64,000 nucleotides of DNA from Caballeronia turbans (GTDB lineage Bacteria > Pseudomonadota > Gammaproteobacteria > Burkholderiales > Burkholderiaceae), in the NCBI GenBank assembly GCA_001544655.2, contig FCOD02000002.1, positions 418,244 through 482,243 on the forward strand, read 5' to 3'. Below are positions 1 through 64,000 of the stretch, piece after piece. Positions within the stretch are counted from its first letter, which is position 1; every line of letters starts with the position of its first letter. Below the pieces are notes generated by a model that saw only the letters and a list, made by a program, of their open reading frames with translations, had not been told where the DNA came from and did no database searches. The position numbers and the translations under genes were made by a program.

Positions 1-1
1 G

Positions 2-346
2 TTGCGGCGCGACGCCATCCTGAACGAGGCACAGTTGGCTGCGCGGCGCTCGCTGACGCTCGCGAGCACGATTTATCGGGAAGGATATTCGGACTTCCAG
101 CGGGTACTCGATGCACAGCGCGCGCTGTTCGCCCAGCAGGACGCGTATGTCGTCAACCGGCGCAATGCGGTCGGCAGTCTGATCGCGCTCTACAAGGCGC
201 TGGGCGGTGGCTGGACCACGCGCCAGCCGCTCATCGACCCCGCGACACGCCAGCAAATGCAGCAACGCACAAACTGGGGCGACCTGCTAAACGAGGTGAG
301 CGTGCCCCCGGCGGCGAACGCGCCGTCCGAAGGAGCGTTCCGATGA
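2..346 (+). CDS. Outer membrane efflux protein (TolC/NodT type), C-terminal part
   Basis: Only the last ~114 residues are in the window; the gene begins before base 1. The segment has the long amphipathic helix typical of the OEP barrel/tunnel family, with the repeat-end signature of alternating Ala, Arg and Leu, the stretch YREGYSDFQRVLDAQRALF, and a closing ALGGGW motif common at the end of TolC-like proteins. The stop codon overlaps the start of the HlyD-type adaptor by 4 bases, so the two are co-transcribed. It probably forms the outer membrane exit duct of a tripartite efflux pump. The family is secure; the substrate is unknown. Confidence 0.9.
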   Translation: MRRDAILNEAQLAARRSLTLASTIYREGYSDFQRVLDAQRALFAQQDAYVVNRRNAVGSLIALYKALGGGWTTRQPLIDPATRQQMQQRTNWGDLLNEVSVPPAANAPSEGAFR

Positions 347-1500
347 GCGAGAAGTCCGAGCCGTCCGATACCGCATCGGCGCGGACGCCGTCGGCGCCAC
401 CGTCACCCGCTCCGCCGCCGCCACCGGCCGACGATCCGTCGGGCAGGACGGTGAAGTGGGTCGTCGCTTTGATCGTCGTGAGCCTGATCTGGTATCTGCT
501 TGCCGACCGCATCACGCCCTATACGCAGCAGGCGCGCGTGCAGGCCTATGTGGTGCCCGTGGCCGCGGAAGTATCGGGTCGGGTGACGCGCGTGCTGGTG
601 CGTGACAATCAAGAGGTCAACGCGGGCGACGTGCTCTTCGAGATCGAAGGCGAGCAATATCGCATCGCCGCCGACCGTGCGCGGGCCGATCTCGAAACCA
701 TGCGCCGCCAGATCGGCGCGAGCACGGCTGCCATCGATTCGGCGCGTGCGTCATTGCGTGCGGCCATCGCAAACGAGGTCAAGGCGCGGCAGGACAGCGA
801 GCGGCTCGAAAGGCTGTATCGCGAGGACGAGGGCACGATCTCGCTGCGGCGTCTCGAAGTGGCGCGAGCGACGTACGAGCAAGCGCAAAGTCAGGTTGTC
901 GCGGCGCGTGCGGAAGTCGAGCGTGCGCGCGAACAGCAGGGCGGAATCGAGGCGGAGAACGCGCAGTTGCGCAGCGCCGCCGCAGCGCTCGAGAGGGCCG
1001 AACTCGATCTCGCCAACACGCGCATCAGGGCGCGCACCGGCGGCGTCATTACCGATCTCGGCACCGAAGTCGGCCAGTTCGCCTCGGCAGGCAAGGCGGT
1101 GATGACGCTCATTGCAATCCGCGACGTGTGGATCAGCGCGGACATGACCGAAAACAATCTCGGCCGCCTCAGGCCCGGCACACCGGTGTCTATCGTGCTG
1201 GATGCGCTCCCGGGCAAAGTTTTCAAAGGGCGGATTCGCAGCATCGGGTTCGGTGTGAGCGTGGGGCAGAGCACGCCACCCGGCAGTCTGCCTAGTGTGC
1301 AGACAAGCCGCGATTGGCTGCGACCGGCTCAGCGCTTCCCCGTGATCGTCGAGTTCGATAAGGACGAGCGCGCGCGCCTGAGCAACATGCGTGTGGGCGG
1401 GCAGGCCGAGGTGATGGCGTTTCCGAGCGAAGGCAATCCGCTCAATCCGCTCGGTCGCATTTTCCTGCGTGCGATGAGCTGGCTGGCCTACGTCTATTGA
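343..1500 (+). CDS. HlyD/EmrA-family periplasmic adaptor (membrane fusion protein)
   Basis: This 385-residue protein has a Pro-rich cytoplasmic N-terminus (about residues 10-35) and one membrane anchor (about 38-55). A split lipoyl domain follows (AEVSGRVTRVLVRDNQEVNAG at about 68-88, second half about 225-250). Between the halves lies a long coiled-coil hairpin rich in Ala, Glu and Arg. This is the plan of adaptors that link an inner membrane pump to a TolC-type channel. It overlaps the upstream outer membrane gene and lies 7 bases before a DUF2955 gene. That trio usually exports aromatic acids or drugs; the actual substrate cannot be read from sequence. Confidence 0.93.
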   Translation: MSEKSEPSDTASARTPSAPPSPAPPPPPADDPSGRTVKWVVALIVVSLIWYLLADRITPYTQQARVQAYVVPVAAEVSGRVTRVLVRDNQEVNAGDVLFEIEGEQYRIAADRARADLETMRRQIGASTAAIDSARASLRAAIANEVKARQDSERLERLYREDEGTISLRRLEVARATYEQAQSQVVAARAEVERAREQQGGIEAENAQLRSAAAALERAELDLANTRIRARTGGVITDLGTEVGQFASAGKAVMTLIAIRDVWISADMTENNLGRLRPGTPVSIVLDALPGKVFKGRIRSIGFGVSVGQSTPPGSLPSVQTSRDWLRPAQRFPVIVEFDKDERARLSNMRVGGQAEVMAFPSEGNPLNPLGRIFLRAMSWLAYVY

Positions 1501-1507
1501 TGACGCC

Positions 1508-2539
1508 ATGGAAAACAGGCTCCCGCTTCGAGATGGTCGTACGCTGCGCATGGCGACGGGGACGGCGTTGTGCCTCGCGATCAGTTTCGCGCTGGATTTC
1601 CCGGTTCCCGTGATCGCGCCGGTGTTCGCGGTCTTTCTGCTCGCGACACAGAACCGGCCGCTTTCGTTCAAGGCAGCCGCGATGTTGGCGCTGATCGTGA
1701 TGCTGACCACCGGCAGCGGCCTGCTGCTCGTTCCGCTGCTTCGACATTACGCGCTTGCCGGCGTGATGCTCGTCGGCCTGTTGCTATTCCTTGCGTTCCT
1801 CTACGGGGTACGTGGGGGCAACAATCTGGTCGCGACCTTTCTGGTGGCGGGGCTCACGATGATCTCCGCGGCCGGCACGGCCGACTTCCAGGTGGGCGTA
1901 ACGGTGGTCGGCGCGCTGGTGAAGGGGTTGCTGCTCGCCTTGCTGGTGTCCGCGCTCATGCACGGCCTGTTTCCCGAGCCAGCGAGCGCGCAGCCACCGC
2001 CTGCGGCGAGGGCCGTGTCCTCCGGTCAGGCGAGACGCATTGCGCTGCGCGCCGCGCTCGTGGTCATGCCAGCGTACCTTCTCGCATTGACCGATCCGAC
2101 AAGCTATATGCCGATCATCATGAAGTCAGTCAGCCTCGGCAGACAGAGCTGCACGACGACCGCGCGTGGGGCGGCGCGCGATCTCATCGGCTCGACACTG
2201 CTCGGTGGACTGCTCGCGATCATATTTTGGTTCGCGCTGAAACTCTCCGTGCACCTTTGGATGTTCTTCCTATGGATGCTGCTGTTCGGTTTGATGGTCG
2301 GGCGCAGGCTCTATGGCATAAGGATGACGCGCTACTCGCCGGGCGTCTGGGTGAACGGCCTCGTCACGATGATCATCCTGCTCGGCCAGTCAGTGCAGGA
2401 CAGCATCGCGGGCAAAGACGTCTATGCCGCGTTCGCGGTGCGCATGGGGCTTTTTCTCGCGGTTTCCTTTTATGCGTGCTTGATGCTGCTGGTTTTCGAT
2501 CGGCCGCGCAGCCTTCGTTGGCAATCCGACGCAAACTAG
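1508..2539 (+). CDS. DUF2955 family inner membrane protein (efflux operon partner)
   Basis: The 343-residue protein has about ten hydrophobic segments in two similar halves. The N-terminal block (LRMATGTALCLAISFALDF, then PVIAPVFAVFLLATQNRP) is the hallmark of DUF2955, which is related to the FUSC/aromatic acid exporter superfamily. It sits immediately downstream of an HlyD-type adaptor, as is usual for the family, so it is the likely inner membrane component of the pump. The start ATG at 1508 is 7 bases after the adaptor stop. Its transport mechanism is not established. Confidence 0.88.
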   Translation: MENRLPLRDGRTLRMATGTALCLAISFALDFPVPVIAPVFAVFLLATQNRPLSFKAAAMLALIVMLTTGSGLLLVPLLRHYALAGVMLVGLLLFLAFLYGVRGGNNLVATFLVAGLTMISAAGTADFQVGVTVVGALVKGLLLALLVSALMHGLFPEPASAQPPPAARAVSSGQARRIALRAALVVMPAYLLALTDPTSYMPIIMKSVSLGRQSCTTTARGAARDLIGSTLLGGLLAIIFWFALKLSVHLWMFFLWMLLFGLMVGRRLYGIRMTRYSPGVWVNGLVTMIILLGQSVQDSIAGKDVYAAFAVRMGLFLAVSFYACLMLLVFDRPRSLRWQSDAN

Positions 2540-2778
2540 CGCTTCCGATGCGGGCCCACGCAAAGAGAATGCTCGCATCGGCCCCATGGACGCATGCCCG
2601 GACGTCAGCGGCTTGCGCATGAGCGGCTTGTCGACGGGAAAAGTCATGCCCGCTGAGAAATGGTTGCACGCGTGCCGCCATGCACGAGCGCATCATCGCT
2701 CAGGCAGCATGTTTCGGACGGCGTTGCGCCGCGCGTGAAATGCAGGCCAGTTGTCGTCAGTGGGCGCGTCTCGCGTAG

Positions 2779-3036
2779 TCAGTATTTGATGTCTCTTGCA
2801 GCTTGACGCCCGTGCTGCTTTGTCTGCCGCTTGTCGTGTCGGCAATGCGCGTTTGCTTGCTGATTGGCGGCGCGGCAGTCCTGCTTGGTGTGCCGGGCGT
2901 TCTGGCGCGTATCCTGACGGACGTCGCGGCCGGCGCGACGTTGTTGCGCCTGCTCCGTTGCAAAAGACACGTCCGGCCAGGAGCAGACGAGCATGCCAGT
3001 GAGCAACGCGATCAGCCTGAGTTTGCGAGCGAGCAT
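2779..3036 (-). CDS. Small secreted Arg/Gln-rich protein of unknown function
   Basis: A predicted exported protein of about 85 residues. It begins MLARKLRLIALLTGMLVCSW and has a plausible signal-peptide cleavage after VSFA. The mature part is strongly basic and polar, full of Arg, Gln, Asp and Lys, with two Cys residues (DCRAA and AHCRH). I chose the internal ATG at 3036 because it starts the signal peptide; the longer open frame to 3156 adds an unlikely leader. No family is recognised. Similar short charged exported proteins occur nearby at 3631 and 6319. Confidence 0.55.
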   Translation of the reverse strand: MLARKLRLIALLTGMLVCSWPDVSFATEQAQQRRAGRDVRQDTRQNARHTKQDCRAANQQANAHCRHDKRQTKQHGRQAARDIKY

Positions 3037-3630
3037 GATGTGAGTTCCGGACGACGAGTCGAGACATCTTGGATGTGGTGTGTGCATCAAGATAGCGGCA
3101 TCCTCGACCGTTGTGAATCGACTTTTGCAACGACGACGCTTGGCGATCGGTGGCACGACAATTCGATCGGTTAAAAAAAAATCGAAATGCCGCCGGGCAG
3201 GCGGGGTTATCGCGCAATATAACTTCGGAAGCCGGACCGGATTCCAGTGGGGAGCGGCTTTCGCGCTTTGTCCAGGACGAAGGAAGGTCGACGACCCGGT
3301 CGTGTCGCAAGTTCACGACGTCTCCACCACGCTGGAAGGCAACGGTACGTCGGCTACGAGTACAGTCACGTCGGCGACGTGCCCTCTACACGGTGCGTGC
3401 ACCTCTGTGAATACGAGCGCATGGTTTAATGCGCGACATTTTCCTTCTTGTTGTTTCGGGCACGCGCGACGGCTTTCTTGAATTCACGAACGCGTTCGCA
3501 TACTGTGAGCAGAGCAGAGTGCGGTTTTTATCGCGTTGTCGTTCCTGGAAATGTTTGCGCGGAGAGGAACGGCCGGCACACCTCGGATCTCCGTGAAGAA
3601 GTTGGTGGCAGTCAACGAGAGGAGGCAGTC
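3037..3630. other. Intergenic region without a recognised gene
   Basis: About 590 bases between a minus-strand and a plus-strand small secreted-protein gene, so it should hold two divergent promoters. Several open frames cross it, but none has a convincing start or recognisable composition. Visible features are a run of nine A at 3173-3181 and a strong Shine-Dalgarno (GAGAGGAGG) at 3617-3625 belonging to the gene at 3631. I see no RNA gene. Confidence 0.5.
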
Positions 3631-3891
3631 ATGAATCGTCTCAACGGAGCTGTAGTGCTGATGTCGATCGCGCTCGCAACGAATGCGTGGGCACAAACCG
3701 ATCAGGGCGCGGCTCAACCTGCGAATAACGACGAAATCGTCAAGATGCGAATGGAAATCTCCGCAGCCAACAAAAAATATAATCAGAAAGTCGCAGCGGC
3801 CAAGAAAGTCTTCGAGCACAAGAAGGCGGAAGCCGCCAAAGAGCGCGACGCGGCGATCGCAGCAGCACATGGCGGTGCGAGCGCGCAATGA
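3631..3891 (+). CDS. Small exported Lys/Ala-rich helical protein, unknown function
   Basis: An 86-residue protein that starts MNRLNGAVVLMSIALATNAWA, a clear signal peptide with an A-W-A cleavage site. The mature part is a single charged helix rich in Lys, Ala and Glu (AANKKYNQKVAAAKKVFEHK), probably coiled-coil. The start at 3631 is set by GGAGG five bases upstream and by the signal peptide; the longer frame from 3448 has no ribosome site. The function is unknown. It lies just ahead of the DUF3300/DUF2950 pair and may share their envelope role. Confidence 0.65.
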   Translation: MNRLNGAVVLMSIALATNAWAQTDQGAAQPANNDEIVKMRMEISAANKKYNQKVAAAKKVFEHKKAEAAKERDAAIAAAHGGASAQ

Positions 3892-3957
3892 CCGCTTGCG
3901 TCGAACGAGATTTGCAATCTGATGTTCTTCGGAACTGAGACACGCGCGGTATAGCCA

Positions 3958-5247
3958 ATGTCGGTGGTGCTGGACATGCGTGAGTGCTTTAGCGTGATCG
4001 TGATCGCATCCGCGCTGTGCGCAGGCGGGTGCGCAGTCCCTCAGACGCCGCCGGAAAGCGGTGCGCAAACGGTCGCTCCGACACCTGTCGCAAGCGGTAC
4101 GCAAACCATGGCTCAGGCGTCGGAGGCAGGACCTGCGCCACCGGTAGCGATGGATTCGGGTTCGCTGGACAAGCTCGTCGGTCCGATCGCACTCTATCCC
4201 GATGACCTCGTCGCGATCATTCTTCCGGCATCGACTTATCCGGTGGAAGTAGTGCAGGCAGACCGGTTCCTTGATCGCAGAAAAACCGAGAAGGACTTGC
4301 CGGTCAACGAAGCATGGCAGGACCCGATCAAGGCGCTGCTGAATTACCCCGAAGTGCTGAAGAAAATGAGCAACGACCTCGACTGGACCGTGGCGCTCGG
4401 CGAAGCGGTGGTCGCGGATCAAAGCGCCGTGCTGCAGGCCGTGCAGCGTTTCCGACGTCAGACCCAGTCAGTGGGAAATCTCAAGACGGATGACAAGCAG
4501 ACGGTGGTGGTCGAGAAGGAAGTCATCAAGATTGTTCCGTCGAATCCCGAAGTCATCTACGTGCCTCAGTACAACCCGTCGACGGTTGTCATCAGCAGCC
4601 CGACGCCGGTATATAGCTACTGGCCGGCGCCTTATCCGGTCTACTACTATCCCTACGCGCCGGGGGCGGCGTTCGCGACCGGCCTTATCTGGGGCGCGGC
4701 GATCACTGCGGCGTGGCACGGCGGGCATTACGAAGCGAACTACAGCGGCGGCAACAACACGATCAACATCAACCGCGAAGGCAATGTCAACCGGGCCGAG
4801 GTCAAGAACGAGCTGAGCAATCGCGCTGCGAACCGCTCGGCGAACGGAAGCTCTGCGTCTCAGGGCTCGACCCAATGGCGCTCGGAAAAGAAGCCCGGAC
4901 AGGTGTCGGGTGCCAGCACACGCGCATCGGCCCAGCGCGTGGGCGACGCTCCGACTCGCGCCAGCGGCGGCAACTTCGGCGCGGCGGGCGGCGAACGCGC
5001 TGGCGCGCGCGCCCCGACGGCCGCGCAGTCGCCACGCGCACAGAGCGCCGGCAACCTTCAGGGACGGGGTGGCGACGCGTTCAGCGGCTACGGGTCCGCC
5101 CAGGGCGCCAGAGCGGACAGCACGCGCGGCGCAGCGAGCCGGCAGTCTATGTCGGGCGGGCCGGGTGGGCGCAATTTTCAGGGTGGCGGCTTTTCGGGCG
5201 GTGCGCGCGGTGGATTCGGCGGGGGCGGCCGCGTCGGCCGCCGATAG
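3958..5247 (+). CDS. DUF3300 domain protein, exported, Gly-rich tail
   Basis: The 429-residue protein has an N-terminal hydrophobic export signal ending in ALCAGGC, possibly a lipoprotein signal although the lipobox is imperfect. The DUF3300 domain (about residues 60-270) contains LVGPIALYPDDLVAIILPASTYP, a strongly conserved block in the family, and Tyr/Pro-rich stretches. The last 160 residues are low-complexity Gly, Ala, Ser and Arg, ending GGGGRVGRR. A DUF2950 gene follows within 10 bases; the two families are commonly paired. The start is uncertain: ATG 3958 or ATG 3976, neither with a strong ribosome site. The molecular role is unknown. Confidence 0.88.
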   Translation: MSVVLDMRECFSVIVIASALCAGGCAVPQTPPESGAQTVAPTPVASGTQTMAQASEAGPAPPVAMDSGSLDKLVGPIALYPDDLVAIILPASTYPVEVVQADRFLDRRKTEKDLPVNEAWQDPIKALLNYPEVLKKMSNDLDWTVALGEAVVADQSAVLQAVQRFRRQTQSVGNLKTDDKQTVVVEKEVIKIVPSNPEVIYVPQYNPSTVVISSPTPVYSYWPAPYPVYYYPYAPGAAFATGLIWGAAITAAWHGGHYEANYSGGNNTININREGNVNRAEVKNELSNRAANRSANGSSASQGSTQWRSEKKPGQVSGASTRASAQRVGDAPTRASGGNFGAAGGERAGARAPTAAQSPRAQSAGNLQGRGGDAFSGYGSAQGARADSTRGAASRQSMSGGPGGRNFQGGGFSGGARGGFGGGGRVGRR

Positions 5248-5257
5248 GAGACGTTTC

Positions 5258-6172
5258 GTGAATATCTTGTCCCGCCGGTTCGTCGCATGCTCAGTTGTCG
5301 CAATGCTCACCGTTCCTCTGGGTGCTCTCGCCGCCGGGTCGCAGCAGACCTTCAAAACGCCGGACGAAGCGGTCAGTGCACTGGAACAGGCGCTCAAGTC
5401 GAACGACGACGCCGCACTCATCGCCATCTTCGGCGATGCGCACAAGGAACTCGTCGTGACGCCGGATGAAGCCGAGAACCGCGAGCTGCGCGCCAACGCG
5501 CTCGCTGAGTTCAATGCGTATCACATGCTGGAGGAAACGGCGCCGGACCGCCGCATCCTGCGTATCGGTGATGAAGCGTGGCCCATGCCGATTCCACTCG
5601 TTCGCACGCAGGGCGCGTGGCGCTTCGCAACCGAAGAGGGCGAGCAGGAAGTGCTGGATCGGCGCATCGGCGCGAACGAGCGCGAGGCCATCAAGGTGAT
5701 GCGCGCGTATGTCGATGCGCAACGCGAGTACGCGACGCGCGACCGCGTGGGCGACGGCGTGCTGCAATACGCGCGCAAGCTCGGCAGCACGCCAGGCAAG
5801 CGTGACGGGCTGTATTGGCCGGCGGATGAATCGAAGGGTGAAGAGCCGAGTCCGTTCGGGCCGCTGATCGCAGCAAGCGCGAACTATCTCAAGGATCGAA
5901 ACCCAGGCGATGCATATCACGGATATTACTTCCGCATTCTCACGCGACAGGGAAAGCACGCGCCGGGCGGCCCTTTCAACTACATCATCAACGGGCGCAT
6001 GCTGGCCGGCTTCGCGATGGCCGCGTACCCCGCGCAGTATGGCGCAAGCGGCGTGATGACTTTCGTCGTCAACAACAACGGCGTCGTGTATCAAAAGAAT
6101 CGCGGCCCATCGGCACAGCCGCTAACCGAGTTCGATCCCGATGCGTCCTGGACCCGCGTCGAGGAGCCTTGA
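5258..6172 (+). CDS. DUF2950 domain protein, exported (GTG start)
   Basis: A 304-residue protein starting at GTG 5258, preceded by AGGAG at 5245-5249. The signal peptide runs to GALAAGSQQ. The body matches DUF2950: FKTPDEAVSALEQALKSND near the N-terminus, later DGLYWPAD, a Gly-Tyr-Tyr-Phe-Arg segment, and GGPFNYIINGRMLAGFA-type blocks. The open frame extends upstream to 4910 only as a shadow across the DUF3300 gene. It is paired with DUF3300 in one transcript. The biological role is not known; an envelope location follows from the signal peptide. Confidence 0.88.
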   Translation: MNILSRRFVACSVVAMLTVPLGALAAGSQQTFKTPDEAVSALEQALKSNDDAALIAIFGDAHKELVVTPDEAENRELRANALAEFNAYHMLEETAPDRRILRIGDEAWPMPIPLVRTQGAWRFATEEGEQEVLDRRIGANEREAIKVMRAYVDAQREYATRDRVGDGVLQYARKLGSTPGKRDGLYWPADESKGEEPSPFGPLIAASANYLKDRNPGDAYHGYYFRILTRQGKHAPGGPFNYIINGRMLAGFAMAAYPAQYGASGVMTFVVNNNGVVYQKNRGPSAQPLTEFDPDASWTRVEEP

Positions 6173-6283
6173 TGGACGAGCTAGCGCACCCTGCTTCGAA
6201 GGCCGCTCATCGAAAACAAAAAAGTGTCGCGATGAATGCCAAAAGCGTCAGTGCGGACTGCGCCAGGACGAGTGACGATTAAA

Positions 6284-6309
6284 GGCGATCGGCCAGCGGC
6301 ACGATCGCC
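6284..6309. terminator. Bidirectional hairpin between convergent genes
   Basis: Perfect 8-bp arms GGCGATCG (6284-6291) and CGATCGCC (6302-6309) with a 10-base loop lie between the DUF2950 gene and the convergent Lys/Ala-rich gene. On the plus strand a T-containing stretch follows; on the minus strand TTTAAT follows directly. This is a likely shared transcription terminator, judged from sequence only. Confidence 0.55.
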
Positions 6310-6318
6310 CATCATTTT

Positions 6319-6807
6319 CTATTGCTTCTTTGCGGCGTCGACTTTGGCTTCCGCCGCCTTTTTGTTAGCGTCGTTTTGCGCTTCGACCTTTTTCTCGTCG
6401 GCCTTCGCTTGTGCTACGTTCGCATCGTTTGCGGCGTCGTGCTTCTTTCTGTCAGCTTTGCTCTGGGCCTGCTGCATTTTTTTATTGGCCTTGGCTTGCG
6501 CGTTCGCCGCATCATGTCGAGCGCCGGACGCCTCGGCGGGCGTGGTCGCCTTGGCGCCTTTGGCGGCCTTCTTGTCGGCGTCGGCCTGAGCAGACGCTTT
6601 GTCTTCATTAGCTGAGGCCTGCGCCTTCTCGGCATCGGTCTGTGCCTCCGCCTTCTTCTTGTTCGCGGTGGCCTGCGCTTCCATCTTCTCACTGTTTGCC
6701 TTCAGCTGAGGTTTTTGCGCATCGTTAGCGTCTGCCGCCGCCGCCGTTTGTTCGAAAACAGTAGTGGCTAGCAATGCGGATGCGATGACAGCTATTAACT
6801 TTTTCAT
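6319..6807 (-). CDS. Exported Ala/Lys/Asp-rich coiled-coil protein, unknown function
   Basis: A 162-residue protein with signal peptide MKKLIAVIASALLATTVFEQTAAAA. Everything after it is built almost only from Ala, Lys, Asp, Gln, Glu and Asn in irregular heptads (ADADKKAAKGAKA, AQAKANKKMQQAQSKADRKK). This predicts one long helix or coiled coil, like periplasmic or surface histone-like/TolA-like linkers. The start is fixed by AGGAGA seven bases upstream of ATG 6807. No catalytic domain is visible. Similar composition to the 86-residue protein at 3631 suggests related envelope roles. Confidence 0.7.
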   Translation of the reverse strand: MKKLIAVIASALLATTVFEQTAAAADANDAQKPQLKANSEKMEAQATANKKKAEAQTDAEKAQASANEDKASAQADADKKAAKGAKATTPAEASGARHDAANAQAKANKKMQQAQSKADRKKHDAANDANVAQAKADEKKVEAQNDANKKAAEAKVDAAKKQ

Positions 6808-7189
6808 GATTGCAATCTCCTGTACGTCTATTTTTAAAGGCAAACTTGCGGCACTCTCGAAGCCGCGATTCCCGGCTGAGCCATAGCAAATTGGCGACTT
6901 CCAGCTCGAATCCGATATCGCGACGACTAAAGGAAATCGAAATCCGTCGCCGCCCTTTATTGCGCAAAAAATGTTCCGCTCGCCTTCGTTATTGTTGCGT
7001 GCTCTTGCGGCCCGACGATAGTGAATCTCATCTTGCCGAAATGAGAACCGTTGAGCGTCCATTGCAGCTCCGCCAAATCTCGCGGCAAGGCTCGTGCTAA
7101 CCAACATTGGAGGAACTGCCGTGCAAATCAAATAGTCATTCGCAGGCGACGTTTAAACCTGTCCGCCCAGCGATGTGGAAGGAGGAAAA
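6808..7189. other. Divergent intergenic region
   Basis: About 380 bases between the Lys/Ala-rich gene (minus) and a small gene (plus). It should contain promoters for both. I see no credible gene in it: the overlapping frames lack ribosome sites. The AAGGAGGAAAA at 7179-7189 serves the gene at 7190. Confidence 0.5.
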
Positions 7190-7585
7190 GTGGCCAGAAC
7201 TTTAATAGCGAAGTTCTCGAGCGCGGGAGCGGCAGAACATGCGTCAGAGAAACTGATGCTGGGCTATGGAAGCGAAGTGCATGAACTGGATTCAATCAGG
7301 CTAGCGCGTTACATTGCGAGCACTGAGTACTGCACGGAACGCGACACTGGCTGCATGGAAGACCACGCAACCTTTGCCGCTCATGGCGAAGATCTAGGAC
7401 TGTATCCTTCTCTTGCGCCGCATTACGAGTCATTCGGTGCGGCTGCGCTCAAGCACGAAGCGTCGTCGGTTTCGCGCTTGCTCTTTACACTAATCGTGAT
7501 CGTCGAGGACGCCGCCGGGACGGCCCGCATTAAGGAAGCACTTGCTGATGCTCTTGTCGTCGAGTCTTCTGCTGAAAAAATCTGA
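7190..7585 (+). CDS. Hypothetical 131-residue protein (GTG start)
   Basis: The GTG at 7190 follows a near-perfect AAGGAGG at 7179-7185, so the start is well supported. The N-terminus (RTLIAKFSSAGAAEHASEKL) has a beta-alpha pattern, like a ferredoxin-like stress-protein fold, followed by a Cys-containing region (EYCTERDTGCMEDH) and a hydrophobic helix (LLFTLIVIVED). I do not recognise a family with confidence. It is convergent with a PRC-barrel gene. A general-stress role is only a guess. Confidence 0.6.
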   Translation: MARTLIAKFSSAGAAEHASEKLMLGYGSEVHELDSIRLARYIASTEYCTERDTGCMEDHATFAAHGEDLGLYPSLAPHYESFGAAALKHEASSVSRLLFTLIVIVEDAAGTARIKEALADALVVESSAEKI

Positions 7586-7604
7586 CGAGCGGTGCAGTTC
7601 GACC

Positions 7605-7627
7605 CGGCGACGCCTAAGGCGCCGCCG
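7605..7627. terminator. Possible hairpin between convergent genes
   Basis: A stem CGGCG-A-CGCC / GGCG-C-CGCCG with one internal mismatch and a TAA loop lies in the 60-base gap between convergent genes ending at 7585 and 7646. No T-run follows on either side, so termination by this hairpin is only possible. Confidence 0.35.
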
Positions 7628-7645
7628 ATCCTGGAAGGTTATCGT

Positions 7646-8104
7646 TTAGAACGCCGGCGGAACGTCGCGATATGTTGCATCGTCGCGCTCCAGGCGCTGC
7701 CAATATGGCGGCCGGCCATAGTAGCGATGGATCGAATCCGCCCACGAACGGTCCGCCATCGAGGGCCAACCGTCCTTGTCGAATCCCGGCGCATTCCTCA
7801 CCTGTTCAGTAGTCGCCGCTATCCGGAAGCATTTGTTGTCGGTGTCGAGCGTCAAAGCGCTCCACGGAACCGCCAGCAGCTTATCTCCGATACCGAGGAA
7901 GCCGCCGCTCGAGAGAACCGCGTAGGCGACGCGACCAGAAGCGACGTCGAGCATGATCTCTTTGATCTTGCCCACATCGTCCCCATCGGAACTCAGCACG
8001 TTATTTCCATCCAGCGTGCTCGCGGCCATGACGTCCGGGCCCGGACCATCTGCCGTTGCCGCGCCTTTGCCAACGATGTTCATATGGTTTGTATCGACTG
8101 ACAT
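7646..8104 (-). CDS. PRC-barrel domain protein
   Basis: A 152-residue cytosolic protein. The PRC-barrel lies at about residues 30-90 (NNVLSSDGDDVGKIKEIMLD then GRVAYAVLSSGGFLGIGDKL, LAVPWSAL), the classic pattern of the family. The start ATG 8104 has GGGAGA upstream (MSVDTNHMNIV). The C-terminal part (DRSWADSIHRYYGRPPYW) is common in Burkholderiales versions. PRC-barrels occur in RNA-processing, photosynthetic and stress proteins; stand-alone forms like this one are of unknown role. Confidence 0.88.
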   Translation of the reverse strand: MSVDTNHMNIVGKGAATADGPGPDVMAASTLDGNNVLSSDGDDVGKIKEIMLDVASGRVAYAVLSSGGFLGIGDKLLAVPWSALTLDTDNKCFRIAATTEQVRNAPGFDKDGWPSMADRSWADSIHRYYGRPPYWQRLERDDATYRDVPPAF

Positions 8105-8320
8105 GATGTGTCTCCCACAAAGAAGCCGAATCGCTCTCGGCTTGTCTGGGCTCGCGCAAAGAACGTTCCGGCGCGCGATGCAGTCTGATCGTCGTTCATT
8201 GAGTTCATAAAGGCCTGCAGATAAGCTTTTTTCCGCCCCAGGGCGCGTTCGCTGTCGGGATGGAACGCACAGTCGAGAAGCGAGCTCCTGGCGATGCTCC
8301 CGAACGGTCGTGTGCAACGC

Positions 8321-8344
8321 CTGGGGGAACGTCTGGGGGAACGT
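8321..8344. repeat. Exact 12-bp tandem duplication
   Basis: CTGGGGGAACGT occurs twice head to tail (8321-8332 and 8333-8344), ten bases downstream of the LysR stop on the minus strand. It lies in the 249-base gap between the LysR and PRC-barrel genes. There is no known function; it could be slippage or a short tandem repeat. Confidence 0.8.
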
Positions 8345-8353
8345 CGCCGCGCC

Positions 8354-9280
8354 TCACTCGTCGATATCGGCGTCGCTGAATCCGGTGGGGTCTTCCTTCG
8401 CGGCTTCGGTGAACATCGACGTGAACTGGTCGAGTGTGGCGAGCGTGTCGCGCCCGGTTCGCGTGATGCGATAAAACGAAAGCGGAACTTCGGGCCGCAA
8501 CGCGTCGACACGCACCCTGTAGCGGTAGCAGATATGTTCGCAGAAGGAAGGCATGACCGCGGTGCCGAGCCCTTCCTGCGCCATCGCGATGGCTGTCTGC
8601 AAGTGACCCACGACGATGCGGCGGCTCACGGTCACTTCCTCTTTCGATAGTGTCGCCTCGATGAGCCGTTGCAGCGGATTGTCCTTCGGCAGCGTGATGA
8701 GCGGCTGATTCTCGAGCGCGGTCCAGCGCATGCCGGAGCCGCGCAGCGGCGCGCCTGCCTGCGCGGGCGATACGGCGACGAGCCGCGTCGGGAAGATCGG
8801 CGTGCGGTCGATGCCGGAAAGCTGTGAGAAGAACACGCCGAACGCGGCGTCGAGATGGCCTTCCTCGACCATCTGCACGAGTTCGGTCGGATTGCGGTCG
8901 ACGAGTTCGATCTGCGCGTTCGGATAGACATTCGAAAAGCGCGCGAGCACCGAGGGCATGAGGCTCGCTGCGATCATCGGCGTGCAGCCGAGCAGCAGCG
9001 ACGATTGTTTCTGACGCCCCAGCTCGTTGAGTTCGATGACCGATTTCTCGAGCGACTCGACGATCGCCATCGCGGTGGGATAGAACAGGCGGCCGGCTTC
9101 GGTCAGCGAGACCGTGCGCGTGGTGCGTTCGAGCAGACGGCAATCGAGCTGCGTTTCGAGTTCACGAATGATCGCGGAAAGCGCCGCCTGGCTGAGATGC
9201 ATGCTCTGCGCGGTCTTCGTGAAGCTCGACGCATTCGCGACGCCAAGAAAAACCTTGAGTTGCTTGAGGGATAGATTCAT
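8354..9280 (-). CDS. LysR-family transcriptional regulator of the catabolic locus
   Basis: A 308-residue protein. The N-terminal winged helix (LKQLKVFLGVANASSFTKTAQ, SQAALSAIIRELETQLDCRLL, then TVSLTEAGR) is canonical LysR. The effector domain runs from about residue 90, with LLLGCTPMIAASLMP and LPKDNPLQRLIEATL. The start ATG 9280 (MNLSLKQLK) is clear from the family; the open frame continues upstream to 10573 only as a shadow over the UbiD gene. It is the last gene in the minus-strand order and probably controls the locus, with an aromatic or heterocyclic acid as likely inducer. Confidence 0.93.
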   Translation of the reverse strand: MNLSLKQLKVFLGVANASSFTKTAQSMHLSQAALSAIIRELETQLDCRLLERTTRTVSLTEAGRLFYPTAMAIVESLEKSVIELNELGRQKQSSLLLGCTPMIAASLMPSVLARFSNVYPNAQIELVDRNPTELVQMVEEGHLDAAFGVFFSQLSGIDRTPIFPTRLVAVSPAQAGAPLRGSGMRWTALENQPLITLPKDNPLQRLIEATLSKEEVTVSRRIVVGHLQTAIAMAQEGLGTAVMPSFCEHICYRYRVRVDALRPEVPLSFYRITRTGRDTLATLDQFTSMFTEAAKEDPTGFSDADIDE

Positions 9281-9384
9281 CGACGACGGCCGTTTGTTTT
9301 TCGGGCGTGGAGCATGCCCGATTCTATCCCGTCCGCAGCAGCGGCTGCCGCACCGCGGGACTTTCCGGTGCGACAGCCCGTGCG

Positions 9385-10950
9385 TCACGCAAGGACGTAG
9401 CGGCCTTCCTCGTCCCGTGTGATCGCGCGCCGTTGCGCCGTGTCTTCGAGCCAGCGGACCACTTCGCGGCCGTCGCGCGTGCCGGTCGCGGCCATCAGTT
9501 CGGAAAAGCGCTTCGGTCCGTCTTCGAGCGCCGCTTCGAGCGAGTCGAAGCGCGCGCCGCGATACGCGGGCGGCGTCGGCACGCGATGCTCGAGATCGCG
9601 CTCGGCGCCCGGCGCGAGCAACGGCAGCGTGAGATCGAAGCCGGCCTTCGCCGTTTTCGTCGCGCCGAGCAGCGACGGGTCGAGCGGCATCGCGCGCAGG
9701 CTGTCCTGGAGCACCAGATCGCGATCGGCCTGAAAGCGCGTGGCGAGCGCCCAGTCCATCTGCTCGTCCGAGAACACGTCGATGTCGGGATCGACCACGA
9801 AAACATGCTTCACGTTTGCAAGCGATGCGAACACGGCCGCGATCGCGTTGCGCGCCTCGCCCGGCACGCGCTGCTGCATCGCGACGCGCACGTTGAACAT
9901 GCCGCCGGTGGCCGGGTTCGCATAGACGGCCTTCACTTCGCGCACGGCGGTTTCGAGCGCGCGCCACACCGTCACTTCGGTGCGCAGCGCGGCGAGCTGC
10001 GCGGTATCGGTGCGCGCCATCGAGCGGCCGCCGATCGTGCACGTCTGAAAGACTGCGTCGCGCCGATGCGTGATCGCGGTCAGATGGAACAGCGGATTCG
10101 TCTTCACGCCGCCGTAATAGCCGAGGAATTCGCCGTACGGGCCTTCGGGCTCGGCGTGGCCGCGCTCGTCGAGATAGCCTTCCAGGATGAACTCGGCGTC
10201 GGCGGGCACGAGCAGGTCGTTCGTCACGCACTTGACCACGCCCATCGGCGCGCCGCGCAGCGCGGCGACGAGTTCGAGCTCGTCGGCGGGAATGCGCATG
10301 GTCGCGCCGACATGATCGACCGGATGCGTCCCGACGGCGAATGCGATCGGGGTACGCTCGCCGCGCTTCGCGTGGCCGATGGCGATGGCCCGCAGATCCG
10401 ACGGCGCGACGAGATCGATGCCCGCCGTGCGGCGCCCGCGCAGCATCAGGCGGCGAATGCCGACGTTGGTCCAGCCCGTGTCCGGATCGACGGCGAAGTC
10501 GATCGACGCCGAAATGTACGGCGCGCCGTCGAGATCGTGCTGGAGATGCACGGGCAGGGCGGTGAAGTCGCACGCGTCGCCGGTGAGCACGACTTGCTGC
10601 GCGGGTGCTTCCTCACGGCTCACTTCGACGAGCTTGCCTTTCACGCGCAGGCGTTCGCGCACGGTGTCGAGCAGTCGCTGCGGCGTCGTATCGAACGCCT
10701 TGGCGAGACGCGATCGGCTCGCGGCGACGCTGCCCGCGAGCGACACGGCGCCGCCGGACGGCCGCCTGAACCACACGGCGCGCGGGTTGCCTTCCATGAT
10801 GCCGGCGATGTCGGCGAGATCGACGGACGCGTCATGGCGTTCGAGTTCGCTCTCGTCGAGCGATTCGAGGAAGCGGCGCAGGCGGAAGCGTTCGAGGTCG
10901 GGCGCGGGCGTGCCATCGACGGTCGAAGGAATGGCGGTGTTGGGTCTCAA
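9385..10950 (-). CDS. UbiD-family prenylated-FMN-dependent decarboxylase (TTG start)
   Basis: A 521-residue protein starting at TTG 10950 with AAGGA six bases upstream; the first real ATG is further in. UbiD enzymes reversibly decarboxylate unsaturated or aromatic acids using prenylated FMN. The active-site blocks are visible: TNVGIRR (about 161-167) and EGPYGEF (about 269-275), giving Arg167, Glu269 and Glu274 by hand alignment with the family. A metal-site His appears replaced by Asp185. The partner UbiX is encoded at the other end of the same locus. It lies between the enoyl-CoA hydratase-like gene and the LysR gene. The substrate is unknown. Confidence 0.9.
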   Translation of the reverse strand: MRPNTAIPSTVDGTPAPDLERFRLRRFLESLDESELERHDASVDLADIAGIMEGNPRAVWFRRPSGGAVSLAGSVAASRSRLAKAFDTTPQRLLDTVRERLRVKGKLVEVSREEAPAQQVVLTGDACDFTALPVHLQHDLDGAPYISASIDFAVDPDTGWTNVGIRRLMLRGRRTAGIDLVAPSDLRAIAIGHAKRGERTPIAFAVGTHPVDHVGATMRIPADELELVAALRGAPMGVVKCVTNDLLVPADAEFILEGYLDERGHAEPEGPYGEFLGYYGGVKTNPLFHLTAITHRRDAVFQTCTIGGRSMARTDTAQLAALRTEVTVWRALETAVREVKAVYANPATGGMFNVRVAMQQRVPGEARNAIAAVFASLANVKHVFVVDPDIDVFSDEQMDWALATRFQADRDLVLQDSLRAMPLDPSLLGATKTAKAGFDLTLPLLAPGAERDLEHRVPTPPAYRGARFDSLEAALEDGPKRFSELMAATGTRDGREVVRWLEDTAQRRAITRDEEGRYVLA

Positions 10951-10996
10951 TCTGGGTTCCTTGATGCTTGGGGGTGACGGCGCACGTGCGCCGTCC

Positions 10997-11722
10997 TCAG
11001 AAGCGCGCGGAAAGCGCTGTCGCCGCGAGATGCGCGGCAAAGCCGCTCGCACCGTTCGCCGGCATTTCGGGCGCGAGATGCAGGAACTGCTTCACCGCGC
11101 GCAGCGTGACCGCGCTGCAGCCGAGCAGCGTGTCGGCGAGCGCGTCCGCTTCGGCGTCCAGGTTCGCCGCCGGCACGACACGGCTCACGAGCCCGGCGTG
11201 CAGCGCTTCGCTCGCGGACAAGCGCACGCGGCTCAGCACCATGTGTGCGACGGTTTTCAACGGCACGCGGCCGATCAGCGCCGACATCACGAGCGTCGGC
11301 GGAATGTCGCGTTCCATTTCGGGGATCTGGAACACGGCATCGTCGGACGCGAGCGCGATGTCGCACACGCCCGCGAGCGCGCAGCCCACGCCGAGCGCAT
11401 TGCCGCGCACGACCGACGCCACGGGCACGCGCACGGCCTTGAGCGCGTCGTAGAGCGCGAGCGGCGGCGCGGCGACCACGCGGCGCAGCGTTTCGGCGGA
11501 CGGCTTCGCGTCCTTCGGCGGCATCGGCGAAAGGCGGCCCTTGCAGAAGTCGGGGCCGCTCGCGAGGATGCGCACGAGCTTCACATCGTCGTCGAGCGTC
11601 GTGATGCATTCGATGATCGTCTCGCTCATCGGCGCGTCGATCAGATTGCCGTTTTCGGGATGGTCGAGGACCACGTCCACGAGCGGGCCGTTGCGGCGGA
11701 TCGCAACGTGAGGGCTTGTCAT
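10997..11722 (-). CDS. Enoyl-CoA hydratase/isomerase family protein
   Basis: A 241-residue crotonase-fold protein. Oxyanion-hole segments are SGPDFCKG (about 58-65) and GNALGVGCALAG (about 105-116). The usual second catalytic-Glu region reads IPEMERDIPP, not the common PE-x-x-LG-IPG. The start ATG 11722 has AAGGAGA six bases upstream; an ATG at 11749 is possible but weaker. It lies between the molybdenum hydroxylase large subunit and UbiD. Crotonase-fold members also act as C-C hydrolases or lyases, so a CoA substrate is likely but not proven. Confidence 0.85.
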   Translation of the reverse strand: MTSPHVAIRRNGPLVDVVLDHPENGNLIDAPMSETIIECITTLDDDVKLVRILASGPDFCKGRLSPMPPKDAKPSAETLRRVVAAPPLALYDALKAVRVPVASVVRGNALGVGCALAGVCDIALASDDAVFQIPEMERDIPPTLVMSALIGRVPLKTVAHMVLSRVRLSASEALHAGLVSRVVPAANLDAEADALADTLLGCSAVTLRAVKQFLHLAPEMPANGASGFAAHLAATALSARF

Positions 11723-11745
11723 GCCGGTCTCCTTGTCGAGCGTGT

Positions 11746-14079
11746 TCATGCGTCGCGGTGGATGAATTCCCACACGACTTTCGGCGTGGCGGGCATCGCG
11801 AGTTCGTCGGTGCCGTATTCGCTGAGCGCGTCGGCGAGCGCGTTGAAGATCGTCGCCGTGGCGGGCGTGATGCCGCTCTCGCCGCCGCCCTTCACGCGCA
11901 GCGGATTGCCGTGGGTCGGGTCTTCGGTCAGTTCGAGGTTGAGTCGGGGAATCACGCCTGCGCGCGGCATGCCGTAATCCATGTACGAGCCGCTCAGCAC
12001 CTGGCCCGTTTCGCGATCGACATAGCAGGTTTCCGACAGCGCCTGTCCGATACCCTGCGCGAGACCGCCGTGCACCTGGCCTTCGACGATCAGCGGATTG
12101 ATCGGCTGGCCGACATCGTCGACCGACGTGTAATTGACGAGCTTCACGACGCCCGTGTCCGGGTCCACTTCGAGTTCGCACACGGCCGCGCCCGTCGGAT
12201 GCGCGGGGACACGCGTGTTCACTTCGGCCTCGGCGTACAGCGTGCGCTTGGCGCGCTCGCCCGGCAGACCGTCGCGCGCGACGTGGGCGGCCACCTCGAA
12301 GAGGCCGATTTCACGCGATGAAGCTGCATCGGAAAACACGCCGTTAGCGAAGCTCACGTGCTCCGGCGCGACATCGAACAGCTCGGCTGCGACGCGCTTG
12401 CCGAGCATCACGATCTGCGCGGCGGTATCGACGAGCAGCATGCCGCCGAGGCGCATCGAGCGGTCCGAATGACTGCCGCCGCCCACGCTCACGAACGCGG
12501 TATCGCCGGTGCGCAGCGCGATCGACGCGATCGGCACGCCGAGATGCTGCGCGATGACCTGCGCAAACGTCGTTTCGTGGCCCTGGCCGGTGGACTGCGT
12601 ACCGGACACGATATCGATGCGGCCTTCCGGCAGCACGGTCAGTTCGATGCGCTCGCGCGGCGCGCCCACGGGCGACTCGACGTAGTTCGCAAGCCCGATG
12701 CCGCGCAGCATGCCGTTCGCGCGCGAGGCGGCGCGCCGCGCCTCGAAGCCGTCCCATTGCGCGAGCTCGAGCGCGCGCGCCATGTTGCGCGCGAATTCGC
12801 CGCTGTCGTAGGTGAGGCCCATCGGGCTGCGGTACGGCAGCTTCTCGTGCGCGATCAGATTGCGCCGGCGGATCTCCGCGCGGTCGAGGCCGAGCTCCGC
12901 CGCCGCGAGGTCGAGCATGCGCTCGATCACGTGCGTCGCTTCGGGGCGGCCCGCGCCGCGATAGGGCGCGGTCGGCACGGTGTTGGTCATCACCGCGCTG
13001 ATGTGCACGGCGGCGAGCGGCACGTCATAGACGGTCGTCATGATGCGCGTGCCATTGGACATTGGCACATAGGACACCGTATGCGCGCCGACATTGCCGA
13101 TCCATTCGTTGTCGATGGCGAGGATGCGGCCGTCCCGCGAAAAACCGAAGGTGGCGCGCACGATCTGGTCGCGGCCCTGATAGTCGGAGAGGAACGCTTC
13201 GCTGCGATCGCTCGTCCACTTCACCGGCCGGCCGATGCGGCGCGCGGCCCACACCACGGCAAGCTGCTCGACGTAGATGAACGAACGCGGGCCGAAGCCG
13301 CCGCCCGTGTCGGGACAGACGACGCGAACCTGTGACGGCGGCACCTTGAGCGCGGCGGCGAGGCAGAGCTTTTGGCGCACGGCGCCCTGGCTGCCGGAGA
13401 TCAGCGTGTAAGCGCCGCTTTCGGCATCGAACACGCCGATCGCGGCGCGCGGCTCCATCTGGCAATTCACGACGCGGCTGTGATGAAACTCGCGCGTGAG
13501 GACGAACGGCGCATCCGCGATGATGCGGCGCGCTTCGTTGCGATCGCCGATCTGCGTCTGGAAGCACAGGTTGTGCGCCGCGCCCGCCCACAGTCGCGGC
13601 GCGCCTTCCTGCATCGCATCGGCTGCATTGACGACGGCGCCGAGCACGTCGTAATCGACCTCGATCATTTCCGTCGCGTTGCGCGCGGCGAGGGCGGTGT
13701 CGGCGATCACCATCGCGATCGCCTCGCCGACGTAACGCACGCGGTCGATCGGCAGCGGAACATGCAGCTGGTTGAAGATCTCGCCGGTCGATGAAGTCAG
13801 GAAGGCCTTCTTCGTGGCGTCGATAGCATCGATGGGATTGGGCACGTGATCGACGCCCTGAAAGCCGTCGTCGAGATAATCTTGGCCCACGAGCACCGCG
13901 ATCACGCCGGGCGCCTCGCGCGCGGCCGATACGTCGATCGAGCGCAGCGCGGCGTGAGCGTGCGGCGAGCGCAGGAACGCCGCATGAACCTGGCCCTCGA
14001 CGCGCAGGTCGTCGGTGTATTGGCCGTTGCCGGTCACGAAGCGCCGGTCTTCGAGGCGCGGGATGGGTTGGCCGATCAT
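11746..14079 (-). CDS. Molybdenum hydroxylase large subunit (xanthine dehydrogenase/CoxL-like)
   Basis: The 777-residue protein carries the Moco-binding domains of the xanthine dehydrogenase family: [17 protein letters not shown] at the N-terminus, [11 protein letters not shown] (about 265), PYRGAGRPE (about 375), and near the C-terminus GGGESG with the catalytic Glu. The motif PYRGAGR differs from the AYxCSFR of true CO dehydrogenase, so CO oxidation is unlikely. It hydroxylates a ring or CoA-ester substrate using water. The start ATG 14079 overlaps the 2Fe-2S gene stop by 4 bases. Confidence 0.93.
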
Positions 14080-14585
14080 CGTGTGGCGTCCTCGGTGGTG
14101 GCATCGCCGAGCGACGGATACATCGCGTGCGCCGCATGACGCACGGCCTCGATGATGTTCACATAGCCCGTGCATCGGCAGATGTTGCCTTCGAGCGCGT
14201 GGCAGATGCTCTCTTCGTCGAGCGACGGCTCTTGGCGCAGATAGAAGCTCGACGACATGATCATGCCCGGCGTGCAGAAGCCGCATTGCAGGCCGTGGCA
14301 TTGCACGAACGCGTTCTGCACCGGATGCAGCGGAGCATTCTCGTCTTTACGCAACCCTTCGACCGTCGTGACGGCGCCGCCGCTCGCCTGCGCGGCGAGC
14401 ACCGTGCACGACTTCACCGAGACGCCGTCGAGATGCACCGTGCACGCGCCGCATTGACTCGTGTCGCAACCGACATGCGTGCCCGTGAGACGCAGCGTTT
14501 CGCGCAGAAACTCGACGAGCAACGTCTCGTCGGGCACTTCGCGCGTCACGTCCTCGCCGTTCACCCGTAGTTGGATTTCAGCCAT
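14076..14585 (-). CDS. (2Fe-2S) small subunit of molybdenum hydroxylase
   Basis: A 169-residue protein. The plant-type ferredoxin domain carries [15 protein letters not shown], and the second cluster domain carries [13 protein letters not shown] and later [11 protein letters not shown]. These are the eight ligand Cys of the xanthine dehydrogenase/CoxS family. It passes electrons from the molybdenum site to the FAD subunit. The gene overlaps the large-subunit gene by 4 bases and follows the CoxG-like gene by 12 bases. Confidence 0.96.
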
Positions 14586-14597
14586 GGTTCACCTCGC

Positions 14598-15065
14598 TTA
14601 CTGTGCGGCGGCGGCGCTTGCGTTTGCGCTCATCGTCGCGTTGAAGCGCTTGAAGAACTCCGCCGCGAGCTTGTTCGCCACCGATGTGACGAGGCGCGAG
14701 CCGATCTGCGCGAGCTTGCCGCCTACCTGCGCATCGGCGACGTACGTGAGAAGCGTGCCGCCTTCGTCGGCGTCGGCGAGCGTGACCGTCGCACTCATCT
14801 TTCCGAAGCCCGCGATGCCGCCTTCGCCCTGGCCGAGAATCTTGTAACCGTTCGGGCCGTCGCGCTCCGACAGCAAGAGCGTGCCCTTGAAGCGCGCCTT
14901 GACGGGTCCGACCGACGCGATCACGACGGCCCTGTACTCGTCGTCGTTTTGTGCGACGAACTCTTCGCAGCCGGGCACGCATGCCTGCAGCACCGCGGCA
15001 TCGTTCAAGCCCTTCCATACCTGCTCGCGCGAGGCGGCAATGGTTTGCGATCCGGTGAACTCCAT
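14598..15065 (-). CDS. CoxG-like SRPBCC protein
   Basis: A 155-residue START/SRPBCC-fold protein matching the carbon monoxide dehydrogenase subunit G family: MEFTGSQTIAASREQVWKGL at the start, LQACVPGCEEF, and GGKLAQIGSRLV with KFFKRF-like FFKRFN near the end. CoxG proteins are not catalytic; they aid maturation or membrane attachment of molybdenum hydroxylases. The gene lies between the FAD subunit and the 2Fe-2S subunit genes, as expected for a dedicated helper. Confidence 0.92.
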   Translation of the reverse strand: MEFTGSQTIAASREQVWKGLNDAAVLQACVPGCEEFVAQNDDEYRAVVIASVGPVKARFKGTLLLSERDGPNGYKILGQGEGGIAGFGKMSATVTLADADEGGTLLTYVADAQVGGKLAQIGSRLVTSVANKLAAEFFKRFNATMSANASAAAAQ

Positions 15066-15086
15066 GTCTTGTCTCCTGAAAACGGT

Positions 15087-15905
15087 TTAGGCGGGCTGGC
15101 GCAGCGGCTGCGCCAGCAGCGCCAGCAATGCGCGGCGCGTGTAGGTTTCGATCAGATGGGCGCGATACGCGGACGAGCCGTTGGCGTCGTCGGGCAGGGT
15201 GGCGGCATCCATCTTCAGCGGGATGAGCGCGGCTTCGGACAGATCGACGGCAAGCGCGGCTTCGGCCTCGAGCCAGCGGAACACCGACGCGCCCGCGCCC
15301 GTCACCGCGACGCGAATCGCATCCGCGAACTGCGCGATGAACACGCCCACCACGGCATAACCGGACGCCGGCTGGCGGAACTTCGCATAGGCGGCGCGCA
15401 ACGGAAGCGGATACTCGAATTCGGTCACGAGCTCGCCGGGTTCGAGCGCGGTCTCGAAGGTGTCGACGAAGAAATCGTCGGCGCCGATGCGGCGCTGCGA
15501 AGTGAGCACCTGTGCGTTGAGCGCGAGCACGGCGCTCGGATAATCGGCGGCGGGGTCGTTGTTCGCGACCGAGCCGCCCATCGTGCCGCGGTTGCGCACT
15601 TGCGGATCGGCGATCACGCTCGCGAGTTGCGCGAGCGCGGGGATCGCCGCGATCACCACGGGCGAAGCGGCCACTTCCGCATGCTTCGTCAGCGCGCCGA
15701 CGCGCAGCACGCCGCTTTCGACGCTCACGCCGCGCATCGACTCGATGCGCGTGAGATCGATCAGATGCGAAGGCGCGGCGAGACGCTGCTTGAGCGTGGG
15801 AACCAGCGTCATCCCGCCGGAGAGCGGCCGGGCGTCCTCGTGTTCGCGCAGCAGGCCGAGCGCTTCATCGAGCGAGGACGCGCGCAGGTAAAGGGTTTCG
15901 TACAT
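15087..15905 (-). CDS. FAD-binding subunit of molybdenum hydroxylase (CoxM-like)
   Basis: A 272-residue protein of the xanthine dehydrogenase FAD family. FAD-contact motifs are LSGGMTLVPTLKQRL (about 29-43) and NRGTMGGSVANNDPAADYP (about 106-124). The C-terminal CO-dehydrogenase flavoprotein domain follows (YAKFRQPASGYAVVGVF). It delivers electrons to an unknown acceptor. It is the first of the four linked hydroxylase genes in transcription order and lies 24 bases after the alpha/beta hydrolase gene. Confidence 0.95.
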   Translation of the reverse strand: MYETLYLRASSLDEALGLLREHEDARPLSGGMTLVPTLKQRLAAPSHLIDLTRIESMRGVSVESGVLRVGALTKHAEVAASPVVIAAIPALAQLASVIADPQVRNRGTMGGSVANNDPAADYPSAVLALNAQVLTSQRRIGADDFFVDTFETALEPGELVTEFEYPLPLRAAYAKFRQPASGYAVVGVFIAQFADAIRVAVTGAGASVFRWLEAEAALAVDLSEAALIPLKMDAATLPDDANGSSAYRAHLIETYTRRALLALLAQPLRQPA

Positions 15906-15929
15906 GAAGTCTCCCGCGGCCGGTGGCCG

Positions 15930-16697
15930 TCAGGCCTGTTTCAGCCAGTTTTCCAATGCGGTCGCTAGCGCGACCGGCACTTCGTACATCGGGTAATGTC
16001 CCGCGTTCGCGAGCGTTTCGATGCTCGCGCGCGGATACCACGCGAGCCAGGTGCGATCCATGACGTCGGCGGTGAGCGACGGATCGTGCTCGCCGATGAA
16101 AAGCTTCACGGGCGTCTCGTTGCCCGTCACCTCGGCGGAAAAATCGCTCGCCGCCCAGTGCGGCAGATAGCCCGCGAATGCCTGCGCGCGCGATTGGCGT
16201 TGCGATTCCCGCGCAAGATGCGCGGTGAAACGCGGTGCAAGGCGATTGCCGGTCGAGAACGCGATGATCGCCGCGCGCCGTTCGACATCGTCGACAGCCG
16301 CACGAAACCCGGCGAGGCGCGTTTCGTCCATGCGCGAGCCGCACGCGGGCACCGCGCACACGCCCGCCATGCGATCGATGCGTCCGCGCGCGGCGAGCAT
16401 TACGCGCTGAATCGCGACGCCGCCCATCGAATGACCGATGAGGCTGAAGGTGTCCCAGCCGAGCTGGTCGGCGAGCGCGAGCACGTCCTCTGCGGCTTCT
16501 TCGAAGGTGAATGCGCCGTGTCGCTCGCGCGAGCGGCCATAGCCGCGATAGTCGAAGAACACGTAGGTGAAGGCATCCGTATCGAGTGCGGGCACGAGCG
16601 GCTGCCAGTCATCGGCGCTGCCGAACCAGCCGTTCATCGCAAGCACCTTGCGCGGGCCGTGGCCGAGCTGCGTGTAACCGTTGAACGCCTGCGTCAT
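15930..16697 (-). CDS. Alpha/beta-fold hydrolase
   Basis: A 255-residue protein with the nucleophile elbow IGHSMGG (Ser90), an acid in FIGEHDPS (about Asp205) and NAGHYPMYE (about His234), a complete catalytic triad. The N-terminal MNGWFGSADDW and DYRGYGRS are typical of small-ester or C-C hydrolases. The start ATG 16697 has GGAGG upstream and overlaps the fumarylacetoacetase stop by 4 bases, so translation is coupled. It could hydrolyse a ring-cleavage product, a lactone or an amide; the substrate is unknown. Confidence 0.9.
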   Translation of the reverse strand: MTQAFNGYTQLGHGPRKVLAMNGWFGSADDWQPLVPALDTDAFTYVFFDYRGYGRSRERHGAFTFEEAAEDVLALADQLGWDTFSLIGHSMGGVAIQRVMLAARGRIDRMAGVCAVPACGSRMDETRLAGFRAAVDDVERRAAIIAFSTGNRLAPRFTAHLARESQRQSRAQAFAGYLPHWAASDFSAEVTGNETPVKLFIGEHDPSLTADVMDRTWLAWYPRASIETLANAGHYPMYEVPVALATALENWLKQA

Positions 16698-18040
16698 GCC
16701 GCAACCTCCGTTGGCCGCGGCACGAACGCCGGCGCAATGCGCCCGCGACATTCGCCGAAGCCGATCGACACCGCGCCCGGCTTCGTCGCGCGCGCGCTCA
16801 ACACGATTTCGTCGCCGTCTTCGAGCGCGGTGCGTGTCTCGCCGTTGGGCAGGCGAAGCGGGTCGCGGCCGGCGTTGGTGAGTTCGGTGAGGCAGGCGCG
16901 CGCGGCATCGTCCGCGCCGGAAATCGTGCCGCTGCCGAGCAGGTCGCCCGCGCGCAGATTGCAGCCGTTGCTCGTGTGATGCGCGACCATCTGCGCAAAC
17001 GTCCAGTACAGATTGTCGAGATGCGTTTTCGTGATGCGCAGGTCCGCGGCGCCGGCTTCGCGCAACTGGCGCGTCGACAAATGCGCGTGCAGTTCCAGAT
17101 GCAGCCCGCCTTGCTGCCGATCGCGCGCGCCATGCAGATGCGGCATGACGGGCGGATCATCCACGGCGCGCGCGACCGGCGCTTTGCGGAACGGCGCGAG
17201 CGCCTCCGACGTGACGATCCACGGCGACACGCTCGAATGAAAGCTCTTGCCGAGAAACGGACCGAGCACTTGTTCGAACCACTGGATGCTTTTTGCGGAC
17301 CAGTCGTTGAGCAGCGAATAGCCGAAGATGTGCGCGTGTGCATCGTCGACGGCGATCGGTTGCGTGAACGCATTGCCCTCGCCGATCCACGCCGCCAGCT
17401 CCAGCTCGAAATCGAGCGCGGGCGCGGGGCCGAACACGATCTGCCCGTTCGCATCGCGATACTGGCCGTTCGGACGGCGCACGTCGCCGCCGCTCACGCG
17501 CAGCGACGAAGCGCGGCCGTGATACGCGATCGGCAGCGACTTGAACGCGGGCGGCAGCGGATCGGCGAGGCCCTTGTAGCGGCCGTGGCGCTCGGTGTGA
17601 TGAAGCGACGTGAGAAAGTCGGTGTAGTCGCCGACTTCGCACGGCAGGCGCAGTTCGAGCGTGTCGATGCGCGGCAGCAGGGCGTCGGCTCGTTGCTGCA
17701 TGCGCGCGCGCTGCGGCGCATCGCTTTTCAGCAGATCCGACAGCGCGGCGCGCAAAGCGCTCGCGTAGCGCTGCGGCATCGCCATCAGGCGATTCAGCGT
17801 GCCGTCACGCGTGGCTTCGCAGGCAATCGCCGCATCGCTGCCGGCCGCGAGCAGACCGCTGTCGAAGAGCGCATGCAAGTCCACCGCATGTTCGCCGATG
17901 GCCACGCCCGCACGCGCCGCGCCATCGCGCGAGAACGCGCCGAGCGGCAGGTTCTGGATCGGAAAGTCCGCGTCGGAGAGATTCGCCGAGTCGATCCAGC
18001 TGCGCCGGGCCGGATCATGAGTCGAGTTGAGCGCGGTCAT
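16694..18040 (-). CDS. Fumarylacetoacetase family hydrolase
   Basis: A 448-residue protein that matches full-length FahA. The metal ligands are visible in DYTDFLTS, FELELAAWIG and LLNDWSAKSIQWFE, followed by LGPFLGKSFHSSVSPW with the active-site Lys. FahA splits fumarylacetoacetate into fumarate and acetoacetate at the end of the homogentisate route. No homogentisate dioxygenase or maleylacetoacetate isomerase is present here, so the enzyme may act on a related 1,3-diketo acid made by this locus. It overlaps both neighbours by 4 bases. Confidence 0.92.
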   Translation of the reverse strand: MTALNSTHDPARRSWIDSANLSDADFPIQNLPLGAFSRDGAARAGVAIGEHAVDLHALFDSGLLAAGSDAAIACEATRDGTLNRLMAMPQRYASALRAALSDLLKSDAPQRARMQQRADALLPRIDTLELRLPCEVGDYTDFLTSLHHTERHGRYKGLADPLPPAFKSLPIAYHGRASSLRVSGGDVRRPNGQYRDANGQIVFGPAPALDFELELAAWIGEGNAFTQPIAVDDAHAHIFGYSLLNDWSAKSIQWFEQVLGPFLGKSFHSSVSPWIVTSEALAPFRKAPVARAVDDPPVMPHLHGARDRQQGGLHLELHAHLSTRQLREAGAADLRITKTHLDNLYWTFAQMVAHHTSNGCNLRAGDLLGSGTISGADDAARACLTELTNAGRDPLRLPNGETRTALEDGDEIVLSARATKPGAVSIGFGECRGRIAPAFVPRPTEVAA

Positions 18041-18552
18041 GCGACGCTTTTTCCTTTGCTGGCCCAGGCGTCGAGCGCGGGGCGCGCTTCCCTTCGATAG
18101 GCAGCGAGCGTTTCAGTCGACGCGACGGGCACCGTCAGTTCGAGCCGCAAGCCGTTCGGATCGAAGAAATAGATCGAGCGCACGAAGTGATGATCGGTGA
18201 TGCCAAGCACCTCGATGCCGTGAGCCACGAGACGTTGCTTCATCGTTTCGAGATCGTCGAGCGTGGAAAGGCGCAGCGCGATATGGTTCACCCACGGCGG
18301 CGTGTTCGGCGAAGGCTCTGCGGCCGTTTCGTCGCCGAGATCGAAGAACGCGATGTTCGAGCCGTCCGCCATCTCGAAGAACAGATGCACGTAAGGGCAA
18401 TATTCGCCCGTGCTCGGCACGCGGTCGAGGCGGATCAGATGAACGAGCGGCAGGCCGAGGGTGTCCTCGTAGAAGTGACGCGTTTCTTCGGCATTGCGGC
18501 AACGCCAGGCGAAATGATGCAGGCCGCGCACCGGCGGCAAATGGTCGGACAT
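18037..18552 (-). CDS. VOC-family (glyoxalase/type I extradiol dioxygenase) protein
   Basis: A 171-residue single VOC module pair. Putative metal ligands are in GLHHFAW near the N-terminus, VNHIALRL (about 97-104) and RLELTVP (about 144-150). The start ATG 18552 has AAGGAGA upstream; its stop overlaps the fumarylacetoacetase start. Next to a hydroxylase and a fumarylacetoacetase it is the only visible candidate for a ring-cleaving dioxygenase, but isomerase or lyase activity is equally compatible with the fold. Confidence 0.88.
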   Translation of the reverse strand: MSDHLPPVRGLHHFAWRCRNAEETRHFYEDTLGLPLVHLIRLDRVPSTGEYCPYVHLFFEMADGSNIAFFDLGDETAAEPSPNTPPWVNHIALRLSTLDDLETMKQRLVAHGIEVLGITDHHFVRSIYFFDPNGLRLELTVPVASTETLAAYRREARPALDAWASKGKSVA

Positions 18553-18596
18553 GCTGTGTCTCCTTGAGGCGGCGTGTTGAGGCGAGCTATGCCCGC

Positions 18597-19784
18597 TCAG
18601 ACTTCGATGGCGTCGACGTCGTATTCGAACAGCCAGTTGTAGCGCTCTTTCACGCGCTCCTCGCTCCACTCGCGATCGACGTAATCCGCTGCGCCTTGCG
18701 CATGCGCGAGCGCCGGATTGTGAAAGCGCTTGGTGTTCGCCGCCGAGCCGCGCACGATGCGCGCCGTGCGCTCGAGGCGCAGCGACTCGTAACGTTCGAG
18801 CGCATGCGGCAGATCGTTTGCGTGGCGCGCGAGGCAGCGCGCGATCAGATAACCGTCTTCGAGCGCCATGCCCGCGCCTTGCGCGAGGAACGGCAGCGTG
18901 GGATGACAGGCATCGCCGAGCAAGGTGGCGTTGCCCGAGTTCCAGCGTGGCATCGGCTCACGAATCATGAGCGCCCATTTGTACGGGACGTCGATGGCCG
19001 AGATCATCGTGCGCACGTCTTCGTGCCAGCCGTCGAAATCGGCGAGACATTCGTCGATGGTGCCGCGCTCCGACCACGACTCGACTTGCCAGCCCTCGCG
19101 CTCCACCGCGCCGACGAAGTTGATGAGCTTGTGGCCGCGCAGCGGGTAGTGGATCACGTGGGCGCCCGGTCCAACCCAGTTGGTGCCGTAAGGCGTGCGC
19201 AGATGCTCGGGCAGTTTCGTGGCGTCGATCACGCCGCGCCATGCCATCACGCCCGAATAGACCGGCTCGTCCGCGCCGAAGAGCGCGCGGCGCACGCGCG
19301 AGTGCACGCCGTCCGCGCCGATCAGCAAATCCGCTTCGAAGGGGGCGCCCGAGACGGTCTGCACTTCGACACGCCCGTCCTTCTGCACGATCGACTCGAC
19401 CTTGTGATCGAGCCTGACCGCATCGGGGCTACACGCGCGCACCGCATCGACGAGCGCTTCGTGGAGATCCGCGCGGTGCACGGTCAGATAGGGAAAACCG
19501 TACACTTCGCGCGATGCCGCCCCGAGATCGAAGAGCGGCCAGGTCTGCCCCGTGTTCCAGAGACGCACGCGCTTGCCGGGCGGCTCGCACGCGAGACTTT
19601 CGAGGCGCTCGCCGACGCCGATCCGGTAAAGCACGCGCGTGGCGTTCGGGCTCAGTTGCACGCCCGCGCCGATTTCCCCGAGAGCTTTCGCCTGTTCAAG
19701 GATGGTGACGTCGAAACCCGCTCTTAGTAATGCGGCTCCCGCCGTCAAGCCGCCGATACCGGCTCCTGCAATGACGATCTTCAT
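18597..19784 (-). CDS. FAD-dependent aromatic monooxygenase (salicylate / 3-hydroxybenzoate 6-hydroxylase type)
   Basis: A 395-residue class A flavoprotein monooxygenase. It has GAGIGGL at residues 7-13, the DG motif IGADGVHSRVR (about 160-170), and LLGDACHPTLPFLAQGAGMALED (residues about 285-307), here in two parts. It uses NAD(P)H and O2 to hydroxylate a phenolic or heterocyclic acid. The 194-base gap to ubiX contains three inverted repeats, so this gene likely has its own controlled promoter and starts the enzyme operon. A NicC-like role is possible but the nicotinate genes are absent. Confidence 0.9.
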   Translation of the reverse strand: MKIVIAGAGIGGLTAGAALLRAGFDVTILEQAKALGEIGAGVQLSPNATRVLYRIGVGERLESLACEPPGKRVRLWNTGQTWPLFDLGAASREVYGFPYLTVHRADLHEALVDAVRACSPDAVRLDHKVESIVQKDGRVEVQTVSGAPFEADLLIGADGVHSRVRRALFGADEPVYSGVMAWRGVIDATKLPEHLRTPYGTNWVGPGAHVIHYPLRGHKLINFVGAVEREGWQVESWSERGTIDECLADFDGWHEDVRTMISAIDVPYKWALMIREPMPRWNSGNATLLGDACHPTLPFLAQGAGMALEDGYLIARCLARHANDLPHALERYESLRLERTARIVRGSAANTKRFHNPALAHAQGAADYVDREWSEERVKERYNWLFEYDVDAIEV

Positions 19785-19828
19785 TCGACCTTTCGACCTC
19801 TTTCGTATTGACGCTGTCTCTTATCGAG

Positions 19829-19856
19829 AAGATTTATCATTCGATAGATAAATCTT
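19829..19856. promoter_or_regulatory. Inverted repeat, likely operator upstream of the monooxygenase
   Basis: Perfect 10-bp arms AAGATTTATC / GATAAATCTT are separated by 8 bases centred on TCGA. It lies 45-72 bases upstream of the monooxygenase ATG in an AT-rich gap. Position and symmetry fit a regulator binding site. No run of T follows, which argues against a terminator. Confidence 0.55.
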
Positions 19857-19865
19857 TTAAATGGG

Positions 19866-19885
19866 GTTTCGTTTTAAAACGGAAC
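19866..19885. promoter_or_regulatory. 20-bp near-perfect palindrome, possible operator
   Basis: GTTTCGTTTTAAAACGGAAC is symmetric except for one base pair. It lies 82-101 bases upstream of the monooxygenase start, next to another inverted repeat. A related GGTTCCG element occurs twice upstream of the divergent porin (around 20745-20772), so it may mark a shared regulator. Confidence 0.45.
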
Positions 19886-19934
19886 CACTTTAAAGGAACG
19901 TCATCCGCTAAAGAAGCAAAAGAATTCGAACGAG

Positions 19935-19954
19935 TTATCAATGAAAATTGATAA
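19935..19954. promoter_or_regulatory. Inverted repeat TTATCAAT-N4-ATTGATAA
   Basis: Perfect 8-bp arms with a GAAA loop, 25 bases downstream of the ubiX stop in minus-strand sense. It shares the TTATC/GATAA half-site with the repeat at 19829. It could be an operator or a weak AT-rich hairpin ending the ubiX transcript. Confidence 0.45.
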
Positions 19955-19978
19955 TGCGCGAGCGCACGCGCATGAATC

Positions 19979-20557
19979 TCACATGCCCCAGCGATGCACG
20001 ACCGCGCTTTCGATGCCGAAGAGATCGAGCACGCGCCCGATGGTGTGATCGACCATGTCGTCGAGCGATTCGGGGTTCGCGTAGAATGCCGGCACCGGCG
20101 GATAGACGATTGCTCCGGCTTCGGTCACGCTCGTCATGCTGCGCAAGTGGCCGAGATGCAGCGGCGTTTCCCGAACCATCAGCACGAGCCGGCGGCGCTC
20201 CTTGAGCGTGACGTCGGCGGCGCGCGAAAGCAGGCCGCTCGTCACGCCCGTGGCGATTTCCGAGAGCGTGCGGATCGAGCAGGGCGCGACGATCATGCCC
20301 ATCACAGGGAACGACCCGCTCGAAATCGCCGCGCCGATGTCCGTGTTCGGATAAGTGACCGTGGCGAGCGCGCGAACATCGGCGACGCTGTAGGGCGACT
20401 CGTGCGCGAGCGTGACCTGTGCGGAGCGGCTCATCACCAGATGCGATTCGATGTCGAGCTGCCTGAGCAACTGCAGCAGCCGTACACCGTAGACGACGCC
20501 CGATGCGCCGCTGATGCCCACGATCATGCGCCTGGGCTGTACTGCGCTGAAATGCAT
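19979..20557 (-). CDS. ubiX: UbiX-type flavin prenyltransferase
   Basis: A 192-residue protein. The N-terminal MIVGISGASGVVYGVRLLQLL, the ITGSFPV-like SSGSFPVMGMIVAPCSIRTLSEIATG, and LVMVRETPLHLGHL-type blocks (VLMVRETPLHL) are diagnostic. UbiX joins dimethylallyl phosphate to FMN to make the prenylated FMN used by UbiD. The start ATG 20557 has GGAG upstream. Its presence with a UbiD gene in one locus strongly supports a pFMN-dependent decarboxylation step. The housekeeping ubiX is probably elsewhere, so this may be a dedicated copy. Confidence 0.94.
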   Translation of the reverse strand: MHFSAVQPRRMIVGISGASGVVYGVRLLQLLRQLDIESHLVMSRSAQVTLAHESPYSVADVRALATVTYPNTDIGAAISSGSFPVMGMIVAPCSIRTLSEIATGVTSGLLSRAADVTLKERRRLVLMVRETPLHLGHLRSMTSVTEAGAIVYPPVPAFYANPESLDDMVDHTIGRVLDLFGIESAVVHRWGM

Positions 20558-20855
20558 CTGTGCTCTCCGTTTTAACCGTGATGGAATCAAAACGTCGCGG
20601 ATGTTAGCACGGCGATTCAATCTCCCGGATAACTTATAGGGCTTTTTTGGATCGATCGGTAAAGACCCTGAGTGAATATTCAAGATGTTCTATTGATTGA
20701 TAAATAACTCGTGATTCAAAACGCGAATTGAAGTGGTTAAACTCGGTTCCGCATCGGGCAGAGCGGGTTCCGAACGATGATCCGCAGCACGGTGGGATGC
20801 AGGAAGCCGGCGCCGACGAGCGACCGGCCAACGATAAAAAAATTGGAGACTTCGG
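20558..20855. promoter_or_regulatory. Divergent promoter region, ubiX / porin
   Basis: About 300 bases between divergently transcribed ubiX and porin genes. It is AT-rich around 20670-20740 and contains GATAAAT at 20699-20705 and two GGTTCCG copies near 20745 and 20767, sharing words with the repeats upstream of the monooxygenase. Promoters for both directions must lie here; exact -35/-10 boxes are not obvious. Confidence 0.5.
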
Positions 20856-21947
20856 TTGAGAACTTGTCTGCTCGTCGGCGGCTGCGCCGCGATACTGACT
20901 GGCCCCGTGTGGGCGCAGTCTTCTGTGACGCTGTATGGGAGCATCGACGTCGGTGTCGATTTCGTATCGAACTCTCAGGGCAAGCGCCTGTACCAGGAAT
21001 CGGCAGGCAAGCGTCAGCCCGATCGCTGGGGACTGTTGATCAAGGAGGACCTCGGTGGCGGCAACACGGCGTTCGCGCGGCTCGAATCTGGCTTTCTGAC
21101 CAACACCGGCGCGCAGATCAATCCGACGAGCTTCTTCAATCGCGATGCCTACGTGGGCCTGTCGAACGATCGCTGGGGCTCGCTGAGTTTCGGGAACATC
21201 AACGACTACATCTATCAATATGTCGGGCGGCTGAACAACTCGGTGCCGGGCATCTCCTCGTACTACACGCCCGGCAATCTGGACGGCCTCGCGAATACGC
21301 ACGCGCTCAACAACGCCGTGAAGTACGAGTCGATCGATTTCCACGGTTTCCAGCTGGGCGCGATGAACAGTTTCGGCAATCAGGCGGGCGATTTCAGCGC
21401 GGGGCGTCAATACAGCATCGGCGCGCAATATTCGGGCGGCGCGGTGAATTTCGGCATCGCGTACACGATGTCCCATAACCGCACGGCCGATATCTTCGGC
21501 ACCTTCAGCCTGAACTCGCTGCTCGGCCAGCCGTTGAGGCAGGGCACGATGTTCAACGCCAGCCGATACAGCACGCTCGCCGCCGGGGCCTCGGTGAAGA
21601 TAGGCATCTTCACGCCGCACGTCACGTATTCCGGCGTCAAGCTACAGAACGCGCAAGGCTCGGCCACGCTGAACAACTATCAGGCCGGCGTGAACACGGA
21701 ACTGGTCGGCAGCCTGGGCTTTTTCATCCTCGGGGTATCCGGGAATCACTCGTTGTTTCAGGGTCTCACGATCAACCAGTACAACCTGTTCCTGACCGAT
21801 TACCTTTCGAAGCGCACACAGGTGTACGCGGGCGTGGGCCTGCAACGCGCTTCGGGTCCCGGCGCGCGCGCGGCGCAGTTCGGCTATCAGCCCTCGACGA
21901 GCGGCAGCCAGACGGTCGCGCGCATCGGCGTCAACCATCTGTTTTGA
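20856..21947 (+). CDS. General diffusion porin (Gram-negative porin, OmpC-like), TTG start
   Basis: A 363-residue outer membrane trimeric porin. The signal peptide ends at VWA-QSSVTLYGSID, the Burkholderiales porin start, and the C-terminus is VNHLF with the terminal Phe needed for barrel insertion. Internal motifs include GLLIKEDLGGGNTAFARLE and FFNRDAYVGLSN. TTG 20856 is the only sensible start, with GGAG eight bases upstream. It is divergent from ubiX and followed by an aromatic acid MFS gene, so it probably admits the locus substrate. Confidence 0.93.
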   Translation: MRTCLLVGGCAAILTGPVWAQSSVTLYGSIDVGVDFVSNSQGKRLYQESAGKRQPDRWGLLIKEDLGGGNTAFARLESGFLTNTGAQINPTSFFNRDAYVGLSNDRWGSLSFGNINDYIYQYVGRLNNSVPGISSYYTPGNLDGLANTHALNNAVKYESIDFHGFQLGAMNSFGNQAGDFSAGRQYSIGAQYSGGAVNFGIAYTMSHNRTADIFGTFSLNSLLGQPLRQGTMFNASRYSTLAAGASVKIGIFTPHVTYSGVKLQNAQGSATLNNYQAGVNTELVGSLGFFILGVSGNHSLFQGLTINQYNLFLTDYLSKRTQVYAGVGLQRASGPGARAAQFGYQPSTSGSQTVARIGVNHLF

Positions 21948-22183
21948 AGACATGGAGGCGTCATCGTGCGATGAAACGGAGTGCAAACGGCGCGCGAACG
22001 AGCGTGCGAGGCGGATTCATCACTTATTTCGATCGCTTCATCGTTTCTTTTTGATTGAGCCGCGCGGGGCCGACTCTTATATTGTCACTCCGGCCACGGC
22101 GCCGTCATGAGAGACATTCAGCAGCAGTGCGAGCGGACGCGCCCGACCGGTGCGTCCGTCCGCACGAGGTACACGGGACATAC

Positions 22184-23569
22184 ATGCAAGCAGACCGGAC
22201 TTTCAACATTGCGACATTGATAGAAGAGCAGAAGACGGGGCGCTTCGCCGCCGGTCTGCTCTTCTGGTGTTTCCTGATCATGCTGATGGACGGCTACGAT
22301 CAGACGGCCGTGTCGTTCGCGGCGCCCGCCATCATCAAGGACTGGCACGTCGCGCGCGGCGGATTCGGACCTGTGTTCGGCGCGGGCCTCTTCGGGACGT
22401 TGATCGGCTCGTTCATCTTCGGCTATCTCGGTGACCGGCTCGGGCGCAAGAAGGCGATCATCATCGGCAGCCTTTTCTTCGGTGCGCTGACCTACGCTTC
22501 GGTGTGGGTGACTTCGCTTCAGGAACTGATGCTGCTGCGCTTTCTGGCCGGCATCGGCATGGGCGGCGTGGTGCCGAATTCGGTTGCGCTGGTCGCAGAA
22601 TATGCGCCGAAGCGCCTGCGCGCCACATGGGTCACGCTGATGTTCTCGGGCTTCTCCATCGGTGCGGGGTCGGGCGGCGTGGTGTCGTCGTCGCTGATTC
22701 ATCGCTTTGGCTGGCCTGTCATGTTCGCGGTCGGCGGCGTCGGCTCGGTGCTCGTTGCGCTGCTGCTGATTTTCATGTTGCCGGAGTCCGCGAAGCTGCT
22801 CGTGCTGCGGCAGCGCGATCCGCAGATGCTGCGCAAACTCATGACGCGCCTGCGCCCCGATCTGAAAATTTCCGCCGATGCGCACTTCGTGGCCGGCGAA
22901 GTGCGCGAGAAACAGCGCTTCGTGCTGAAGCTGATTTTCTCCGATGGTCTCGCAGCCATCACGCCGCTGCTGTGGATCGTGTTCATCGCAAACTCGATGG
23001 CGCTGTATTTCCTGCAGAACTGGCTGCCGATTCTGATGGAGGGCATGGGCATCGACCCGCGCGGCGCGGGGCTCATCACGATGATGTTCTCCGTGGGTGG
23101 CGTGATCGGTGGTCTCGTGCTCTGCCGCTTCGTCGATCGTCATGGTGTCGCGGCGATCATTTCGTTGCCCGTCATCGGCCTTCCGGTCGTCGCGGCGCTC
23201 GGCCACGGCTCGTCGCAGGGCTGGCTCATGCTCGCCGTGTTCGCTACCGGCTTTTGCGTGGTGGGCGCGCAGTACGGGCTCTATGCGGTGGCCGGCATGA
23301 TCTATCCCACGTCGTTCCGCTCGGCGGGTGTCGGCAGTGCGATTTCGGTGGGCAAGATAGGCTCGGTGTCCGGGCCCGTGATCGGCGGCCTGCTGCTGTC
23401 GATGCACCTGCCCGTCACGCAGCTTTTCTATGCGGCCTCGCTGCTGTTCCTCATTGCCGCCGTGTTCTCGACGATCCTCGCGCTGCTTTATCGCGCGCGC
23501 TTCGGCGAACCGCGGAACGTCGAGACGGCCGTCGAACCGGCGCAGGGTTCGCTGGTGCAGGACTCTTGA
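22184..23569 (+). CDS. Aromatic acid:H+ symporter family MFS transporter
   Basis: A 461-residue, 12-helix MFS carrier. The helix-1 motif DGYDQTAVSFAAPAI (residues about 36-50) with paired Asp residues is the AAHS signature, and GYLGDRLGRKK follows helix 2. A second-half PTSFRSAGVG motif is also typical. AAHS members import 4-hydroxybenzoate, protocatechuate, gentisate and similar acids. The start ATG 22184 begins MQADRTFNIATL; the longer frame from 22055 has no support. It lies downstream of the porin and is probably the inner membrane importer of the catabolic locus. Confidence 0.92.
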   Translation: MQADRTFNIATLIEEQKTGRFAAGLLFWCFLIMLMDGYDQTAVSFAAPAIIKDWHVARGGFGPVFGAGLFGTLIGSFIFGYLGDRLGRKKAIIIGSLFFGALTYASVWVTSLQELMLLRFLAGIGMGGVVPNSVALVAEYAPKRLRATWVTLMFSGFSIGAGSGGVVSSSLIHRFGWPVMFAVGGVGSVLVALLLIFMLPESAKLLVLRQRDPQMLRKLMTRLRPDLKISADAHFVAGEVREKQRFVLKLIFSDGLAAITPLLWIVFIANSMALYFLQNWLPILMEGMGIDPRGAGLITMMFSVGGVIGGLVLCRFVDRHGVAAIISLPVIGLPVVAALGHGSSQGWLMLAVFATGFCVVGAQYGLYAVAGMIYPTSFRSAGVGSAISVGKIGSVSGPVIGGLLLSMHLPVTQLFYAASLLFLIAAVFSTILALLYRARFGEPRNVETAVEPAQGSLVQDS

Positions 23570-23590
23570 TCACGTAATCTCGCGGCTCGG

Positions 23591-23621
23591 CGCGCCGCCG
23601 GGCCTTCCGCACGGCGGCGCG
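23591..23621. terminator. GC-rich hairpin after the MFS gene
   Basis: Perfect 10-bp arms CGCGCCGCCG (23591-23600) and CGGCGGCGCG (23612-23621) with an 11-base loop start 22 bases after the MFS stop codon. No T-run follows, so it may be a weak terminator or an RNA-stabilising hairpin. Confidence 0.45.
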
Positions 23622-23845
23622 GCAGATAAATCTCATGGTTGTGGCATCGAAAGGCATGCGACACGGCGTACGCTGCAAGCGCGATGACACTCCGTCAGAA
23701 AGCAATGGACATGAGAAGGCTTCCGAAGTGCTGTGCAACGTTGCAAAAGCACAAGCACCACGCGCCTCCGAACGAACGCGTCGCCCGGCGTGCATTTTGA
23801 ACGCCGCATACAATCACGCGCATTGTCCTTTGCATTCGTAAAACC

Positions 23846-24427
23846 ATGAGCCACTTTCGTCCCGTCAAGCTGGAGCACGCCAGCCGTCTCATCAACCACG
23901 GTCCGACCGTCCTCGTCACCAGCGCACATGGCGGGCGCCGCAACGTGATGGCCGCCGCCTGGTCGATGCCGGTGGAGTTCACGCCGCCGCGCGTCGCCGT
24001 AGTGATCGACAAACACACCTACACGCGCGAACTGGCTGCCGCGAGTGGCACGTTCGGCCTCATCGTGCCCGGCGCCGCGATGATCGACCTCACCTACGCG
24101 GTCGGTTCGACGAGCGGGCGCGAGATCGACAAGTTCGCAGCCTTCGGCATCGAGACGGTAGCCGGGCCGGTGCTCGGCCTGCCGCTCATCGAAACAAACT
24201 GCGCGGCGTGGCTCGAATGCAGGCTCATCGACGAGAAGCACACGGAAGACGCCTACGACACCTGCTTCGCGGAAGTCGTCGCCGCCGCCGCGGATGCGCG
24301 CGTGTTCGTCGACGGACACTGGGTCATCGACGACTCGAACCAGCCGCTGCATACGATTCACCATCTGGGCGCGGGCAAGTTCGTGCGCGCGTCGTCGATG
24401 GAGCAGGCGAAGCCGCTCACGCGCTGA
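23846..24427 (+). CDS. Flavin reductase-like FMN-binding protein
   Basis: A 193-residue protein of the flavin reductase/DIM6-NTAB family: GPTVLVTSAHGGRRNVMAAAW near the N-terminus, then PPRVAVVIDKHTYT and GTFGLIVPG. Such proteins bind FMN and either reduce free flavin for a monooxygenase or act as oxidoreductases. It lies downstream of the porin and importer genes on the same strand, 277 bases away. It could supply reduced flavin to an enzyme of the locus, though the FAD monooxygenase there should reduce its own flavin. Confidence 0.87.
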   Translation: MSHFRPVKLEHASRLINHGPTVLVTSAHGGRRNVMAAAWSMPVEFTPPRVAVVIDKHTYTRELAAASGTFGLIVPGAAMIDLTYAVGSTSGREIDKFAAFGIETVAGPVLGLPLIETNCAAWLECRLIDEKHTEDAYDTCFAEVVAAAADARVFVDGHWVIDDSNQPLHTIHHLGAGKFVRASSMEQAKPLTR

Positions 24428-24653
24428 TGTCCACCTCAGGGCGTTTAGTGCGCCCGCTCCAGCCCGCATCGAAGGGCTAAAGCTTCCCGTTTCCCCGTCG
24501 ATAAAGAGACGTCGACCGCGAAAGACCGACAGGCTAATCGCGGCGGCGTTTTCGAGCTTGCGATCCGTCATTCGAATTCGGACGCGGGCGATAGATGGGC
24601 GAGGACAGGTCTCGTAAGCGACCGCTCGCACCGTCAGGGGAATGGGGTCGGGT

Positions 24654-25316
24654 ATGAAACAGCGTTTTTCGGTCGTGCGGTTCCTGATTTATCTGGTCGG
24701 CTTCACGAGTCTCCCGATGTTGAGGCTCGTCGTTTCGCCGGACGGCCAGGGCGGCATCACCGCGTTCGTCGCGTGCGTGGCGGCGCTCGCGGCGGGGTAC
24801 ATGGTGTATTACGCGTCGTCGGAAGGCTATCTGCGCAATCTGATGAGCGGCGTCGTGATGTATCTCGCGCTCGCAGCCGTGGTGGCTGCGTGTCCGCCTT
24901 TCGTGCTCGTGCTCGCGTTCTGGTCGCTCGCGAGCCTCCTGAAGCGGCGGCGCGCGCTGCTCGTTCATGCGATGTCGAGTATTGCGCTCTTCGTTCTGAT
25001 CTTTCCGATGCCGCTCGCGCAACGCATCGGCATGCCCGAGCTGGCGGGCGCGCCCGCGGCCATCGCGTATATCGGGTTCGCGGTCGCCTGGTCCGCATGG
25101 GCATCGTGCAGCCCGCTGAAGCTCGGCCTCTTCAAATTCTCGACGATGCTGCTCGCGGTGCCTCTCATCGCGTCGTTCGTCGCACTGGTGGGCGGCGGCA
25201 TGTTCAGCCGCCCGGAGCGGCGCGTGCGCAACTCGCTGATGCGCGCGCGCAAGGCGCTGACGCTCACGTTGCCGGCGCCCGAGATGGCCGTGCGGAGCGA
25301 GGTTGTCGTCGAATGA
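24654..25316 (+). CDS. Multi-pass membrane protein of unknown function
   Basis: A 220-residue protein with about six hydrophobic segments (RFLIYLVGFTSLPML, FVACVAALAAGYMVYYAS, GVVMYLALAAVVAAC, later LLAVPLIASFVALVGGG) and a basic C-terminal tail. I recognise no family. Start choice between ATG 24642 and ATG 24654 is uncertain; the second is preferred because the purine-rich GGGG lies at normal spacing. It stands alone between a flavin reductase gene and a methyltransferase gene. Confidence 0.6.
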   Translation: MKQRFSVVRFLIYLVGFTSLPMLRLVVSPDGQGGITAFVACVAALAAGYMVYYASSEGYLRNLMSGVVMYLALAAVVAACPPFVLVLAFWSLASLLKRRRALLVHAMSSIALFVLIFPMPLAQRIGMPELAGAPAAIAYIGFAVAWSAWASCSPLKLGLFKFSTMLLAVPLIASFVALVGGGMFSRPERRVRNSLMRARKALTLTLPAPEMAVRSEVVVE

Positions 25317-25417
25317 TCGGAATTCATGCGCGCGAGCGAGGGTGACGCCCTCGATCGCCCTGTGATAAAAACGTGCGACGGCAGCTTGCAGGCGCACGAA
25401 TAGTCACAGGAGACCCA

Positions 25418-26194
25418 ATGACTTCCCCCCGGCGCAAAGAACTCGACGAAACCGGCAATAAAGCCCCGCACGAGCCGCTCACCGCCTACTATTCCGACGA
25501 ACCCGGCAGGCGCCTCTGGCTGCGCGCCATGTTCGACCGCACCGCCTCCGATTACGACGCCATCGAGCGCGCAATGGCCTTCGGCTCCGGCGCGTGGTAT
25601 CGCAACCGGGCGCTGCGGTCGGCGGGTCTCGCGCGCGGCATGCGCGTGCTCGACGTCGGCATGGGCACCGGGCTCGTCACGAAGGAAGCGGTCGCGATCA
25701 CGGGCGATCCGTCGCTCGTCACGGGTGTCGATCCGAGTCCGGGCATGGTCGGCGAGGCGCATCTGCCGATCGGCGTGGAGACACGCATCGGCACCGCGGA
25801 GGATCTGCCGTGCGACAGTGCCGCTTACGACTTCCTCAGCATGGGTTTCGCGCTTCGGCACGTCAGCAATCTCGCAAAAGCCTTCGATGAATATTTTCGC
25901 GTGCTCGCGCCCGGCGGACAGCTCTGCGTGCTCGAGATCACGCGGCCAGCGCACGGTGTCGGCGTCGCGGCATTGAAGTTCTACATGCGCGGCGTCGTGC
26001 CGATGATCGCCCGCATCGTCGGAAGGAAAGGGGAAAGCGTCGAACTGATGCGCTATTACTGGGACACGATCGAGGCGTGCGTGCCGCCCGCCGCCGTGAT
26101 CGCTGCCATCGAACGCGCGGGCTTTGCGAACGTGCGCCGCGATGTCGAACTCGGCATCTTCTCCGCTTATTGCGCGACGAAACCGGCGGCCTGA
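25418..26194 (+). CDS. UbiE/MenG-like class I SAM-dependent methyltransferase
   Basis: A 258-residue protein. An FDRTASDYDAIERAMAFGSG segment resembles the UbiE N-terminal signature. The SAM site is VLDVGMGTGLVTKEA, with later FALRHVSN and VLAPGGQLCVLEI. The start ATG 25418 has CAGGAGA upstream. Its last 28 bases overlap the end of the convergent aryl-polyene dehydratase gene. UbiE-like enzymes C-methylate quinone rings; here it could also modify the aryl head of the polyene, which is inference from position only. Confidence 0.88.
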   Translation: MTSPRRKELDETGNKAPHEPLTAYYSDEPGRRLWLRAMFDRTASDYDAIERAMAFGSGAWYRNRALRSAGLARGMRVLDVGMGTGLVTKEAVAITGDPSLVTGVDPSPGMVGEAHLPIGVETRIGTAEDLPCDSAAYDFLSMGFALRHVSNLAKAFDEYFRVLAPGGQLCVLEITRPAHGVGVAALKFYMRGVVPMIARIVGRKGESVELMRYYWDTIEACVPPAAVIAAIERAGFANVRRDVELGIFSAYCATKPAA

Positions 26195-26634
26195 GCCGCG
26201 TCGAGGATCACGGCGGCGCGTCCGCTCAACAGCAAGCGTCCCGCGCAATGAACGGTGAAGCGGTACAGCACGGTGTTGTCGTCGCCGCCCATGCGCTCGG
26301 CTTCGATATCGAGCGGGCCATCGAGCGTATCGAGCCGCTCGACGTGCGTCTGAACGCCACGCACGCTGGTCAGCATGCCGACGCGCGGCCGCTTGCCTTC
26401 ATCGCCGACGAGCGCGCCATGCGCCGCCATCGCCTGCGCGGCGTATTCGATGCCGCACACCGGCGCGAGCCGCCCCTTCGAGCGCAGCGGATTGTCCGGG
26501 TGAAGATGACTCGTCGCGGCGCAGCGGATGCGTTGCGCATCCCACGCGACGACCGCGTCGAGCAGACACATCGCGCCGCTATGCGGAATGCGCGCGGCGA
26601 TCCAGTCGTGATCGAGAACCTGAGCCGCCGTCAT
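26167..26634 (-). CDS. Aryl-polyene 3-hydroxyacyl-ACP dehydratase (ApeP-like hotdog)
   Basis: A 155-residue hotdog-fold protein with ARIPHSGAMCLLDAVV (His18) and PVCGIEYAAQAMAAH (Glu63), the conserved pair of the COG4706-type dehydratases of aryl-polyene clusters. It removes water from beta-hydroxyacyl-ACP to build the conjugated chain. The start ATG 26634 overlaps the stop of the ketosynthase-like gene by 4 bases. It is the last gene of the minus-strand operon. Confidence 0.88.
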   Translation of the reverse strand: MTAAQVLDHDWIAARIPHSGAMCLLDAVVAWDAQRIRCAATSHLHPDNPLRSKGRLAPVCGIEYAAQAMAAHGALVGDEGKRPRVGMLTSVRGVQTHVERLDTLDGPLDIEAERMGGDDNTVLYRFTVHCAGRLLLSGRAAVILDAAQAAGFVAQ

Positions 26635-27428
26635 GACGGGTCGATGTCCACGGCGAGTTGCGTGCCGTCGAGGTAATCGAGGACGACCTGCGATGTTTTC
26701 CCGCACGCCAGCGCTTGGAGCAACGGCAGCGCGCGCGCGGCGGGATTCGACAGGCGCAGCGCTTCGATATCGGCATCGGCGAAGGAGGACGCGTTCGCAT
26801 CCGTGAGACGCGCCTCGATGCGCGCGAGCGTGCGCTCGCTCTTTCGCGGCGCCAGCACCAGCGCGACGCCGAACGCATCCGCGATCGGGCGCACGCGGCG
26901 CAATGGCTCCGGATAGTCCGTGTCATAGGCGACGAGCAGCGTCGCGGCGCCATCGACGCTCACTTGCGCGAGGCTTTCCAGCAAGCCCGCCGCGAAGCTG
27001 CCGTCGTACGCGCACAGCACGTTCGATGCGGCCATCGCGCGAGTCGCGATGCTCCAGTAGCCCGCGGGCGCATTGTGGACGGAGTTGTGAAAGCGCGTCG
27101 GCGAGAGTTGCGGTTCGTCGCTCGCGAGGGTTTCGCAGATCGCATGAAAATTCCCGCCATCGCCGCCCGATGCCGCGAACACGGCGGCGAGCGTCGCGGC
27201 GTCGCGGCCGCTTTGCGCGACCGCTTCGTGCGCGGCCGCGAGCGCCGCGCGCACGACCGGCCCGGTGCGGCGGCGTTCGGCGGACGGCAGGCTCGCCGGC
27301 GCGGGCAGCACGGTCTGCGAGGCGACTCGTGCGGCACGCTGCGCCAGCACGTCGGCGGCATGAGGCCAGTCGGCGAGTCCCGGCCCGATCATGCCGACGC
27401 CTTCGATATAAGCAAGCAATGGAGTCAT
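26631..27428 (-). CDS. Ketosynthase-like chain length factor (ApeC-like)
   Basis: A 265-residue thiolase-fold protein, shorter than a catalytic ketosynthase. Where the active enzyme has A-C-S-S-G, it has LCAYDGSFAAG around residues 138-147. It keeps FHNSVHNAPAGYWSIAT, typical of the beta-ketoacyl synthase chain-length-factor family. In characterised aryl-polyene systems this protein forms a heterodimer with the ApeO ketosynthase and sets chain length. Both ends overlap neighbours by 4 bases, which fits equal expression with its partner. Confidence 0.87.
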   Translation of the reverse strand: MTPLLAYIEGVGMIGPGLADWPHAADVLAQRAARVASQTVLPAPASLPSAERRRTGPVVRAALAAAHEAVAQSGRDAATLAAVFAASGGDGGNFHAICETLASDEPQLSPTRFHNSVHNAPAGYWSIATRAMAASNVLCAYDGSFAAGLLESLAQVSVDGAATLLVAYDTDYPEPLRRVRPIADAFGVALVLAPRKSERTLARIEARLTDANASSFADADIEALRLSNPAARALPLLQALACGKTSQVVLDYLDGTQLAVDIDPS

Positions 27429-28630
27429 GCCGAGCCCGCTCCCTTGCGCCCGAACACGAGACTGCAGTTCGTCCCGCCGAAGCCGAACGAGTTGGAGAGC
27501 ACCGCGCGCAACGGTGCGCCGCGCGTTTCGAGCACGTAATCGAGACCGAGCGCGGGGTCCGGCTCGCTCGTGGTGGCGCCCGCCGGAATCATCTGGTGCC
27601 GCAAGGCGAGCGCCGCGATCACCGCTTCGAGCGCGCCCGCCGCGCCGAGCGTGTGACCCGTCGCGCCCTTGGTCGAGCTGCACGGCACGCGGTAAAAGAG
27701 GCTCGTGAGCGCGCGGCTTTCGGCGGCGTCGTTGCTGGGCGTCGCGGTGCCGTGGAGGTTCACGTAGCCGATATCGCCTGCATCGAGGCCGGCGCTCGCG
27801 AGCGCCTGTTCCATCGCCATGCGCGCGCCCAGTCCTTCGGGATGCGGCGACGACATGTGATACGCATCGCTCGATTCGCCGATGCCGAGCAGGCGGATCG
27901 TGTCGTCATCGGCGTGGCCGGCCGCGTCCCGTTCGAGCAAGCCGAACGCCGCCGCCTCGCCGATGGAAATGCCGTCGCGCTTCACGTCGAACGGTTTGCA
28001 CGGTCCGGGCGCGAGCAATTCGAGCGAGTTGAAGCCGTAGAGCGTCGTGAGACAGAGCGTATCGACGCCGCCGACCACGGCTGCATCGATCAGGCCGGTT
28101 TCGAGCATGCGGCGCGCCGATCCGAACACCTTCGCGCCCGACGAGCACGCCGACGACACCGACACCGCCGGTCCGCGCAGCCCGAAGTACGCGCGCACGA
28201 AGCCGGCGAGCGAGTAGGGATTGTGCGTGGTCGCGTAATTGAAGTCGGCGGGCAGCGCGCCGGTTTGCGCGTCGCGCCGCTGGTAGGCGAGCTCGGTTTC
28301 CAGAATGCCCGCCGTGCTGGTGCCCATGAATACGCCGATGCGTTGCGCGCCGTATCGTTCGATCGCTTCGCGCACGCGTTCGTCGAAGGCGTCCTGCGTC
28401 ATCGCCAGTTGTGCGAGGCGGTTGTTGCGGCAGTCGAATTCGGCGAGCTCCGCACGGATCGGCGCGTCCTCGATGCCGGCGACGCGGCCCGTGAACGTGC
28501 GCAGCGCGGCGCCTTGGAAATCGCACGGGGCGAGTCCGCTGCGTGCCGCCGACAGCGCGGCAAGCGTCGCTTCGAGGCCACGGCCCGCGCAGCTCGTGGC
28601 GGTGAAATGCGTAAGCAGAAGAGGGTTCAC
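27425..28630 (-). CDS. Aryl-polyene beta-ketoacyl-ACP synthase (ApeO-like)
   Basis: A 401-residue type II ketosynthase with the full triad: Cys162 in SSACSSGA, His293 in NLHGTATPSND, His326 in KGATGHTLGAAGA, and the closing NSFGFGGTN. It extends an aryl-primed acyl chain with malonyl-ACP. The start is probably GTG 28630 (VNPLLLTHF); the ATG at 28729 would add a leader lacking family similarity, and no strong ribosome site decides it. Its stop overlaps the chain-length-factor start. Confidence 0.92.
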   Translation of the reverse strand: MNPLLLTHFTATSCAGRGLEATLAALSAARSGLAPCDFQGAALRTFTGRVAGIEDAPIRAELAEFDCRNNRLAQLAMTQDAFDERVREAIERYGAQRIGVFMGTSTAGILETELAYQRRDAQTGALPADFNYATTHNPYSLAGFVRAYFGLRGPAVSVSSACSSGAKVFGSARRMLETGLIDAAVVGGVDTLCLTTLYGFNSLELLAPGPCKPFDVKRDGISIGEAAAFGLLERDAAGHADDDTIRLLGIGESSDAYHMSSPHPEGLGARMAMEQALASAGLDAGDIGYVNLHGTATPSNDAAESRALTSLFYRVPCSSTKGATGHTLGAAGALEAVIAALALRHQMIPAGATTSEPDPALGLDYVLETRGAPLRAVLSNSFGFGGTNCSLVFGRKGAGSA

Positions 28631-28709
28631 TACGGCTTGGATTCCCAATGTGCGGCGGGTTTCGAATGGGATGAATTGTAACAAACGGGTCTTTCTGCCC
28701 GGACGCGCG

Positions 28710-29432
28710 TCAGCCGGCGGTCCTTGCAATCAAAAGACGATTGGCCATGTGCGTGCCGTTGCCCATCGGACAGATCGTCACATCGAAGCGCAGCTCGCCG
28801 AGCAGCGCGAGCCATTGCGCCTCGCTGCGCACCGTCAATCCGCTGGTGCGTCCCGAACGGGCGAGCTGCATGCCGAAATCGACGGCGCGATCCACGCTCG
28901 CGCGCCAGCCCGCGGCGGCATCGCTGACACGCAGCAGAAGCATGCCGCCCGAAGCGAGACTCGTGCGCACGCGGTGCAGCACGGCTTCCTGCGCGTTCGA
29001 ATCGACGTAATGCAGGACATCGCACGCGACGACGACATCGGCCTGTGGAAACGGCGTCACGCGAATGTCATCGCAGAAGAAGCGAACGCGCGCCTCATTC
29101 CCTCGCAACGCGATTCGAGCCCGGTCGACGTCGCGCGGCGTCAGTTCGATGCCGTAGATCGATTGCGGCGCGGGCGGCGCGGGCCAGTTCGCGGGCCACG
29201 CCTGATCCGCGTGATCGCGATGCCACGCGCGCGCGCCGATGAGCCACGCGGCGAGCAGACCCTGACCGCTGCCGAGATCGAGGATGCGCGCGCCATCGGG
29301 AATCAGGCCGTGCGCGAGGATGTAGGCGAAGAACGGATCGTGACGCAGCTTGGCCGACGCGAAGTGCCACGCAAAGCGGCCCGCCGCGCGATACGGGCGG
29401 CTGGCGGTTTCGATGAGCGCGTTCGGCACCAT
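28710..29432 (-). CDS. Class I SAM-dependent methyltransferase of the aryl-polyene cluster
   Basis: A 240-residue protein with the SAM motif ILDLGSGQGLLAAWLIG (about 46-62), IYGIELTPRDVDRARIAL and ACDVLHYVD, and a C-terminal segment GNGTHMANRLLIA. Methyltransferases of this type (ApeB-like) accompany aryl-polyene ketosynthases and are thought to methylate the aryl ring. The start ATG 29432 is tentative because no Shine-Dalgarno is visible. It lies 32 bases after the deacetylase gene. Confidence 0.82.
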   Translation of the reverse strand: MVPNALIETASRPYRAAGRFAWHFASAKLRHDPFFAYILAHGLIPDGARILDLGSGQGLLAAWLIGARAWHRDHADQAWPANWPAPPAPQSIYGIELTPRDVDRARIALRGNEARVRFFCDDIRVTPFPQADVVVACDVLHYVDSNAQEAVLHRVRTSLASGGMLLLRVSDAAAGWRASVDRAVDFGMQLARSGRTSGLTVRSEAQWLALLGELRFDVTICPMGNGTHMANRLLIARTAG

Positions 29433-29464
29433 GCGGGCGGGATCGAGGGAAGGGCTCGTGCAGT

Positions 29465-30277
29465 CTAGCCCACGATCGCCTCGCGCAAGGTCACGGTTGC
29501 GAGTCCGCGATCCGCCGCCGCACGCAAGACCGTGTCGAGCGCGGCCAGCACGACGGGCGCGCCGTTCGCGTCTTTCGCGGCGTGGCCATCGTGGACGAGC
29601 AGGATGTCGCGCGCGCCGAACCCGTCGAGCAAGCGCCGCGCGACGAGGGCCGCATCGCCCGTGCGCGTGTCGAAGCCGCGCCGCGTCCAGCTCGCGAGAT
29701 GCAGCCCGAGACCGCACAGCACCGGTTCGAGAAACGGATTGCGCAATCCAGCCGGCGCGCGAAAGAAGAGCGGCCGCGTTCCCGCGATGTCGCCGAGCGT
29801 CGTTTGCGCCGTGTCGATCTCGCGCCGCATCGCGCCCGGTCCCATCAGCGAAAAGGTATGCCGATGCCGCTGGCTGTGATTCTCCACCGCGTGTCCGTGC
29901 GCGACGATCGCCTCGACGATGCGCGGATGTTCCCGCGCGCGCTCGCCGATGCAGAAAAACGTCGCGCGTGCGCGATGCGCGTCGAGCAGATCGAGCACGC
30001 GCGGCGTGACCTCGGGATCGGGTCCATCGTCGATAGTGATCGCGATGCATGCGCCCGCCGATTCCGGCAGCGTCGTCCAGTTGTGGCCGAGCAGCGCGCT
30101 GCGCGGCCAGAGTCCCGCCGCCGTCAACGCGAGGTGCGACGCGATCACGCCGCCTGCCGCCCACGGCCACGTCGCGGGCGCTGCGGCGAGCGCCGCGAGC
30201 GCGCCAGCGTGCACGGCGGCCGCCCCGCCGATCAAAGGCGTCGGGGTCCAGCGGCGCGGCTGGCCGGGCGGGTTCAT
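29465..30277 (-). CDS. Polysaccharide deacetylase (NodB domain) protein
   Basis: A 270-residue protein with two N-terminal hydrophobic segments (about 15-60) and a NodB domain from about residue 75: AITIDDGPDPEVTP (metal Asp), HSQRHRH (metal His), FFRAPAG, and LLVHDGH at the end. All motifs of an active carbohydrate esterase family 4 enzyme are present. Located inside the aryl-polyene operon and overlapping the exporter gene by 4 bases, it may deacetylate a sugar in the lipid anchor of the pigment. The target is inferred. Confidence 0.9.
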   Translation of the reverse strand: MNPPGQPRRWTPTPLIGGAAAVHAGALAALAAAPATWPWAAGGVIASHLALTAAGLWPRSALLGHNWTTLPESAGACIAITIDDGPDPEVTPRVLDLLDAHRARATFFCIGERAREHPRIVEAIVAHGHAVENHSQRHRHTFSLMGPGAMRREIDTAQTTLGDIAGTRPLFFRAPAGLRNPFLEPVLCGLGLHLASWTRRGFDTRTGDAALVARRLLDGFGARDILLVHDGHAAKDANGAPVVLAALDTVLRAAADRGLATVTLREAIVG

Positions 30278-32646
30278 CGCGAGAATCCGGAACGCGGCGC
30301 GAGGATCGCCGAGAACAGGAGCGCGAGGATCGCGCCGGGGCCGACCGTCAGGCCGAAAGTCTTGAGCATCGGCACACTGGACAGCGCGAGCAGCCCGAAG
30401 CCGAGCACGGTCGCGAGATTCGCGATCACGAGCGACACGAGCGTCTGCGGGGAAATCGCGTCGCGGCCCGCGTGCGCGCGATAGTTGAAGAAGAGCGCGT
30501 AGTTCGAGCCGACCGCGACGATCAGCAGCATGCCGATCAGATGCAGGATCGTCAGCGACTTTCCCGCGAGCGCGAGTCCCGCGATCACGACGATCACCGC
30601 CGCGACGAGCGGCGCCAGCGTGCGCGCCGCGCGCACCGGCGAACGCAGCGCGAGCACGAGCAGCACGACGATCGCGGCGAATCCGCCGAGCGAGAGGCGA
30701 ATATCCTCGCGCACGTAGTTCTGATAAAGGCGGTCCGCTTCGGCTTTCATATCGACGAAAAGCGCGTCCGGCACCTGCGATGCCGCCACCGCCGCGCGAA
30801 TTGTCTGCGCCTGCAATTCCGGGCCTTCGGCCGCGCGCAAGGGCAGCATCGCGGTCCAGCGGCCGTCGCGTTCGGTGAGAAGCGAATCGACTGCGAGCGC
30901 CATCGACGTGCCTTGCAGATCGGCGCGGCGCAGGGGCGGTTGCGCGCGGACCGCTTCGACATCGGCGATGAACGGCTCGAAGACCTCGGGCTTCACGCGG
31001 ATCGTCTGGTCGCGCAGCGCGGCTGCGAGGCGCGTGCGCAGATCCGCGGCCGAAGGCAGGCTCGCGATCCGCGCGCGTTGCGCGGCGTCGCTCGGCAGAT
31101 AGCGCGCCGGACTTTCATAGCCGGCGATGACGTGCGCATCGACCAGAGGCTGAAGTTGATGCGCGACCGCTTCCGCCCGCTCGAGCGCCGCCTGCTCGTT
31201 CGCCGCCGACACCACGACGAGATAGCGCACGTCCGGCGCGCCGACATCGGCGCGCAGACGTTCATCGAGGTCCTGGCTCGCTTTCGGAACGGGGCTCAGC
31301 GCGGACAGCTCCTGGCTCCAGAGCCCGTGTCGGTGCATGAGCAAGATGGCGACCGCCGCGAGGAGCAACACGGCGAGCGCCGCGCGCAGGCGCGACGCAT
31401 GAGCGGCGAAACGCGCGAGCCGTTTGCCGAGGCGCGAGACGTCGCGAATCGCAAAGTTTTGCGGCAACGCATGCGGCAGCACGAAACGCGTGACGATGCC
31501 AGCCGTCGACAAACCGACGATGGAATACAGCCCGAGTTGCACGAGACCCGGGAAGCCGGAGAAGAGCATCGATGCGAAGCCGCAGATCGACGTCAGCACG
31601 CCGAGGCGGATCGTCGGCCAGAAGCTGGCGACCCAGTCTTTCAGCGATTCGCGCCGCTCTACCCCAGCCGACTGCACGAAGAGGTAGATCGAATAATCGA
31701 CGGCCTCGCCGATCAGCGTCGTGCCGAAGCCGAGCGTGAGCCCATGCACCGTGCCGAACACGAGGCTCACGGCGGCGACGCCCGCCGCGACGCCGGAGAG
31801 CACCGGCATCAAACCGAGCAGCAGCGTGGGCACCGAGCGATACACCGCCAGCAACAGCACGACGATCAGCGCGATGCTCGCCGCCGACAGCCAGCGCACG
31901 TCGCGCATGATCGTGTCGCGCGTATCGACGGCGAACACGCCCGGTCCCGTCATCAGCAGGCGATACGGCGACGCGCCCGGCGCAGCGTGCGCAAACGCTT
32001 CGCGGATCGCGGCGATCGCGCTGGCTTGCGCATCGGTGTCGGAGCCGGCGCTCGCGGTCTGCGCGAGCAGCACGGCGCGCCGGCCGTCGCGCGATGCCCA
32101 CACGCCGTCCTGCATGGCGGGCTGCGCGCCGCTGTCCAGCTGGCTGACGAGCGCGGTGACTTCGCCGGTCGGGTCGTGCGGCAGCAAGTCCTTCGTCATC
32201 ATGCCGGCGGAAGAGGTCAGCAGATCGAGGCTGTCGGCGAGCGCGTCCTTCAGGCCGGCCACGCTGAAACGCTCGGGCGTCACTGCGGGGCTCAACTGAT
32301 AGCGATGCTCGAAAACGAAGCGTTCGTCGCGCGCCTGTCCGACCGGCTCGCCGTTGTTGATCGCGGAAAAGCGCTTGTCCTCGCGCAGCTTCGCCGCGAC
32401 GTTGCGCGAGACATCGGCGCGTCCGGTCGCGTCGCCGCCGTCGATGCCGACGAGAATCAGCCGCGAGACGAGCCCGTCGCGCAATTGCTCGACGAGCACG
32501 CGTTGCTGCTCGGTGGGCGCGCGCGGCAGGAAAGCGGAGAGATCGGCGGAAAAGTGCGTACGCGCGATGACGCCCGCGCAAACCGCGAGAAAGCACAGCC
32601 AGACGATGATCGCAGGCTGGCGCAAGGACCGCGAAACCGCGCGCAT
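30274..32646 (-). CDS. MMPL/RND-type exporter of the aryl-polyene cluster (ApeM-like)
   Basis: A 790-residue inner membrane protein with the two-fold RND plan: one N-terminal helix, a periplasmic domain, five helices around 240-400, a second helix and periplasmic domain, then five helices at 640-790. GFGTTLIGEAVDYSIYLF and LIVAVGSNYALFFNYRA are the paired sterol-sensing-like segments with the proton-relay Asp/Asn. This predicted exporter class is a standard part of aryl-polyene clusters and likely moves the lipid-linked pigment toward the outer membrane. Confidence 0.92.
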   Translation of the reverse strand: MRAVSRSLRQPAIIVWLCFLAVCAGVIARTHFSADLSAFLPRAPTEQQRVLVEQLRDGLVSRLILVGIDGGDATGRADVSRNVAAKLREDKRFSAINNGEPVGQARDERFVFEHRYQLSPAVTPERFSVAGLKDALADSLDLLTSSAGMMTKDLLPHDPTGEVTALVSQLDSGAQPAMQDGVWASRDGRRAVLLAQTASAGSDTDAQASAIAAIREAFAHAAPGASPYRLLMTGPGVFAVDTRDTIMRDVRWLSAASIALIVVLLLAVYRSVPTLLLGLMPVLSGVAAGVAAVSLVFGTVHGLTLGFGTTLIGEAVDYSIYLFVQSAGVERRESLKDWVASFWPTIRLGVLTSICGFASMLFSGFPGLVQLGLYSIVGLSTAGIVTRFVLPHALPQNFAIRDVSRLGKRLARFAAHASRLRAALAVLLLAAVAILLMHRHGLWSQELSALSPVPKASQDLDERLRADVGAPDVRYLVVVSAANEQAALERAEAVAHQLQPLVDAHVIAGYESPARYLPSDAAQRARIASLPSAADLRTRLAAALRDQTIRVKPEVFEPFIADVEAVRAQPPLRRADLQGTSMALAVDSLLTERDGRWTAMLPLRAAEGPELQAQTIRAAVAASQVPDALFVDMKAEADRLYQNYVREDIRLSLGGFAAIVVLLVLALRSPVRAARTLAPLVAAVIVVIAGLALAGKSLTILHLIGMLLIVAVGSNYALFFNYRAHAGRDAISPQTLVSLVIANLATVLGFGLLALSSVPMLKTFGLTVGPGAILALLFSAILAPRSGFSR

Positions 32647-32653
32647 GCCGGGT

Positions 32654-33238
32654 TCAGTGCGCCGACGCGTCTTGCAGGCGCATCAGCGAGCGGTCGCCGT
32701 CGGCCTGTCTGATCTCGACGCGCGCGAGCGCCGCGCCGGTGCCCGCGAGCGTGATCGAGCTGACTTTCTGCTTCATGCGCGAATCGGTCGGCACGAGCGT
32801 CATCGTCCAGTCGTCGCCCTTGCCGTCGATCGACACCGTGTACGCGTTTTCCAGCGCGAACCGGTTGCCCGCAAGCGTCGCGCGAATGCTTTCGATGAAC
32901 GCGCCCAATTCCGGATAGTTGCGCAGCGGAATCGTCACCTTGCGGCCGTTGCGATCGACGGTGAGCATGTCGCCGTCGACGACGAGATTCTCCGGCTTCG
33001 GGCTGGCCGTGTGTTTTTCCAGATGATCGGGCGCGACGAACACCAGTTCCCCCGACGATTCGAGCGGCTCCTGCGCGATCTTCAGATAACGCGTTTCGGT
33101 AAAATGCGCGCGCCCGGATTTTTTCGCGCCGAGCGTGTTCATCAGGCGATCGAGCGTCCAGGATGCGTCGGCGGCAACTGCCAGCGTCGACGTGACGCAA
33201 AGAACGGCGGCGGCCAGCGCCGCGTAAAAAGCTCGCAT
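32654..33238 (-). CDS. LolA-like outer membrane lipoprotein carrier protein
   Basis: A 194-residue periplasmic protein with signal peptide MRAFYAALAAAVLCVTSTLAVAA. The mature part has the LolA-like half-barrel pattern: GRAHFTETRYLKIAQEPLESSGELVFVAPDHLEKHT (residues about 43-78, given here as one conserved block in outline), then GAFIESIRATLAGN. Aryl-polyene clusters encode such a carrier next to the MMPL exporter, probably to ferry the product across the periplasm. The start ATG 33238 is set by the signal peptide. Confidence 0.87.
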   Translation of the reverse strand: MRAFYAALAAAVLCVTSTLAVAADASWTLDRLMNTLGAKKSGRAHFTETRYLKIAQEPLESSGELVFVAPDHLEKHTASPKPENLVVDGDMLTVDRNGRKVTIPLRNYPELGAFIESIRATLAGNRFALENAYTVSIDGKGDDWTMTLVPTDSRMKQKVSSITLAGTGAALARVEIRQADGDRSLMRLQDASAH

Positions 33239-33242
33239 AAGC

Positions 33243-34223
33243 TCAGGAATCCCTCGCGACTTCCCGCAGGCGCGCACCGGCCGTGCGCGCTTGCCCCGGT
33301 TCCTGCGCGGCGTTCGTCTGCCAGAAGTCGAAATAATTGAACCAGTTGTACGGCGCCGCCCGGCAATATTTGTCGAGCAGCGCCACATAGCGCGTGAGTG
33401 CGGCATCGACGGCGGCGGCGCGCTCGCCGCGCCCGACCTTCGAAAAATCGGCGAGCGTTTCGAAGTGAATGTCGTAGCGGTTGCCGCCGAGATACAGCCC
33501 CGTCATGAAGACGACCGGACGCCGCAACACGGCCGCCATATGCAGCGGCCCGAGCGGAAACGCGGCCGGCGTGCCGAGGAACTCGCGTTCCTTCAGGGCA
33601 TCGCCGGCCTGGCGCAGCGTGCGGTCCGCGAGAATGCCGACGAGCGCGCCCGCATCGAGCCGCTCGCGGACCTTGAGCATCGCATCGACCTTGCCGAGTC
33701 CGATCACGTCGTGATGCGCAGCCGGATTCACGGCGGCGAGAATCGCGTTGATCTTGCGCGCGTTTTCTTCGTACATCGTGATTGCGATGCGGATATGCGG
33801 CTGCGCCCGCCCGATCGCGCGCACCACCTCGAAGCTGCCGAGATGCGCGCCCATCAGGAACGCGCCGTGTCCGCCCGCGAGCGCGGCCTCGACATCCTCG
33901 ACGCCATGCGTGCGGATATCGAACAAATCGAAGCGTTCGTTGAGCAGATAGATGCGGTCGTGGATCGTCGACGCGAACGAGAATACGTGCCGATAACCAT
34001 CGCGCCAGCCCGCGTGCCGGCCGAGCGCGCGATTCAGATAAGCGCGCGATGCACGCCGCGCGCGCGGCGCGAACACCACGAAATACGCGGTGACGATCCG
34101 CAGCAACACGCGCCCGATGCGCCGCCCGAAGCGCAGCGACACCCACGTCATGAAACGCAGCAGCGCGAGGTTGCTGCGTTCCTGGCGGTCAGCCCAGTCG
34201 TCGCGGTTGCGCGGCTTGTTCAC
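33243..34223 (-). CDS. LpxL/HtrB-like lipid acyltransferase (GTG start)
   Basis: A 326-residue protein of the lysophospholipid/lipid A acyltransferase family. It has an N-terminal amphipathic anchor (FMTWVSLRFGRRIGRVLL), the H-x4-D/E region GAHLGSFEVVRAIG, the conserved ILADRTLR segment and FPLGPLHMAAVLRRPVV. The start GTG 34223 overlaps the ligase stop by 4 bases. In aryl-polyene clusters this enzyme is expected to transfer the polyene or a fatty acid to a lipid anchor. The much longer open frame to 36029 is a shadow. Confidence 0.88.
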   Translation of the reverse strand: MNKPRNRDDWADRQERSNLALLRFMTWVSLRFGRRIGRVLLRIVTAYFVVFAPRARRASRAYLNRALGRHAGWRDGYRHVFSFASTIHDRIYLLNERFDLFDIRTHGVEDVEAALAGGHGAFLMGAHLGSFEVVRAIGRAQPHIRIAITMYEENARKINAILAAVNPAAHHDVIGLGKVDAMLKVRERLDAGALVGILADRTLRQAGDALKEREFLGTPAAFPLGPLHMAAVLRRPVVFMTGLYLGGNRYDIHFETLADFSKVGRGERAAAVDAALTRYVALLDKYCRAAPYNWFNYFDFWQTNAAQEPGQARTAGARLREVARDS

Positions 34224-35923
34224 GATGCTTGCGTGTCCCGGCGGTCGTTGTCGATCATGCCGACGGCGCCGCTCGCCACCGTGCGAGCGCCGGCGCGAAC
34301 CGTGAAGCGGATCGCGCCGCTCGCGGACGTTTCGTACGCAACGTCGAGCACTTCGCCCGGTTCGGCCGGGCTCAGGAATTTCGCAGATTCGATCCTGCAT
34401 GCGCCGAAGCTCTTTCCGAGCGCGCAGCCGATCGCGTCGAGCGCGTGATCGAGCAGCACGACGCCGGGCACGATCGGGCGTCCGGGAAAATGCCCGGTGA
34501 GCGCGGGGTGTCCCGGCGGCACGGTAAAGGTCAGCGCCGCCTTGCGGTTGCGTTCCCGTTCGATCAGTTGCGTCAGCACTTCGCGCGGCAGCTTGCCGGT
34601 TGCGTTGCGCGGCAGCGAATCGACGAACAGCAGCGGGCGCGGCATGAACGCGGCGTCGATACGCTCGCGCAATGCGCGCTGAAGATCCGCCGACGCGAGT
34701 TCCGGGGCCACGACGAGCGCCGTCAGACGGCGCACGGCTTCGCTGTCGGCGGGGCTTTCGTCGGGCATGTAGAACACGCCGTCGATCACGCCGGGCACCG
34801 CGTTCAGCTGATGATTCAGATACGCGAGCGACGTGCGCTTGCCCGCGATGTTGATCAGATCCGCCTTGCGGCCGTGCAGCAGAAAATGCGTGCGGTCGAT
34901 GAGTTCGAGCGCGTCGCCCATCGGCACGGGCACTTCGACGTGGCCGCCCGAGGCCCAGACGGTCTGCTCGCCGGCATCGTCGGCGCGCGGCGTCAAGGCG
35001 ATGTCCGGAAACAGTTCCCACGCGGCGGTGCGCGCGGTGCGGCGCGTCGCGATCTGGCCGGTTTCGGTGCTGCCGTAGATTTCCATGAGCGGCGCGCCGA
35101 GGCGCACTTCGGCGTCGCGCGCGAGCTTCTCGGAAAGCGGCGCGGTCGCCGACAGCACGAGCGACGCGCGCGGCAACGCTTCCTCGTTCGCGAACAGCGC
35201 ACGCAGATGAATCGGCGAGCTGACGAGCACGCGCGGTTCGGGCACCGCCGCAAGTTCGGCGCGGATATCGACGGGATAGAACGGCTGGCGGTTGCTGAAC
35301 GCGAGGCCGCCGAGCAGCGCGAGCAGCACCGTCGATTCGAAACCGTACATGTGCTGCGGCGGCACGGTGCCGATGAGCGTCGCGCGCGCTTCGCCGAGCA
35401 GGCCGAGACGCGCCGCCGCCGCGCGCACGTTCTTCACGAGAAAGCCCCACGTCTTGCGATGCGGCACCGGCACGCCGGTCGAACCCGACGTGAACACGTA
35501 AGCCACGACGCGCGCGCCGTCGATGTGCGGGACAGCCGTCTCGCGCGCCGCGTCGTCGGACGGGGCGGTTTGCGGATATCGAAAGCGTGGCAGATCGATT
35601 GCGCAATCGTCGTTGTCGTGCAGGCAAAACGCGTCCGGCGCGAACGAGGCGAGCGCGCGGACCATGTCGGGCGTATGCGTCGAAGGCAGCAGGCTCGTCT
35701 TGCCCGCGACGAGCGTCGCGCACAGGCTCACCGTGAAGCGATAGCGATCCGTGCAGACGTTGAACACGTGTTGACCTTCGGGCAGTGCATCGGCGAGTGC
35801 GCGCACGTCGGCGAGAAACGCGCGCACGGTGACGGGCGCACCGTCGCGCCAGGCGATCGTCTGATCCGGCGACGAATGGAAAACGAGCGGAAAGGTCTGC
35901 ATGTGCGATGAGTTCGACGACAT
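34220..35923 (-). CDS. AMP-dependent ligase fused to a FabZ-like hotdog domain (ApeH-ApeI fusion)
   Basis: A 567-residue two-domain protein. Residues about 1-440 are an adenylating ligase: YVFTSGSTGVPVPHRKTWG, MEIYGSTETGQIATR, LLHGRKADLINIAGKR and the catalytic Lys in LPRNATGKLPRE. Residues about 460-567 are a hotdog domain with FTVPPGHPALTGHFPGRPIV and PGVVLLDHAL. In other aryl-polyene clusters these are separate ApeH (aryl loading onto ACP) and ApeI (dehydratase) proteins. The start ATG 35923 shares a base with the upstream stop (TAATG). Confidence 0.9.
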   Translation of the reverse strand: MSSNSSHMQTFPLVFHSSPDQTIAWRDGAPVTVRAFLADVRALADALPEGQHVFNVCTDRYRFTVSLCATLVAGKTSLLPSTHTPDMVRALASFAPDAFCLHDNDDCAIDLPRFRYPQTAPSDDAARETAVPHIDGARVVAYVFTSGSTGVPVPHRKTWGFLVKNVRAAAARLGLLGEARATLIGTVPPQHMYGFESTVLLALLGGLAFSNRQPFYPVDIRAELAAVPEPRVLVSSPIHLRALFANEEALPRASLVLSATAPLSEKLARDAEVRLGAPLMEIYGSTETGQIATRRTARTAAWELFPDIALTPRADDAGEQTVWASGGHVEVPVPMGDALELIDRTHFLLHGRKADLINIAGKRTSLAYLNHQLNAVPGVIDGVFYMPDESPADSEAVRRLTALVVAPELASADLQRALRERIDAAFMPRPLLFVDSLPRNATGKLPREVLTQLIERERNRKAALTFTVPPGHPALTGHFPGRPIVPGVVLLDHALDAIGCALGKSFGACRIESAKFLSPAEPGEVLDVAYETSASGAIRFTVRAGARTVASGAVGMIDNDRRDTQAS

Positions 35924-36576
35924 TACTGCGCCCCGCTGCGACGCATCTGCATCGAACGGGTGTAGGCGCGAATGGCGTCCATGATGCTCGACGGCTCCAT
36001 GTCCGGCAGCGCGATGCGGCGGCACGCATATTCGGCGACGAACATCAGCCCGACGAGCGGCAGCGCGAGATAGTTGGCGAACGTGGACCACGTGACGATC
36101 GATGCGCACGCGAACAGCACCGTCGACACGACCGCGGTCGCGACGAAGAAGACCGTCCACGCCGCCGTGACGCGCCGCGTATAGCGCGCGACACGGGGTT
36201 CGAGCTTGCCGTGGACCATGGTTGCGAATTGCGTGCAAAGCGGCTCGCGGCCGTGAACGAGCGTGCGGCCGAACATCCACGCGAGCGCGACATTGAAGCT
36301 CGCGTGCTCGGCCCACAAGCCCCAGCCGAAATGCGCGGTGAGCGGCGCGCGCGCCAGCCACAACCCGGTACATGCGAGCGCCCAGAGCGGCACCAGCCAC
36401 GGACGCGCCGGCGAGCGCAACGCGGCGTTCAGCGCGATGAGCAGGATTGGCGCCAGGACGAGCGCGAGACCCAGCCCGTGTGCGCCCGGCGCGGAAGCGG
36501 CATGGTGCGCGGCAAGTTGATAAGCGGCGATCGCGCCCGCGACGCCCGCCGCGCGAACGAAGCCGACCGCGCTCAT
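35923..36576 (-). CDS. COG4648-type membrane protein of the aryl-polyene cluster (ApeG-like)
   Basis: A 217-residue protein with about five hydrophobic segments and a loop FGWGLWAEHASFNVALAWMFG (two parts, around residues 80-100) that is characteristic of the membrane proteins encoded beside the aryl-polyene ligase. ATG 36576 is preferred over the earlier ATG at 36606 because GGGAG precedes it. It is the first gene of the minus-strand operon. Its biochemical role is unknown. Confidence 0.82.
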   Translation of the reverse strand: MSAVGFVRAAGVAGAIAAYQLAAHHAASAPGAHGLGLALVLAPILLIALNAALRSPARPWLVPLWALACTGLWLARAPLTAHFGWGLWAEHASFNVALAWMFGRTLVHGREPLCTQFATMVHGKLEPRVARYTRRVTAAWTVFFVATAVVSTVLFACASIVTWSTFANYLALPLVGLMFVAEYACRRIALPDMEPSSIMDAIRAYTRSMQMRRSGAQ

Positions 36577-37042
36577 CGGCGCGCTCCCGCGTCGCGCGAC
36601 GCACATGAAGGCCGGTTGAAAGACGCGGATCGAAGGAAAAAGGTATGCAACATGGATTGCGGCTGCGGCGCTCTTGCCAGAACGCTCGGTTAATGAACAA
36701 AAACTCGGCAGTCGCCTGCCTGACGATCATTTTCCCGCGCGGGTGCGCGACCGGTCTGTAACCGTTTGTTCGATGCTCTTACATTCGTCAGACCGGCGAA
36801 TTTTACCCTACCGGCGCAGGGGCCCGCCCGGCGGCGAAACGGCTGATTTTCCTCGGAAATATCGTGCTGCTGCACGCCTTTCGGCCGGTTACCTTTCCTA
36901 CTAGGCGCCCCGGAGGGCTTCGACTAGAATTTCGCCACCGCAATTATCTCGATAACAGGCGGCCGGCGGCGTGCGGAGAACCCGGGGCGTACGTCTTTCG
37001 AGCCGCCCCTGACGCGCGTTTTTGCGCGGGTCCGCACATACG
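36577..37042. promoter_or_regulatory. Divergent intergenic region of the aryl-polyene cluster
   Basis: About 465 bases between the two divergent aryl-polyene operons. No convincing gene is present; the short frames crossing it lack ribosome sites and family features. It is less GC-rich near 36690-36800. Promoters for both operons must lie here. I see no clear operator. Confidence 0.55.
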
Positions 37043-37303
37043 ATGAATGAACTGGAAAGAGAGCTGGCCGAGCTGATCGTCGCCGAACTGAATCTCGAGG
37101 ATGTCGATCCCAAGGCGGTTTCGGCCGATACACGGCTGTATGAAGAAGGCTTCGGGCTCGATTCCATCGACATCCTGGAGATTGCGCTCCTGATCTCGAA
37201 GAAATACGGCTTCGAGCTGCGCTCGGATGATCCGGACAACGAGACGATCTTCGCGAGCCTCGGCGCGCTTGCGGCGCACGTCGCCGCGCATCGCACACGA
37301 TAA
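37043..37303 (+). CDS. Acyl carrier protein (ApeE/ApeF-like)
   Basis: An 86-residue acidic protein with the phosphopantetheine site GLDSIDILE (Ser41) and the four-helix ACP pattern. The variant motif D-S-I-D instead of D-S-L is usual for aryl-polyene ACPs. It carries the aryl primer and growing chain. It is the first gene of the plus-strand operon, starting at ATG 37043. Only one ACP is found here, whereas many clusters have two. Confidence 0.92.
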   Translation: MNELERELAELIVAELNLEDVDPKAVSADTRLYEEGFGLDSIDILEIALLISKKYGFELRSDDPDNETIFASLGALAAHVAAHRTR

Positions 37304-37457
37304 GGCGGGCCGCGGCTTCATGCGCTGCCCGCCGCTGTCATGCAAGTGAAATCCGCCGCATCGGAACTGAACGACGCGCACGCTCGTGCGCTCGCCGGTG
37401 CGGCCGCGCAACATCGAAACGGAAACGTGCAATGCAATCGATGACGGGAGCCACGCC

Positions 37458-38174
37458 ATGCGCGCGCTCGTGACAGGCGGCAGCGGCGCGATCGGACAAG
37501 CCATCTGCCGGACGCTGGGCGCGGCCGGGCACGAAGTCTGGATCCACGCGAACGGCGGCATCGAGCGCGCTGAAAGCTGCGCGCAAGCCATTCGCGCGGC
37601 GGGCGGCACGGCGCATGCAATCGCCTTCGACGTGACCGATCCCGACACCACCGATACCGCGATTGCGCGCATCCTCGCCGACGGCCCGGTGCAGATTCTG
37701 GTGAACAACGCGGGCATCCACGACGACGCGCCGATGCCCGGCATGTCCCGCCAGCAATGGAAACGCGTGCTCGACGTCACGCTCGACGGTTTTTTCAACG
37801 TCACGCAGCCGCTTCTGATGCCGATGATCCGCACGCGCTGGGGACGCATCGTCAATATGTCGTCGCTCTCGGGGTTGATGGGCAATCGCGGGCAGGTGAA
37901 TTACGCGGCGGCCAAAGCAGGGTTGATCGGCGCGACGCGCGCGCTCGCGCAGGAGCTTGCATCGCGCGGCATCACGGTGAACGCGGTGGCGCCCGGCGTC
38001 GTCGATTCGCCGATGCTCGGCAACGCGTTTCCGCCCGAGCGCATCAGGCAACTGGTGCCGGCGCAGCGCCCGGGCACGGCGGAGGAGGTCGCGGGCATGG
38101 TCGCATATCTGGTGTCGGACGCGGCGGCTTATGTCACGGGACAGGTTTTGTCGATCAACGGCGGAATCGCGTGA
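37458..38174 (+). CDS. 3-oxoacyl-ACP reductase, FabG-type (ApeQ-like)
   Basis: A 238-residue short-chain dehydrogenase. NADPH site TGGSGAIG (6-13), NNAG (83-86), and catalytic Ser136, Tyr149 and Lys153 in NMSSLSG and NYAAAKAG. It reduces the beta-keto group in each polyene cycle. The start ATG 37458 has GGGAG eight bases upstream. The 154-base gap after the ACP gene holds no second ACP. Confidence 0.93.
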   Translation: MRALVTGGSGAIGQAICRTLGAAGHEVWIHANGGIERAESCAQAIRAAGGTAHAIAFDVTDPDTTDTAIARILADGPVQILVNNAGIHDDAPMPGMSRQQWKRVLDVTLDGFFNVTQPLLMPMIRTRWGRIVNMSSLSGLMGNRGQVNYAAAKAGLIGATRALAQELASRGITVNAVAPGVVDSPMLGNAFPPERIRQLVPAQRPGTAEEVAGMVAYLVSDAAAYVTGQVLSINGGIA

Positions 38175-38194
38175 ATCGGATCGAAAGGAGCGCA

Positions 38195-39523
38195 ATGAGC
38201 GAAGCGATTCAAACCTGGGATGTGGCGGTGATCGGCGGCGGACCCGCCGGTTCGACGGCGGCGACCTTGCTTGCGGACCGCGGCTATCGCGTGCGGGTGC
38301 TCGAGAAGGCGCGGCATCCGCGCTTTCATATCGGCGAATCGCTTCTGCCGGCGAATCTGCGGCTTTTCGAACGGCTCGGCGTCGCCGATGAAGTGCGCGC
38401 GATCGGCATGGTCAAGCTCGCAGCCGAGTTCGTATCGCCGCAACACGGCGACCGCATGCAACGCTTTCTCTTCGCCGATGCCTGGGACAAGTCGATGCCG
38501 AGCGCGTATCAGGTGCGCCGCTCCGAGCTCGACGAGATCCTGCTGCGCAACGCGGCGAAGCACGGCGCGCATGTGAGCGAAGGCTGCCGCGCGCGCGACG
38601 TCGTGTTCGCGCCGGATGGTTCCAGCGCGACGATCGGCGCCGAGCACGACGATGGCCGCATCGAGGAAGTGCGCGCGCGTTTCGTCGTCGATGCGTCGGG
38701 GCGCGATACGCTGCTCGCCAATCATTTCAAGACGAAGCGCCGCAACGAGCGCCACAATTCGTCGGCGCTGTACGGCCATTTCAGGAATGCCCGCCGGAAC
38801 GTCGGTCAGAATGAAGGCAACATCACCGTGTTCTGGTTCGAGCACGGCTGGTTCTGGTTCATCCCGCTCGCGGACGGCGCGACGAGCATCGGCGCGGTCG
38901 TGTGGCCGGCGTATCTGAAGCGGCGTCCGAAGGGCACGTCGGTCGAAACGTTCTTCCGCGACACCATCGCGCTGTGCGCGCCGCTCGCCGAGCGGCTCGA
39001 AGACGCCGAGCTGATCAGCGAAGTCCACGCGACGGGCAACTACTCGTACACCGGCGACATGACGCACGGACGCAATTTCCTGCTGCTTGGCGACGCATTC
39101 GCGTTCATCGACCCGGTGTTCTCGTCCGGCGTGATGCTCGCGATGCAGAGCGCGTTCGCGGGCGCCGAAGCGATCGACACGGCGCTGAAAAATCCCGCCA
39201 GCGCGCGAGCCGCGCTCGCGAAGTTCGACCGCGACGTGCGCCACGGCCCGCGCGAGTTTTCGTGGTTCATCTACCGCATGACCTCGCCCACGATGCGCAA
39301 TCTCTTCATGGGCCCGAGAAACCCGCTGCGCATGAAGGAAGCGCTGTTGTCGCTGCTCGCGGGCGATATTTTCGGCACGACGCCGATCTGGCATTCGCTG
39401 CGCGCCTTCAAGGGCATCTATTACGTCTCGGCCGCGCTCGACTGGCGCAATTCGCTGCGCGCTTATCGCCAGCGCCGCCGCAATCTGAGCGACGCGAAAC
39501 GCGCGGAGCTTTCGGCCAATTGA
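38195..39523 (+). CDS. Flavin-dependent halogenase-like FAD oxidoreductase in the aryl-polyene cluster
   Basis: A 442-residue protein of the tryptophan-halogenase-like group. FAD-binding GGGPAGS (about 13-19), GESLLPANLRLFERLGV, and, decisively, HGWFWFIPL, which fits the halogenase W-x-W-x-I-P motif. A later LLGDAFAFIDPVFSSGVML matches the second FAD region. Xanthomonadins, the pigments of Xanthomonas, are brominated aryl polyenes, so halogenation of the aryl head is the natural hypothesis. Some relatives are only oxidoreductases, so activity needs proof. GAAAGGAG upstream fixes ATG 38195. Confidence 0.87.
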   Translation: MSEAIQTWDVAVIGGGPAGSTAATLLADRGYRVRVLEKARHPRFHIGESLLPANLRLFERLGVADEVRAIGMVKLAAEFVSPQHGDRMQRFLFADAWDKSMPSAYQVRRSELDEILLRNAAKHGAHVSEGCRARDVVFAPDGSSATIGAEHDDGRIEEVRARFVVDASGRDTLLANHFKTKRRNERHNSSALYGHFRNARRNVGQNEGNITVFWFEHGWFWFIPLADGATSIGAVVWPAYLKRRPKGTSVETFFRDTIALCAPLAERLEDAELISEVHATGNYSYTGDMTHGRNFLLLGDAFAFIDPVFSSGVMLAMQSAFAGAEAIDTALKNPASARAALAKFDRDVRHGPREFSWFIYRMTSPTMRNLFMGPRNPLRMKEALLSLLAGDIFGTTPIWHSLRAFKGIYYVSAALDWRNSLRAYRQRRRNLSDAKRAELSAN

Positions 39524-39528
39524 TCACG

Positions 39529-40389
39529 ATGCCGGGATTTCGCTCGTCGCTTCTTGCGCGCCTGCTGCCCCTGCTGTTGCTCGTCGCGAGCACGGCAGCG
39601 TGCGCCGGTGAAGCGCCGCCGCCGAGCAAGCCGTTGTGGGAGCTCGGCCTCGGCATGGGCGTCGCGGCGTTTCCCCACTATCCGGGCTCGGACCAGACGC
39701 GCGCGTGGGTCTTTCCGTTCCCCTACGTGATCTATCGCGGCAAGTTCTTCCGCGCCGATCGCGACGGCGTGCGCGGCCAGTTGCTCGACACCGACCGCAT
39801 CAACTTCAATATCAGCCTGCTCGGCTCGCTGCCCGTTTCCAGCCGCGACGACAACGCGCGCGCCGGGATGCCCGATCTCAAGCCGACGATCGAAATCGGC
39901 CCGTCGATGGAAGTGCACCTGTGGCGCTCGCCATCGCGCGACACGCTGCTCGATCTGCGCTTGCCGGTGCGCATGGGCATCACGCTGGAATCGTCGCCGA
40001 AGACGGTCGGCTGGCAGTTCGAGCCGAACCTGAATCTCGATCTGATCGATGTCGCGGGCGTGTCGGGGCTGCGCGTCGGCATGCTTGCCGGGCCGATGTT
40101 CGCCGACGGCAAATACAGCGACCACTTCTACACGGTCGCCCCGCAATACGCGACGCCCGGCCGTCCCGCGTTTCAGGCGCACGGTGGCTACGCGGGCACG
40201 CAGGCGCTCGTGTCGATGTCGCGGCGCTTCAGCCGTTACTGGGTCGGCGCGTTCATGCGCTACGCGAACCTCGCCGGCGCGAGCTTCGGCGATAGCCCGC
40301 TCGTCGGGCAAAAGAGCGCGCTCTCGGGCGGCGTGGCGGTGGCGTGGGTGTTCGGGCAGTCGTCGAAAATGGTGGCGAGCGATGAGTGA
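39529..40389 (+). CDS. MipA/OmpV-family outer membrane protein
   Basis: A 286-residue protein with signal peptide LLPLLLLVASTAACAG and a beta-barrel body: LGLGMGVAAFPHYPGSDQT, then PFPYVIYRGKFFRADRDG, which are the family blocks, ending in a strand GVAVAWVFG. MipA/OmpV proteins are outer membrane scaffolds or small barrels. Five bases separate it from the halogenase gene and it overlaps the next gene by 8 bases, so it belongs to the aryl-polyene operon. It may provide an outer membrane acceptor for the pigment. Confidence 0.88.
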   Translation: MPGFRSSLLARLLPLLLLVASTAACAGEAPPPSKPLWELGLGMGVAAFPHYPGSDQTRAWVFPFPYVIYRGKFFRADRDGVRGQLLDTDRINFNISLLGSLPVSSRDDNARAGMPDLKPTIEIGPSMEVHLWRSPSRDTLLDLRLPVRMGITLESSPKTVGWQFEPNLNLDLIDVAGVSGLRVGMLAGPMFADGKYSDHFYTVAPQYATPGRPAFQAHGGYAGTQALVSMSRRFSRYWVGAFMRYANLAGASFGDSPLVGQKSALSGGVAVAWVFGQSSKMVASDE

Positions 40390-41191
40390 CGCCCATCGGA
40401 AAATCGGCGGCGCGGGCGAGAGGGCGTCGCCTCGCCGGACGCTCGAAGCCGCGTGGCAATGCGTGGCGTTCTATTTCGCGCTCGTCGTGCTCGCGCTCGT
40501 GTGCCTCGCGTGGTTTCCGTTCGCGTCGATCCTGCGGCGCGTGCTTTCCGCCGATGCCGGGCGGCGCGTCGGGCGCACCGTCGTGCAGCGCGTGTGGCAC
40601 GGTTACTTCGTGCTCCTGCGCACGCTCGGCGCATGCCGCTTCGATCTCTCCGGGCTCGACTCGCTTGCAAATGAGTCCGCGATGATCCTCGCGCCGAATC
40701 ACCCGTGCCTGCTCGACGCGCTCCTGATCGCGTCGCGCGTGCCCGATACGTGTTGCGTGATGAAGGGCGATGTCGCCAGCAACGTGTTTCTCGGGCCGGG
40801 CGCGCTGCTCGCGGGCTATATCGTCAACGATACGCCGGTCGGACTGATTCGCGCCGCCGTCGCCGAATTGCAGCGCGGCGCTCCGCTGCTGCTGTTTCCC
40901 GAAGGCACGCGCACGGAGCACGCGTCCGTGAATCCGCTGAAGGGCGGCATCGCGCTGATCGCGGGGCGCGCGCAGGTGCCGGTGCAGACGCTCATCATCG
41001 AGACGGATTCGGGGTTTCTCGGCAAGGGCTGGCAGATCTTCAGAAAGCCCGCACTGCCCATCACGTACCGCGTGACGCTCGGCCGCCGCTTCGCGCCGCC
41101 GGGCCGCGATCATGCCGCGCTGCAGGCGTTCATCGCCGAATTGCAGCGTTTCTATGCGGGCGAACTCGACCCGCATCGTTCGCGCGACTGA
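40382..41191 (+). CDS. PlsC-type 1-acyl-glycerophosphate acyltransferase-like protein
   Basis: A 269-residue membrane-bound acyltransferase. It has an N-terminal helix (FYFALVVLALVCLAWFPF), catalytic NHPCLLD matching N-H-x4-D, and FPEGTRT, the second conserved block. It overlaps the OmpV gene end by 8 bases. Together with the LpxL-like enzyme of the other operon it may build the lipid anchor of the aryl polyene. The acceptor is unknown. Confidence 0.9.
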   Translation: MSDAHRKIGGAGERASPRRTLEAAWQCVAFYFALVVLALVCLAWFPFASILRRVLSADAGRRVGRTVVQRVWHGYFVLLRTLGACRFDLSGLDSLANESAMILAPNHPCLLDALLIASRVPDTCCVMKGDVASNVFLGPGALLAGYIVNDTPVGLIRAAVAELQRGAPLLLFPEGTRTEHASVNPLKGGIALIAGRAQVPVQTLIIETDSGFLGKGWQIFRKPALPITYRVTLGRRFAPPGRDHAALQAFIAELQRFYAGELDPHRSRD

Positions 41192-41252
41192 AAGCCGCCG
41201 CGCCGGCAGACGTTAGAATTCGTCGTATCTCTTTTGCTCCCCGCTTTGCTCA

Positions 41253-42020
41253 ATGCCTTCGACACGCGCATCGTCCACGCATCTCGTCCTCATTCCGAGC
41301 TACAACCCCGGCGAGAAAGTCGACGAAACCGTGCGCGGCGCGCGGGCGCAGTGGAATCCCGTTTGGGTCGTCGTCGACGGCAGCACGGACGGCAGCGCCG
41401 AACGCCTCACCGCGATGGCGCACTCCGATCCGGGCCTGCGCGTGATCGTGCTGCCGGAGAACCGCGGCAAGGGCGCGGCGATTCTCGCGGGCCTCGACGA
41501 AGCCGCGAGACTCGGCTTCACTCACGCTTTGACGATGGACTCCGACGGCCAGCATCCCGCCGCGCTGATTAGCACGTTCATGGAAACGTCGATGCGCGCG
41601 CCGGACGCGATGATCCTCGGCCGCCCGAGATTCGACGCCAGCGCGCCGCAATTGCGCGTGCAGGGCCGGCGCATCTCGAACGGCTGGGCGAATCTGGAGA
41701 CGCTCTGGATGGGCATTGGCGATTCGCTGTACGGCTTTCGCGTCTACCCGATCGAGCCGCTCGCCGCGCTGATGCGAAAGGAAACGTGGATGCGCCGCTT
41801 CGACTTCGATCCCGAGGCGGTGGTGCGTCTGTGCTGGCGCGGCGTGCGCCCGATCAACCTCGACGCGCCCGTGCGCTACTTCACGCCGGCAGAGGGCGGC
41901 GTCTCGCATTTCCACTATGGCCGCGACAACCTGCTGCTCACGTGGATGCATGCGCGGCTTTTTTTCGGCTTCGTGCTGCGCTTGCCGCTGCTCATCGCGA
42001 GACGCCTGTCGGGGCGATGA
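41253..42020 (+). CDS. Family 2 glycosyltransferase
   Basis: A 255-residue GT-A enzyme. It has LIPSYNPGEKVDETV, VVVDGSTDGSAE, a D-x-D-like TMDSDGQHP and ENRGKGAAILAGL, close to dolichol-phosphate mannosyltransferase-type proteins. There is a hydrophobic C-terminal end (LFFGFVLRLPLLIARRL) for membrane contact. It is the last gene of the plus-strand aryl-polyene operon, 61 bases after the acyltransferase gene. It could glycosylate a lipid or the polyene, in keeping with the NodB deacetylase of the other operon. Confidence 0.9.
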   Translation: MPSTRASSTHLVLIPSYNPGEKVDETVRGARAQWNPVWVVVDGSTDGSAERLTAMAHSDPGLRVIVLPENRGKGAAILAGLDEAARLGFTHALTMDSDGQHPAALISTFMETSMRAPDAMILGRPRFDASAPQLRVQGRRISNGWANLETLWMGIGDSLYGFRVYPIEPLAALMRKETWMRRFDFDPEAVVRLCWRGVRPINLDAPVRYFTPAEGGVSHFHYGRDNLLLTWMHARLFFGFVLRLPLLIARRLSGR

Positions 42021-42076
42021 TCGGCGCGGATCGGTGACGTCGCGCTCATCGCGAACGCGATACGGTCTCGCGCGAG

Positions 42077-43405
42077 TTACGCCGCCTTCTTCAACACGAG
42101 ACGCGCTTCCAGGCCGCCGCCTTCGCGATGATGCAGCGTCAGCGAGGCGTCCATCGCGAGCGTGAGTTGCCGCGCGATGGCGAGCCCGAGCCCCGTGCCC
42201 CCGGTTTGCCGGTTGCGCGAGCCTTCCAGCCGGACGAACGGCTCGAACACCGCCTCCAGCGATTCGTCGGGAATGCCCGGGCCCCGATCGAGCACGGCAA
42301 TGACGGCGCGCCCATCGTTGCGCGTGCAGACTTCGATCTCCGCCGCGCCGGAATACTTGATCGCGTTATCGACGAGATTGCCCACGACACGTTTCAACGC
42401 CTGCGGAGGCGCCATCAGCGCGCCGCCGATGCTGCCGCGCAACGTCACCGACTGCCCGGCATCGAGGTAGTCGTCGACGATGCTTTCGAAAAGCGCATCC
42501 GGATCGATGCGGCGCGGCGCTTCGTTCGTGCCGTGCAACGTGCGCGCGTAGGTCACGCCTTCCTTCACGAGCAATTCCATCTCCTTCAGGTCCTGCTGGA
42601 GCTTCGCGCCGGTCGACTCGTCGTCCATCACGTCGACGCGCAGGCGCATGCGCGTGATCGGCGTCTGCAGATCGTGCGTGATCGCCGCGAGAATCTGCAT
42701 GCGCTGGGTCATGTATGTCGAAACGCGGTCCTGCATAGCGTTGAATGCCTTCGCGGCGCGCGCGACTTCCTCCGGCCCGGATTCGGGCAGGCGTTCGGCC
42801 TTGAGATCGGGGCCGAGTGTATCGGCGGCATTGGCGAGGCGCTTGAGCGGGCCCGTCGCGAGGCGCACCGCGAGCCAGCAGCACGCGCCGAGCACGATCA
42901 GTTGCAGGACCAGTACCAGCGGCAACCAGCCGGATAAGGGCATGCCGACCATCGGACGCATGTCGATGGTGAGCGGCGAGCCGTCCGACAGCCGCAGATG
43001 CACCTGAAAGCGCTCTTTGTCGCCGGGCACGGCATTGACCGTCAGCGGATAGCGCTTGCCGATGCCTTCGCCGATGGAACGCGCGAAGCGCTCCGACAAC
43101 GCGGCATCCGGCGGCGCACCGGCCACGCCCGGCCCGAGGATGAATTGATAGCTGCGGCGCGCGAGCCGCGGCAGCCATTCTTTGCGCTCGTCCGGCGGCA
43201 GATGATCGAGCAGCGCGACCGAGCTCGCCACTTCGCGCTCGACGTAGCCCATCATCATGTGGGTCATCGAATCGTCGCGTTCGCGCATCGTCAGAAGGAA
43301 CGAGAACGTCTGCGCGAGCGCCAGCCCGACGACGAGAATCAGCGCGAGCCGCGCGAACAGCGTGCGCGGCCAGTGCAGCAGGGAAGCGGGTGAAACCGTG
43401 CTCAT
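42077..43405 (-). CDS. Sensor histidine kinase
   Basis: A 442-residue kinase. Two membrane helices (about 16-38 and 160-182) flank a ~120-residue periplasmic sensor; a HAMP domain follows (about 183-235). The H-box AAITHDLQTPITRM has His244, with NLVDNAIKYS, DRGPGIP and GGTGLGLAI for ATP binding. It phosphorylates the response regulator encoded just upstream in the operon, with a 4-base overlap. Its signal is unknown; the putative regulon (thioredoxin, small exported proteins) suggests envelope or redox stress. Confidence 0.95.
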   Translation of the reverse strand: MSTVSPASLLHWPRTLFARLALILVVGLALAQTFSFLLTMRERDDSMTHMMMGYVEREVASSVALLDHLPPDERKEWLPRLARRSYQFILGPGVAGAPPDAALSERFARSIGEGIGKRYPLTVNAVPGDKERFQVHLRLSDGSPLTIDMRPMVGMPLSGWLPLVLVLQLIVLGACCWLAVRLATGPLKRLANAADTLGPDLKAERLPESGPEEVARAAKAFNAMQDRVSTYMTQRMQILAAITHDLQTPITRMRLRVDVMDDESTGAKLQQDLKEMELLVKEGVTYARTLHGTNEAPRRIDPDALFESIVDDYLDAGQSVTLRGSIGGALMAPPQALKRVVGNLVDNAIKYSGAAEIEVCTRNDGRAVIAVLDRGPGIPDESLEAVFEPFVRLEGSRNRQTGGTGLGLAIARQLTLAMDASLTLHHREGGGLEARLVLKKAA

Positions 43406-44145
43406 TGCGAAGACTCGACCGGTTTGACTTCCGCCGAGAACACATAGCCTTCGCTGCGCAGCGTCTTGATGTAGCGCGGCTCGCGGGCGGTGTCGCGCAG
43501 GCGCTGGCGCAGACGCGACACGAGCAGATCGATGGAGCGATCGAAGGCATCGGCCTGACGTCCTTGCGTCAGGTTCAGGAGCTGGTCGCGCGTGAGCACG
43601 CGCTGCGCATTGTCGAGAAACACGCGCAGCAGCCGGTATTCAGCGCCGGACAGCGAGACCATCGTGCCTTCGGCATCGAGCAGGTGACGCGCGGTCGTGT
43701 CGAGGCGCCAGTCGCCGAACGCCAGCATTTGCGACGATTCGCTCACTTCCATTCCCGGCGGCAGCATGCGCGTGCGGCGCAGCACCGAGCGGATGCGCGC
43801 GAGCAGCTCGCGCACGGCGAACGGTTTCGGCAGGTAATCGTCGGCGCCCATTTCGAGACCGAGAATGCGATCGGCTTCCTCGTTGCGCGCGGTGAGCATC
43901 AGCACCGGCACGTCGCGGTACTTGCCCGCGCGCAGCTCGCGGCACAGCACGAGACCGTCTTCGCCGGGCAGCATCAGATCGAGCACGATCAGATCCGGCG
44001 CGCCTTGCTGCTCCAGCACCGCGCGCATCTGGCGTCCGTTCGCCGCAAGCGACACGCGCATGCCGTTCTTTTCGAGGTAGGTGGCGAGCAGTTCGCGAAT
44101 GCCGCGATCGTCGTCGACGATCAATACGTGATCAGTGGTTTCCAT
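43402..44145 (-). CDS. OmpR-family response regulator
   Basis: A 247-residue protein. The receiver domain has DDD at 11-13, phospho-acceptor Asp56 in VLDLMLPGEDG, and the Lys of GADDYLPKPF. The winged-helix domain ends RQRLRDTAREPRYIKTLRSEGYVF. OmpR-type regulators bind tandem half-sites about 10-11 bp apart; such GTATC repeats are found just upstream at 44334 and again at 45066. Its ATG overlaps a small open frame starting at 44275. Confidence 0.95.
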   Translation of the reverse strand: METTDHVLIVDDDRGIRELLATYLEKNGMRVSLAANGRQMRAVLEQQGAPDLIVLDLMLPGEDGLVLCRELRAGKYRDVPVLMLTARNEEADRILGLEMGADDYLPKPFAVRELLARIRSVLRRTRMLPPGMEVSESSQMLAFGDWRLDTTARHLLDAEGTMVSLSGAEYRLLRVFLDNAQRVLTRDQLLNLTQGRQADAFDRSIDLLVSRLRQRLRDTAREPRYIKTLRSEGYVFSAEVKPVESSQ

Positions 44146-44275
44146 CGATGGATCGTTGTCGTTGACGCTTGAGTTGCACCCGGCTCGGGCTAACCAGCAG
44201 ACACTGAACCGGATGGGCCATTTCCGTCGCGATGCCGCCTGCGAGAAAGGCGAGCACCGCCAGCATGCGTTTCAT
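44132..44275 (-). CDS. Possible 47-residue leader/membrane peptide overlapping the response regulator gene
   Basis: An open frame MKRMLAVLAFLAGGIATEMAH with GGGAG nine bases upstream of ATG 44275 and a hydrophobic stretch, followed by a basic tail ending RQRQRSIDGNH. Its stop lies 14 bases inside the response regulator gene, so it may couple translation. It resembles a short signal-peptide-like membrane peptide. No homologue is recognised, so coding is plausible but unproven. Confidence 0.4.
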   Translation of the reverse strand: MKRMLAVLAFLAGGIATEMAHPVQCLLVSPSRVQLKRQRQRSIDGNH

Positions 44276-44333
44276 TCGAAGCTCCCGCTGATGATGCGAT
44301 GACTGCGTTATAGCGCGGTTCAGCGGAAGTTTT

Positions 44334-44409
44334 GTATCGCAGTGTATCTCGCATGTCGCGCGACACATAACATTGCGCTGCGCGCCCTTGTCCGACACAA
44401 GCGCGATAC
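44334..44409. promoter_or_regulatory. Duplicated regulatory element, copy A (GTATC direct repeats)
   Basis: The element begins with GTATC at 44334 and again at 44344, exactly 10 bp apart. It includes ACATAACATTG and CGACACAAGC and ends with GATAC at 44405-44409. A second copy at 45066-45140 matches most of its bases. It lies between the two-component system and the divergent thioredoxin gene. The spacing fits an OmpR-family binding site. Confidence 0.65.
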
Positions 44410-44514
44410 GCGCGCGCAGTCCAATGCGGTCATGCCGATGCGAACGTCGGCCTGCCGGGGCGACCGGTTCATGACGCGCCGCTCCGATCTCCACCGCATT
44501 CAAAGGACTTCGTC

Positions 44515-45054
44515 ATGCTCGCCGTCATCAAGAACGCTGCCGCGTGCGCCGGCCTGGCAGCCTGCGCGGCCATCACGCCCGTGCACGCCGCAACGCCCGC
44601 AAGCGCCGGCACTCATTTCACCGCCGCGCCGGAATTCGCCGGCATCGACAACTGGCTCAACAGCGAGCCGCTCACGCTCGCGCAGTTGCGCGGCAAGGTC
44701 GTGCTCGTCGATTTCTGGACCTTCGCGTGCGGCAACTGCGTCAACACGCTGCCGGCTGTGAAGTCGTGGCATCAGCAGTATGCGGACAAGGGGCTTGTCG
44801 TCATCGGCGTGCATACGCCCGAGTTTCCGTTCGAGCAGGACACGAACAACGTGAAGCGCGCGATCGAGCGCTTCGGCATCACGTATCCCGTCGCGCAGGA
44901 CAACCGCTATGCGACGTGGGCCGCGTACGGCAACCAGTACTGGCCGGCGTTCTATCTGATCGACAAGCACGGGCAAGTGGCCTACACGCACGTCGGCGAG
45001 GGCGATTACGCGCAGACCGAAGCGGCGATCCGGAAGCTTTTGGCCGAGCGCTGA
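44515..45054 (+). CDS. Periplasmic thioredoxin-like protein (TlpA/DipZ redoxin type)
   Basis: A 179-residue exported protein with a signal peptide to about residue 25 (ITPVHAATPA). The thioredoxin fold has active site FACGNCVNTLP (Cys72, Cys75), typical of the redoxin domain found at the end of DipZ-like proteins, and the cis-Pro in YWPAFYLID. It probably reduces or isomerises envelope thiols. It is preceded by copy A of the duplicated element and is divergent from the two-component genes. Confidence 0.92.
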   Translation: MLAVIKNAAACAGLAACAAITPVHAATPASAGTHFTAAPEFAGIDNWLNSEPLTLAQLRGKVVLVDFWTFACGNCVNTLPAVKSWHQQYADKGLVVIGVHTPEFPFEQDTNNVKRAIERFGITYPVAQDNRYATWAAYGNQYWPAFYLIDKHGQVAYTHVGEGDYAQTEAAIRKLLAER

Positions 45055-45065
45055 AGCCGGGTTCC

Positions 45066-45140
45066 GTATCGCAATGTATCTGGAATGCACGCGATACAAA
45101 ACATTGCACAAGGCCCGCATCCCGGACACAAGCCAGATAC
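45066..45140. promoter_or_regulatory. Duplicated regulatory element, copy B (GTATC direct repeats)
   Basis: GTATC at 45066 and 45076, again 10 bp apart, then GATAC at 45093-45097, AAAACATTGCAC, CGGACACAAGCC and GATAC at 45136-45140. This is a near copy of 44334-44409, now upstream of the DUF4148 gene and just after the thioredoxin gene. TGTATC and GATACA also form an inverted pair inside it. Confidence 0.65.
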
Positions 45141-45259
45141 CTGCGGGGCTTCAAATACACACAACGACGGCTCACGAGTGAAACGCAAGACGCACACCGC
45201 GAAGCCCGAGTGCCGTGACTCATCTAACTGACCGATCGATCCGCTCAAGGAGAAACACC

Positions 45260-45478
45260 ATGAAATCCACCATCGTTGCTTTCGCTCTCGTCGCCAGCGC
45301 TGTCGCCGGTGTCGCTCATGCCGCCGTGCCGAACACCCCGGTGAACGTGCAGACCCAACAGGCCGTGGCGAGCCAGAACAACGCCGGCAAGACCCGCGCC
45401 GAAGTGAAGCGCGAACTGGTTCAGGCACAGCGCGATGGCCAGATCGCCGCGCTGCGCAGTCTGTATCAGGGCAGCTGA
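45260..45478 (+). CDS. DUF4148 small exported protein
   Basis: A 72-residue protein with signal peptide MKSTIVAFALVASAVAGVAHA. The DUF4148 core is GKTRAEVKRELVQAQRDGQ, the hallmark of this Burkholderiales family. AAGGAG at 45247-45252 precedes ATG 45260. Function is unknown; members often respond to two-component systems, and a GTATC element lies upstream here. Confidence 0.9.
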   Translation: MKSTIVAFALVASAVAGVAHAAVPNTPVNVQTQQAVASQNNAGKTRAEVKRELVQAQRDGQIAALRSLYQGS

Positions 45479-45534
45479 TCGGCTTGTCAACTTATTACCG
45501 AATATCGACGGACATTACTCATAGAGGCCCAATC

Positions 45535-45807
45535 ATGATCAAGCAATTCGTCACCGCCGCAGTCATCGCCGTCAGCGCCATCGCCGCCGGTTCCGCGTTC
45601 GCCAGCAGCGGCTACGGTCCCGCGCCGCACTACGACCCGCTCGCCGGCGCGCCCGCCTCGCAGCGCGGCGTGAGCGCGCAGACCATCGCCAGTGAAAGCG
45701 CCGCGATGCCCATGCAGTCGTATGGCGGCATGACCGACACGGTCTCGCAATCGGGCTTGCGCGGCACGTCGACGAACGACGCGGCTAGGCTCTTTGCGCA
45801 TCACTGA
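45535..45807 (+). CDS. Small exported protein of unknown function
   Basis: A 90-residue protein with signal peptide MIKQFVTAAVIAVSAIAAGSAFA and a mature part rich in Ser, Gly and Ala, ending TNDAARLFAHH. GAGG eight bases before ATG 45535 supports the start. The gap to the DUF4148 gene is 56 bases, so they may share a transcript from copy B of the regulatory element. No family is certain, though DUF4148-like short proteins are comparable. Confidence 0.7.
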   Translation: MIKQFVTAAVIAVSAIAAGSAFASSGYGPAPHYDPLAGAPASQRGVSAQTIASESAAMPMQSYGGMTDTVSQSGLRGTSTNDAARLFAHH

Positions 45808-45843
45808 TCCATTGACCTTTCGAACACACACGAGGAACGCATC

Positions 45844-46260
45844 ATGACCCAGATCGACACCGTCCTGTACACCGGCAAAACCCGCGTCGTCGGAGGCCGC
45901 GAAGGCCATGCGAAGAGCACCGATGGCCGTCTCGACGTGAAACTCTCGCCGCCCGGATCGGCGGGCGCGGGCACCAATCCCGAGCAGATGCTCGCGGCGG
46001 GCTGGTCCGCGTGTTTCATCGGCGCGATGGGCAAGGCCGCCGCGAAGCTGAAGACTCGGCTGCCCGCCGACACCGCAGTCGATGCGGAAGTGGACCTCGG
46101 CCTGGCGGGCGAAGCGTATCTGCTGCGCGCGCGCCTGAACGTGAGCCTGCCGGGCATCGAGCGCGCGGTGGCCGAGGAAATCGCGAACCTGGCCCATCAG
46201 ACCTGCCCTTATTCGAAGGCGCTGAAGAGCAACATCGACGTGACGATCACGGTGGTCTGA
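45844..46260 (+). CDS. ohr: Organic hydroperoxide resistance protein (Ohr/OsmC family)
   Basis: A 138-residue peroxidase with the two redox-active cysteines Cys57 (GWSACFIGAM) and Cys121 (HQTCPYSKA), plus Arg19 in GGREGH. Ohr reduces fatty-acid and organic hydroperoxides using lipoyl thiols. It lies 36 bases after the small exported protein gene and before a LysR gene; the usual MarR-type OhrR regulator is not adjacent. Confidence 0.94.
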   Translation: MTQIDTVLYTGKTRVVGGREGHAKSTDGRLDVKLSPPGSAGAGTNPEQMLAAGWSACFIGAMGKAAAKLKTRLPADTAVDAEVDLGLAGEAYLLRARLNVSLPGIERAVAEEIANLAHQTCPYSKALKSNIDVTITVV

Positions 46261-46338
46261 CGCATTTCATCGGCGCGCATCGGCGATTCGGTCCGGTAGA
46301 CTTGGCGCTTCATCGATCAATCGAAGCAACGAGCCGAC

Positions 46339-47262
46339 ATGGACCGAATCGACGCGATGAAAGTCTTCATCGCCACGCTGGACGAGGGCAGTCTGGCGGG
46401 CGCGGGGCGGCGGCTCGGCCGCTCGCCCGCCGCCGTGAGCCGCGCGATCGCCTTTCTCGAAGAACACACCGGCACGGCCTTGCTGCATCGCACGACGCGC
46501 ACGATCAAGCTATCCGAAGCCGGCGAACGTTATGCCGCCGCGTGCCGCCGCATCCTCGTCGATCTCGAAGAAGCCGATTTGCTGATCGCGCACGAACGTT
46601 CCGCGCCGCGCGGGCTTCTGACGATCACCGCGCCCGTCGCCGCCGGCGAAGACCTGCTGCGCCCGATGCTCGACGATTTCATCGCGCGCTTTCCCGCCGT
46701 GTCCGTGCGCCTGCAAATGCTCGACCGGCCCGTGAGCCTGATCGACGAAGGCATCGATGTGGCGCTGCGCATCGCGCATCTGTCGGACTCGACACTGATC
46801 GCGATTCCCGTGGGGGAGGTGCGGCGCGTCGTGGCCGCGTCGCCGCGCTATCTCGCGAAGCATCCGCGCATCGCACAGCCTGCCGATCTCGCGCAACATC
46901 GGATCATCTCGATGACGCACTTCGGCCTAGATTCGTGGAGCTTTCCGACTTCGGGCGGCTCGACGATCCCGCAAGTCGTGCAGTTCACGCCGCGTTTCAT
47001 CGTGAACACGGTGCGCGCGGCGGTGGCCTCCGCCGTCGAAGGACACGGCCTCACGCGGCTTTTTTCCTATCACGTCGCGAAAGAAGTGAGGGACGAAACG
47101 CTGCGCATCGTGCTGCCGGATAGCGAACATGCGCCGTTGCCGGTGCATCTTCTGACGCCGCACGGACGGCTGTCGGTGCCGAAGGTGCGCGCGTTCGTCG
47201 ATTTCGCGACGCCGCGGTTGCGGCGTCACTTCAAGCAATTGCAGATCGATTCAACCGCATAA
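46339..47262 (+). CDS. LysR-family transcriptional regulator
   Basis: A 307-residue protein. DNA-binding domain DRIDAMKVFIATLDEGSLAG, SPAAVSRAIAFLEEHTGTAL and RTIKLSEAGERY; the effector domain starts around residue 90 (GLLTITAPVAAGEDLL). It is of the AaeR/DmlR-like subgroup with RFPAVSVRLQMLDRPV. Located between ohr and an MFS gene, it may control either; the divergent arrangement usual for LysR targets is absent. Confidence 0.92.
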   Translation: MDRIDAMKVFIATLDEGSLAGAGRRLGRSPAAVSRAIAFLEEHTGTALLHRTTRTIKLSEAGERYAAACRRILVDLEEADLLIAHERSAPRGLLTITAPVAAGEDLLRPMLDDFIARFPAVSVRLQMLDRPVSLIDEGIDVALRIAHLSDSTLIAIPVGEVRRVVAASPRYLAKHPRIAQPADLAQHRIISMTHFGLDSWSFPTSGGSTIPQVVQFTPRFIVNTVRAAVASAVEGHGLTRLFSYHVAKEVRDETLRIVLPDSEHAPLPVHLLTPHGRLSVPKVRAFVDFATPRLRRHFKQLQIDSTA

Positions 47263-47371
47263 CGGAAGATTGTCTTCCTGCGGGCGTCGATTCTCTCCAC
47301 ATTCGATCGAATATAGACTGGCCTTCATCGAAGCGCGCGTAGGCCGCGCTCGAAGCCGTAGTGGAGGGGCT

Positions 47372-48574
47372 ATGCGATACGCAGTCTTGAATCGACCGGA
47401 ACCCGAGCCGTTCCATCTTTGGCGCGGCATGCTCGCCGGCGCCAGCGCAAGTCTGATCGGCATCGGGCTTGCGCGTTTTGCCTACACGCCGCTTCTGCCG
47501 GCGATCATCGGCGCGCACTGGTTTCCGGCGTCGACGGCGGCGTATCTCGGCGCAGCCAATCTCGGCGGCTATCTCGCGGGCGCGCTCGCGGCGGGCTGGC
47601 TCGCGCGGCACGCGCGCGCCGCGACCGTCCTGCGCGCGATGATGGTGCTCGCGACCGTCGCCTTCATCGCGTGCGCGTTTCCTGTTTCGTTTCTCTGGTT
47701 CTTCACGTGGCGGTTCTTGTCGGGCATTTCCGGCGGCGCGTTGATGGTGCTCGCCGCGCCGACGATCATTGCGCATGTCGCGCCGTCGCGCCGCGGGTTC
47801 GCGAGCGGTGCGATCTTCACCGGCATCGGGCTCGGCATCGCGGCGTCGGGGACGATCGTGCCGCTGCTGCTTCGGCAAGGGCTCACGCAGACCTGGCTCG
47901 GGCTCGCGGTGGTGGCGTCGCTGCTGACGATCGTCGCGTGGAACGGATGGCCGTCGCAGGATGCGCCTGCCTCCGCGCACGCGAACGAACACCGCCATGC
48001 GAAGGCGCCGTCGCCGCCCGCGTTGCGCGCGCTGTTCGTCGAGTACGCGCTCAATGCGGTCGGTCTCGTGCCGCATATGATTTTTCTCGTCGATTTCGTC
48101 GCGCGTGGTCTCGGCAAAGGTGTCGACGCGGGCGCGGAGTTCTGGGTGCTGTATGGGCTCGGCGCGATGGCCGGACCGCTCCTCGCGGGCCATCTCGCCG
48201 ACCGCGCCGGCTTCGGGCCTGCATTGCGCGTGGCGTATCTGCTTCAGCTCGTGGCCGTCGCGCTGCCCGCGGTTTCGTCGAGTTCGGGTGTGCTGATGGT
48301 GTCGAGCGTGCTGGTCGGTGCGTTCACGCCGGGCATCGTGCCGCTCGTGCTCGGCCGCGTGAACGAACTGCTCGGGCATCATCCGGCGGCGCAAAAGGGC
48401 GCGTGGCGCACCGCGACCACGGGATTCGCCGTGTTGCAGGCGCTCGCGGCTTACGGTCTCTCGTTTCTGTTTTCGAATAGCGGCGGCAATTATCGGTTGT
48501 TGTTCGGGATCGGGGCGGGGGCGCTTGCGATTGCGCTCGCCATCGATCTCATTGCCGCGTTGAGGTCGAAATGA
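47372..48574 (+). CDS. YbfB/YjiJ-family MFS transporter
   Basis: A 400-residue, 12-helix carrier with the family motif LARFAYTPLLPAIIGAHWF in helix 1 and NLGGYLAGALAAGWL in helix 2. The start ATG 47372 has GGAGGGG upstream; the frame from 47270 is an unlikely extension. The 4-base overlap with the next MFS gene indicates one transcript. The substrate is unknown. Confidence 0.9.
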   Translation: MRYAVLNRPEPEPFHLWRGMLAGASASLIGIGLARFAYTPLLPAIIGAHWFPASTAAYLGAANLGGYLAGALAAGWLARHARAATVLRAMMVLATVAFIACAFPVSFLWFFTWRFLSGISGGALMVLAAPTIIAHVAPSRRGFASGAIFTGIGLGIAASGTIVPLLLRQGLTQTWLGLAVVASLLTIVAWNGWPSQDAPASAHANEHRHAKAPSPPALRALFVEYALNAVGLVPHMIFLVDFVARGLGKGVDAGAEFWVLYGLGAMAGPLLAGHLADRAGFGPALRVAYLLQLVAVALPAVSSSSGVLMVSSVLVGAFTPGIVPLVLGRVNELLGHHPAAQKGAWRTATTGFAVLQALAAYGLSFLFSNSGGNYRLLFGIGAGALAIALAIDLIAALRSK

Positions 48575-49803
48575 GCCAGGTTATTTCCGCATCGGTGCCG
48601 CCCGGTTACGCCGAACGCAACGAACAGTACTGGCGGCGCAATCTCGCCGTCTGCGTGTTCGGTTCGTTCACGACGCTCGTGAGCCTCAGCATGCTGCTGC
48701 CGTTCTTGCCGCTGTATGTCCGGCAGCTCGGCGTGGAATCGCAGGCGGCGGTGATCGAATGGTCGGGCGTCGCGTTCAGCGCGACGTTTCTCGGCACCGC
48801 CGTCACCGCGCCGCTTTGGGGACGCCTCGCCGATCGCTACGGCCGCAAGCCGATGCTCGTGCGCGCGGCAGTGGGCATGGCCGTCGTGATGTCGTTGATC
48901 GGCGTGGCGCATTCGGTGCATCAACTGGTCGTGTTGCGTCTGCTCGCGGGGTTGATCGGCGGTTATGCCTCGGCCTCGACCGTGATGATCGGCACGCAGG
49001 CGCCGCGCGAGCGGGCCGGCTGGGCGCTCGGCATATTGTCGACGGGCGCGCTCGCGGGCAATCTCGCCGGGCCGCTCATCGGCGGAATGCTGCCGGGATT
49101 GATCGGCATTCGCGGGACGTTTTTTGCGGGCGCGGGAATGATTACGGTGGCTGCGCTCGCCACGATCTTTCTCGTGAGAGAGGACTTTCATCCCGACGAT
49201 GCGAAGAAGCGCGCGTCGCACGCGGCTTCGACGCATGCGCCACGCACGAACCATGTCGTGGTCGCCGCGCTGCTCGCGACCGCGATGATGGTGCTGGTCG
49301 CGAACATGTCGATCGAACCGGTCATCACCGTTTATATCGGCAGTCTCGGCGTGAGTGCGGATCACGTGGCGCGCATCGCGGGCATCGTCATGGCCTGCTC
49401 GGCGCTCGGCAGCATGTTGACGGCGGCGCGGCTCGGCGCGCTGGCGGATCGCATCGGAAGCTGGAATGTGATCGTCGGATGCCTCGTGCTGACCGGCATC
49501 GCGATGATTCCGCAGGCGTTCGTGCATCAGTGGTGGCAGCTCGCCGGACTGCGCATGCTGATGGGCATGACGCTTGCCGGCCTGTTGCCTTCCATCGCGA
49601 AGCTCGCGCGCAGCGCCGTCAGTGAAAACAGCAGCGGGCAGATGCTCGGTTATCTGCAGTCGGCGCAGTTCAGCGGGCAGGTGGTGGGGCCGCTGATCGG
49701 CGGGCAGATCGGCGTGTGGTTCGGGCTGCACTCAGTGTTCTTCGCCACTGGCAGCTTGCTGATTGCATGTGCGGGGCTGGCGTACTGGGCGCGGCGGCGC
49801 TGA
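48571..49803 (+). CDS. Drug-efflux-type MFS transporter
   Basis: A 410-residue, 12-helix carrier. WGRLADRYGRKPMLVRA after helix 2 is the MFS loop motif, and RLLAGLIGGYASASTVMIGTQAP in helix 4-5 (two parts) resembles multidrug antiporters such as MdtG. It overlaps the preceding YbfB/YjiJ-type gene by 4 bases. Two tandem MFS genes suggest a joint export role, but the substrates are not predictable. Confidence 0.9.
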   Translation: MSQVISASVPPGYAERNEQYWRRNLAVCVFGSFTTLVSLSMLLPFLPLYVRQLGVESQAAVIEWSGVAFSATFLGTAVTAPLWGRLADRYGRKPMLVRAAVGMAVVMSLIGVAHSVHQLVVLRLLAGLIGGYASASTVMIGTQAPRERAGWALGILSTGALAGNLAGPLIGGMLPGLIGIRGTFFAGAGMITVAALATIFLVREDFHPDDAKKRASHAASTHAPRTNHVVVAALLATAMMVLVANMSIEPVITVYIGSLGVSADHVARIAGIVMACSALGSMLTAARLGALADRIGSWNVIVGCLVLTGIAMIPQAFVHQWWQLAGLRMLMGMTLAGLLPSIAKLARSAVSENSSGQMLGYLQSAQFSGQVVGPLIGGQIGVWFGLHSVFFATGSLLIACAGLAYWARRR

Positions 49804-49897
49804 GGTATCGCGCGTGGTCAGGTTTCATTCGGAGCATGTTGGGCTCTTTTGTCGGGGTATGCGAAGCGGGTTGGCGACATTTTCTGACACGCTCCAA

Positions 49898-51157
49898 TCA
49901 AGCCCGCACGCCCGCGATCGATGCTTCGTCGACAGGCCGATCATCGATAGGAAAGTGCAGCAGCGCCGCGACGAGACCCGCAACGGCGGTCGCACCCCAG
50001 ATCAGCGAATACGAACCGGTCGTGTCGAACACATAGCCGCCGAGCCACGCGCCGAGAAAAGAGCCGAGCTGGTGGCTGAGAAACACGACGCCGAACAGCG
50101 TGCCCAGATGCCGCGTGCCGAATACTTTCGCGATGAGCCCATTCGTGAGCGGCACCGTGCCGAGCCACGTCAGCCCCATGACGGCGGCGAAGACGACGAC
50201 GGACACGCTCGTCGTCGGCAGCAGGACGAAGAGGGCGATCGTGCCGCCGCGAATCAGATAGAGCCACGCGAGCACGTGATGCTGACGCCAGCGTCCGCCG
50301 AGCCACCCGCATCCCCAACTGCCGATCATGTTGAAGAAGCCGATCAGCGCGAGCGCCGTCGCGCCGAGCCCGACCGGCATGTGGCAGAGCATCAGATAGC
50401 CCGGCAGATGCGTGGCGATGAACGCGAGCTGAAAACCGCATGTGAAGAAGCCGAGCGTGAGCAGCCGGTAGCCGCGATGACGCGACGCATACGCGAGCGT
50501 CTCGCGCAGCGGCATCGCGTGTGTTTCGTTCGATGCCGATGCGTACACCGATGCCTTGCTCCGACGGCTCGCGCGATCGAGCACGATGCCGAGAGGCGCG
50601 GCGAGCAGCAGCACGAAGGCGAGGGCATAGAGCGACGCCGGCACGCCCGCATGCACGCGCACTGTCTGCGCGAACGGCACCATCAGCACTTGCCCGAGCG
50701 AGCCGCCCGCGCTGGCGAGACCCATCGCGACACTGCGCGTGTGTGGCGACGCGACGCGTCCGACCGTCGCGAGCACGACGCCGAAGCTCGTGCAACTGAT
50801 GCCGATGCCGACGAGCAGTCCAAGCCCGAGCACGAGCATCCATCCGGAAGTCGCGCCGGCCGCGAGCGCGAGTCCCGCGGCAAACGTGGCCGCGCCCGTC
50901 GCGACCACGGGCGCGGCACCGTATCGGTCGGCCGCGGCGCCGGCGAACGGCTGCGCGAAGCCCCAGACGAGATTGTGCAGCGCAATGGCGAAGGCGACCA
51001 GCGTGACGGGCAGCCCGCGATCGAAAGAAAACGGCCCGATGAATAGCCCGAAAGTCTGACGCACGCCCATCGCGGCGCTCAGGATCAGCGCGGCAGCGCC
51101 GATGAGCGCCCACGTCGTTGCGCGGTTGGTGTTCGTAGTGCTCGACAGGGATGACAT
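49898..51157 (-). CDS. MFS transporter (monocarboxylate/oxalate-formate-like)
   Basis: A 419-residue, 12-helix carrier with GVRQTFGLFIGPF in helix 1, GAAADRYGAAPV after helix 2 and LIAKVFGTRHLGTLFGVVFL late in the protein, a layout shared with the oxalate-formate/monocarboxylate group. It is convergent with the upstream MFS gene and co-directional with the LysR gene 85 bases upstream, which may regulate it. The substrate is unknown. Confidence 0.9.
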   Translation of the reverse strand: MSSLSSTTNTNRATTWALIGAAALILSAAMGVRQTFGLFIGPFSFDRGLPVTLVAFAIALHNLVWGFAQPFAGAAADRYGAAPVVATGAATFAAGLALAAGATSGWMLVLGLGLLVGIGISCTSFGVVLATVGRVASPHTRSVAMGLASAGGSLGQVLMVPFAQTVRVHAGVPASLYALAFVLLLAAPLGIVLDRASRRSKASVYASASNETHAMPLRETLAYASRHRGYRLLTLGFFTCGFQLAFIATHLPGYLMLCHMPVGLGATALALIGFFNMIGSWGCGWLGGRWRQHHVLAWLYLIRGGTIALFVLLPTTSVSVVVFAAVMGLTWLGTVPLTNGLIAKVFGTRHLGTLFGVVFLSHQLGSFLGAWLGGYVFDTTGSYSLIWGATAVAGLVAALLHFPIDDRPVDEASIAGVRA

Positions 51158-51242
51158 GGCGCGTTTTCCTCCTTGCGCGCATCCTCGCAGGCGAACGTCC
51201 GTGCTGACAAACGAAAAGTTTTCGCGAACGGATGAACGCAGT

Positions 51243-52169
51243 TCAACCGTGACGGTTCGCTTCGTCGCCGTTGTTTTCGATGAACTCCGCCGCCTGCGCG
51301 ATCAGCCAGTTGCGAAACGCGACGAGGTCCGCGCGGGCGCTCGCTTGCGGCGACTCGCAGAGCCAGTAGGCGGTCTGCGTTTCGACGCTCGTCGCGGACG
51401 CCTCGACGAGCGTGCCCGCCGCCAGTTCGCGATCAACGAGCGGACGTCTGCCGATGACGACGCCGAGCCCGGCCGCGGCGGCATCGAACGCGAGCTGGAC
51501 GGTATCGAAGCGCAGTCCGCCGTGGAGATCGAGGCCGTCGATGCCCGCCGCGTCGATCCATGCCTGCCAGTCCTGACTCGCCGTATCGACGTGGATGAGC
51601 GCGGCGCGCGCGAGATCGGGCATGCCGTCCGCGCCCGTCAGCGTTGCGCGATAGGCCGGACTGCACACGGGCACGAGCCGCTCGCCGAACAGACGTTGCC
51701 ACGACGCGCCGTCGACCGGACCGCGGGAGAGGCGCAGGCCGAAATCGAAGCCATCGACGGGAAAGCCCGCCTGACGGCGCGAGGTGTCGACGGTCACGTC
51801 GACGTTGGGCCAGTGCGCGCGGAAATCCGCGAGGCGCGGGACGAGCCAGCGCGCGGCGAGCGTGGGCGCGCACGTGACGGCGATGGAGCGGCGCTTGCGC
51901 TTGTCGGGCAGCGTTTGCGTGCCGATGGCGATGAGCGAGAACGCTTCGGCGACGTAAGGCAGATAATGCTCGCCCGCCGCGCTCAGCGACAGCCCGCGCG
52001 GCTCGCGCACGAAAAGCTCGACGCCGAGCATGTCTTCTAAAGCGCCGATGCCGTGACTCACCGCCCCCGGCGTCACGTTGAGTTCGGCGGCGGCGACCTT
52101 GAAACTGCGATGGCGTGCGGCGGCTTCGAAAAGACGCAGTGCATTGAGCGGCGGGAGGCGCTGGGGCAT
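51243..52169 (-). CDS. LysR-family regulator, GcvA-like
   Basis: A 308-residue protein. It starts MPQRLPPLNALRLFEAAARH, the signature of the GcvA/AmpR subgroup, with VTPGAVSHGIGALEDMLG and LSAAGEHYLPYV. The effector domain includes IAVTCAPTLAARWLVPRL. It lies upstream of an MFS gene and downstream of another, both on the same strand, so both are possible targets. Confidence 0.92.
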   Translation of the reverse strand: MPQRLPPLNALRLFEAAARHRSFKVAAAELNVTPGAVSHGIGALEDMLGVELFVREPRGLSLSAAGEHYLPYVAEAFSLIAIGTQTLPDKRKRRSIAVTCAPTLAARWLVPRLADFRAHWPNVDVTVDTSRRQAGFPVDGFDFGLRLSRGPVDGASWQRLFGERLVPVCSPAYRATLTGADGMPDLARAALIHVDTASQDWQAWIDAAGIDGLDLHGGLRFDTVQLAFDAAAAGLGVVIGRRPLVDRELAAGTLVEASATSVETQTAYWLCESPQASARADLVAFRNWLIAQAAEFIENNGDEANRHG

Positions 52170-52228
52170 GTTGGCGTGTTGGATGGACGACGTGTGCGTC
52201 TATATTGCCATTGCCGATGCAGGCGATG

Positions 52229-53524
52229 TCAGCGAGCCGGCTGACGCCGCGCCTGCCACCAGGCAACCAGGCGCCGCGCGATGAGCCTGAACGGCGGGTT
52301 GGCGAACAGCACCGCCGCGACGAGCGCGATGCCACCGCAGACGAGAAACGTGCCGCGATAACCGAGCGCCGCCACGAGCGCGCCCGACAACACGCCGGAA
52401 AGAATCGAGCCGACGCGCGATGCGTTGAAAAACAGTGCCGTCGCCGCACCCGGGGTTCGCGGCATGAGGTCCTGCATGTAGGTCATGCCGAGACATGAAA
52501 TCACCGACACGACGAACGCATTGAAGGCCTGCATCGGAATCAGGAACTGAACGCTTTGCGATGCCGCGACCGCAACGAAATAGATCATGTGCACCGCCGC
52601 GGACGACGCGAGCCATCGCTGCTTGTCGAGTCGCGAGCCGCGTGCGCCGAGCGCGAGCATCGTCGGAATTTCGAGGAATGCGCCGAGCCCGAGCATCACC
52701 GACACGTCGATGCGCGTGCCGTGCATGCCGTGCACGACGTAAAGCGGCAAGACGATCATGGTCGCGCTCGCGGCGAGTCCGACGAGCGTCATCGCGATCG
52801 TGGCGCGCCAGATTTCCGCGCGCGAGTGCGACACACCGGCGTGCGGCGGCACGAATTCATCGGTGTCGGGCGCGGTCACTTCGAGCAGCGATGACGGATC
52901 GCCTGCATAGTGCGCGGGCGCGCTGTGCGCGTCGCCCTTGGGCGAATCGTGCATGCGCCAGACGATTGCGCCGCACGCGATGAAGCAGGCTGCCGCAAAC
53001 AGAAACAGTCCGTAGAAACCGGCCGCGGCCAGCACGAGCGCGCCGACGGAGGGGCCGAATACCCAGGCCATCGAGAGGACGGTCCTCAGCGTGGCGAGCG
53101 CGAAGGATCGCTCGGCGGCGTCATCGACGGGCAGTGCGGCCCGCGCAAAGGAGAACACGAGCGACATGGCCGAGCCGCCCGCGCCGAGAAACACGACGCC
53201 GATCGCGACCAGCGCGGCGTAATTGCGCACGAGACACAGCAGCAAAAAGCCGAGCGACGATGCGATGAGCGCCGCCAGCAGCAATCCGCGATGGTGGCCG
53301 TGCCTGTCGGACCATTTTCCGGCGAAAGCGCTGGCGACGACGCCGCTCGCGGCGATGAGCGTCATGAATACGCCGAGCCGCAGAGGACTCATGTCCGCCT
53401 GCTCGACGCTGAACAGCGACAGATACGGCGCGGTGAACGACATCGCGACGCCGAGCATCAGCGTTGCGCCGGCGAGTGGGAGGAAGAACGGGATGCGTGT
53501 GAGGCTGAAGAGGCGTGTGTTCAT
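52229..53524 (-). CDS. Sugar efflux-type MFS transporter (Set-like)
   Basis: A 431-residue, 12-helix carrier. PYLSLFSVEQADMSPLRLGVF with helix 2 SDRHGHHRGLLL, and later FLEIPTMLALGARGSRLDKQ, match SetA-like sugar efflux proteins. ATG 53524 (MNTRLFSLTRIPFF) starts the first helix; the extension to 53659 is not supported. The central loop is long and acidic. It may export sugars or analogues. Confidence 0.88.
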   Translation of the reverse strand: MNTRLFSLTRIPFFLPLAGATLMLGVAMSFTAPYLSLFSVEQADMSPLRLGVFMTLIAASGVVASAFAGKWSDRHGHHRGLLLAALIASSLGFLLLCLVRNYAALVAIGVVFLGAGGSAMSLVFSFARAALPVDDAAERSFALATLRTVLSMAWVFGPSVGALVLAAAGFYGLFLFAAACFIACGAIVWRMHDSPKGDAHSAPAHYAGDPSSLLEVTAPDTDEFVPPHAGVSHSRAEIWRATIAMTLVGLAASATMIVLPLYVVHGMHGTRIDVSVMLGLGAFLEIPTMLALGARGSRLDKQRWLASSAAVHMIYFVAVAASQSVQFLIPMQAFNAFVVSVISCLGMTYMQDLMPRTPGAATALFFNASRVGSILSGVLSGALVAALGYRGTFLVCGGIALVAAVLFANPPFRLIARRLVAWWQARRQPAR

Positions 53525-53776
53525 CGGACGTGGGTCGGCTTGTAGGCCTCGGGCGCGAAAGTGCGGGTCGTGCTGCGGGCGCAAGCGGCGTTCCGCGCGG
53601 TAGCGACGCCCGCGGTTTTGCGGCAGTTTGCCATTGCGATCCGATGATTTGTGTGGCAAACGGTCGATCGTGATGGCCCGGTCGGTATTGCGCTTCGGCG
53701 CGAGCTGTAGTGCCCGAGCGTAGATTATGAGGTAAGGCTCTTTGCGGCACGGCCAGCAACTGACGGCTGCGCTTGC

Positions 53777-54796
53777 CTAGAAGCGGTCGATCATGCCGAT
53801 CTGCACGCCACGAACGGGCGCGCCAGGATAGGCAGGCGTGAGGCCGGTGACGTTGACGCCTCTCAGCGTGAAGGTTGCATTGCCGCGGTTGCGTAGCATC
53901 GCGCCGCTCGCGTACAGCAGCAGCTTCGGCGACACGTCGTATTCGCACGCGAGGCTGAACTGGTCCGCGTCGTTGCCGCCGCCCGAACGGTCGCGCGCGA
54001 ACGCGTACCCTGCGGAAGCGCGCAAACGCGGGCTAAACGCATAGCGCACGGATGTGGACAAGCCGTCGTTGTGATATCGGGGCGAACCGCCATCGTCGTT
54101 GAAGAAGGACACGAACGCCGTCACGTGACCGAGCCGGTACGACACGCCGCCGAGGTTGGAGCGCAACGTCGCCGTGCCGCCGTGCGTCTGCTGATGCGCG
54201 TAGGAGATGCGCAACGGGCCTTGACGGTACGCGAAGGTTTCGAAGTCGCCGGACAGGCCGTTACCGCTGCCACTGTCGCGCAACGCGATCATCACCGTCG
54301 CCGTCAAGCCGTGCATATCCGGCGACAGATACGTAATGCCGTTGTTGGTGTAGGGCGTTATTTTCGACAGATTGTTGAGGCCCGATGCGATGGTTCCCGC
54401 GCCGAAGCCATCGAGTTGTCCCTTGAACGGAATGTAAATCGGCGAATACTGGCGGCCCACGCGCACTTCGCCCCACGGCGCGCCGACACCCATCCACGCC
54501 TGGCGATTGAAGAGCGTGCCGGGGGTGGACATGCTGCCGTCGGCGGAGTTGAAGCCACCTTCGAGGTCAAACAGCAGACGCGTGCCCGAACCTAGTGCTT
54601 CGGAGCCACGCACGCCAAAGCGCGAGCCGCGATACGCGCCCGAATCCATCCGCGGCGTCCACGATGAGCCGGGATTCGTCACCTCGATGCTCGTATCGAT
54701 GACGCCATATAACGTGACCGAGCTTTGCGCGTGACCCGCTGATACGCACACGCCGGATAAAACGGCAATGCCGACTGAAACTGCACGCCGCGTCAT
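53777..54796 (-). CDS. General diffusion porin (Gram-negative porin)
   Basis: A 339-residue trimeric porin. The signal peptide is followed by QSSVTLYGVIDTSIE; the body has SRFGVRGSEALGSGTRLLFD and NRQAWMGVGAPWGEVRVGRQ; the C-terminus is MIDRF with terminal Phe. The start may be ATG 54796 or ATG 54853; the latter adds 19 basic residues and has AAGG upstream. It lies downstream of the PQQ dehydrogenase gene with a 153-base gap, so it may serve uptake of that enzyme's substrate. Confidence 0.93.
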   Translation of the reverse strand: MTRRAVSVGIAVLSGVCVSAGHAQSSVTLYGVIDTSIEVTNPGSSWTPRMDSGAYRGSRFGVRGSEALGSGTRLLFDLEGGFNSADGSMSTPGTLFNRQAWMGVGAPWGEVRVGRQYSPIYIPFKGQLDGFGAGTIASGLNNLSKITPYTNNGITYLSPDMHGLTATVMIALRDSGSGNGLSGDFETFAYRQGPLRISYAHQQTHGGTATLRSNLGGVSYRLGHVTAFVSFFNDDGGSPRYHNDGLSTSVRYAFSPRLRASAGYAFARDRSGGGNDADQFSLACEYDVSPKLLLYASGAMLRNRGNATFTLRGVNVTGLTPAYPGAPVRGVQIGMIDRF

Positions 54797-54949
54797 GGCG
54801 TGCGAACGAGAGCGCCTCGCAACGAGGCGACTCGAAGGAATGATCGAACTCATGGAACCTTCGGCGGGAGCCGCCGATACTGCTCAATTGTGGGGAGCGC
54901 ACGGCGGCACGCGCGTCGGGCGCCGCCGCCGTTCTTCGTCAGAAACGCA

Positions 54950-57382
54950 TCATCGACTCAGCGCATACGCGATGACATAGTCGCCGCGATCAGGCGACTG
55001 ACGTGCGCCGCCCGCCGAAATCAGCACGTACTGCTTGCCGGTCTTCGGCGAGACATAGCTCATAGGACCGCCCTGGCTGCCCACGGGGAGGCGAGCCTTC
55101 CACACTTCCTTGCCGGTCGCGCTGTCGAACGCCCGCAGATAGTAGTCTTGCGTGCCCGCGATAAACACAAGGCCGCCCTGCGTCGCCAGTGTGCCGCCGA
55201 GCGTCGGCATGCCGATGGGCATCTTCGCGCGCATCTTGATGCCGAATGGACCGGTATCCTGCACGGTGCCGACCGGCACTTGCCACAGCAGCTTGCGCGT
55301 CTTCAGGTCGACGGCAGACAGCGTGCCGAACGGCGGCTTCTGGCACGGAATGCCGAGCGGCGACATGAAGCGGTTCTTGTTCACCGCGTAGGGCGTGCCC
55401 TTGAGCGGCACCGCGCCCATGCCCGTGTTCACCGCTTCTCCGCCGTTGCTTGCGGCTGCATTGTCCGTCTTCTGCGCGATCATCTGCACCCACAGTCCGA
55501 GGCGCATGTCGTTCACGAAGATGACGTGATGGTTCGGATCGGTCGAGACACTACCCCAGTTCATGCCCCCGAGCGATCCGGGAAAGCTCAGCGATACATC
55601 CGTGTCCGGCGCCGTGAAGAGGCCGTCATAACGCATCGACTTGAAACTGATGCGGCAGATCAGCTGATCGAACGGCGTGGCTCCCCACATGTCCGATTCC
55701 TTGAGCGGGCCGACACCGATCGTCGGCATGCCCATGGAGAACGGCTGTGTATCCGAATACTGCTCGTTCGGGATCGTGCCTTTCTTAACCGGGCGTTCTT
55801 CGACCTTGGTGAGCGGCTTGCCGGTCATGCGGTCGAGCACGAAGATTTGGCCGGACTTGGTACCGAACACGACAGCTGGCTTCGCCGGGCCGTTGCCTTG
55901 GGGAAAGTCGATGAGGCTCGGCTGCATCGGCACGTCGAAGTCCCAGAGGTCGTTGTGAACGGTCTGGTACACCCACTTTTCCTTGCCAGTGGCCGCATCG
56001 AGAGCGAGGATCGACGTGGCGTAGCGATGATCCAGCGGTGTGCGGTTGCCGCCCCACAAATCCACAGACGAGCTGCCCATCGGGATGAACACCGTGTTCA
56101 TCGCGGGATCGTAGGACATGGGCGCCCACGAGTTCGGCGTGCTGCGCGCATAGGTCTTACCCGGCTGCAGGCGCGCGTTGGGATCGTCGTGGCCGGGATC
56201 GAACGCCCAGCGCATCTCGCCCGTCATCACGTCGAAGCCGCGCAGCACGCCGCCCGGCATGTCGGTTTGCACATTGTCCGCGACGCGTCCCCCGACCACG
56301 ACTGTCGTTCCCGCCAGCGTCGGCGCGGATGTCAGCTGGTACTTCGGATCGGCCGCCTCGCCGAGGCCCGCTTTCAGATCGACGAAGCCGTGATCGCCGA
56401 AGCCTTCGCACATTTCGCCGCTATCGGCATCGATAGCGACGAGGCGCGCGTCGATCGTATTCATCAACAAGCGGCGCTGGCAGTTGGCTCCCGCCGTGAT
56501 GGCGACGGGCGGCACCGGCGTCGCGCCCGCCGACGTAGGCTGAACGAGCGGCTTGGTCGCATCGAAATAAGCGAGACCGCGGCAGCGGTTCCACACCTGC
56601 GCCTGCGCGTTTATCTCACGTTTCCAGATTTGCTTGCCAGTGTCCGCATCAACGGCGATCACGTTGTTATGCGGCGTGCAAAGATAGATGCGATCGCCGA
56701 TCTGCAGCGGCGTTTCCTGATCCTCGGCGCCGTTGCCGGTCGGGCTGATGGGGACATCGCCGGTATGGAAAGTCCATGCGACCCGCAAGTCGTTCACGTT
56801 GTCGCGCGTGATCTGATCGATCGCGGCGAAGCGGCTGCCCCCCGGCGTGTTACCGTAATTGCTCCAGTCTTTCTGCGCCTGCTCTTTCGCGACGGGTATG
56901 AGCGGCGTCGGCACGCCGTCTAAGGCGACCGTCGGATGCGGCTGGAACATCTGCACGAACGTCACGATCATGCCGAGCGCGATAAGAGCCGCGAGTGCGA
57001 AGGCGGGCTTCGCTGCGGACGGCGCGGTATCGGTCTTACGAAGCGACGGCCAGGTGAGGAGTGCCAGCACCATGAAGCCGGCCGGCACCATGAGCCTCGA
57101 TACGAGCGGCCAAAAATCAAGGCCGACGTCGATTAGCGCCCAGATCAGCGTGCCAATGAATGCTGCGCCGTAGATGACGACAGCGGACGACTTTGCCCGA
57201 AAGAACTGCACGGCGGATACGGCAATGACCACGCCCGCAATCAGGAAATAAGCACTACCATGCAATGACACGAGCTTCGCGCCACCGACGACGAAAAACA
57301 GGCCCACTGCCAGCAGCGCTAGCCCCAGCAATGCACATCCGGCTCTCAGCGTCGCTGAGGGCCGGGCTTCACTTCCAGACAT
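54950..57382 (-). CDS. Membrane-bound PQQ-dependent dehydrogenase (glucose/quinate/shikimate family)
   Basis: An 810-residue quinoprotein. Four or five N-terminal helices (to about residue 145) anchor it in the inner membrane. The periplasmic eight-bladed propeller follows: KDWSNYGNTPGGSRFAAIDQI, QETPLQIGDRIYLCTPHN, DHRYATSILALDAATGKEKW and LGGTLATQGGLVFIAGTQDYYL. It ends SPDRGDYVIAYALSR. It oxidises a sugar or cyclitol with electrons passed to ubiquinone. Glucose and quinate dehydrogenases share this layout, so the substrate is open. GGGAGAAG precedes ATG 57382. Confidence 0.93.
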   Translation of the reverse strand: MSGSEARPSATLRAGCALLGLALLAVGLFFVVGGAKLVSLHGSAYFLIAGVVIAVSAVQFFRAKSSAVVIYGAAFIGTLIWALIDVGLDFWPLVSRLMVPAGFMVLALLTWPSLRKTDTAPSAAKPAFALAALIALGMIVTFVQMFQPHPTVALDGVPTPLIPVAKEQAQKDWSNYGNTPGGSRFAAIDQITRDNVNDLRVAWTFHTGDVPISPTGNGAEDQETPLQIGDRIYLCTPHNNVIAVDADTGKQIWKREINAQAQVWNRCRGLAYFDATKPLVQPTSAGATPVPPVAITAGANCQRRLLMNTIDARLVAIDADSGEMCEGFGDHGFVDLKAGLGEAADPKYQLTSAPTLAGTTVVVGGRVADNVQTDMPGGVLRGFDVMTGEMRWAFDPGHDDPNARLQPGKTYARSTPNSWAPMSYDPAMNTVFIPMGSSSVDLWGGNRTPLDHRYATSILALDAATGKEKWVYQTVHNDLWDFDVPMQPSLIDFPQGNGPAKPAVVFGTKSGQIFVLDRMTGKPLTKVEERPVKKGTIPNEQYSDTQPFSMGMPTIGVGPLKESDMWGATPFDQLICRISFKSMRYDGLFTAPDTDVSLSFPGSLGGMNWGSVSTDPNHHVIFVNDMRLGLWVQMIAQKTDNAAASNGGEAVNTGMGAVPLKGTPYAVNKNRFMSPLGIPCQKPPFGTLSAVDLKTRKLLWQVPVGTVQDTGPFGIKMRAKMPIGMPTLGGTLATQGGLVFIAGTQDYYLRAFDSATGKEVWKARLPVGSQGGPMSYVSPKTGKQYVLISAGGARQSPDRGDYVIAYALSR

Positions 57383-57757
57383 CTGACTTCTCCCATGAAA
57401 CTGTTCGCGTGAGGCCGGCACGCGAGAACCGAAAGCTACGTGCAAATGACCGCGAGCGCTCCGTGGTGCGACAGCGACTGCAGTCGATATGCCGATGACC
57501 ATATCCACCAATCACCGGTGCGAATTTTAAGCAATTAGTTAAAACCCTGCAGGATTGGACCTGAAGCTTACTTCTCAAAGACAGGGGGCTGACGCGTCCC
57601 GACGAATGGGGGCGACTTGTGAACTCATGCGATCACGCACCGAGTACTCCTGATCCGCATGCGGTTCCATGCGATGCGGTTGGGCGCAGAAAGGGCTTCC
57701 CCAATCCGCCGCATTGCTCGCCTTTCGTTGTAGACCGAGCGGGCGGGCAAAACGCCC
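57383..57757. other. Intergenic region upstream of the PQQ dehydrogenase
   Basis: 375 bases between the LysR stop and the dehydrogenase start, both on the minus strand. No gene is visible. An AT-rich patch at about 57520-57545 (TTTTAAGCAATTAGTTAAAAC) could hold the dehydrogenase promoter, but clear -35 and -10 boxes are not evident. Confidence 0.45.
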
Positions 57758-58729
57758 TCAGCCGAGCTCGATGCCGGTTTGACGAAGCGCTTCACGCAAA
57801 CCCAATCGCGGGTATTTGATCTCGACAGTGCGCATGTCGCTTAACGCGTCCTGAATGATCCATTCGCGCACGCTGGCGACGATGGGCCGCACCGGCCGGT
57901 TCGGCGGTGTGAGCAGACAGCAGCGGCGACTCGTGACGAGCAGTTCCTCTTCGGCCGGCACGAGCGCGCCTTGCGCGAGCCAGTGCGATGTCACGTTCAG
58001 CCAGCCAAGCGCGATCCCTTGCCCGAGCAAGGCTGCCTGTACGACGATCGCGTAATCGTTGAAGCGCAGCATGCCGGCCGCATGGCGCTCCTTTGAAGCG
58101 AACGCATGAAAACGCTCGTGCCAGCCGCGCTCCTCGTCATCCATGACGATGACCGTATCGCCATGCGCGCGCGCCGCATCCGTCTGCGCGAGTTCGTGAT
58201 AACGCGGATTGCACAGCGGCAGCAGCGTCTCGGGCATCACGAGCACGGCGTTTTCGTCGATCTCTTCATCGTGCAGAAAGCGCATGCCCAGATCGACATC
58301 GACCAGCGGGCCGCCGATGCGCCCCGATATCAATTGAAACCGCATGTCGACCGAGGGAAACGCTTGATTCAAGCGGCTCATGCGCGGCATGAGCCAATGC
58401 GTCGTGAAGCCGGTGGATACGGACAGCGTGACCGTTTCGACGCCCGTCGCGCGCGCCTCAATTTCGCGAATCGCGCTTTCGATGCCGCTGAAGCCTTCGG
58501 AAATCTTGCGATACAGAATCTCTCCGCTTTCCGTAAGTTGGATACCGCCGCGCACGCGTTCGAAAAGCCGCACGCCGATATGGTCTTCCATGCGCGCGAG
58601 CATGCGACTGACGGCGGGCTGGCTCACATAAAGCTCTTGCGCGGCGCGCGTGAAATTCCCGCAGCGCGCGGCCGCTTCGAACACGAAGAGCGCGTTGGCG
58701 CTAGGCAGTTTCTTGCGAAGGTTTGGCAT
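57758..58729 (-). CDS. LysR-family regulator of the amine-uptake operon
   Basis: A 323-residue protein. It opens MPNLRKKLPSANALFVFEAA (GcvA-like), with SQPAVSRMLARMEDHIGVRL and QLTESGEILYRKI; the effector domain includes VSTGFTTHWLMPRM. It is divergent from the ABC ATPase gene with a ~100-base shared promoter region that has an inverted repeat at 58754-58767. It likely regulates the downstream operon. Confidence 0.92.
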   Translation of the reverse strand: MPNLRKKLPSANALFVFEAAARCGNFTRAAQELYVSQPAVSRMLARMEDHIGVRLFERVRGGIQLTESGEILYRKISEGFSGIESAIREIEARATGVETVTLSVSTGFTTHWLMPRMSRLNQAFPSVDMRFQLISGRIGGPLVDVDLGMRFLHDEEIDENAVLVMPETLLPLCNPRYHELAQTDAARAHGDTVIVMDDEERGWHERFHAFASKERHAAGMLRFNDYAIVVQAALLGQGIALGWLNVTSHWLAQGALVPAEEELLVTSRRCCLLTPPNRPVRPIVASVREWIIQDALSDMRTVEIKYPRLGLREALRQTGIELG

Positions 58730-58753
58730 GACTTCATGTTATGCCCGATCCAA

Positions 58754-58767
58754 CAATTTTGGAATTG
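58754..58767. promoter_or_regulatory. Possible LysR operator, divergent promoter
   Basis: CAATT-TTGG-AATTG is an inverted repeat in the gap between the LysR gene and the ABC ATPase gene, 24 bases from the LysR start. LysR regulators bind such interrupted palindromes in divergent promoters. Short arms keep confidence low. Confidence 0.35.
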
Positions 58768-58830
58768 CCGTCAAAAACATGGCGACATAGTATTTTCCCA
58801 ACCACTGCTCTTTTCGACGAGACGAACGAC

Positions 58831-59907
58831 ATGGACGCACGCGCTAAAACGGGAGTGTCGATCAGGTCCGCGACCAAGCGCTACGGCGCGGTGACAGCGC
58901 TGGACGACGTATCGCTCGACATCGCGCCGGGTGAGTTCGTCTCGCTGCTCGGGCCGTCGGGTTCGGGCAAGACGACGCTGCTCGGCATCCTCGGCGGTTT
59001 CGTGCAGCCCTCATCGGGCAGCGTATGGGTCGGTGAGCGTGACATTACATTTGCGCCGCCGCACAAGCGCGATATCGGCATCGTGTTTCAGAATTACGCG
59101 CTCTTTCCGCATATGAGCGTGGGCGAGAACGTCGCGTTCTCATTGCGCGCGCGCCGCGAGCCGAAATCGACGTGGGCGAAGCGCGTCGCCGATGCACTCG
59201 CGATGGTCGAACTCAAAGGTTATGAAAGCCGCGGCATTCATCAGCTTTCCGGTGGACAGAAACAGCGCGTGGCGCTGGCGCGTGCAATCGTGTTTCAGCC
59301 ACAACTCATTCTGATGGACGAACCGCTCTCCGCGCTCGACAAGCAGTTGCGCGAGACCATGCAGATCGAGTTGCGCAGACTGCATCGGCAGCTCGGCGCG
59401 ACCATCGTCAACGTGACGCACGATCAACGCGAGGCGCTTACGATGAGCGATCGCGTCGCAGTCTTGAAGGACGGCCGGCTCGTGCAGATCGATACGCCAG
59501 AACGCCTATATGACCGTCCCTGCGATGCGTTCGTCGCGAGCTTCATCGGCGAAGCGACGATGCTCGATGTCACGCGCGCCGGCGACGATGCGGTGCGTCT
59601 CGGCGACACCGTGCTGCGCACTGCGCACCCTTTGCCGCGCGGCGAAAAGCTATTGCTTGCCGTGCAGACGGAAAAGCTCGTCATCGACGGCGACGAGGGT
59701 CGTGCGAATGTGAACTGTCTTTCATGCCGCGTGACGGAAGTGCTCTATCAAGGCGAGAGCCTGCGCGTGTTCGCCGCGCTCGCCGACGGCACCGCGATCA
59801 GTCTTCGGCAACCCGGCAGCCACGAGGCGCGCAAGCGCATTCCCGCGCCGGGCGCCTCGATGATCGTCGCGCTCGATCCGCAAGACACGATCGTCGTGTC
59901 GGCCTGA
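58831..59907 (+). CDS. ABC transporter ATP-binding protein (PotA-type, polyamine/spermidine family)
   Basis: A 358-residue ATPase. Walker A GPSGSGKTTL (41-50), signature QLSGGQKQRVALARA, Walker B LILMDEPLSALD, and a C-terminal TOBE domain from about residue 250. The PotA-like regulatory tail and the paired permease genes downstream place it in the spermidine/putrescine importer class. The start ATG 58831 follows MDARAKTGVS; the open frame from 58741 lacks support. Confidence 0.93.
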   Translation: MDARAKTGVSIRSATKRYGAVTALDDVSLDIAPGEFVSLLGPSGSGKTTLLGILGGFVQPSSGSVWVGERDITFAPPHKRDIGIVFQNYALFPHMSVGENVAFSLRARREPKSTWAKRVADALAMVELKGYESRGIHQLSGGQKQRVALARAIVFQPQLILMDEPLSALDKQLRETMQIELRRLHRQLGATIVNVTHDQREALTMSDRVAVLKDGRLVQIDTPERLYDRPCDAFVASFIGEATMLDVTRAGDDAVRLGDTVLRTAHPLPRGEKLLLAVQTEKLVIDGDEGRANVNCLSCRVTEVLYQGESLRVFAALADGTAISLRQPGSHEARKRIPAPGASMIVALDPQDTIVVSA

Positions 59908-59940
59908 TTCTTTTTACCGCAACCCGTAGAGGATGAAGCA

Positions 59941-60654
59941 ATGAATCTCACTGATTTCAAGGTCCTGACGTTCGATGTCGTCGGCACGCTGATCAACTTC
60001 GAAAAGGGCGTGCTGGATTCTGTGCGCCGGCTGGGCGGCCCGAAGGCAAAGGACTTGACCGATGATCAGATCTTCGCGCCGTATATGGACGGCCGTGCGA
60101 AGCATCCGGGCCGTTCGAGCCATGAGATGGCGAACGTCTATCTGTACCTCGCGAAACAACTCGGCTTGCCCGAAGATGCGCAAGCCGCCGCAGCATTTCA
60201 GCGCGATGTCCTCGAATGGCCCGCGTTCGAGGACTCCGTCGCTGCATTGAAGCGGCTGCGCAAGCACTTCCGTCTCGTGGCGATGACCAATGCGGATCGC
60301 GTCGCGTTGTCGGCTTATACGCACACGCTCGGCAATCCGTTCGACGATACCGTGTGCTGCGATGAAACTGGCGTCGCGAAGCCCGATCCGCAATTCTTCG
60401 CCTATAACCGCGGACGTCAGGCGGCGTTTGGCTACAAGTTCGAGGAGATTCTTCATACGGCGCAGAGCCAGTATCACGATATCGGCATCGCGACGAAGCT
60501 GGGCTATGCAACGTGCTGGATCGAGCGGCGTCAGGGCATGAAGGGCTTCGGCGCGACGCCGGTGCCCGAGGCAGTCACCACGCCGACCTGGAAGTTCGCG
60601 ACGCTGGCCGCGCTCGCGGATGCCGTCGACGACGAAGTACGCGCCGTCGCCTGA
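59941..60654 (+). CDS. HAD-superfamily hydrolase, haloacid dehalogenase type II-like
   Basis: A 237-residue protein. Motif I FDVVGTLINFEKG (Asp12), motif II VAMTNADR, motif III Lys in GVAKPDPQFFAY, and a motif IV region QSQYHDIGIATKLGYATCW. These agree with the L-2-haloacid dehalogenase/phosphatase group. Placed between an ABC ATPase and an amine oxidoreductase gene, it likely acts on an intermediate of that pathway rather than on haloacids. Confidence 0.87.
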   Translation: MNLTDFKVLTFDVVGTLINFEKGVLDSVRRLGGPKAKDLTDDQIFAPYMDGRAKHPGRSSHEMANVYLYLAKQLGLPEDAQAAAAFQRDVLEWPAFEDSVAALKRLRKHFRLVAMTNADRVALSAYTHTLGNPFDDTVCCDETGVAKPDPQFFAYNRGRQAAFGYKFEEILHTAQSQYHDIGIATKLGYATCWIERRQGMKGFGATPVPEAVTTPTWKFATLAALADAVDDEVRAVA

Positions 60655-60656
60655 CA

Positions 60657-61991
60657 ATGCGCACCCCAACCATGGCATCGCGCCCGCAACCCGAATCGCT
60701 ATGGCGGGCGATGGCCGCGCGCGTGCCCGTGATGGACGCGCCGGTCAGCACGGGCGCGCCGCTGGCACGCGACATCGATGTGGAGGTGGCGATCATCGGC
60801 GCGGGTTATTCGGGCCTGAGCGCCGCATACGCGCTGCAAAAGCGCGGCGTCGAATGCGCGGTGCTCGACGCGAATCCGGTCGGCTGGGGCGCGAGCGGGC
60901 GCAATGGCGGCGTGGTGTCGTCGAAGTTCCGGCTGTCTTTTCCGGCCATCGCGGGCGCGCATGGCATCGATGTGGCCAAGCGCATGCATCGGCTCGCACA
61001 TGACGGCGTGCGTGCGGTCGAGGCGTTCATCGACGAATTCAAGCTGACGCGCGTGCAATTCGAGCACACGGGCAGCTTGCGCTGCGCGCATACGGAGCGC
61101 GCGCTCTCATCGATCTGTGCCGAAGCGGACTGGGTGCGCACGATGCTCGGCGATGCTTCGATGACCGTGCAGTCTCACGCGCAAGTGCAGCATGAGACGG
61201 GCGCGAAGGGTTTCGTCGGCGGCGTGCTGAGCGCGGATGCGGGCACGATTCTGCCGCTCGAATACGTACGCGGCATAGCGGCGGGCCTGACCACGCGCGG
61301 CGTGCCGATCTACGAAGCGACACCGGTGATCGACATGGCGCGCGCGCAAGACGGCCGCGTGCTTTTGCGGGCGCCAGGCGGGGCGGTGCGCGCGAAGCAG
61401 GTGATCGTCGCCACGAACGCGTACTCGAATCTGACCGACGCCACGGCTTCCTATCATCGTGAACTGGTGCCGTTCAGAAGCGCGATGATCGCAACGGCGC
61501 CGCTGTCGCCTGAGCTCGATTCGCAACTCATGGTGCATCGTCGCAGCTATACGGAAACGCGCCGCATGATGAAGTGGTTCCGTAAAGTCGATGGCCGCGT
61601 GCTCTTCGGCGGACGCGATGCATTCGGCAAGGAAGGCGAGCCGACCGGGTTCGACGCGCTGCAACGCGCAATGGTCGCGCTCTTTCCGCAATTGAAGGAT
61701 GTGGCGGTGGAATATCGCTGGTCGGGTTATGTCGGCATGACGTTCAACGCGCTGCCGCATGTCGGCCGCAGCGACGACGCCACCACATTCTGTCTGGGCT
61801 ACAACGGCACGGGCGTCGCGATGGCGAGCCTCATCGGCCAGCACGCGGCGGCGCTGGCGCTCGGCGACAAAGCGGAGCTGGCGATGCTCGCACAAGACGG
61901 CTTGCGGCCCGTGCCGTTCCATGCGCTGCGCGCGCCGGGCGTGAGGCTCGTCGCCGCGTGGTATCAGTTTCTCGACGCCGTGGGTGCATGA
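60657..61991 (+). CDS. FAD-dependent amine oxidoreductase (DAO / gamma-glutamylputrescine oxidase type)
   Basis: A 444-residue protein with VAIIGAGYSGLSAAYALQ near the N-terminus, NPVGWGASGRNGGVVSS, and a C-terminal LGYNGTGVAMASLIGQ. This is the DAO family layout of PuuB-like gamma-glutamylputrescine oxidases. It would oxidise an amine to an aldehyde, and an aldehyde dehydrogenase gene follows at 63714. ATG 60657 is 2 bases after the HAD stop; ATG 60672 is an alternative. Confidence 0.89.
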   Translation: MRTPTMASRPQPESLWRAMAARVPVMDAPVSTGAPLARDIDVEVAIIGAGYSGLSAAYALQKRGVECAVLDANPVGWGASGRNGGVVSSKFRLSFPAIAGAHGIDVAKRMHRLAHDGVRAVEAFIDEFKLTRVQFEHTGSLRCAHTERALSSICAEADWVRTMLGDASMTVQSHAQVQHETGAKGFVGGVLSADAGTILPLEYVRGIAAGLTTRGVPIYEATPVIDMARAQDGRVLLRAPGGAVRAKQVIVATNAYSNLTDATASYHRELVPFRSAMIATAPLSPELDSQLMVHRRSYTETRRMMKWFRKVDGRVLFGGRDAFGKEGEPTGFDALQRAMVALFPQLKDVAVEYRWSGYVGMTFNALPHVGRSDDATTFCLGYNGTGVAMASLIGQHAAALALGDKAELAMLAQDGLRPVPFHALRAPGVRLVAAWYQFLDAVGA

Positions 61992-62899
61992 TGACGACAG
62001 CCAAACGGATTCTCCAGGACACCGCCGTGATGCAAGCCGCGACGATCGACCCTTCGATGCGCCATCAGCGTCGTGAAGATCGCGCGATGCTGCTGTTGAT
62101 GGTGCCCGCGCTGCTCGTGGTCGTCGTGCTGCTCGTGGCGCCGCTCGTATGGTTGTCGTGGCAGTCCTTCTATCACGATGGCGTGTTGTCGCTCGCGAAC
62201 TACAGGCGCGTCTTCACGGGCGCGTATCTCGACACATTTCTGCTGACGTTCAAGCTGAGCGTCATCGTGACGGCCATCACGCTATTGCTTGGCTATCCGG
62301 TCGCGTACTTCGCGGCATCGATATCGCCGCGATGGAGCGCGCTCGTGCTCGGCATGGTGATCCTGCCGTTCTGGACCAGCGTGCTCGTGCGCACCTACGC
62401 ATGGCTCGTGCTGTTGCAACGCACAGGCCTCATCAACAAGGCGCTGATCGGTGCGGGCCTGATCGACCGGCCGTTGCAGCTTTCATATAACCAGTTCGGC
62501 ACCATCATCGCAATGGTGCATATCCTTCTGCCGTTCATGGTGCTGCCTCTCTATTCCGCGATGCAGAAGATTCCGCCGAATCTCTCGCAGGCGGGCGCGA
62601 GTCTCGGCGGATCGCCGTTGCATGTGTTCTGGCGCGTGTTCCTGCCGCTGTCGATGAGCGGCGTGCTCGCGGGCGTGACGCTCGTGTTCGTGCTATGCCT
62701 CGGCTTCTACATCACGCCGGAACTAATGGGTGGCGGCAAGTCGATGATGGTGTCGATGATCGTGAGCCGCAACGTCGAGATCTACAACAGCTGGGGCGCG
62801 GCGAGTTCGGTGAGCGTGGTGCTGCTCATCTGCGTGTTCGCGATCTTCTACGGCGTGAGCCGCGTGATTCCGCTCGAAAAGACGCTGGGGGCGAAATGA
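61988..62899 (+). CDS. ABC transporter permease (PotB-type)
   Basis: A 303-residue integral membrane protein with six helices. It carries the EAA-like loop SLGGSPLHVFWRVFLPLS that contacts the ATPase. LVLLQRTGLINKALIGAGL precedes it, as usual in spermidine/putrescine PotB. Start ATG 61988 overlaps the preceding stop by 4 bases, so it is translationally coupled. Confidence 0.92.
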   Translation: MMTTAKRILQDTAVMQAATIDPSMRHQRREDRAMLLLMVPALLVVVVLLVAPLVWLSWQSFYHDGVLSLANYRRVFTGAYLDTFLLTFKLSVIVTAITLLLGYPVAYFAASISPRWSALVLGMVILPFWTSVLVRTYAWLVLLQRTGLINKALIGAGLIDRPLQLSYNQFGTIIAMVHILLPFMVLPLYSAMQKIPPNLSQAGASLGGSPLHVFWRVFLPLSMSGVLAGVTLVFVLCLGFYITPELMGGGKSMMVSMIVSRNVEIYNSWGAASSVSVVLLICVFAIFYGVSRVIPLEKTLGAK

Positions 62900-63693
62900 A
62901 CCCGATATCGTTTGGCCGCGTGACCCTGGGCGCAACGGTGATGCTGATACTCGCGTTTCTGATGATTCCGGTGATCATCGTCGTGCCGCTTTCTTTTTCC
63001 GACGCGCGCTTCCTGACGTTTCCCCCGCCGGCATATTCGTTGCGCTGGTATCACACGTTCTTCGATAACCCCGCGTGGATCGATGCCGCCAAGACCACGT
63101 TCGCAGCTTCGACGTGCGCGGCGCTCATCGCGACGCCGGTCGGCGTCGCGGCGGCTTATGGCATTCAGTACGGATCGCACTGGTCCTTGCGCTATCTGCG
63201 ACCGCTGTTGATGCTGCCTTTGATGGTGCCGATCATCATCGTAGCGGTGGGCGTGTTCTTCGTATTCACGCAGATGGGTTATGTGAACACGCTCGGCGGC
63301 CTCATCATCGCGGATACGATGCTCGGTTTGCCTTATGTGCTGATTTCCGTCGGCGCGGATTTGCGCACGTTCGATCGCACGCAGGAGATGGTCGCGCGCA
63401 GTCTCGGCATGAACCGCTTTCGCGCATTCATGGCGGTGACGCTGCCGCAGATCAAGGCCAGCGTGATTTCCGGCGCGGTGTTCGTGTTCATTCAGGCGCT
63501 CGATGAAACCGTCGTTGCGCTGTTCATTTCCGGCGGCAATAATCAGACGCTTACGCGCCGCATGTTCGTGACGTTGCGCGATGAAATCGATCCGACCATC
63601 GCCGCCATCAGCACGATGCTGACGGCGCTGACCTTGTGCCTCGTGATGATCGTCGTCGTGAGCAGGCGTTCATCGTCGGCCGCGCGGGCCTGA
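62896..63693 (+). CDS. ABC transporter permease (PotC-type)
   Basis: A 265-residue membrane protein with six helices and the EAA loop SLGMNRFRAFMAVTLPQIK. It has an N-terminal PLSFSDARFLTFPPPAYSLRWY (two parts) as in PotC-like permeases. It overlaps the PotB-like gene by 4 bases; the pair forms the membrane channel of the importer. No periplasmic binding-protein gene is present in the window. Confidence 0.92.
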   Translation: MNPISFGRVTLGATVMLILAFLMIPVIIVVPLSFSDARFLTFPPPAYSLRWYHTFFDNPAWIDAAKTTFAASTCAALIATPVGVAAAYGIQYGSHWSLRYLRPLLMLPLMVPIIIVAVGVFFVFTQMGYVNTLGGLIIADTMLGLPYVLISVGADLRTFDRTQEMVARSLGMNRFRAFMAVTLPQIKASVISGAVFVFIQALDETVVALFISGGNNQTLTRRMFVTLRDEIDPTIAAISTMLTALTLCLVMIVVVSRRSSSAARA

Positions 63694-63713
63694 CTCTTTC
63701 GCTACGGAAAAAC

Positions 63714-64000
63714 ATGCGACATCTACAGCAGTTCTATATCGACGGCGAATGGGTCGAGCCTTTCGGCAGCATGCGTTTGCCCGTCATCGATCCATCGACC
63801 GAAGAAGCGATCGGCGAAGTCGCGCTCGGCGATGCACGCGATGTGGATCGCGCGGTGGCAGCGGCGCGGCGCGCGTTCGTGTCGTTCTCGCAGACGCGCG
63901 TGGCAGAGCGCGTCGCGTTGCTCCAGCGTCTGCTCGAAGCGTATCTCGCGCGTTACGACGAGATGGCCCAAGTCATCTCGCGCGAGATCGGCGCGCCGGC
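63714..64000 (+). CDS. Aldehyde dehydrogenase family protein, N-terminal part (cut by window end)
   Basis: Only the first ~95 residues are present; the gene continues beyond base 64000. QFYIDGEWVEP and PVIDPSTEEAIGEVALGDARDVD are typical of the NAD(P)-dependent aldehyde dehydrogenase N-terminus. Following an amine oxidoreductase gene, it probably oxidises the aldehyde product to the acid. The catalytic Cys and Glu lie outside the window. Confidence 0.9.
   Translation, partial: MRHLQQFYIDGEWVEPFGSMRLPVIDPSTEEAIGEVALGDARDVDRAVAAARRAFVSFSQTRVAERVALLQRLLEAYLARYDEMAQVISREIGAP

What the first reader, a model, noticed from the sequence alone, without database searches (positions are those of the whole stretch)
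8354..24427. Catabolic locus combining UbiD/UbiX, a molybdenum hydroxylase and a phenol-type ring-opening set, substrate unknown
A single locus joins enzymes that rarely occur together: pFMN decarboxylase with its own UbiX, a CoxMGSL-type molybdenum hydroxylase, a class A flavin monooxygenase, a VOC protein, fumarylacetoacetase, an alpha/beta hydrolase and a crotonase-fold enzyme, plus LysR, porin and an aromatic-acid importer. The genes are closely packed and several overlap. Established knowledge: these families decarboxylate, hydroxylate and cleave aromatic or heterocyclic acids. Inference: a substrate acid is hydroxylated at the Mo site, decarboxylated, hydroxylated again, ring-opened and hydrolysed to fumarate-like products. 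The order of steps is a proposal.
Basis: partly seen in the sequence, partly recalled or inferred. Interest (0 to 1): 0.85.

Follow-up and report, generated by a model that had tools for sequence, protein, structure and literature searches.

The report
Decarboxylation-fed route to homogentisate-type ring opening
A conserved block of twelve soil-bacterial genes looks like a complete pathway that strips and oxidises an unknown aromatic acid and then opens its ring with enzymes resembling those that break down homogentisate, the tyrosine breakdown product; it matters because its unknown substrate can now be sought directly.

Summary
On the minus strand (8354-20557) lie LysR, UbiD, a crotonase, CoxL/S/G/M, an alpha/beta hydrolase, a fumarylacetoacetase, a VOC protein, a flavin monooxygenase and UbiX; a porin and an aromatic-acid symporter diverge. 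Of 80 loci fetched with UbiD, 26 carry all twelve, mostly Paraburkholderia/Caballeronia. The flavin reductase was not seen at other loci. The ring-opening set is homogentisate-type rather than phenol-type: the VOC protein's best PDB match is titled homogentisate 1,2-dioxygenase (9u42), and relatives sit beside HPPD in six genomes where no HgmA was found. VOC and this FAH co-occur in 31 of 31 loci; in 7 of the other 49, HgmA lies nearby. I conclude: UbiD, Mo hydroxylase and monooxygenase turn an imported aromatic or heteroaromatic acid into a homogentisate-type para-diol; VOC and FAH break it down. FAH and VOC differ from tyrosine-pathway relatives at group-specific positions, so the diol may be an analogue. 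Substrate, step order and the crotonase's role are unproven. My literature searches found no such pathway.

The parts
8354..9280 (-). LysR-type regulator, last gene of the set
   Evidence: HTH_1 and LysR_substrate; start at MNLSLKQL; in the 26 complete loci
9385..10950 (-). UbiD-family prFMN decarboxylase (start uncertain; ORF open to 11052)
   Evidence: PF01977 188.8 bits; closest PDB 6h6v 214 bits; it was the query for the 80 loci
10997..11722 (-). crotonase-fold protein (alternative start 11749) with one of the two usual glutamates
   Evidence: PDB crotonases; E135 and A115 invariant in the aligned relatives (that hydratases carry a Glu at A115 is recalled); model pLDDT 91.7, crotonase fold
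11746..14079 (-). molybdopterin large subunit, CoxL-like
   Evidence: MoCoBD_1/2; motifs and GGGESG glutamate intact
14076..14585 (-). 2Fe-2S small subunit, CoxS-like
   Evidence: translation with cysteine motifs (not scanned against family libraries); conserved in orthologous loci
14598..15065 (-). CoxG-like protein
   Evidence: PF06240 113.6 bits
15087..15905 (-). FAD subunit, CoxM-like
   Evidence: PF00941 158.8 bits
15930..16697 (-). alpha/beta hydrolase; nearest NCBIfam models are PcaD-type enol-lactonases, far below their cut-offs
   Evidence: kept without VOC/FAH in L053 and L100
16694..18040 (-). fumarylacetoacetase-family hydrolase, second copy in the genome
   Evidence: TIGR01266 424 bits; 46% identical to the copy on contig C61; 12 group-specific residues and one gap column
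18037..18552 (-). VOC protein, candidate homogentisate-type ring-cleaving dioxygenase
   Evidence: 9u42, 126 bits, titled homogentisate 1,2-dioxygenase; H13, H90, E138, H121, Y128 invariant in 10 aligned orthologues
18597..19784 (-). class A flavin monooxygenase
   Evidence: PF01494; best NCBIfam 3-hydroxybenzoate 6-monooxygenase, below cut-off; best PDB match NicC 243 bits
19979..20557 (-). UbiX flavin prenyltransferase (start uncertain)
   Evidence: NF004685 267 bits over cut-off 188
20558..20855 (.). divergent region with a shared TTATTTATCAA block, possible operator or promoter
   Evidence: alignment of window with L023, L025, L041, L044
20856..21947 (+). porin
   Evidence: PF13609; in 17 of 18 fetched upstream stretches
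22055..23569 (+). aromatic acid/H+ symporter (MFS; start uncertain)
   Evidence: TIGR00895 361 bits, below cut-off; orthologue in 19 of 19 Burkholderiaceae genomes searched

Best explanation
The locus encodes a self-contained catabolic pathway with two modules. Upstream: the porin and symporter take up an aromatic or benzo-fused heteroaromatic acid; UbiX makes prFMN and UbiD removes a ring carboxylate; the CoxMSL Mo hydroxylase oxidises a ring carbon; the alpha/beta hydrolase may open a lactone-like product; the flavin monooxygenase adds a hydroxyl, probably para to an existing one, giving homogentisate or a close 2,5-dihydroxyphenyl analogue. Downstream: the VOC protein cleaves the para-diol ring, and the FAH cuts the resulting maleyl-type 1,3-diketone to maleate (or fumarate) plus a small keto acid; in some strains a LeuCD-like hydratase beside the symporter could hydrate maleate. 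LysR is taken to control it. Shown: gene content, conservation, the module structure, and the sequence relationship of VOC and FAH to homogentisate enzymes. Inferred: every reaction, their order, the para-diol intermediate, the maleate route. Unassigned: the crotonase.
For: All 12 genes in 26 of 80 loci, 25 of them collinear. VOC: best PDB match 9u42, 126 bits, titled homogentisate 1,2-dioxygenase from Acinetobacter. VOC relatives (38-46% identical) lie beside or near HPPD in six genomes (G806, G711, G599, G474, G720, G623), with FAH and/or MaiA in five of the six; no HgmA match in any of the six. Of 57 HPPD-bearing genomes among 369, 9 of the 11 with VOC lack HgmA, against 17 of the 46 without VOC (Fisher p 0.016). 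VOC and FAH of at least 55% identity co-occur in 31 of 31 loci. HgmA lies in 7 of the 49 loci without VOC and in 0 of the 31 with it, over about four lineages; about 0.17 loci expected for 5-Mb genomes. FMO: nearest NCBIfam is the para-hydroxylating 3HB6H, with a His-x3-Tyr pair aligned to NicC, like the His213/Tyr217 of 3HB6H (PMC5472690, passages). LeuC-like gene in 8 of 18 upstream stretches.
Against: No enzyme activity is shown. At 13 alignment positions the cluster FAHs (29 or 30 of 30) and 6 of 6 tyrosine-type FAHs are each uniform but different; VOC has 18 such positions plus one at the C-terminal end, 31 cluster sequences (at least 93% agreeing) against six HPPD-operon VOCs. So the substrate may not be homogentisate itself, or the differences may only reflect ancestry. 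Six of the 17 genomes with a VOC relative have no HPPD match, and three of those six have HgmA (G548, G769, G780), so weaker relatives (E near 1e-23 to 1e-31) need not be homogentisate enzymes. A gentisate-dioxygenase-like cupin lies in 3 of the 80 loci (L062, L079, L096), so gentisate is a possible alternative hub. MaiA genes were found in all 10 genomes searched, so isomerisation to fumarate is not excluded. VIA-align does not list 9u42 among its 50 rows, and the VOC model is only moderate (pLDDT 73.8). LeuC is missing from 10 of 18 stretches and from the window. The crotonase has no assigned step.
Confidence: 0.6

Rival explanations
1. The locus degrades a benzofuran-type acid: UbiD gives benzofuran, the Mo hydroxylase gives 2-coumaranone, the alpha/beta hydrolase opens it to 2-hydroxyphenylacetate, the FMO makes homogentisate. 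A specific version of the best explanation.
For: Carbon count fits (C9 acid to C8 homogentisate). UbiD is closest in the PDB to the furan decarboxylase HmfF (6h6v, 214 bits), and indole-3-carboxylate decarboxylase clusters with HmfF (PMC8988006, passages). The hydrolase's nearest NCBIfam models are PcaD-type lactonases and it goes with the upstream module.
Against: The HmfF residue reported as key for furan specificity (H297 in PMC7976604, passages; H296 by my hand count) aligns with Thr in the window UbiD. Benzofuran C2 is electron-rich for a Mo hydroxylase (general chemistry, recalled). No role for the crotonase. A homogentisate product would not explain the changed FAH and VOC positions.
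Confidence: 0.12
2. A gentisate-type route: UbiD turns a hydroxyphthalate-like diacid into 3-hydroxybenzoate, the FMO makes gentisate, and VOC and FAH take the place of gentisate dioxygenase and fumarylpyruvate hydrolase.
For: FMO nearest NCBIfam is 3-hydroxybenzoate 6-monooxygenase; FMO relatives lie some 8 kb from gentisate dioxygenase in L110 and about 1 kb from a cupin gene, with an FAH-family gene next to it, in L108; a cupin of that type in L062, L079, L096.
Against: FMO is far below the 3HB6H cut-off (306.7 vs 459). FAH is the long fumarylacetoacetase type and VOC matches an entry titled homogentisate dioxygenase. No role for the Mo hydroxylase.
Confidence: 0.15
3. A nitrogen-heterocycle pathway (pyridine carboxylate type): Mo hydroxylation, decarboxylative FMO hydroxylation as in NicC, ring opening of a dihydroxypyridine, deformylation by the alpha/beta hydrolase.
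For: NicC is the best PDB match of the FMO (243 bits); among CoxL's PDB matches are 6-hydroxypseudooxynicotine dehydrogenase (350 bits) and quinoline 2-oxidoreductase (332 bits), though the best is a CO dehydrogenase large chain (8uem, 436 bits).
Against: The residue that differs between PDB chains 5eow (His) and 8uiq (Gln) is Gln in the window FMO, and a second NicC His is Phe (their roles recalled). The one amidase found beside UbiD (L047) matched no other fetched locus. FAH has no role in that route.
Confidence: 0.08

Closest known systems
Homogentisate (tyrosine) catabolic operon HPPD-HgmA or VOC-FAH-MaiA
   Same: VOC dioxygenase and fumarylacetoacetase pair; HgmA, in some with FAH, found near UbiD relatives in other taxa
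   Different: No HPPD hit in loci L022-L128 and MaiA hits only in L035, L037 and plasmid locus L110; fed by UbiD, Mo hydroxylase, crotonase and FMO; FAH and VOC carry group-specific substitutions
HMF/furoate (Hmf) pathway
   Same: UbiD decarboxylase closest in PDB to HmfF and a Mo hydroxylase in one locus (Hmf gene set recalled)
   Different: No furoyl-CoA synthetase among the twelve genes; HmfF's furan-specificity His not kept; a ring-opening set is added
Gentisate pathway with 3-hydroxybenzoate 6-hydroxylase
   Same: Class A FMO of the same broad group; FAH-superfamily hydrolase (pathway recalled)
   Different: Dioxygenase is VOC, not cupin; hydrolase is long FAH; UbiD and Mo hydroxylase upstream
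Nicotinate (Nic) pathway
   Same: Mo hydroxylase, NicC-like FMO, an alpha/beta hydrolase (pathway recalled)
   Different: Two NicC His residues absent; no amidase in the set; UbiD present

Membership tests
UbiD decarboxylase family | UbiD domain over the curated cut-off | tested here: met
   PF01977 188.8 vs 23.3, TIGR00148 272.8 vs 244.85
UbiD decarboxylase family | conserved E-R-E residues near prFMN | tested here: met
   EPEGPYGEF and NVGIRRL align with HmfF and E. coli UbiD; the motif is named in PMC8988006 passages, which residues form it is recalled
UbiD decarboxylase family | prFMN binding and decarboxylase activity | not testable with these tools
   needs protein
HmfF (furandicarboxylate decarboxylase) | His297 that sets furan specificity | tested here: not met
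   aligned residue is Thr, next to a five-residue gap; role from PMC7976604 passages, whose number is one more than my count on the chain
VOC-type homogentisate dioxygenase (9u42) | near whole-length sequence match | tested here: met
   126 bits, E 8e-36, query residues 9-166 of 172
VOC-type homogentisate dioxygenase (9u42) | His-His-Glu metal triad | tested here: met
   H13, H90, E138 invariant in the cluster and HPPD-operon VOCs; their role as ligands is recalled from the superfamily
VOC-type homogentisate dioxygenase (9u42) | same residues as VOCs of HPPD operons throughout | tested here: not met
   18 positions plus one C-terminal differ between 31 cluster (at least 93% agreeing) and 6 HPPD-operon sequences; whether they line the pocket was not tested
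VOC-type homogentisate dioxygenase (9u42) | ring-cleaving activity on homogentisate | not testable with these tools
   needs protein; the function in the 9u42 title was not checked in a paper
Fumarylacetoacetase | full-length equivalog match | tested here: met
   TIGR01266 424.4 vs 375.3
Fumarylacetoacetase | DWSARD...EY segment (mouse Arg237, Tyr244; numbering and role recalled) | tested here: not met
   Lys, Ser and Glu in the cluster FAHs (29 or 30 of 30) vs Arg, Asp and Tyr in 6 of 6 canonical
Xanthine-oxidase-family Mo hydroxylase | three subunits and catalytic Glu | tested here: met
   CoxL and CoxM by Pfam, CoxS by translation; GGGESG (role of the Glu recalled)
Aerobic CO dehydrogenase | equivalog match of large subunit | tested here: not met
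   TIGR02416 443.5 vs 991.15, although the best PDB match is a CO dehydrogenase large chain, 8uem, 436 bits
3-hydroxybenzoate 6-hydroxylase | equivalog match | tested here: not met
   NF006021 306.7 vs 459
3-hydroxybenzoate 6-hydroxylase | His-Tyr pair for substrate | tested here: inconclusive
   His-x3-Tyr aligned through NicC, not through 3HB6H itself

The most novel reading that the evidence does not exclude
An undescribed aerobic pathway in which prFMN decarboxylation and Mo hydroxylation feed a homogentisate-like, but not homogentisate, para-diol into a dedicated VOC dioxygenase and a re-tuned FAH that hydrolyses the maleyl isomer directly, without glutathione; in alphaproteobacteria the same UbiD works with a Mo large subunit whose iron-sulfur and FAD partners are no longer in the locus.
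Probability: 0.3. Interest if true: 0.7.

Novelty: new variant of a known kind. Interest (0 to 1): 0.52.

Why it matters
If right, a gene set that recurs in Paraburkholderia and Caballeronia is a dedicated route for an aromatic acid that I could not find named in print, and the end of the route is now predicted well enough to fish for the substrate. It also ties a VOC-type homogentisate dioxygenase, which I have seen only as a PDB title of 2025, to genomes that have HPPD but no detectable HgmA, which bears on gaps in the annotation of tyrosine degradation.

Tried and rejected
Phenol/catechol-type ring opening: rejected because the long FAH and the homogentisate-titled best match of VOC point to a para-diol. 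FDCA decarboxylation by UbiD: lowered by loss of the HmfF His. CO dehydrogenase: CoxL far below the NCBIfam cut-offs, though its best PDB match is one. Flavin reductase as a partner: no match at 80 loci or 18 upstream stretches.

Led nowhere: literature searches for this gene set or for UbiD with homogentisate (0 papers; 23 and 25: 10 and 3 listings, none that I recognised as this pathway by title or abstract start); search for a VOC homogentisate dioxygenase paper (10 listings, none on it by title); searches gave listings that I did not follow. FMO in viral contigs (none). FMO relative on the Cupriavidus KK10 plasmid (L109: no annotation, none of my ring-cleavage queries hit). VIA-align of the VOC model gave a general VOC fold with 9u42 not among the 50 rows, so it neither supports nor excludes. 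The crotonase fold search gave ordinary enoyl-CoA hydratases, PaaG and HCHL, no hint of substrate. Family scans of further neighbours showed no shared extra gene.

Errors of mine: the crotonase query and the ECH column used an out-of-frame translation and are void; redone. The LysR, VOC and UbiX starts were a few residues off; reset. Searches ended with script errors; one search printed its position table first, and the segments and the VOC comparison were completed.

Rows dropped before counts: the FAHs of L073, L084 and L091 (cut by locus ends) are not in the canonical group of six; L052 (cut) and L061 (58.7% identity, just under my threshold) are not in the 30; L061 was added for display without recounting the positions. 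L088's CoxL is in two pieces and was not in the motif table. Handles G605, G595, G085, G129, G710, G758, G780, G670, G548 and G769 also have VOC relatives without HPPD next to them in the stretches I searched.


Full report
WHAT IS THERE. The window belongs to a genome of 7.35 Mb whose nearest named UbiD relatives are Caballeronia and Paraburkholderia. Between 8354 and 20557, all on the minus strand, lie UbiX, FMO, VOC, FAH, alpha/beta hydrolase, CoxM, CoxG, CoxS, CoxL, crotonase, UbiD and LysR in transcription order; a porin and an MFS symporter are transcribed divergently. FAH reaches the fumarylacetoacetase equivalog cut-off, UbiD and UbiX their subfamily cut-offs; the FMO, the CoxL models and the symporter stay below theirs. 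CoxS and the window's crotonase were not scanned against the family libraries; they rest on translation and on PDB matches.

CONSERVATION. A scan of genome contigs with UbiD found 254 relatives, of which the best 80 were kept. Of these 80 loci, 26 hold all 12 genes at tblastn E of at most 1e-8, and 25 of the 26 in the same order on one strand; Massilia L048 is rearranged. L024 and L061 miss only UbiX, and L047 misses LysR and FMO (contig or flank ends may explain some misses). The symporter has an orthologue of at least 76% identity in 19 of 19 Burkholderiaceae genomes searched, in 18 of them within about 3 kb of the cluster locus on the same contig and in one on another contig; 0 of 5 other genomes have one. 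In 18 upstream stretches taken from such genomes, the porin was seen in 17, a LeuC-like gene in 8 and an MCP chemoreceptor in 7 by clustering; tblastn finds LeuC in 8, LeuD in 9 and the MCP in 8 of these 18 (families). The window itself has no LeuCD beside its symporter.

THE DOWNSTREAM MODULE. The VOC protein's best sequence match in the PDB is 9u42 (126 bits, listed there only as glyoxalase). Foldseek gives the title of that entry as homogentisate 1,2-dioxygenase from Acinetobacter. I have seen only the title. Gene neighbourhoods, looked at before that title, point the same way. A search of 369 genomes of the class found VOC relatives in 17 (E at most 1e-20). In G806, G711 and G599 the relative sits in an HPPD-FAH-VOC-MaiA row, in G474 between HPPD and FAH, in G720 next to HPPD, and in G623 next to HPPD with MaiA close by. 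None of these six has a PF20510 match. Over the 369 genomes, 57 have HPPD at 1e-60 and 41 have HgmA at 1e-30. Among the 57, both HgmA and VOC: 2; HgmA only: 29; VOC only: 9; neither: 17 (recounted; Fisher p 0.016). The 17 with neither show that absence of HgmA alone proves little, and the species are not independent. Six of the 17 VOC-bearing genomes have no HPPD match, and three of these six have HgmA, so the weaker relatives may do something else.

The FAH is a second copy, 46% identical to one on contig C61, where HgmA also lies. VOC and an FAH of at least 55% identity are found together in 31 of the 31 loci that have either.

A HOMOGENTISATE-TYPE HUB. Of the 49 fetched loci without VOC, 7 hold HgmA within the fetched flank: L051 (Comamonadaceae), L073, L077 and L084 (Beijerinckiaceae), L091 (a MAG titled Rhizobium), L093 (Hyphomicrobiaceae) and L099 (Eremiobacterota); none of the 31 loci with VOC does. 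That is about four lineages by record titles. About 0.17 loci would be expected if one HgmA lay at random in a 5-Mb genome, a rough null that ignores the tendency of catabolic genes to cluster. In L093 HgmA, an SDR gene, FAH and UbiD follow one another on one strand. As a control on ring-cleavage types, gentisate-dioxygenase-like queries hit 3 of the 80 loci and one intradiol query none. So para-diol ring opening is the theme, homogentisate more often than gentisate.

NOT QUITE HOMOGENTISATE. In 30 cluster FAHs against 6 canonical ones, 13 alignment positions (12 residues and one gap column) agree within each group (29 or 30 of 30, and 6 of 6) and differ between them. Eleven of the 13 fall in two stretches, residues 149-165, shortly after the HH pair, and 250-270, where canonical FAHs read DWSARDIQxWEY and cluster FAHs DWSAKSIQ-WFE or similar. 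VOC shows 18 such positions and one more at the C-terminal end (31 against 6 sequences). Either the diol is an analogue, or FAH has changed to take the maleyl isomer directly, which would suit the LeuCD-like hydratase seen in part of the strains, or the differences are ancestral. MaiA genes were found in all 10 genomes searched.

THE UPSTREAM MODULE. UbiD is closest in the PDB to 6h6v (214 bits), which is HmfF (PMC8988006, passages); the next protein, E. coli UbiD, scores 134. The HmfF residue described as key for furan specificity (PMC7976604, passages) aligns with Thr. The FMO is nearest to NicC in the PDB and to 3HB6H in NCBIfam; it keeps a His-x3-Tyr pair but not two NicC His residues (their roles recalled). 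3HB6H para-hydroxylates with a Tyr-His pair (PMC5472690, passages). The alpha/beta hydrolase is kept without VOC and FAH in L053 and L100, so it more likely works before ring opening; it is absent from L051 and L064. The crotonase keeps one glutamate (E135) and has Ala where hydratases carry the second (that position recalled); 39 of 80 loci have a match to it, one of them (L099) at only 25% identity, and some, such as L094 and L096, have little else of the set. I cannot give it a step. No CoA ligase is among the twelve genes; an AMP-binding enzyme lies beside the weak crotonase match in L099, so a CoA step is not excluded.

A SIDE FINDING. CoxL without a CoxS match appears in 18 of the 80 loci; L072 and L076 lie at contig ends, which leaves 16. 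In Neorhizobium petrolearium (L106) UbiD, CoxL, crotonase and FMO follow one another with no CoxS or CoxM annotated in 37 kb, though that gene table is incomplete. In the 16 solo proteins aligned (15 loci and L106), the glutamate of the C-terminal GE motif and the other motifs checked are kept with small changes.

MOST LIKELY WORKING. Uptake; prFMN decarboxylation; Mo hydroxylation; perhaps lactone opening; para-hydroxylation to a homogentisate-type diol; VOC ring opening; FAH hydrolysis. Only the gene content, conservation and family relationships are shown. The substrate is open; benzofuran-type acids, hydroxyphthalate-type acids and pyridine acids were weighed as rivals and none is well supported.

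NOVELTY. Every enzyme family is known. The combination was not found in the papers searched (open-licence PubMed Central papers only; I saw listings and abstract starts, and read passages of four papers). I rate it a new variant of a known kind.

Noticed in passing
L060, L073, L074, L077, L078, L081, L082, L084, L086-L092, L097, L106: Xanthine-oxidase-family large subunit beside UbiD with no CoxS match near it; motifs kept in the 16 aligned (L088, in two pieces, was not aligned).
   Followed up: partly
L133-L138, L150-L152, L156: VOC relatives next to HPPD, with FAH and/or MaiA in five of six genomes, all six without a PF20510 HgmA match: candidate homogentisate dioxygenase of tyrosine catabolism there.
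   Followed up: yes
L053:12833-18551: Limnohabitans locus: an ORF the size of a Mo large subunit and a CoxS-like gene beside a kynureninase-family and a cyclase-family gene.
   Followed up: no
L046, L050, L054-L057, L059: Pigmentiphaga, Alcaligenaceae and Burkholderiales loci with UbiD next to a TctC-type binding protein but no match to the other genes of the set.
   Followed up: partly
window 20558-20855: TTATTTATCAA block shared upstream of UbiX in the five aligned loci, Cupriavidus L041 included; possible operator or promoter.
   Followed up: partly
   Followed up: partly
L047:11637-13148: Amidase gene just downstream of UbiD in Massilia sp. PDC64; no match in the other fetched loci.
   Followed up: no
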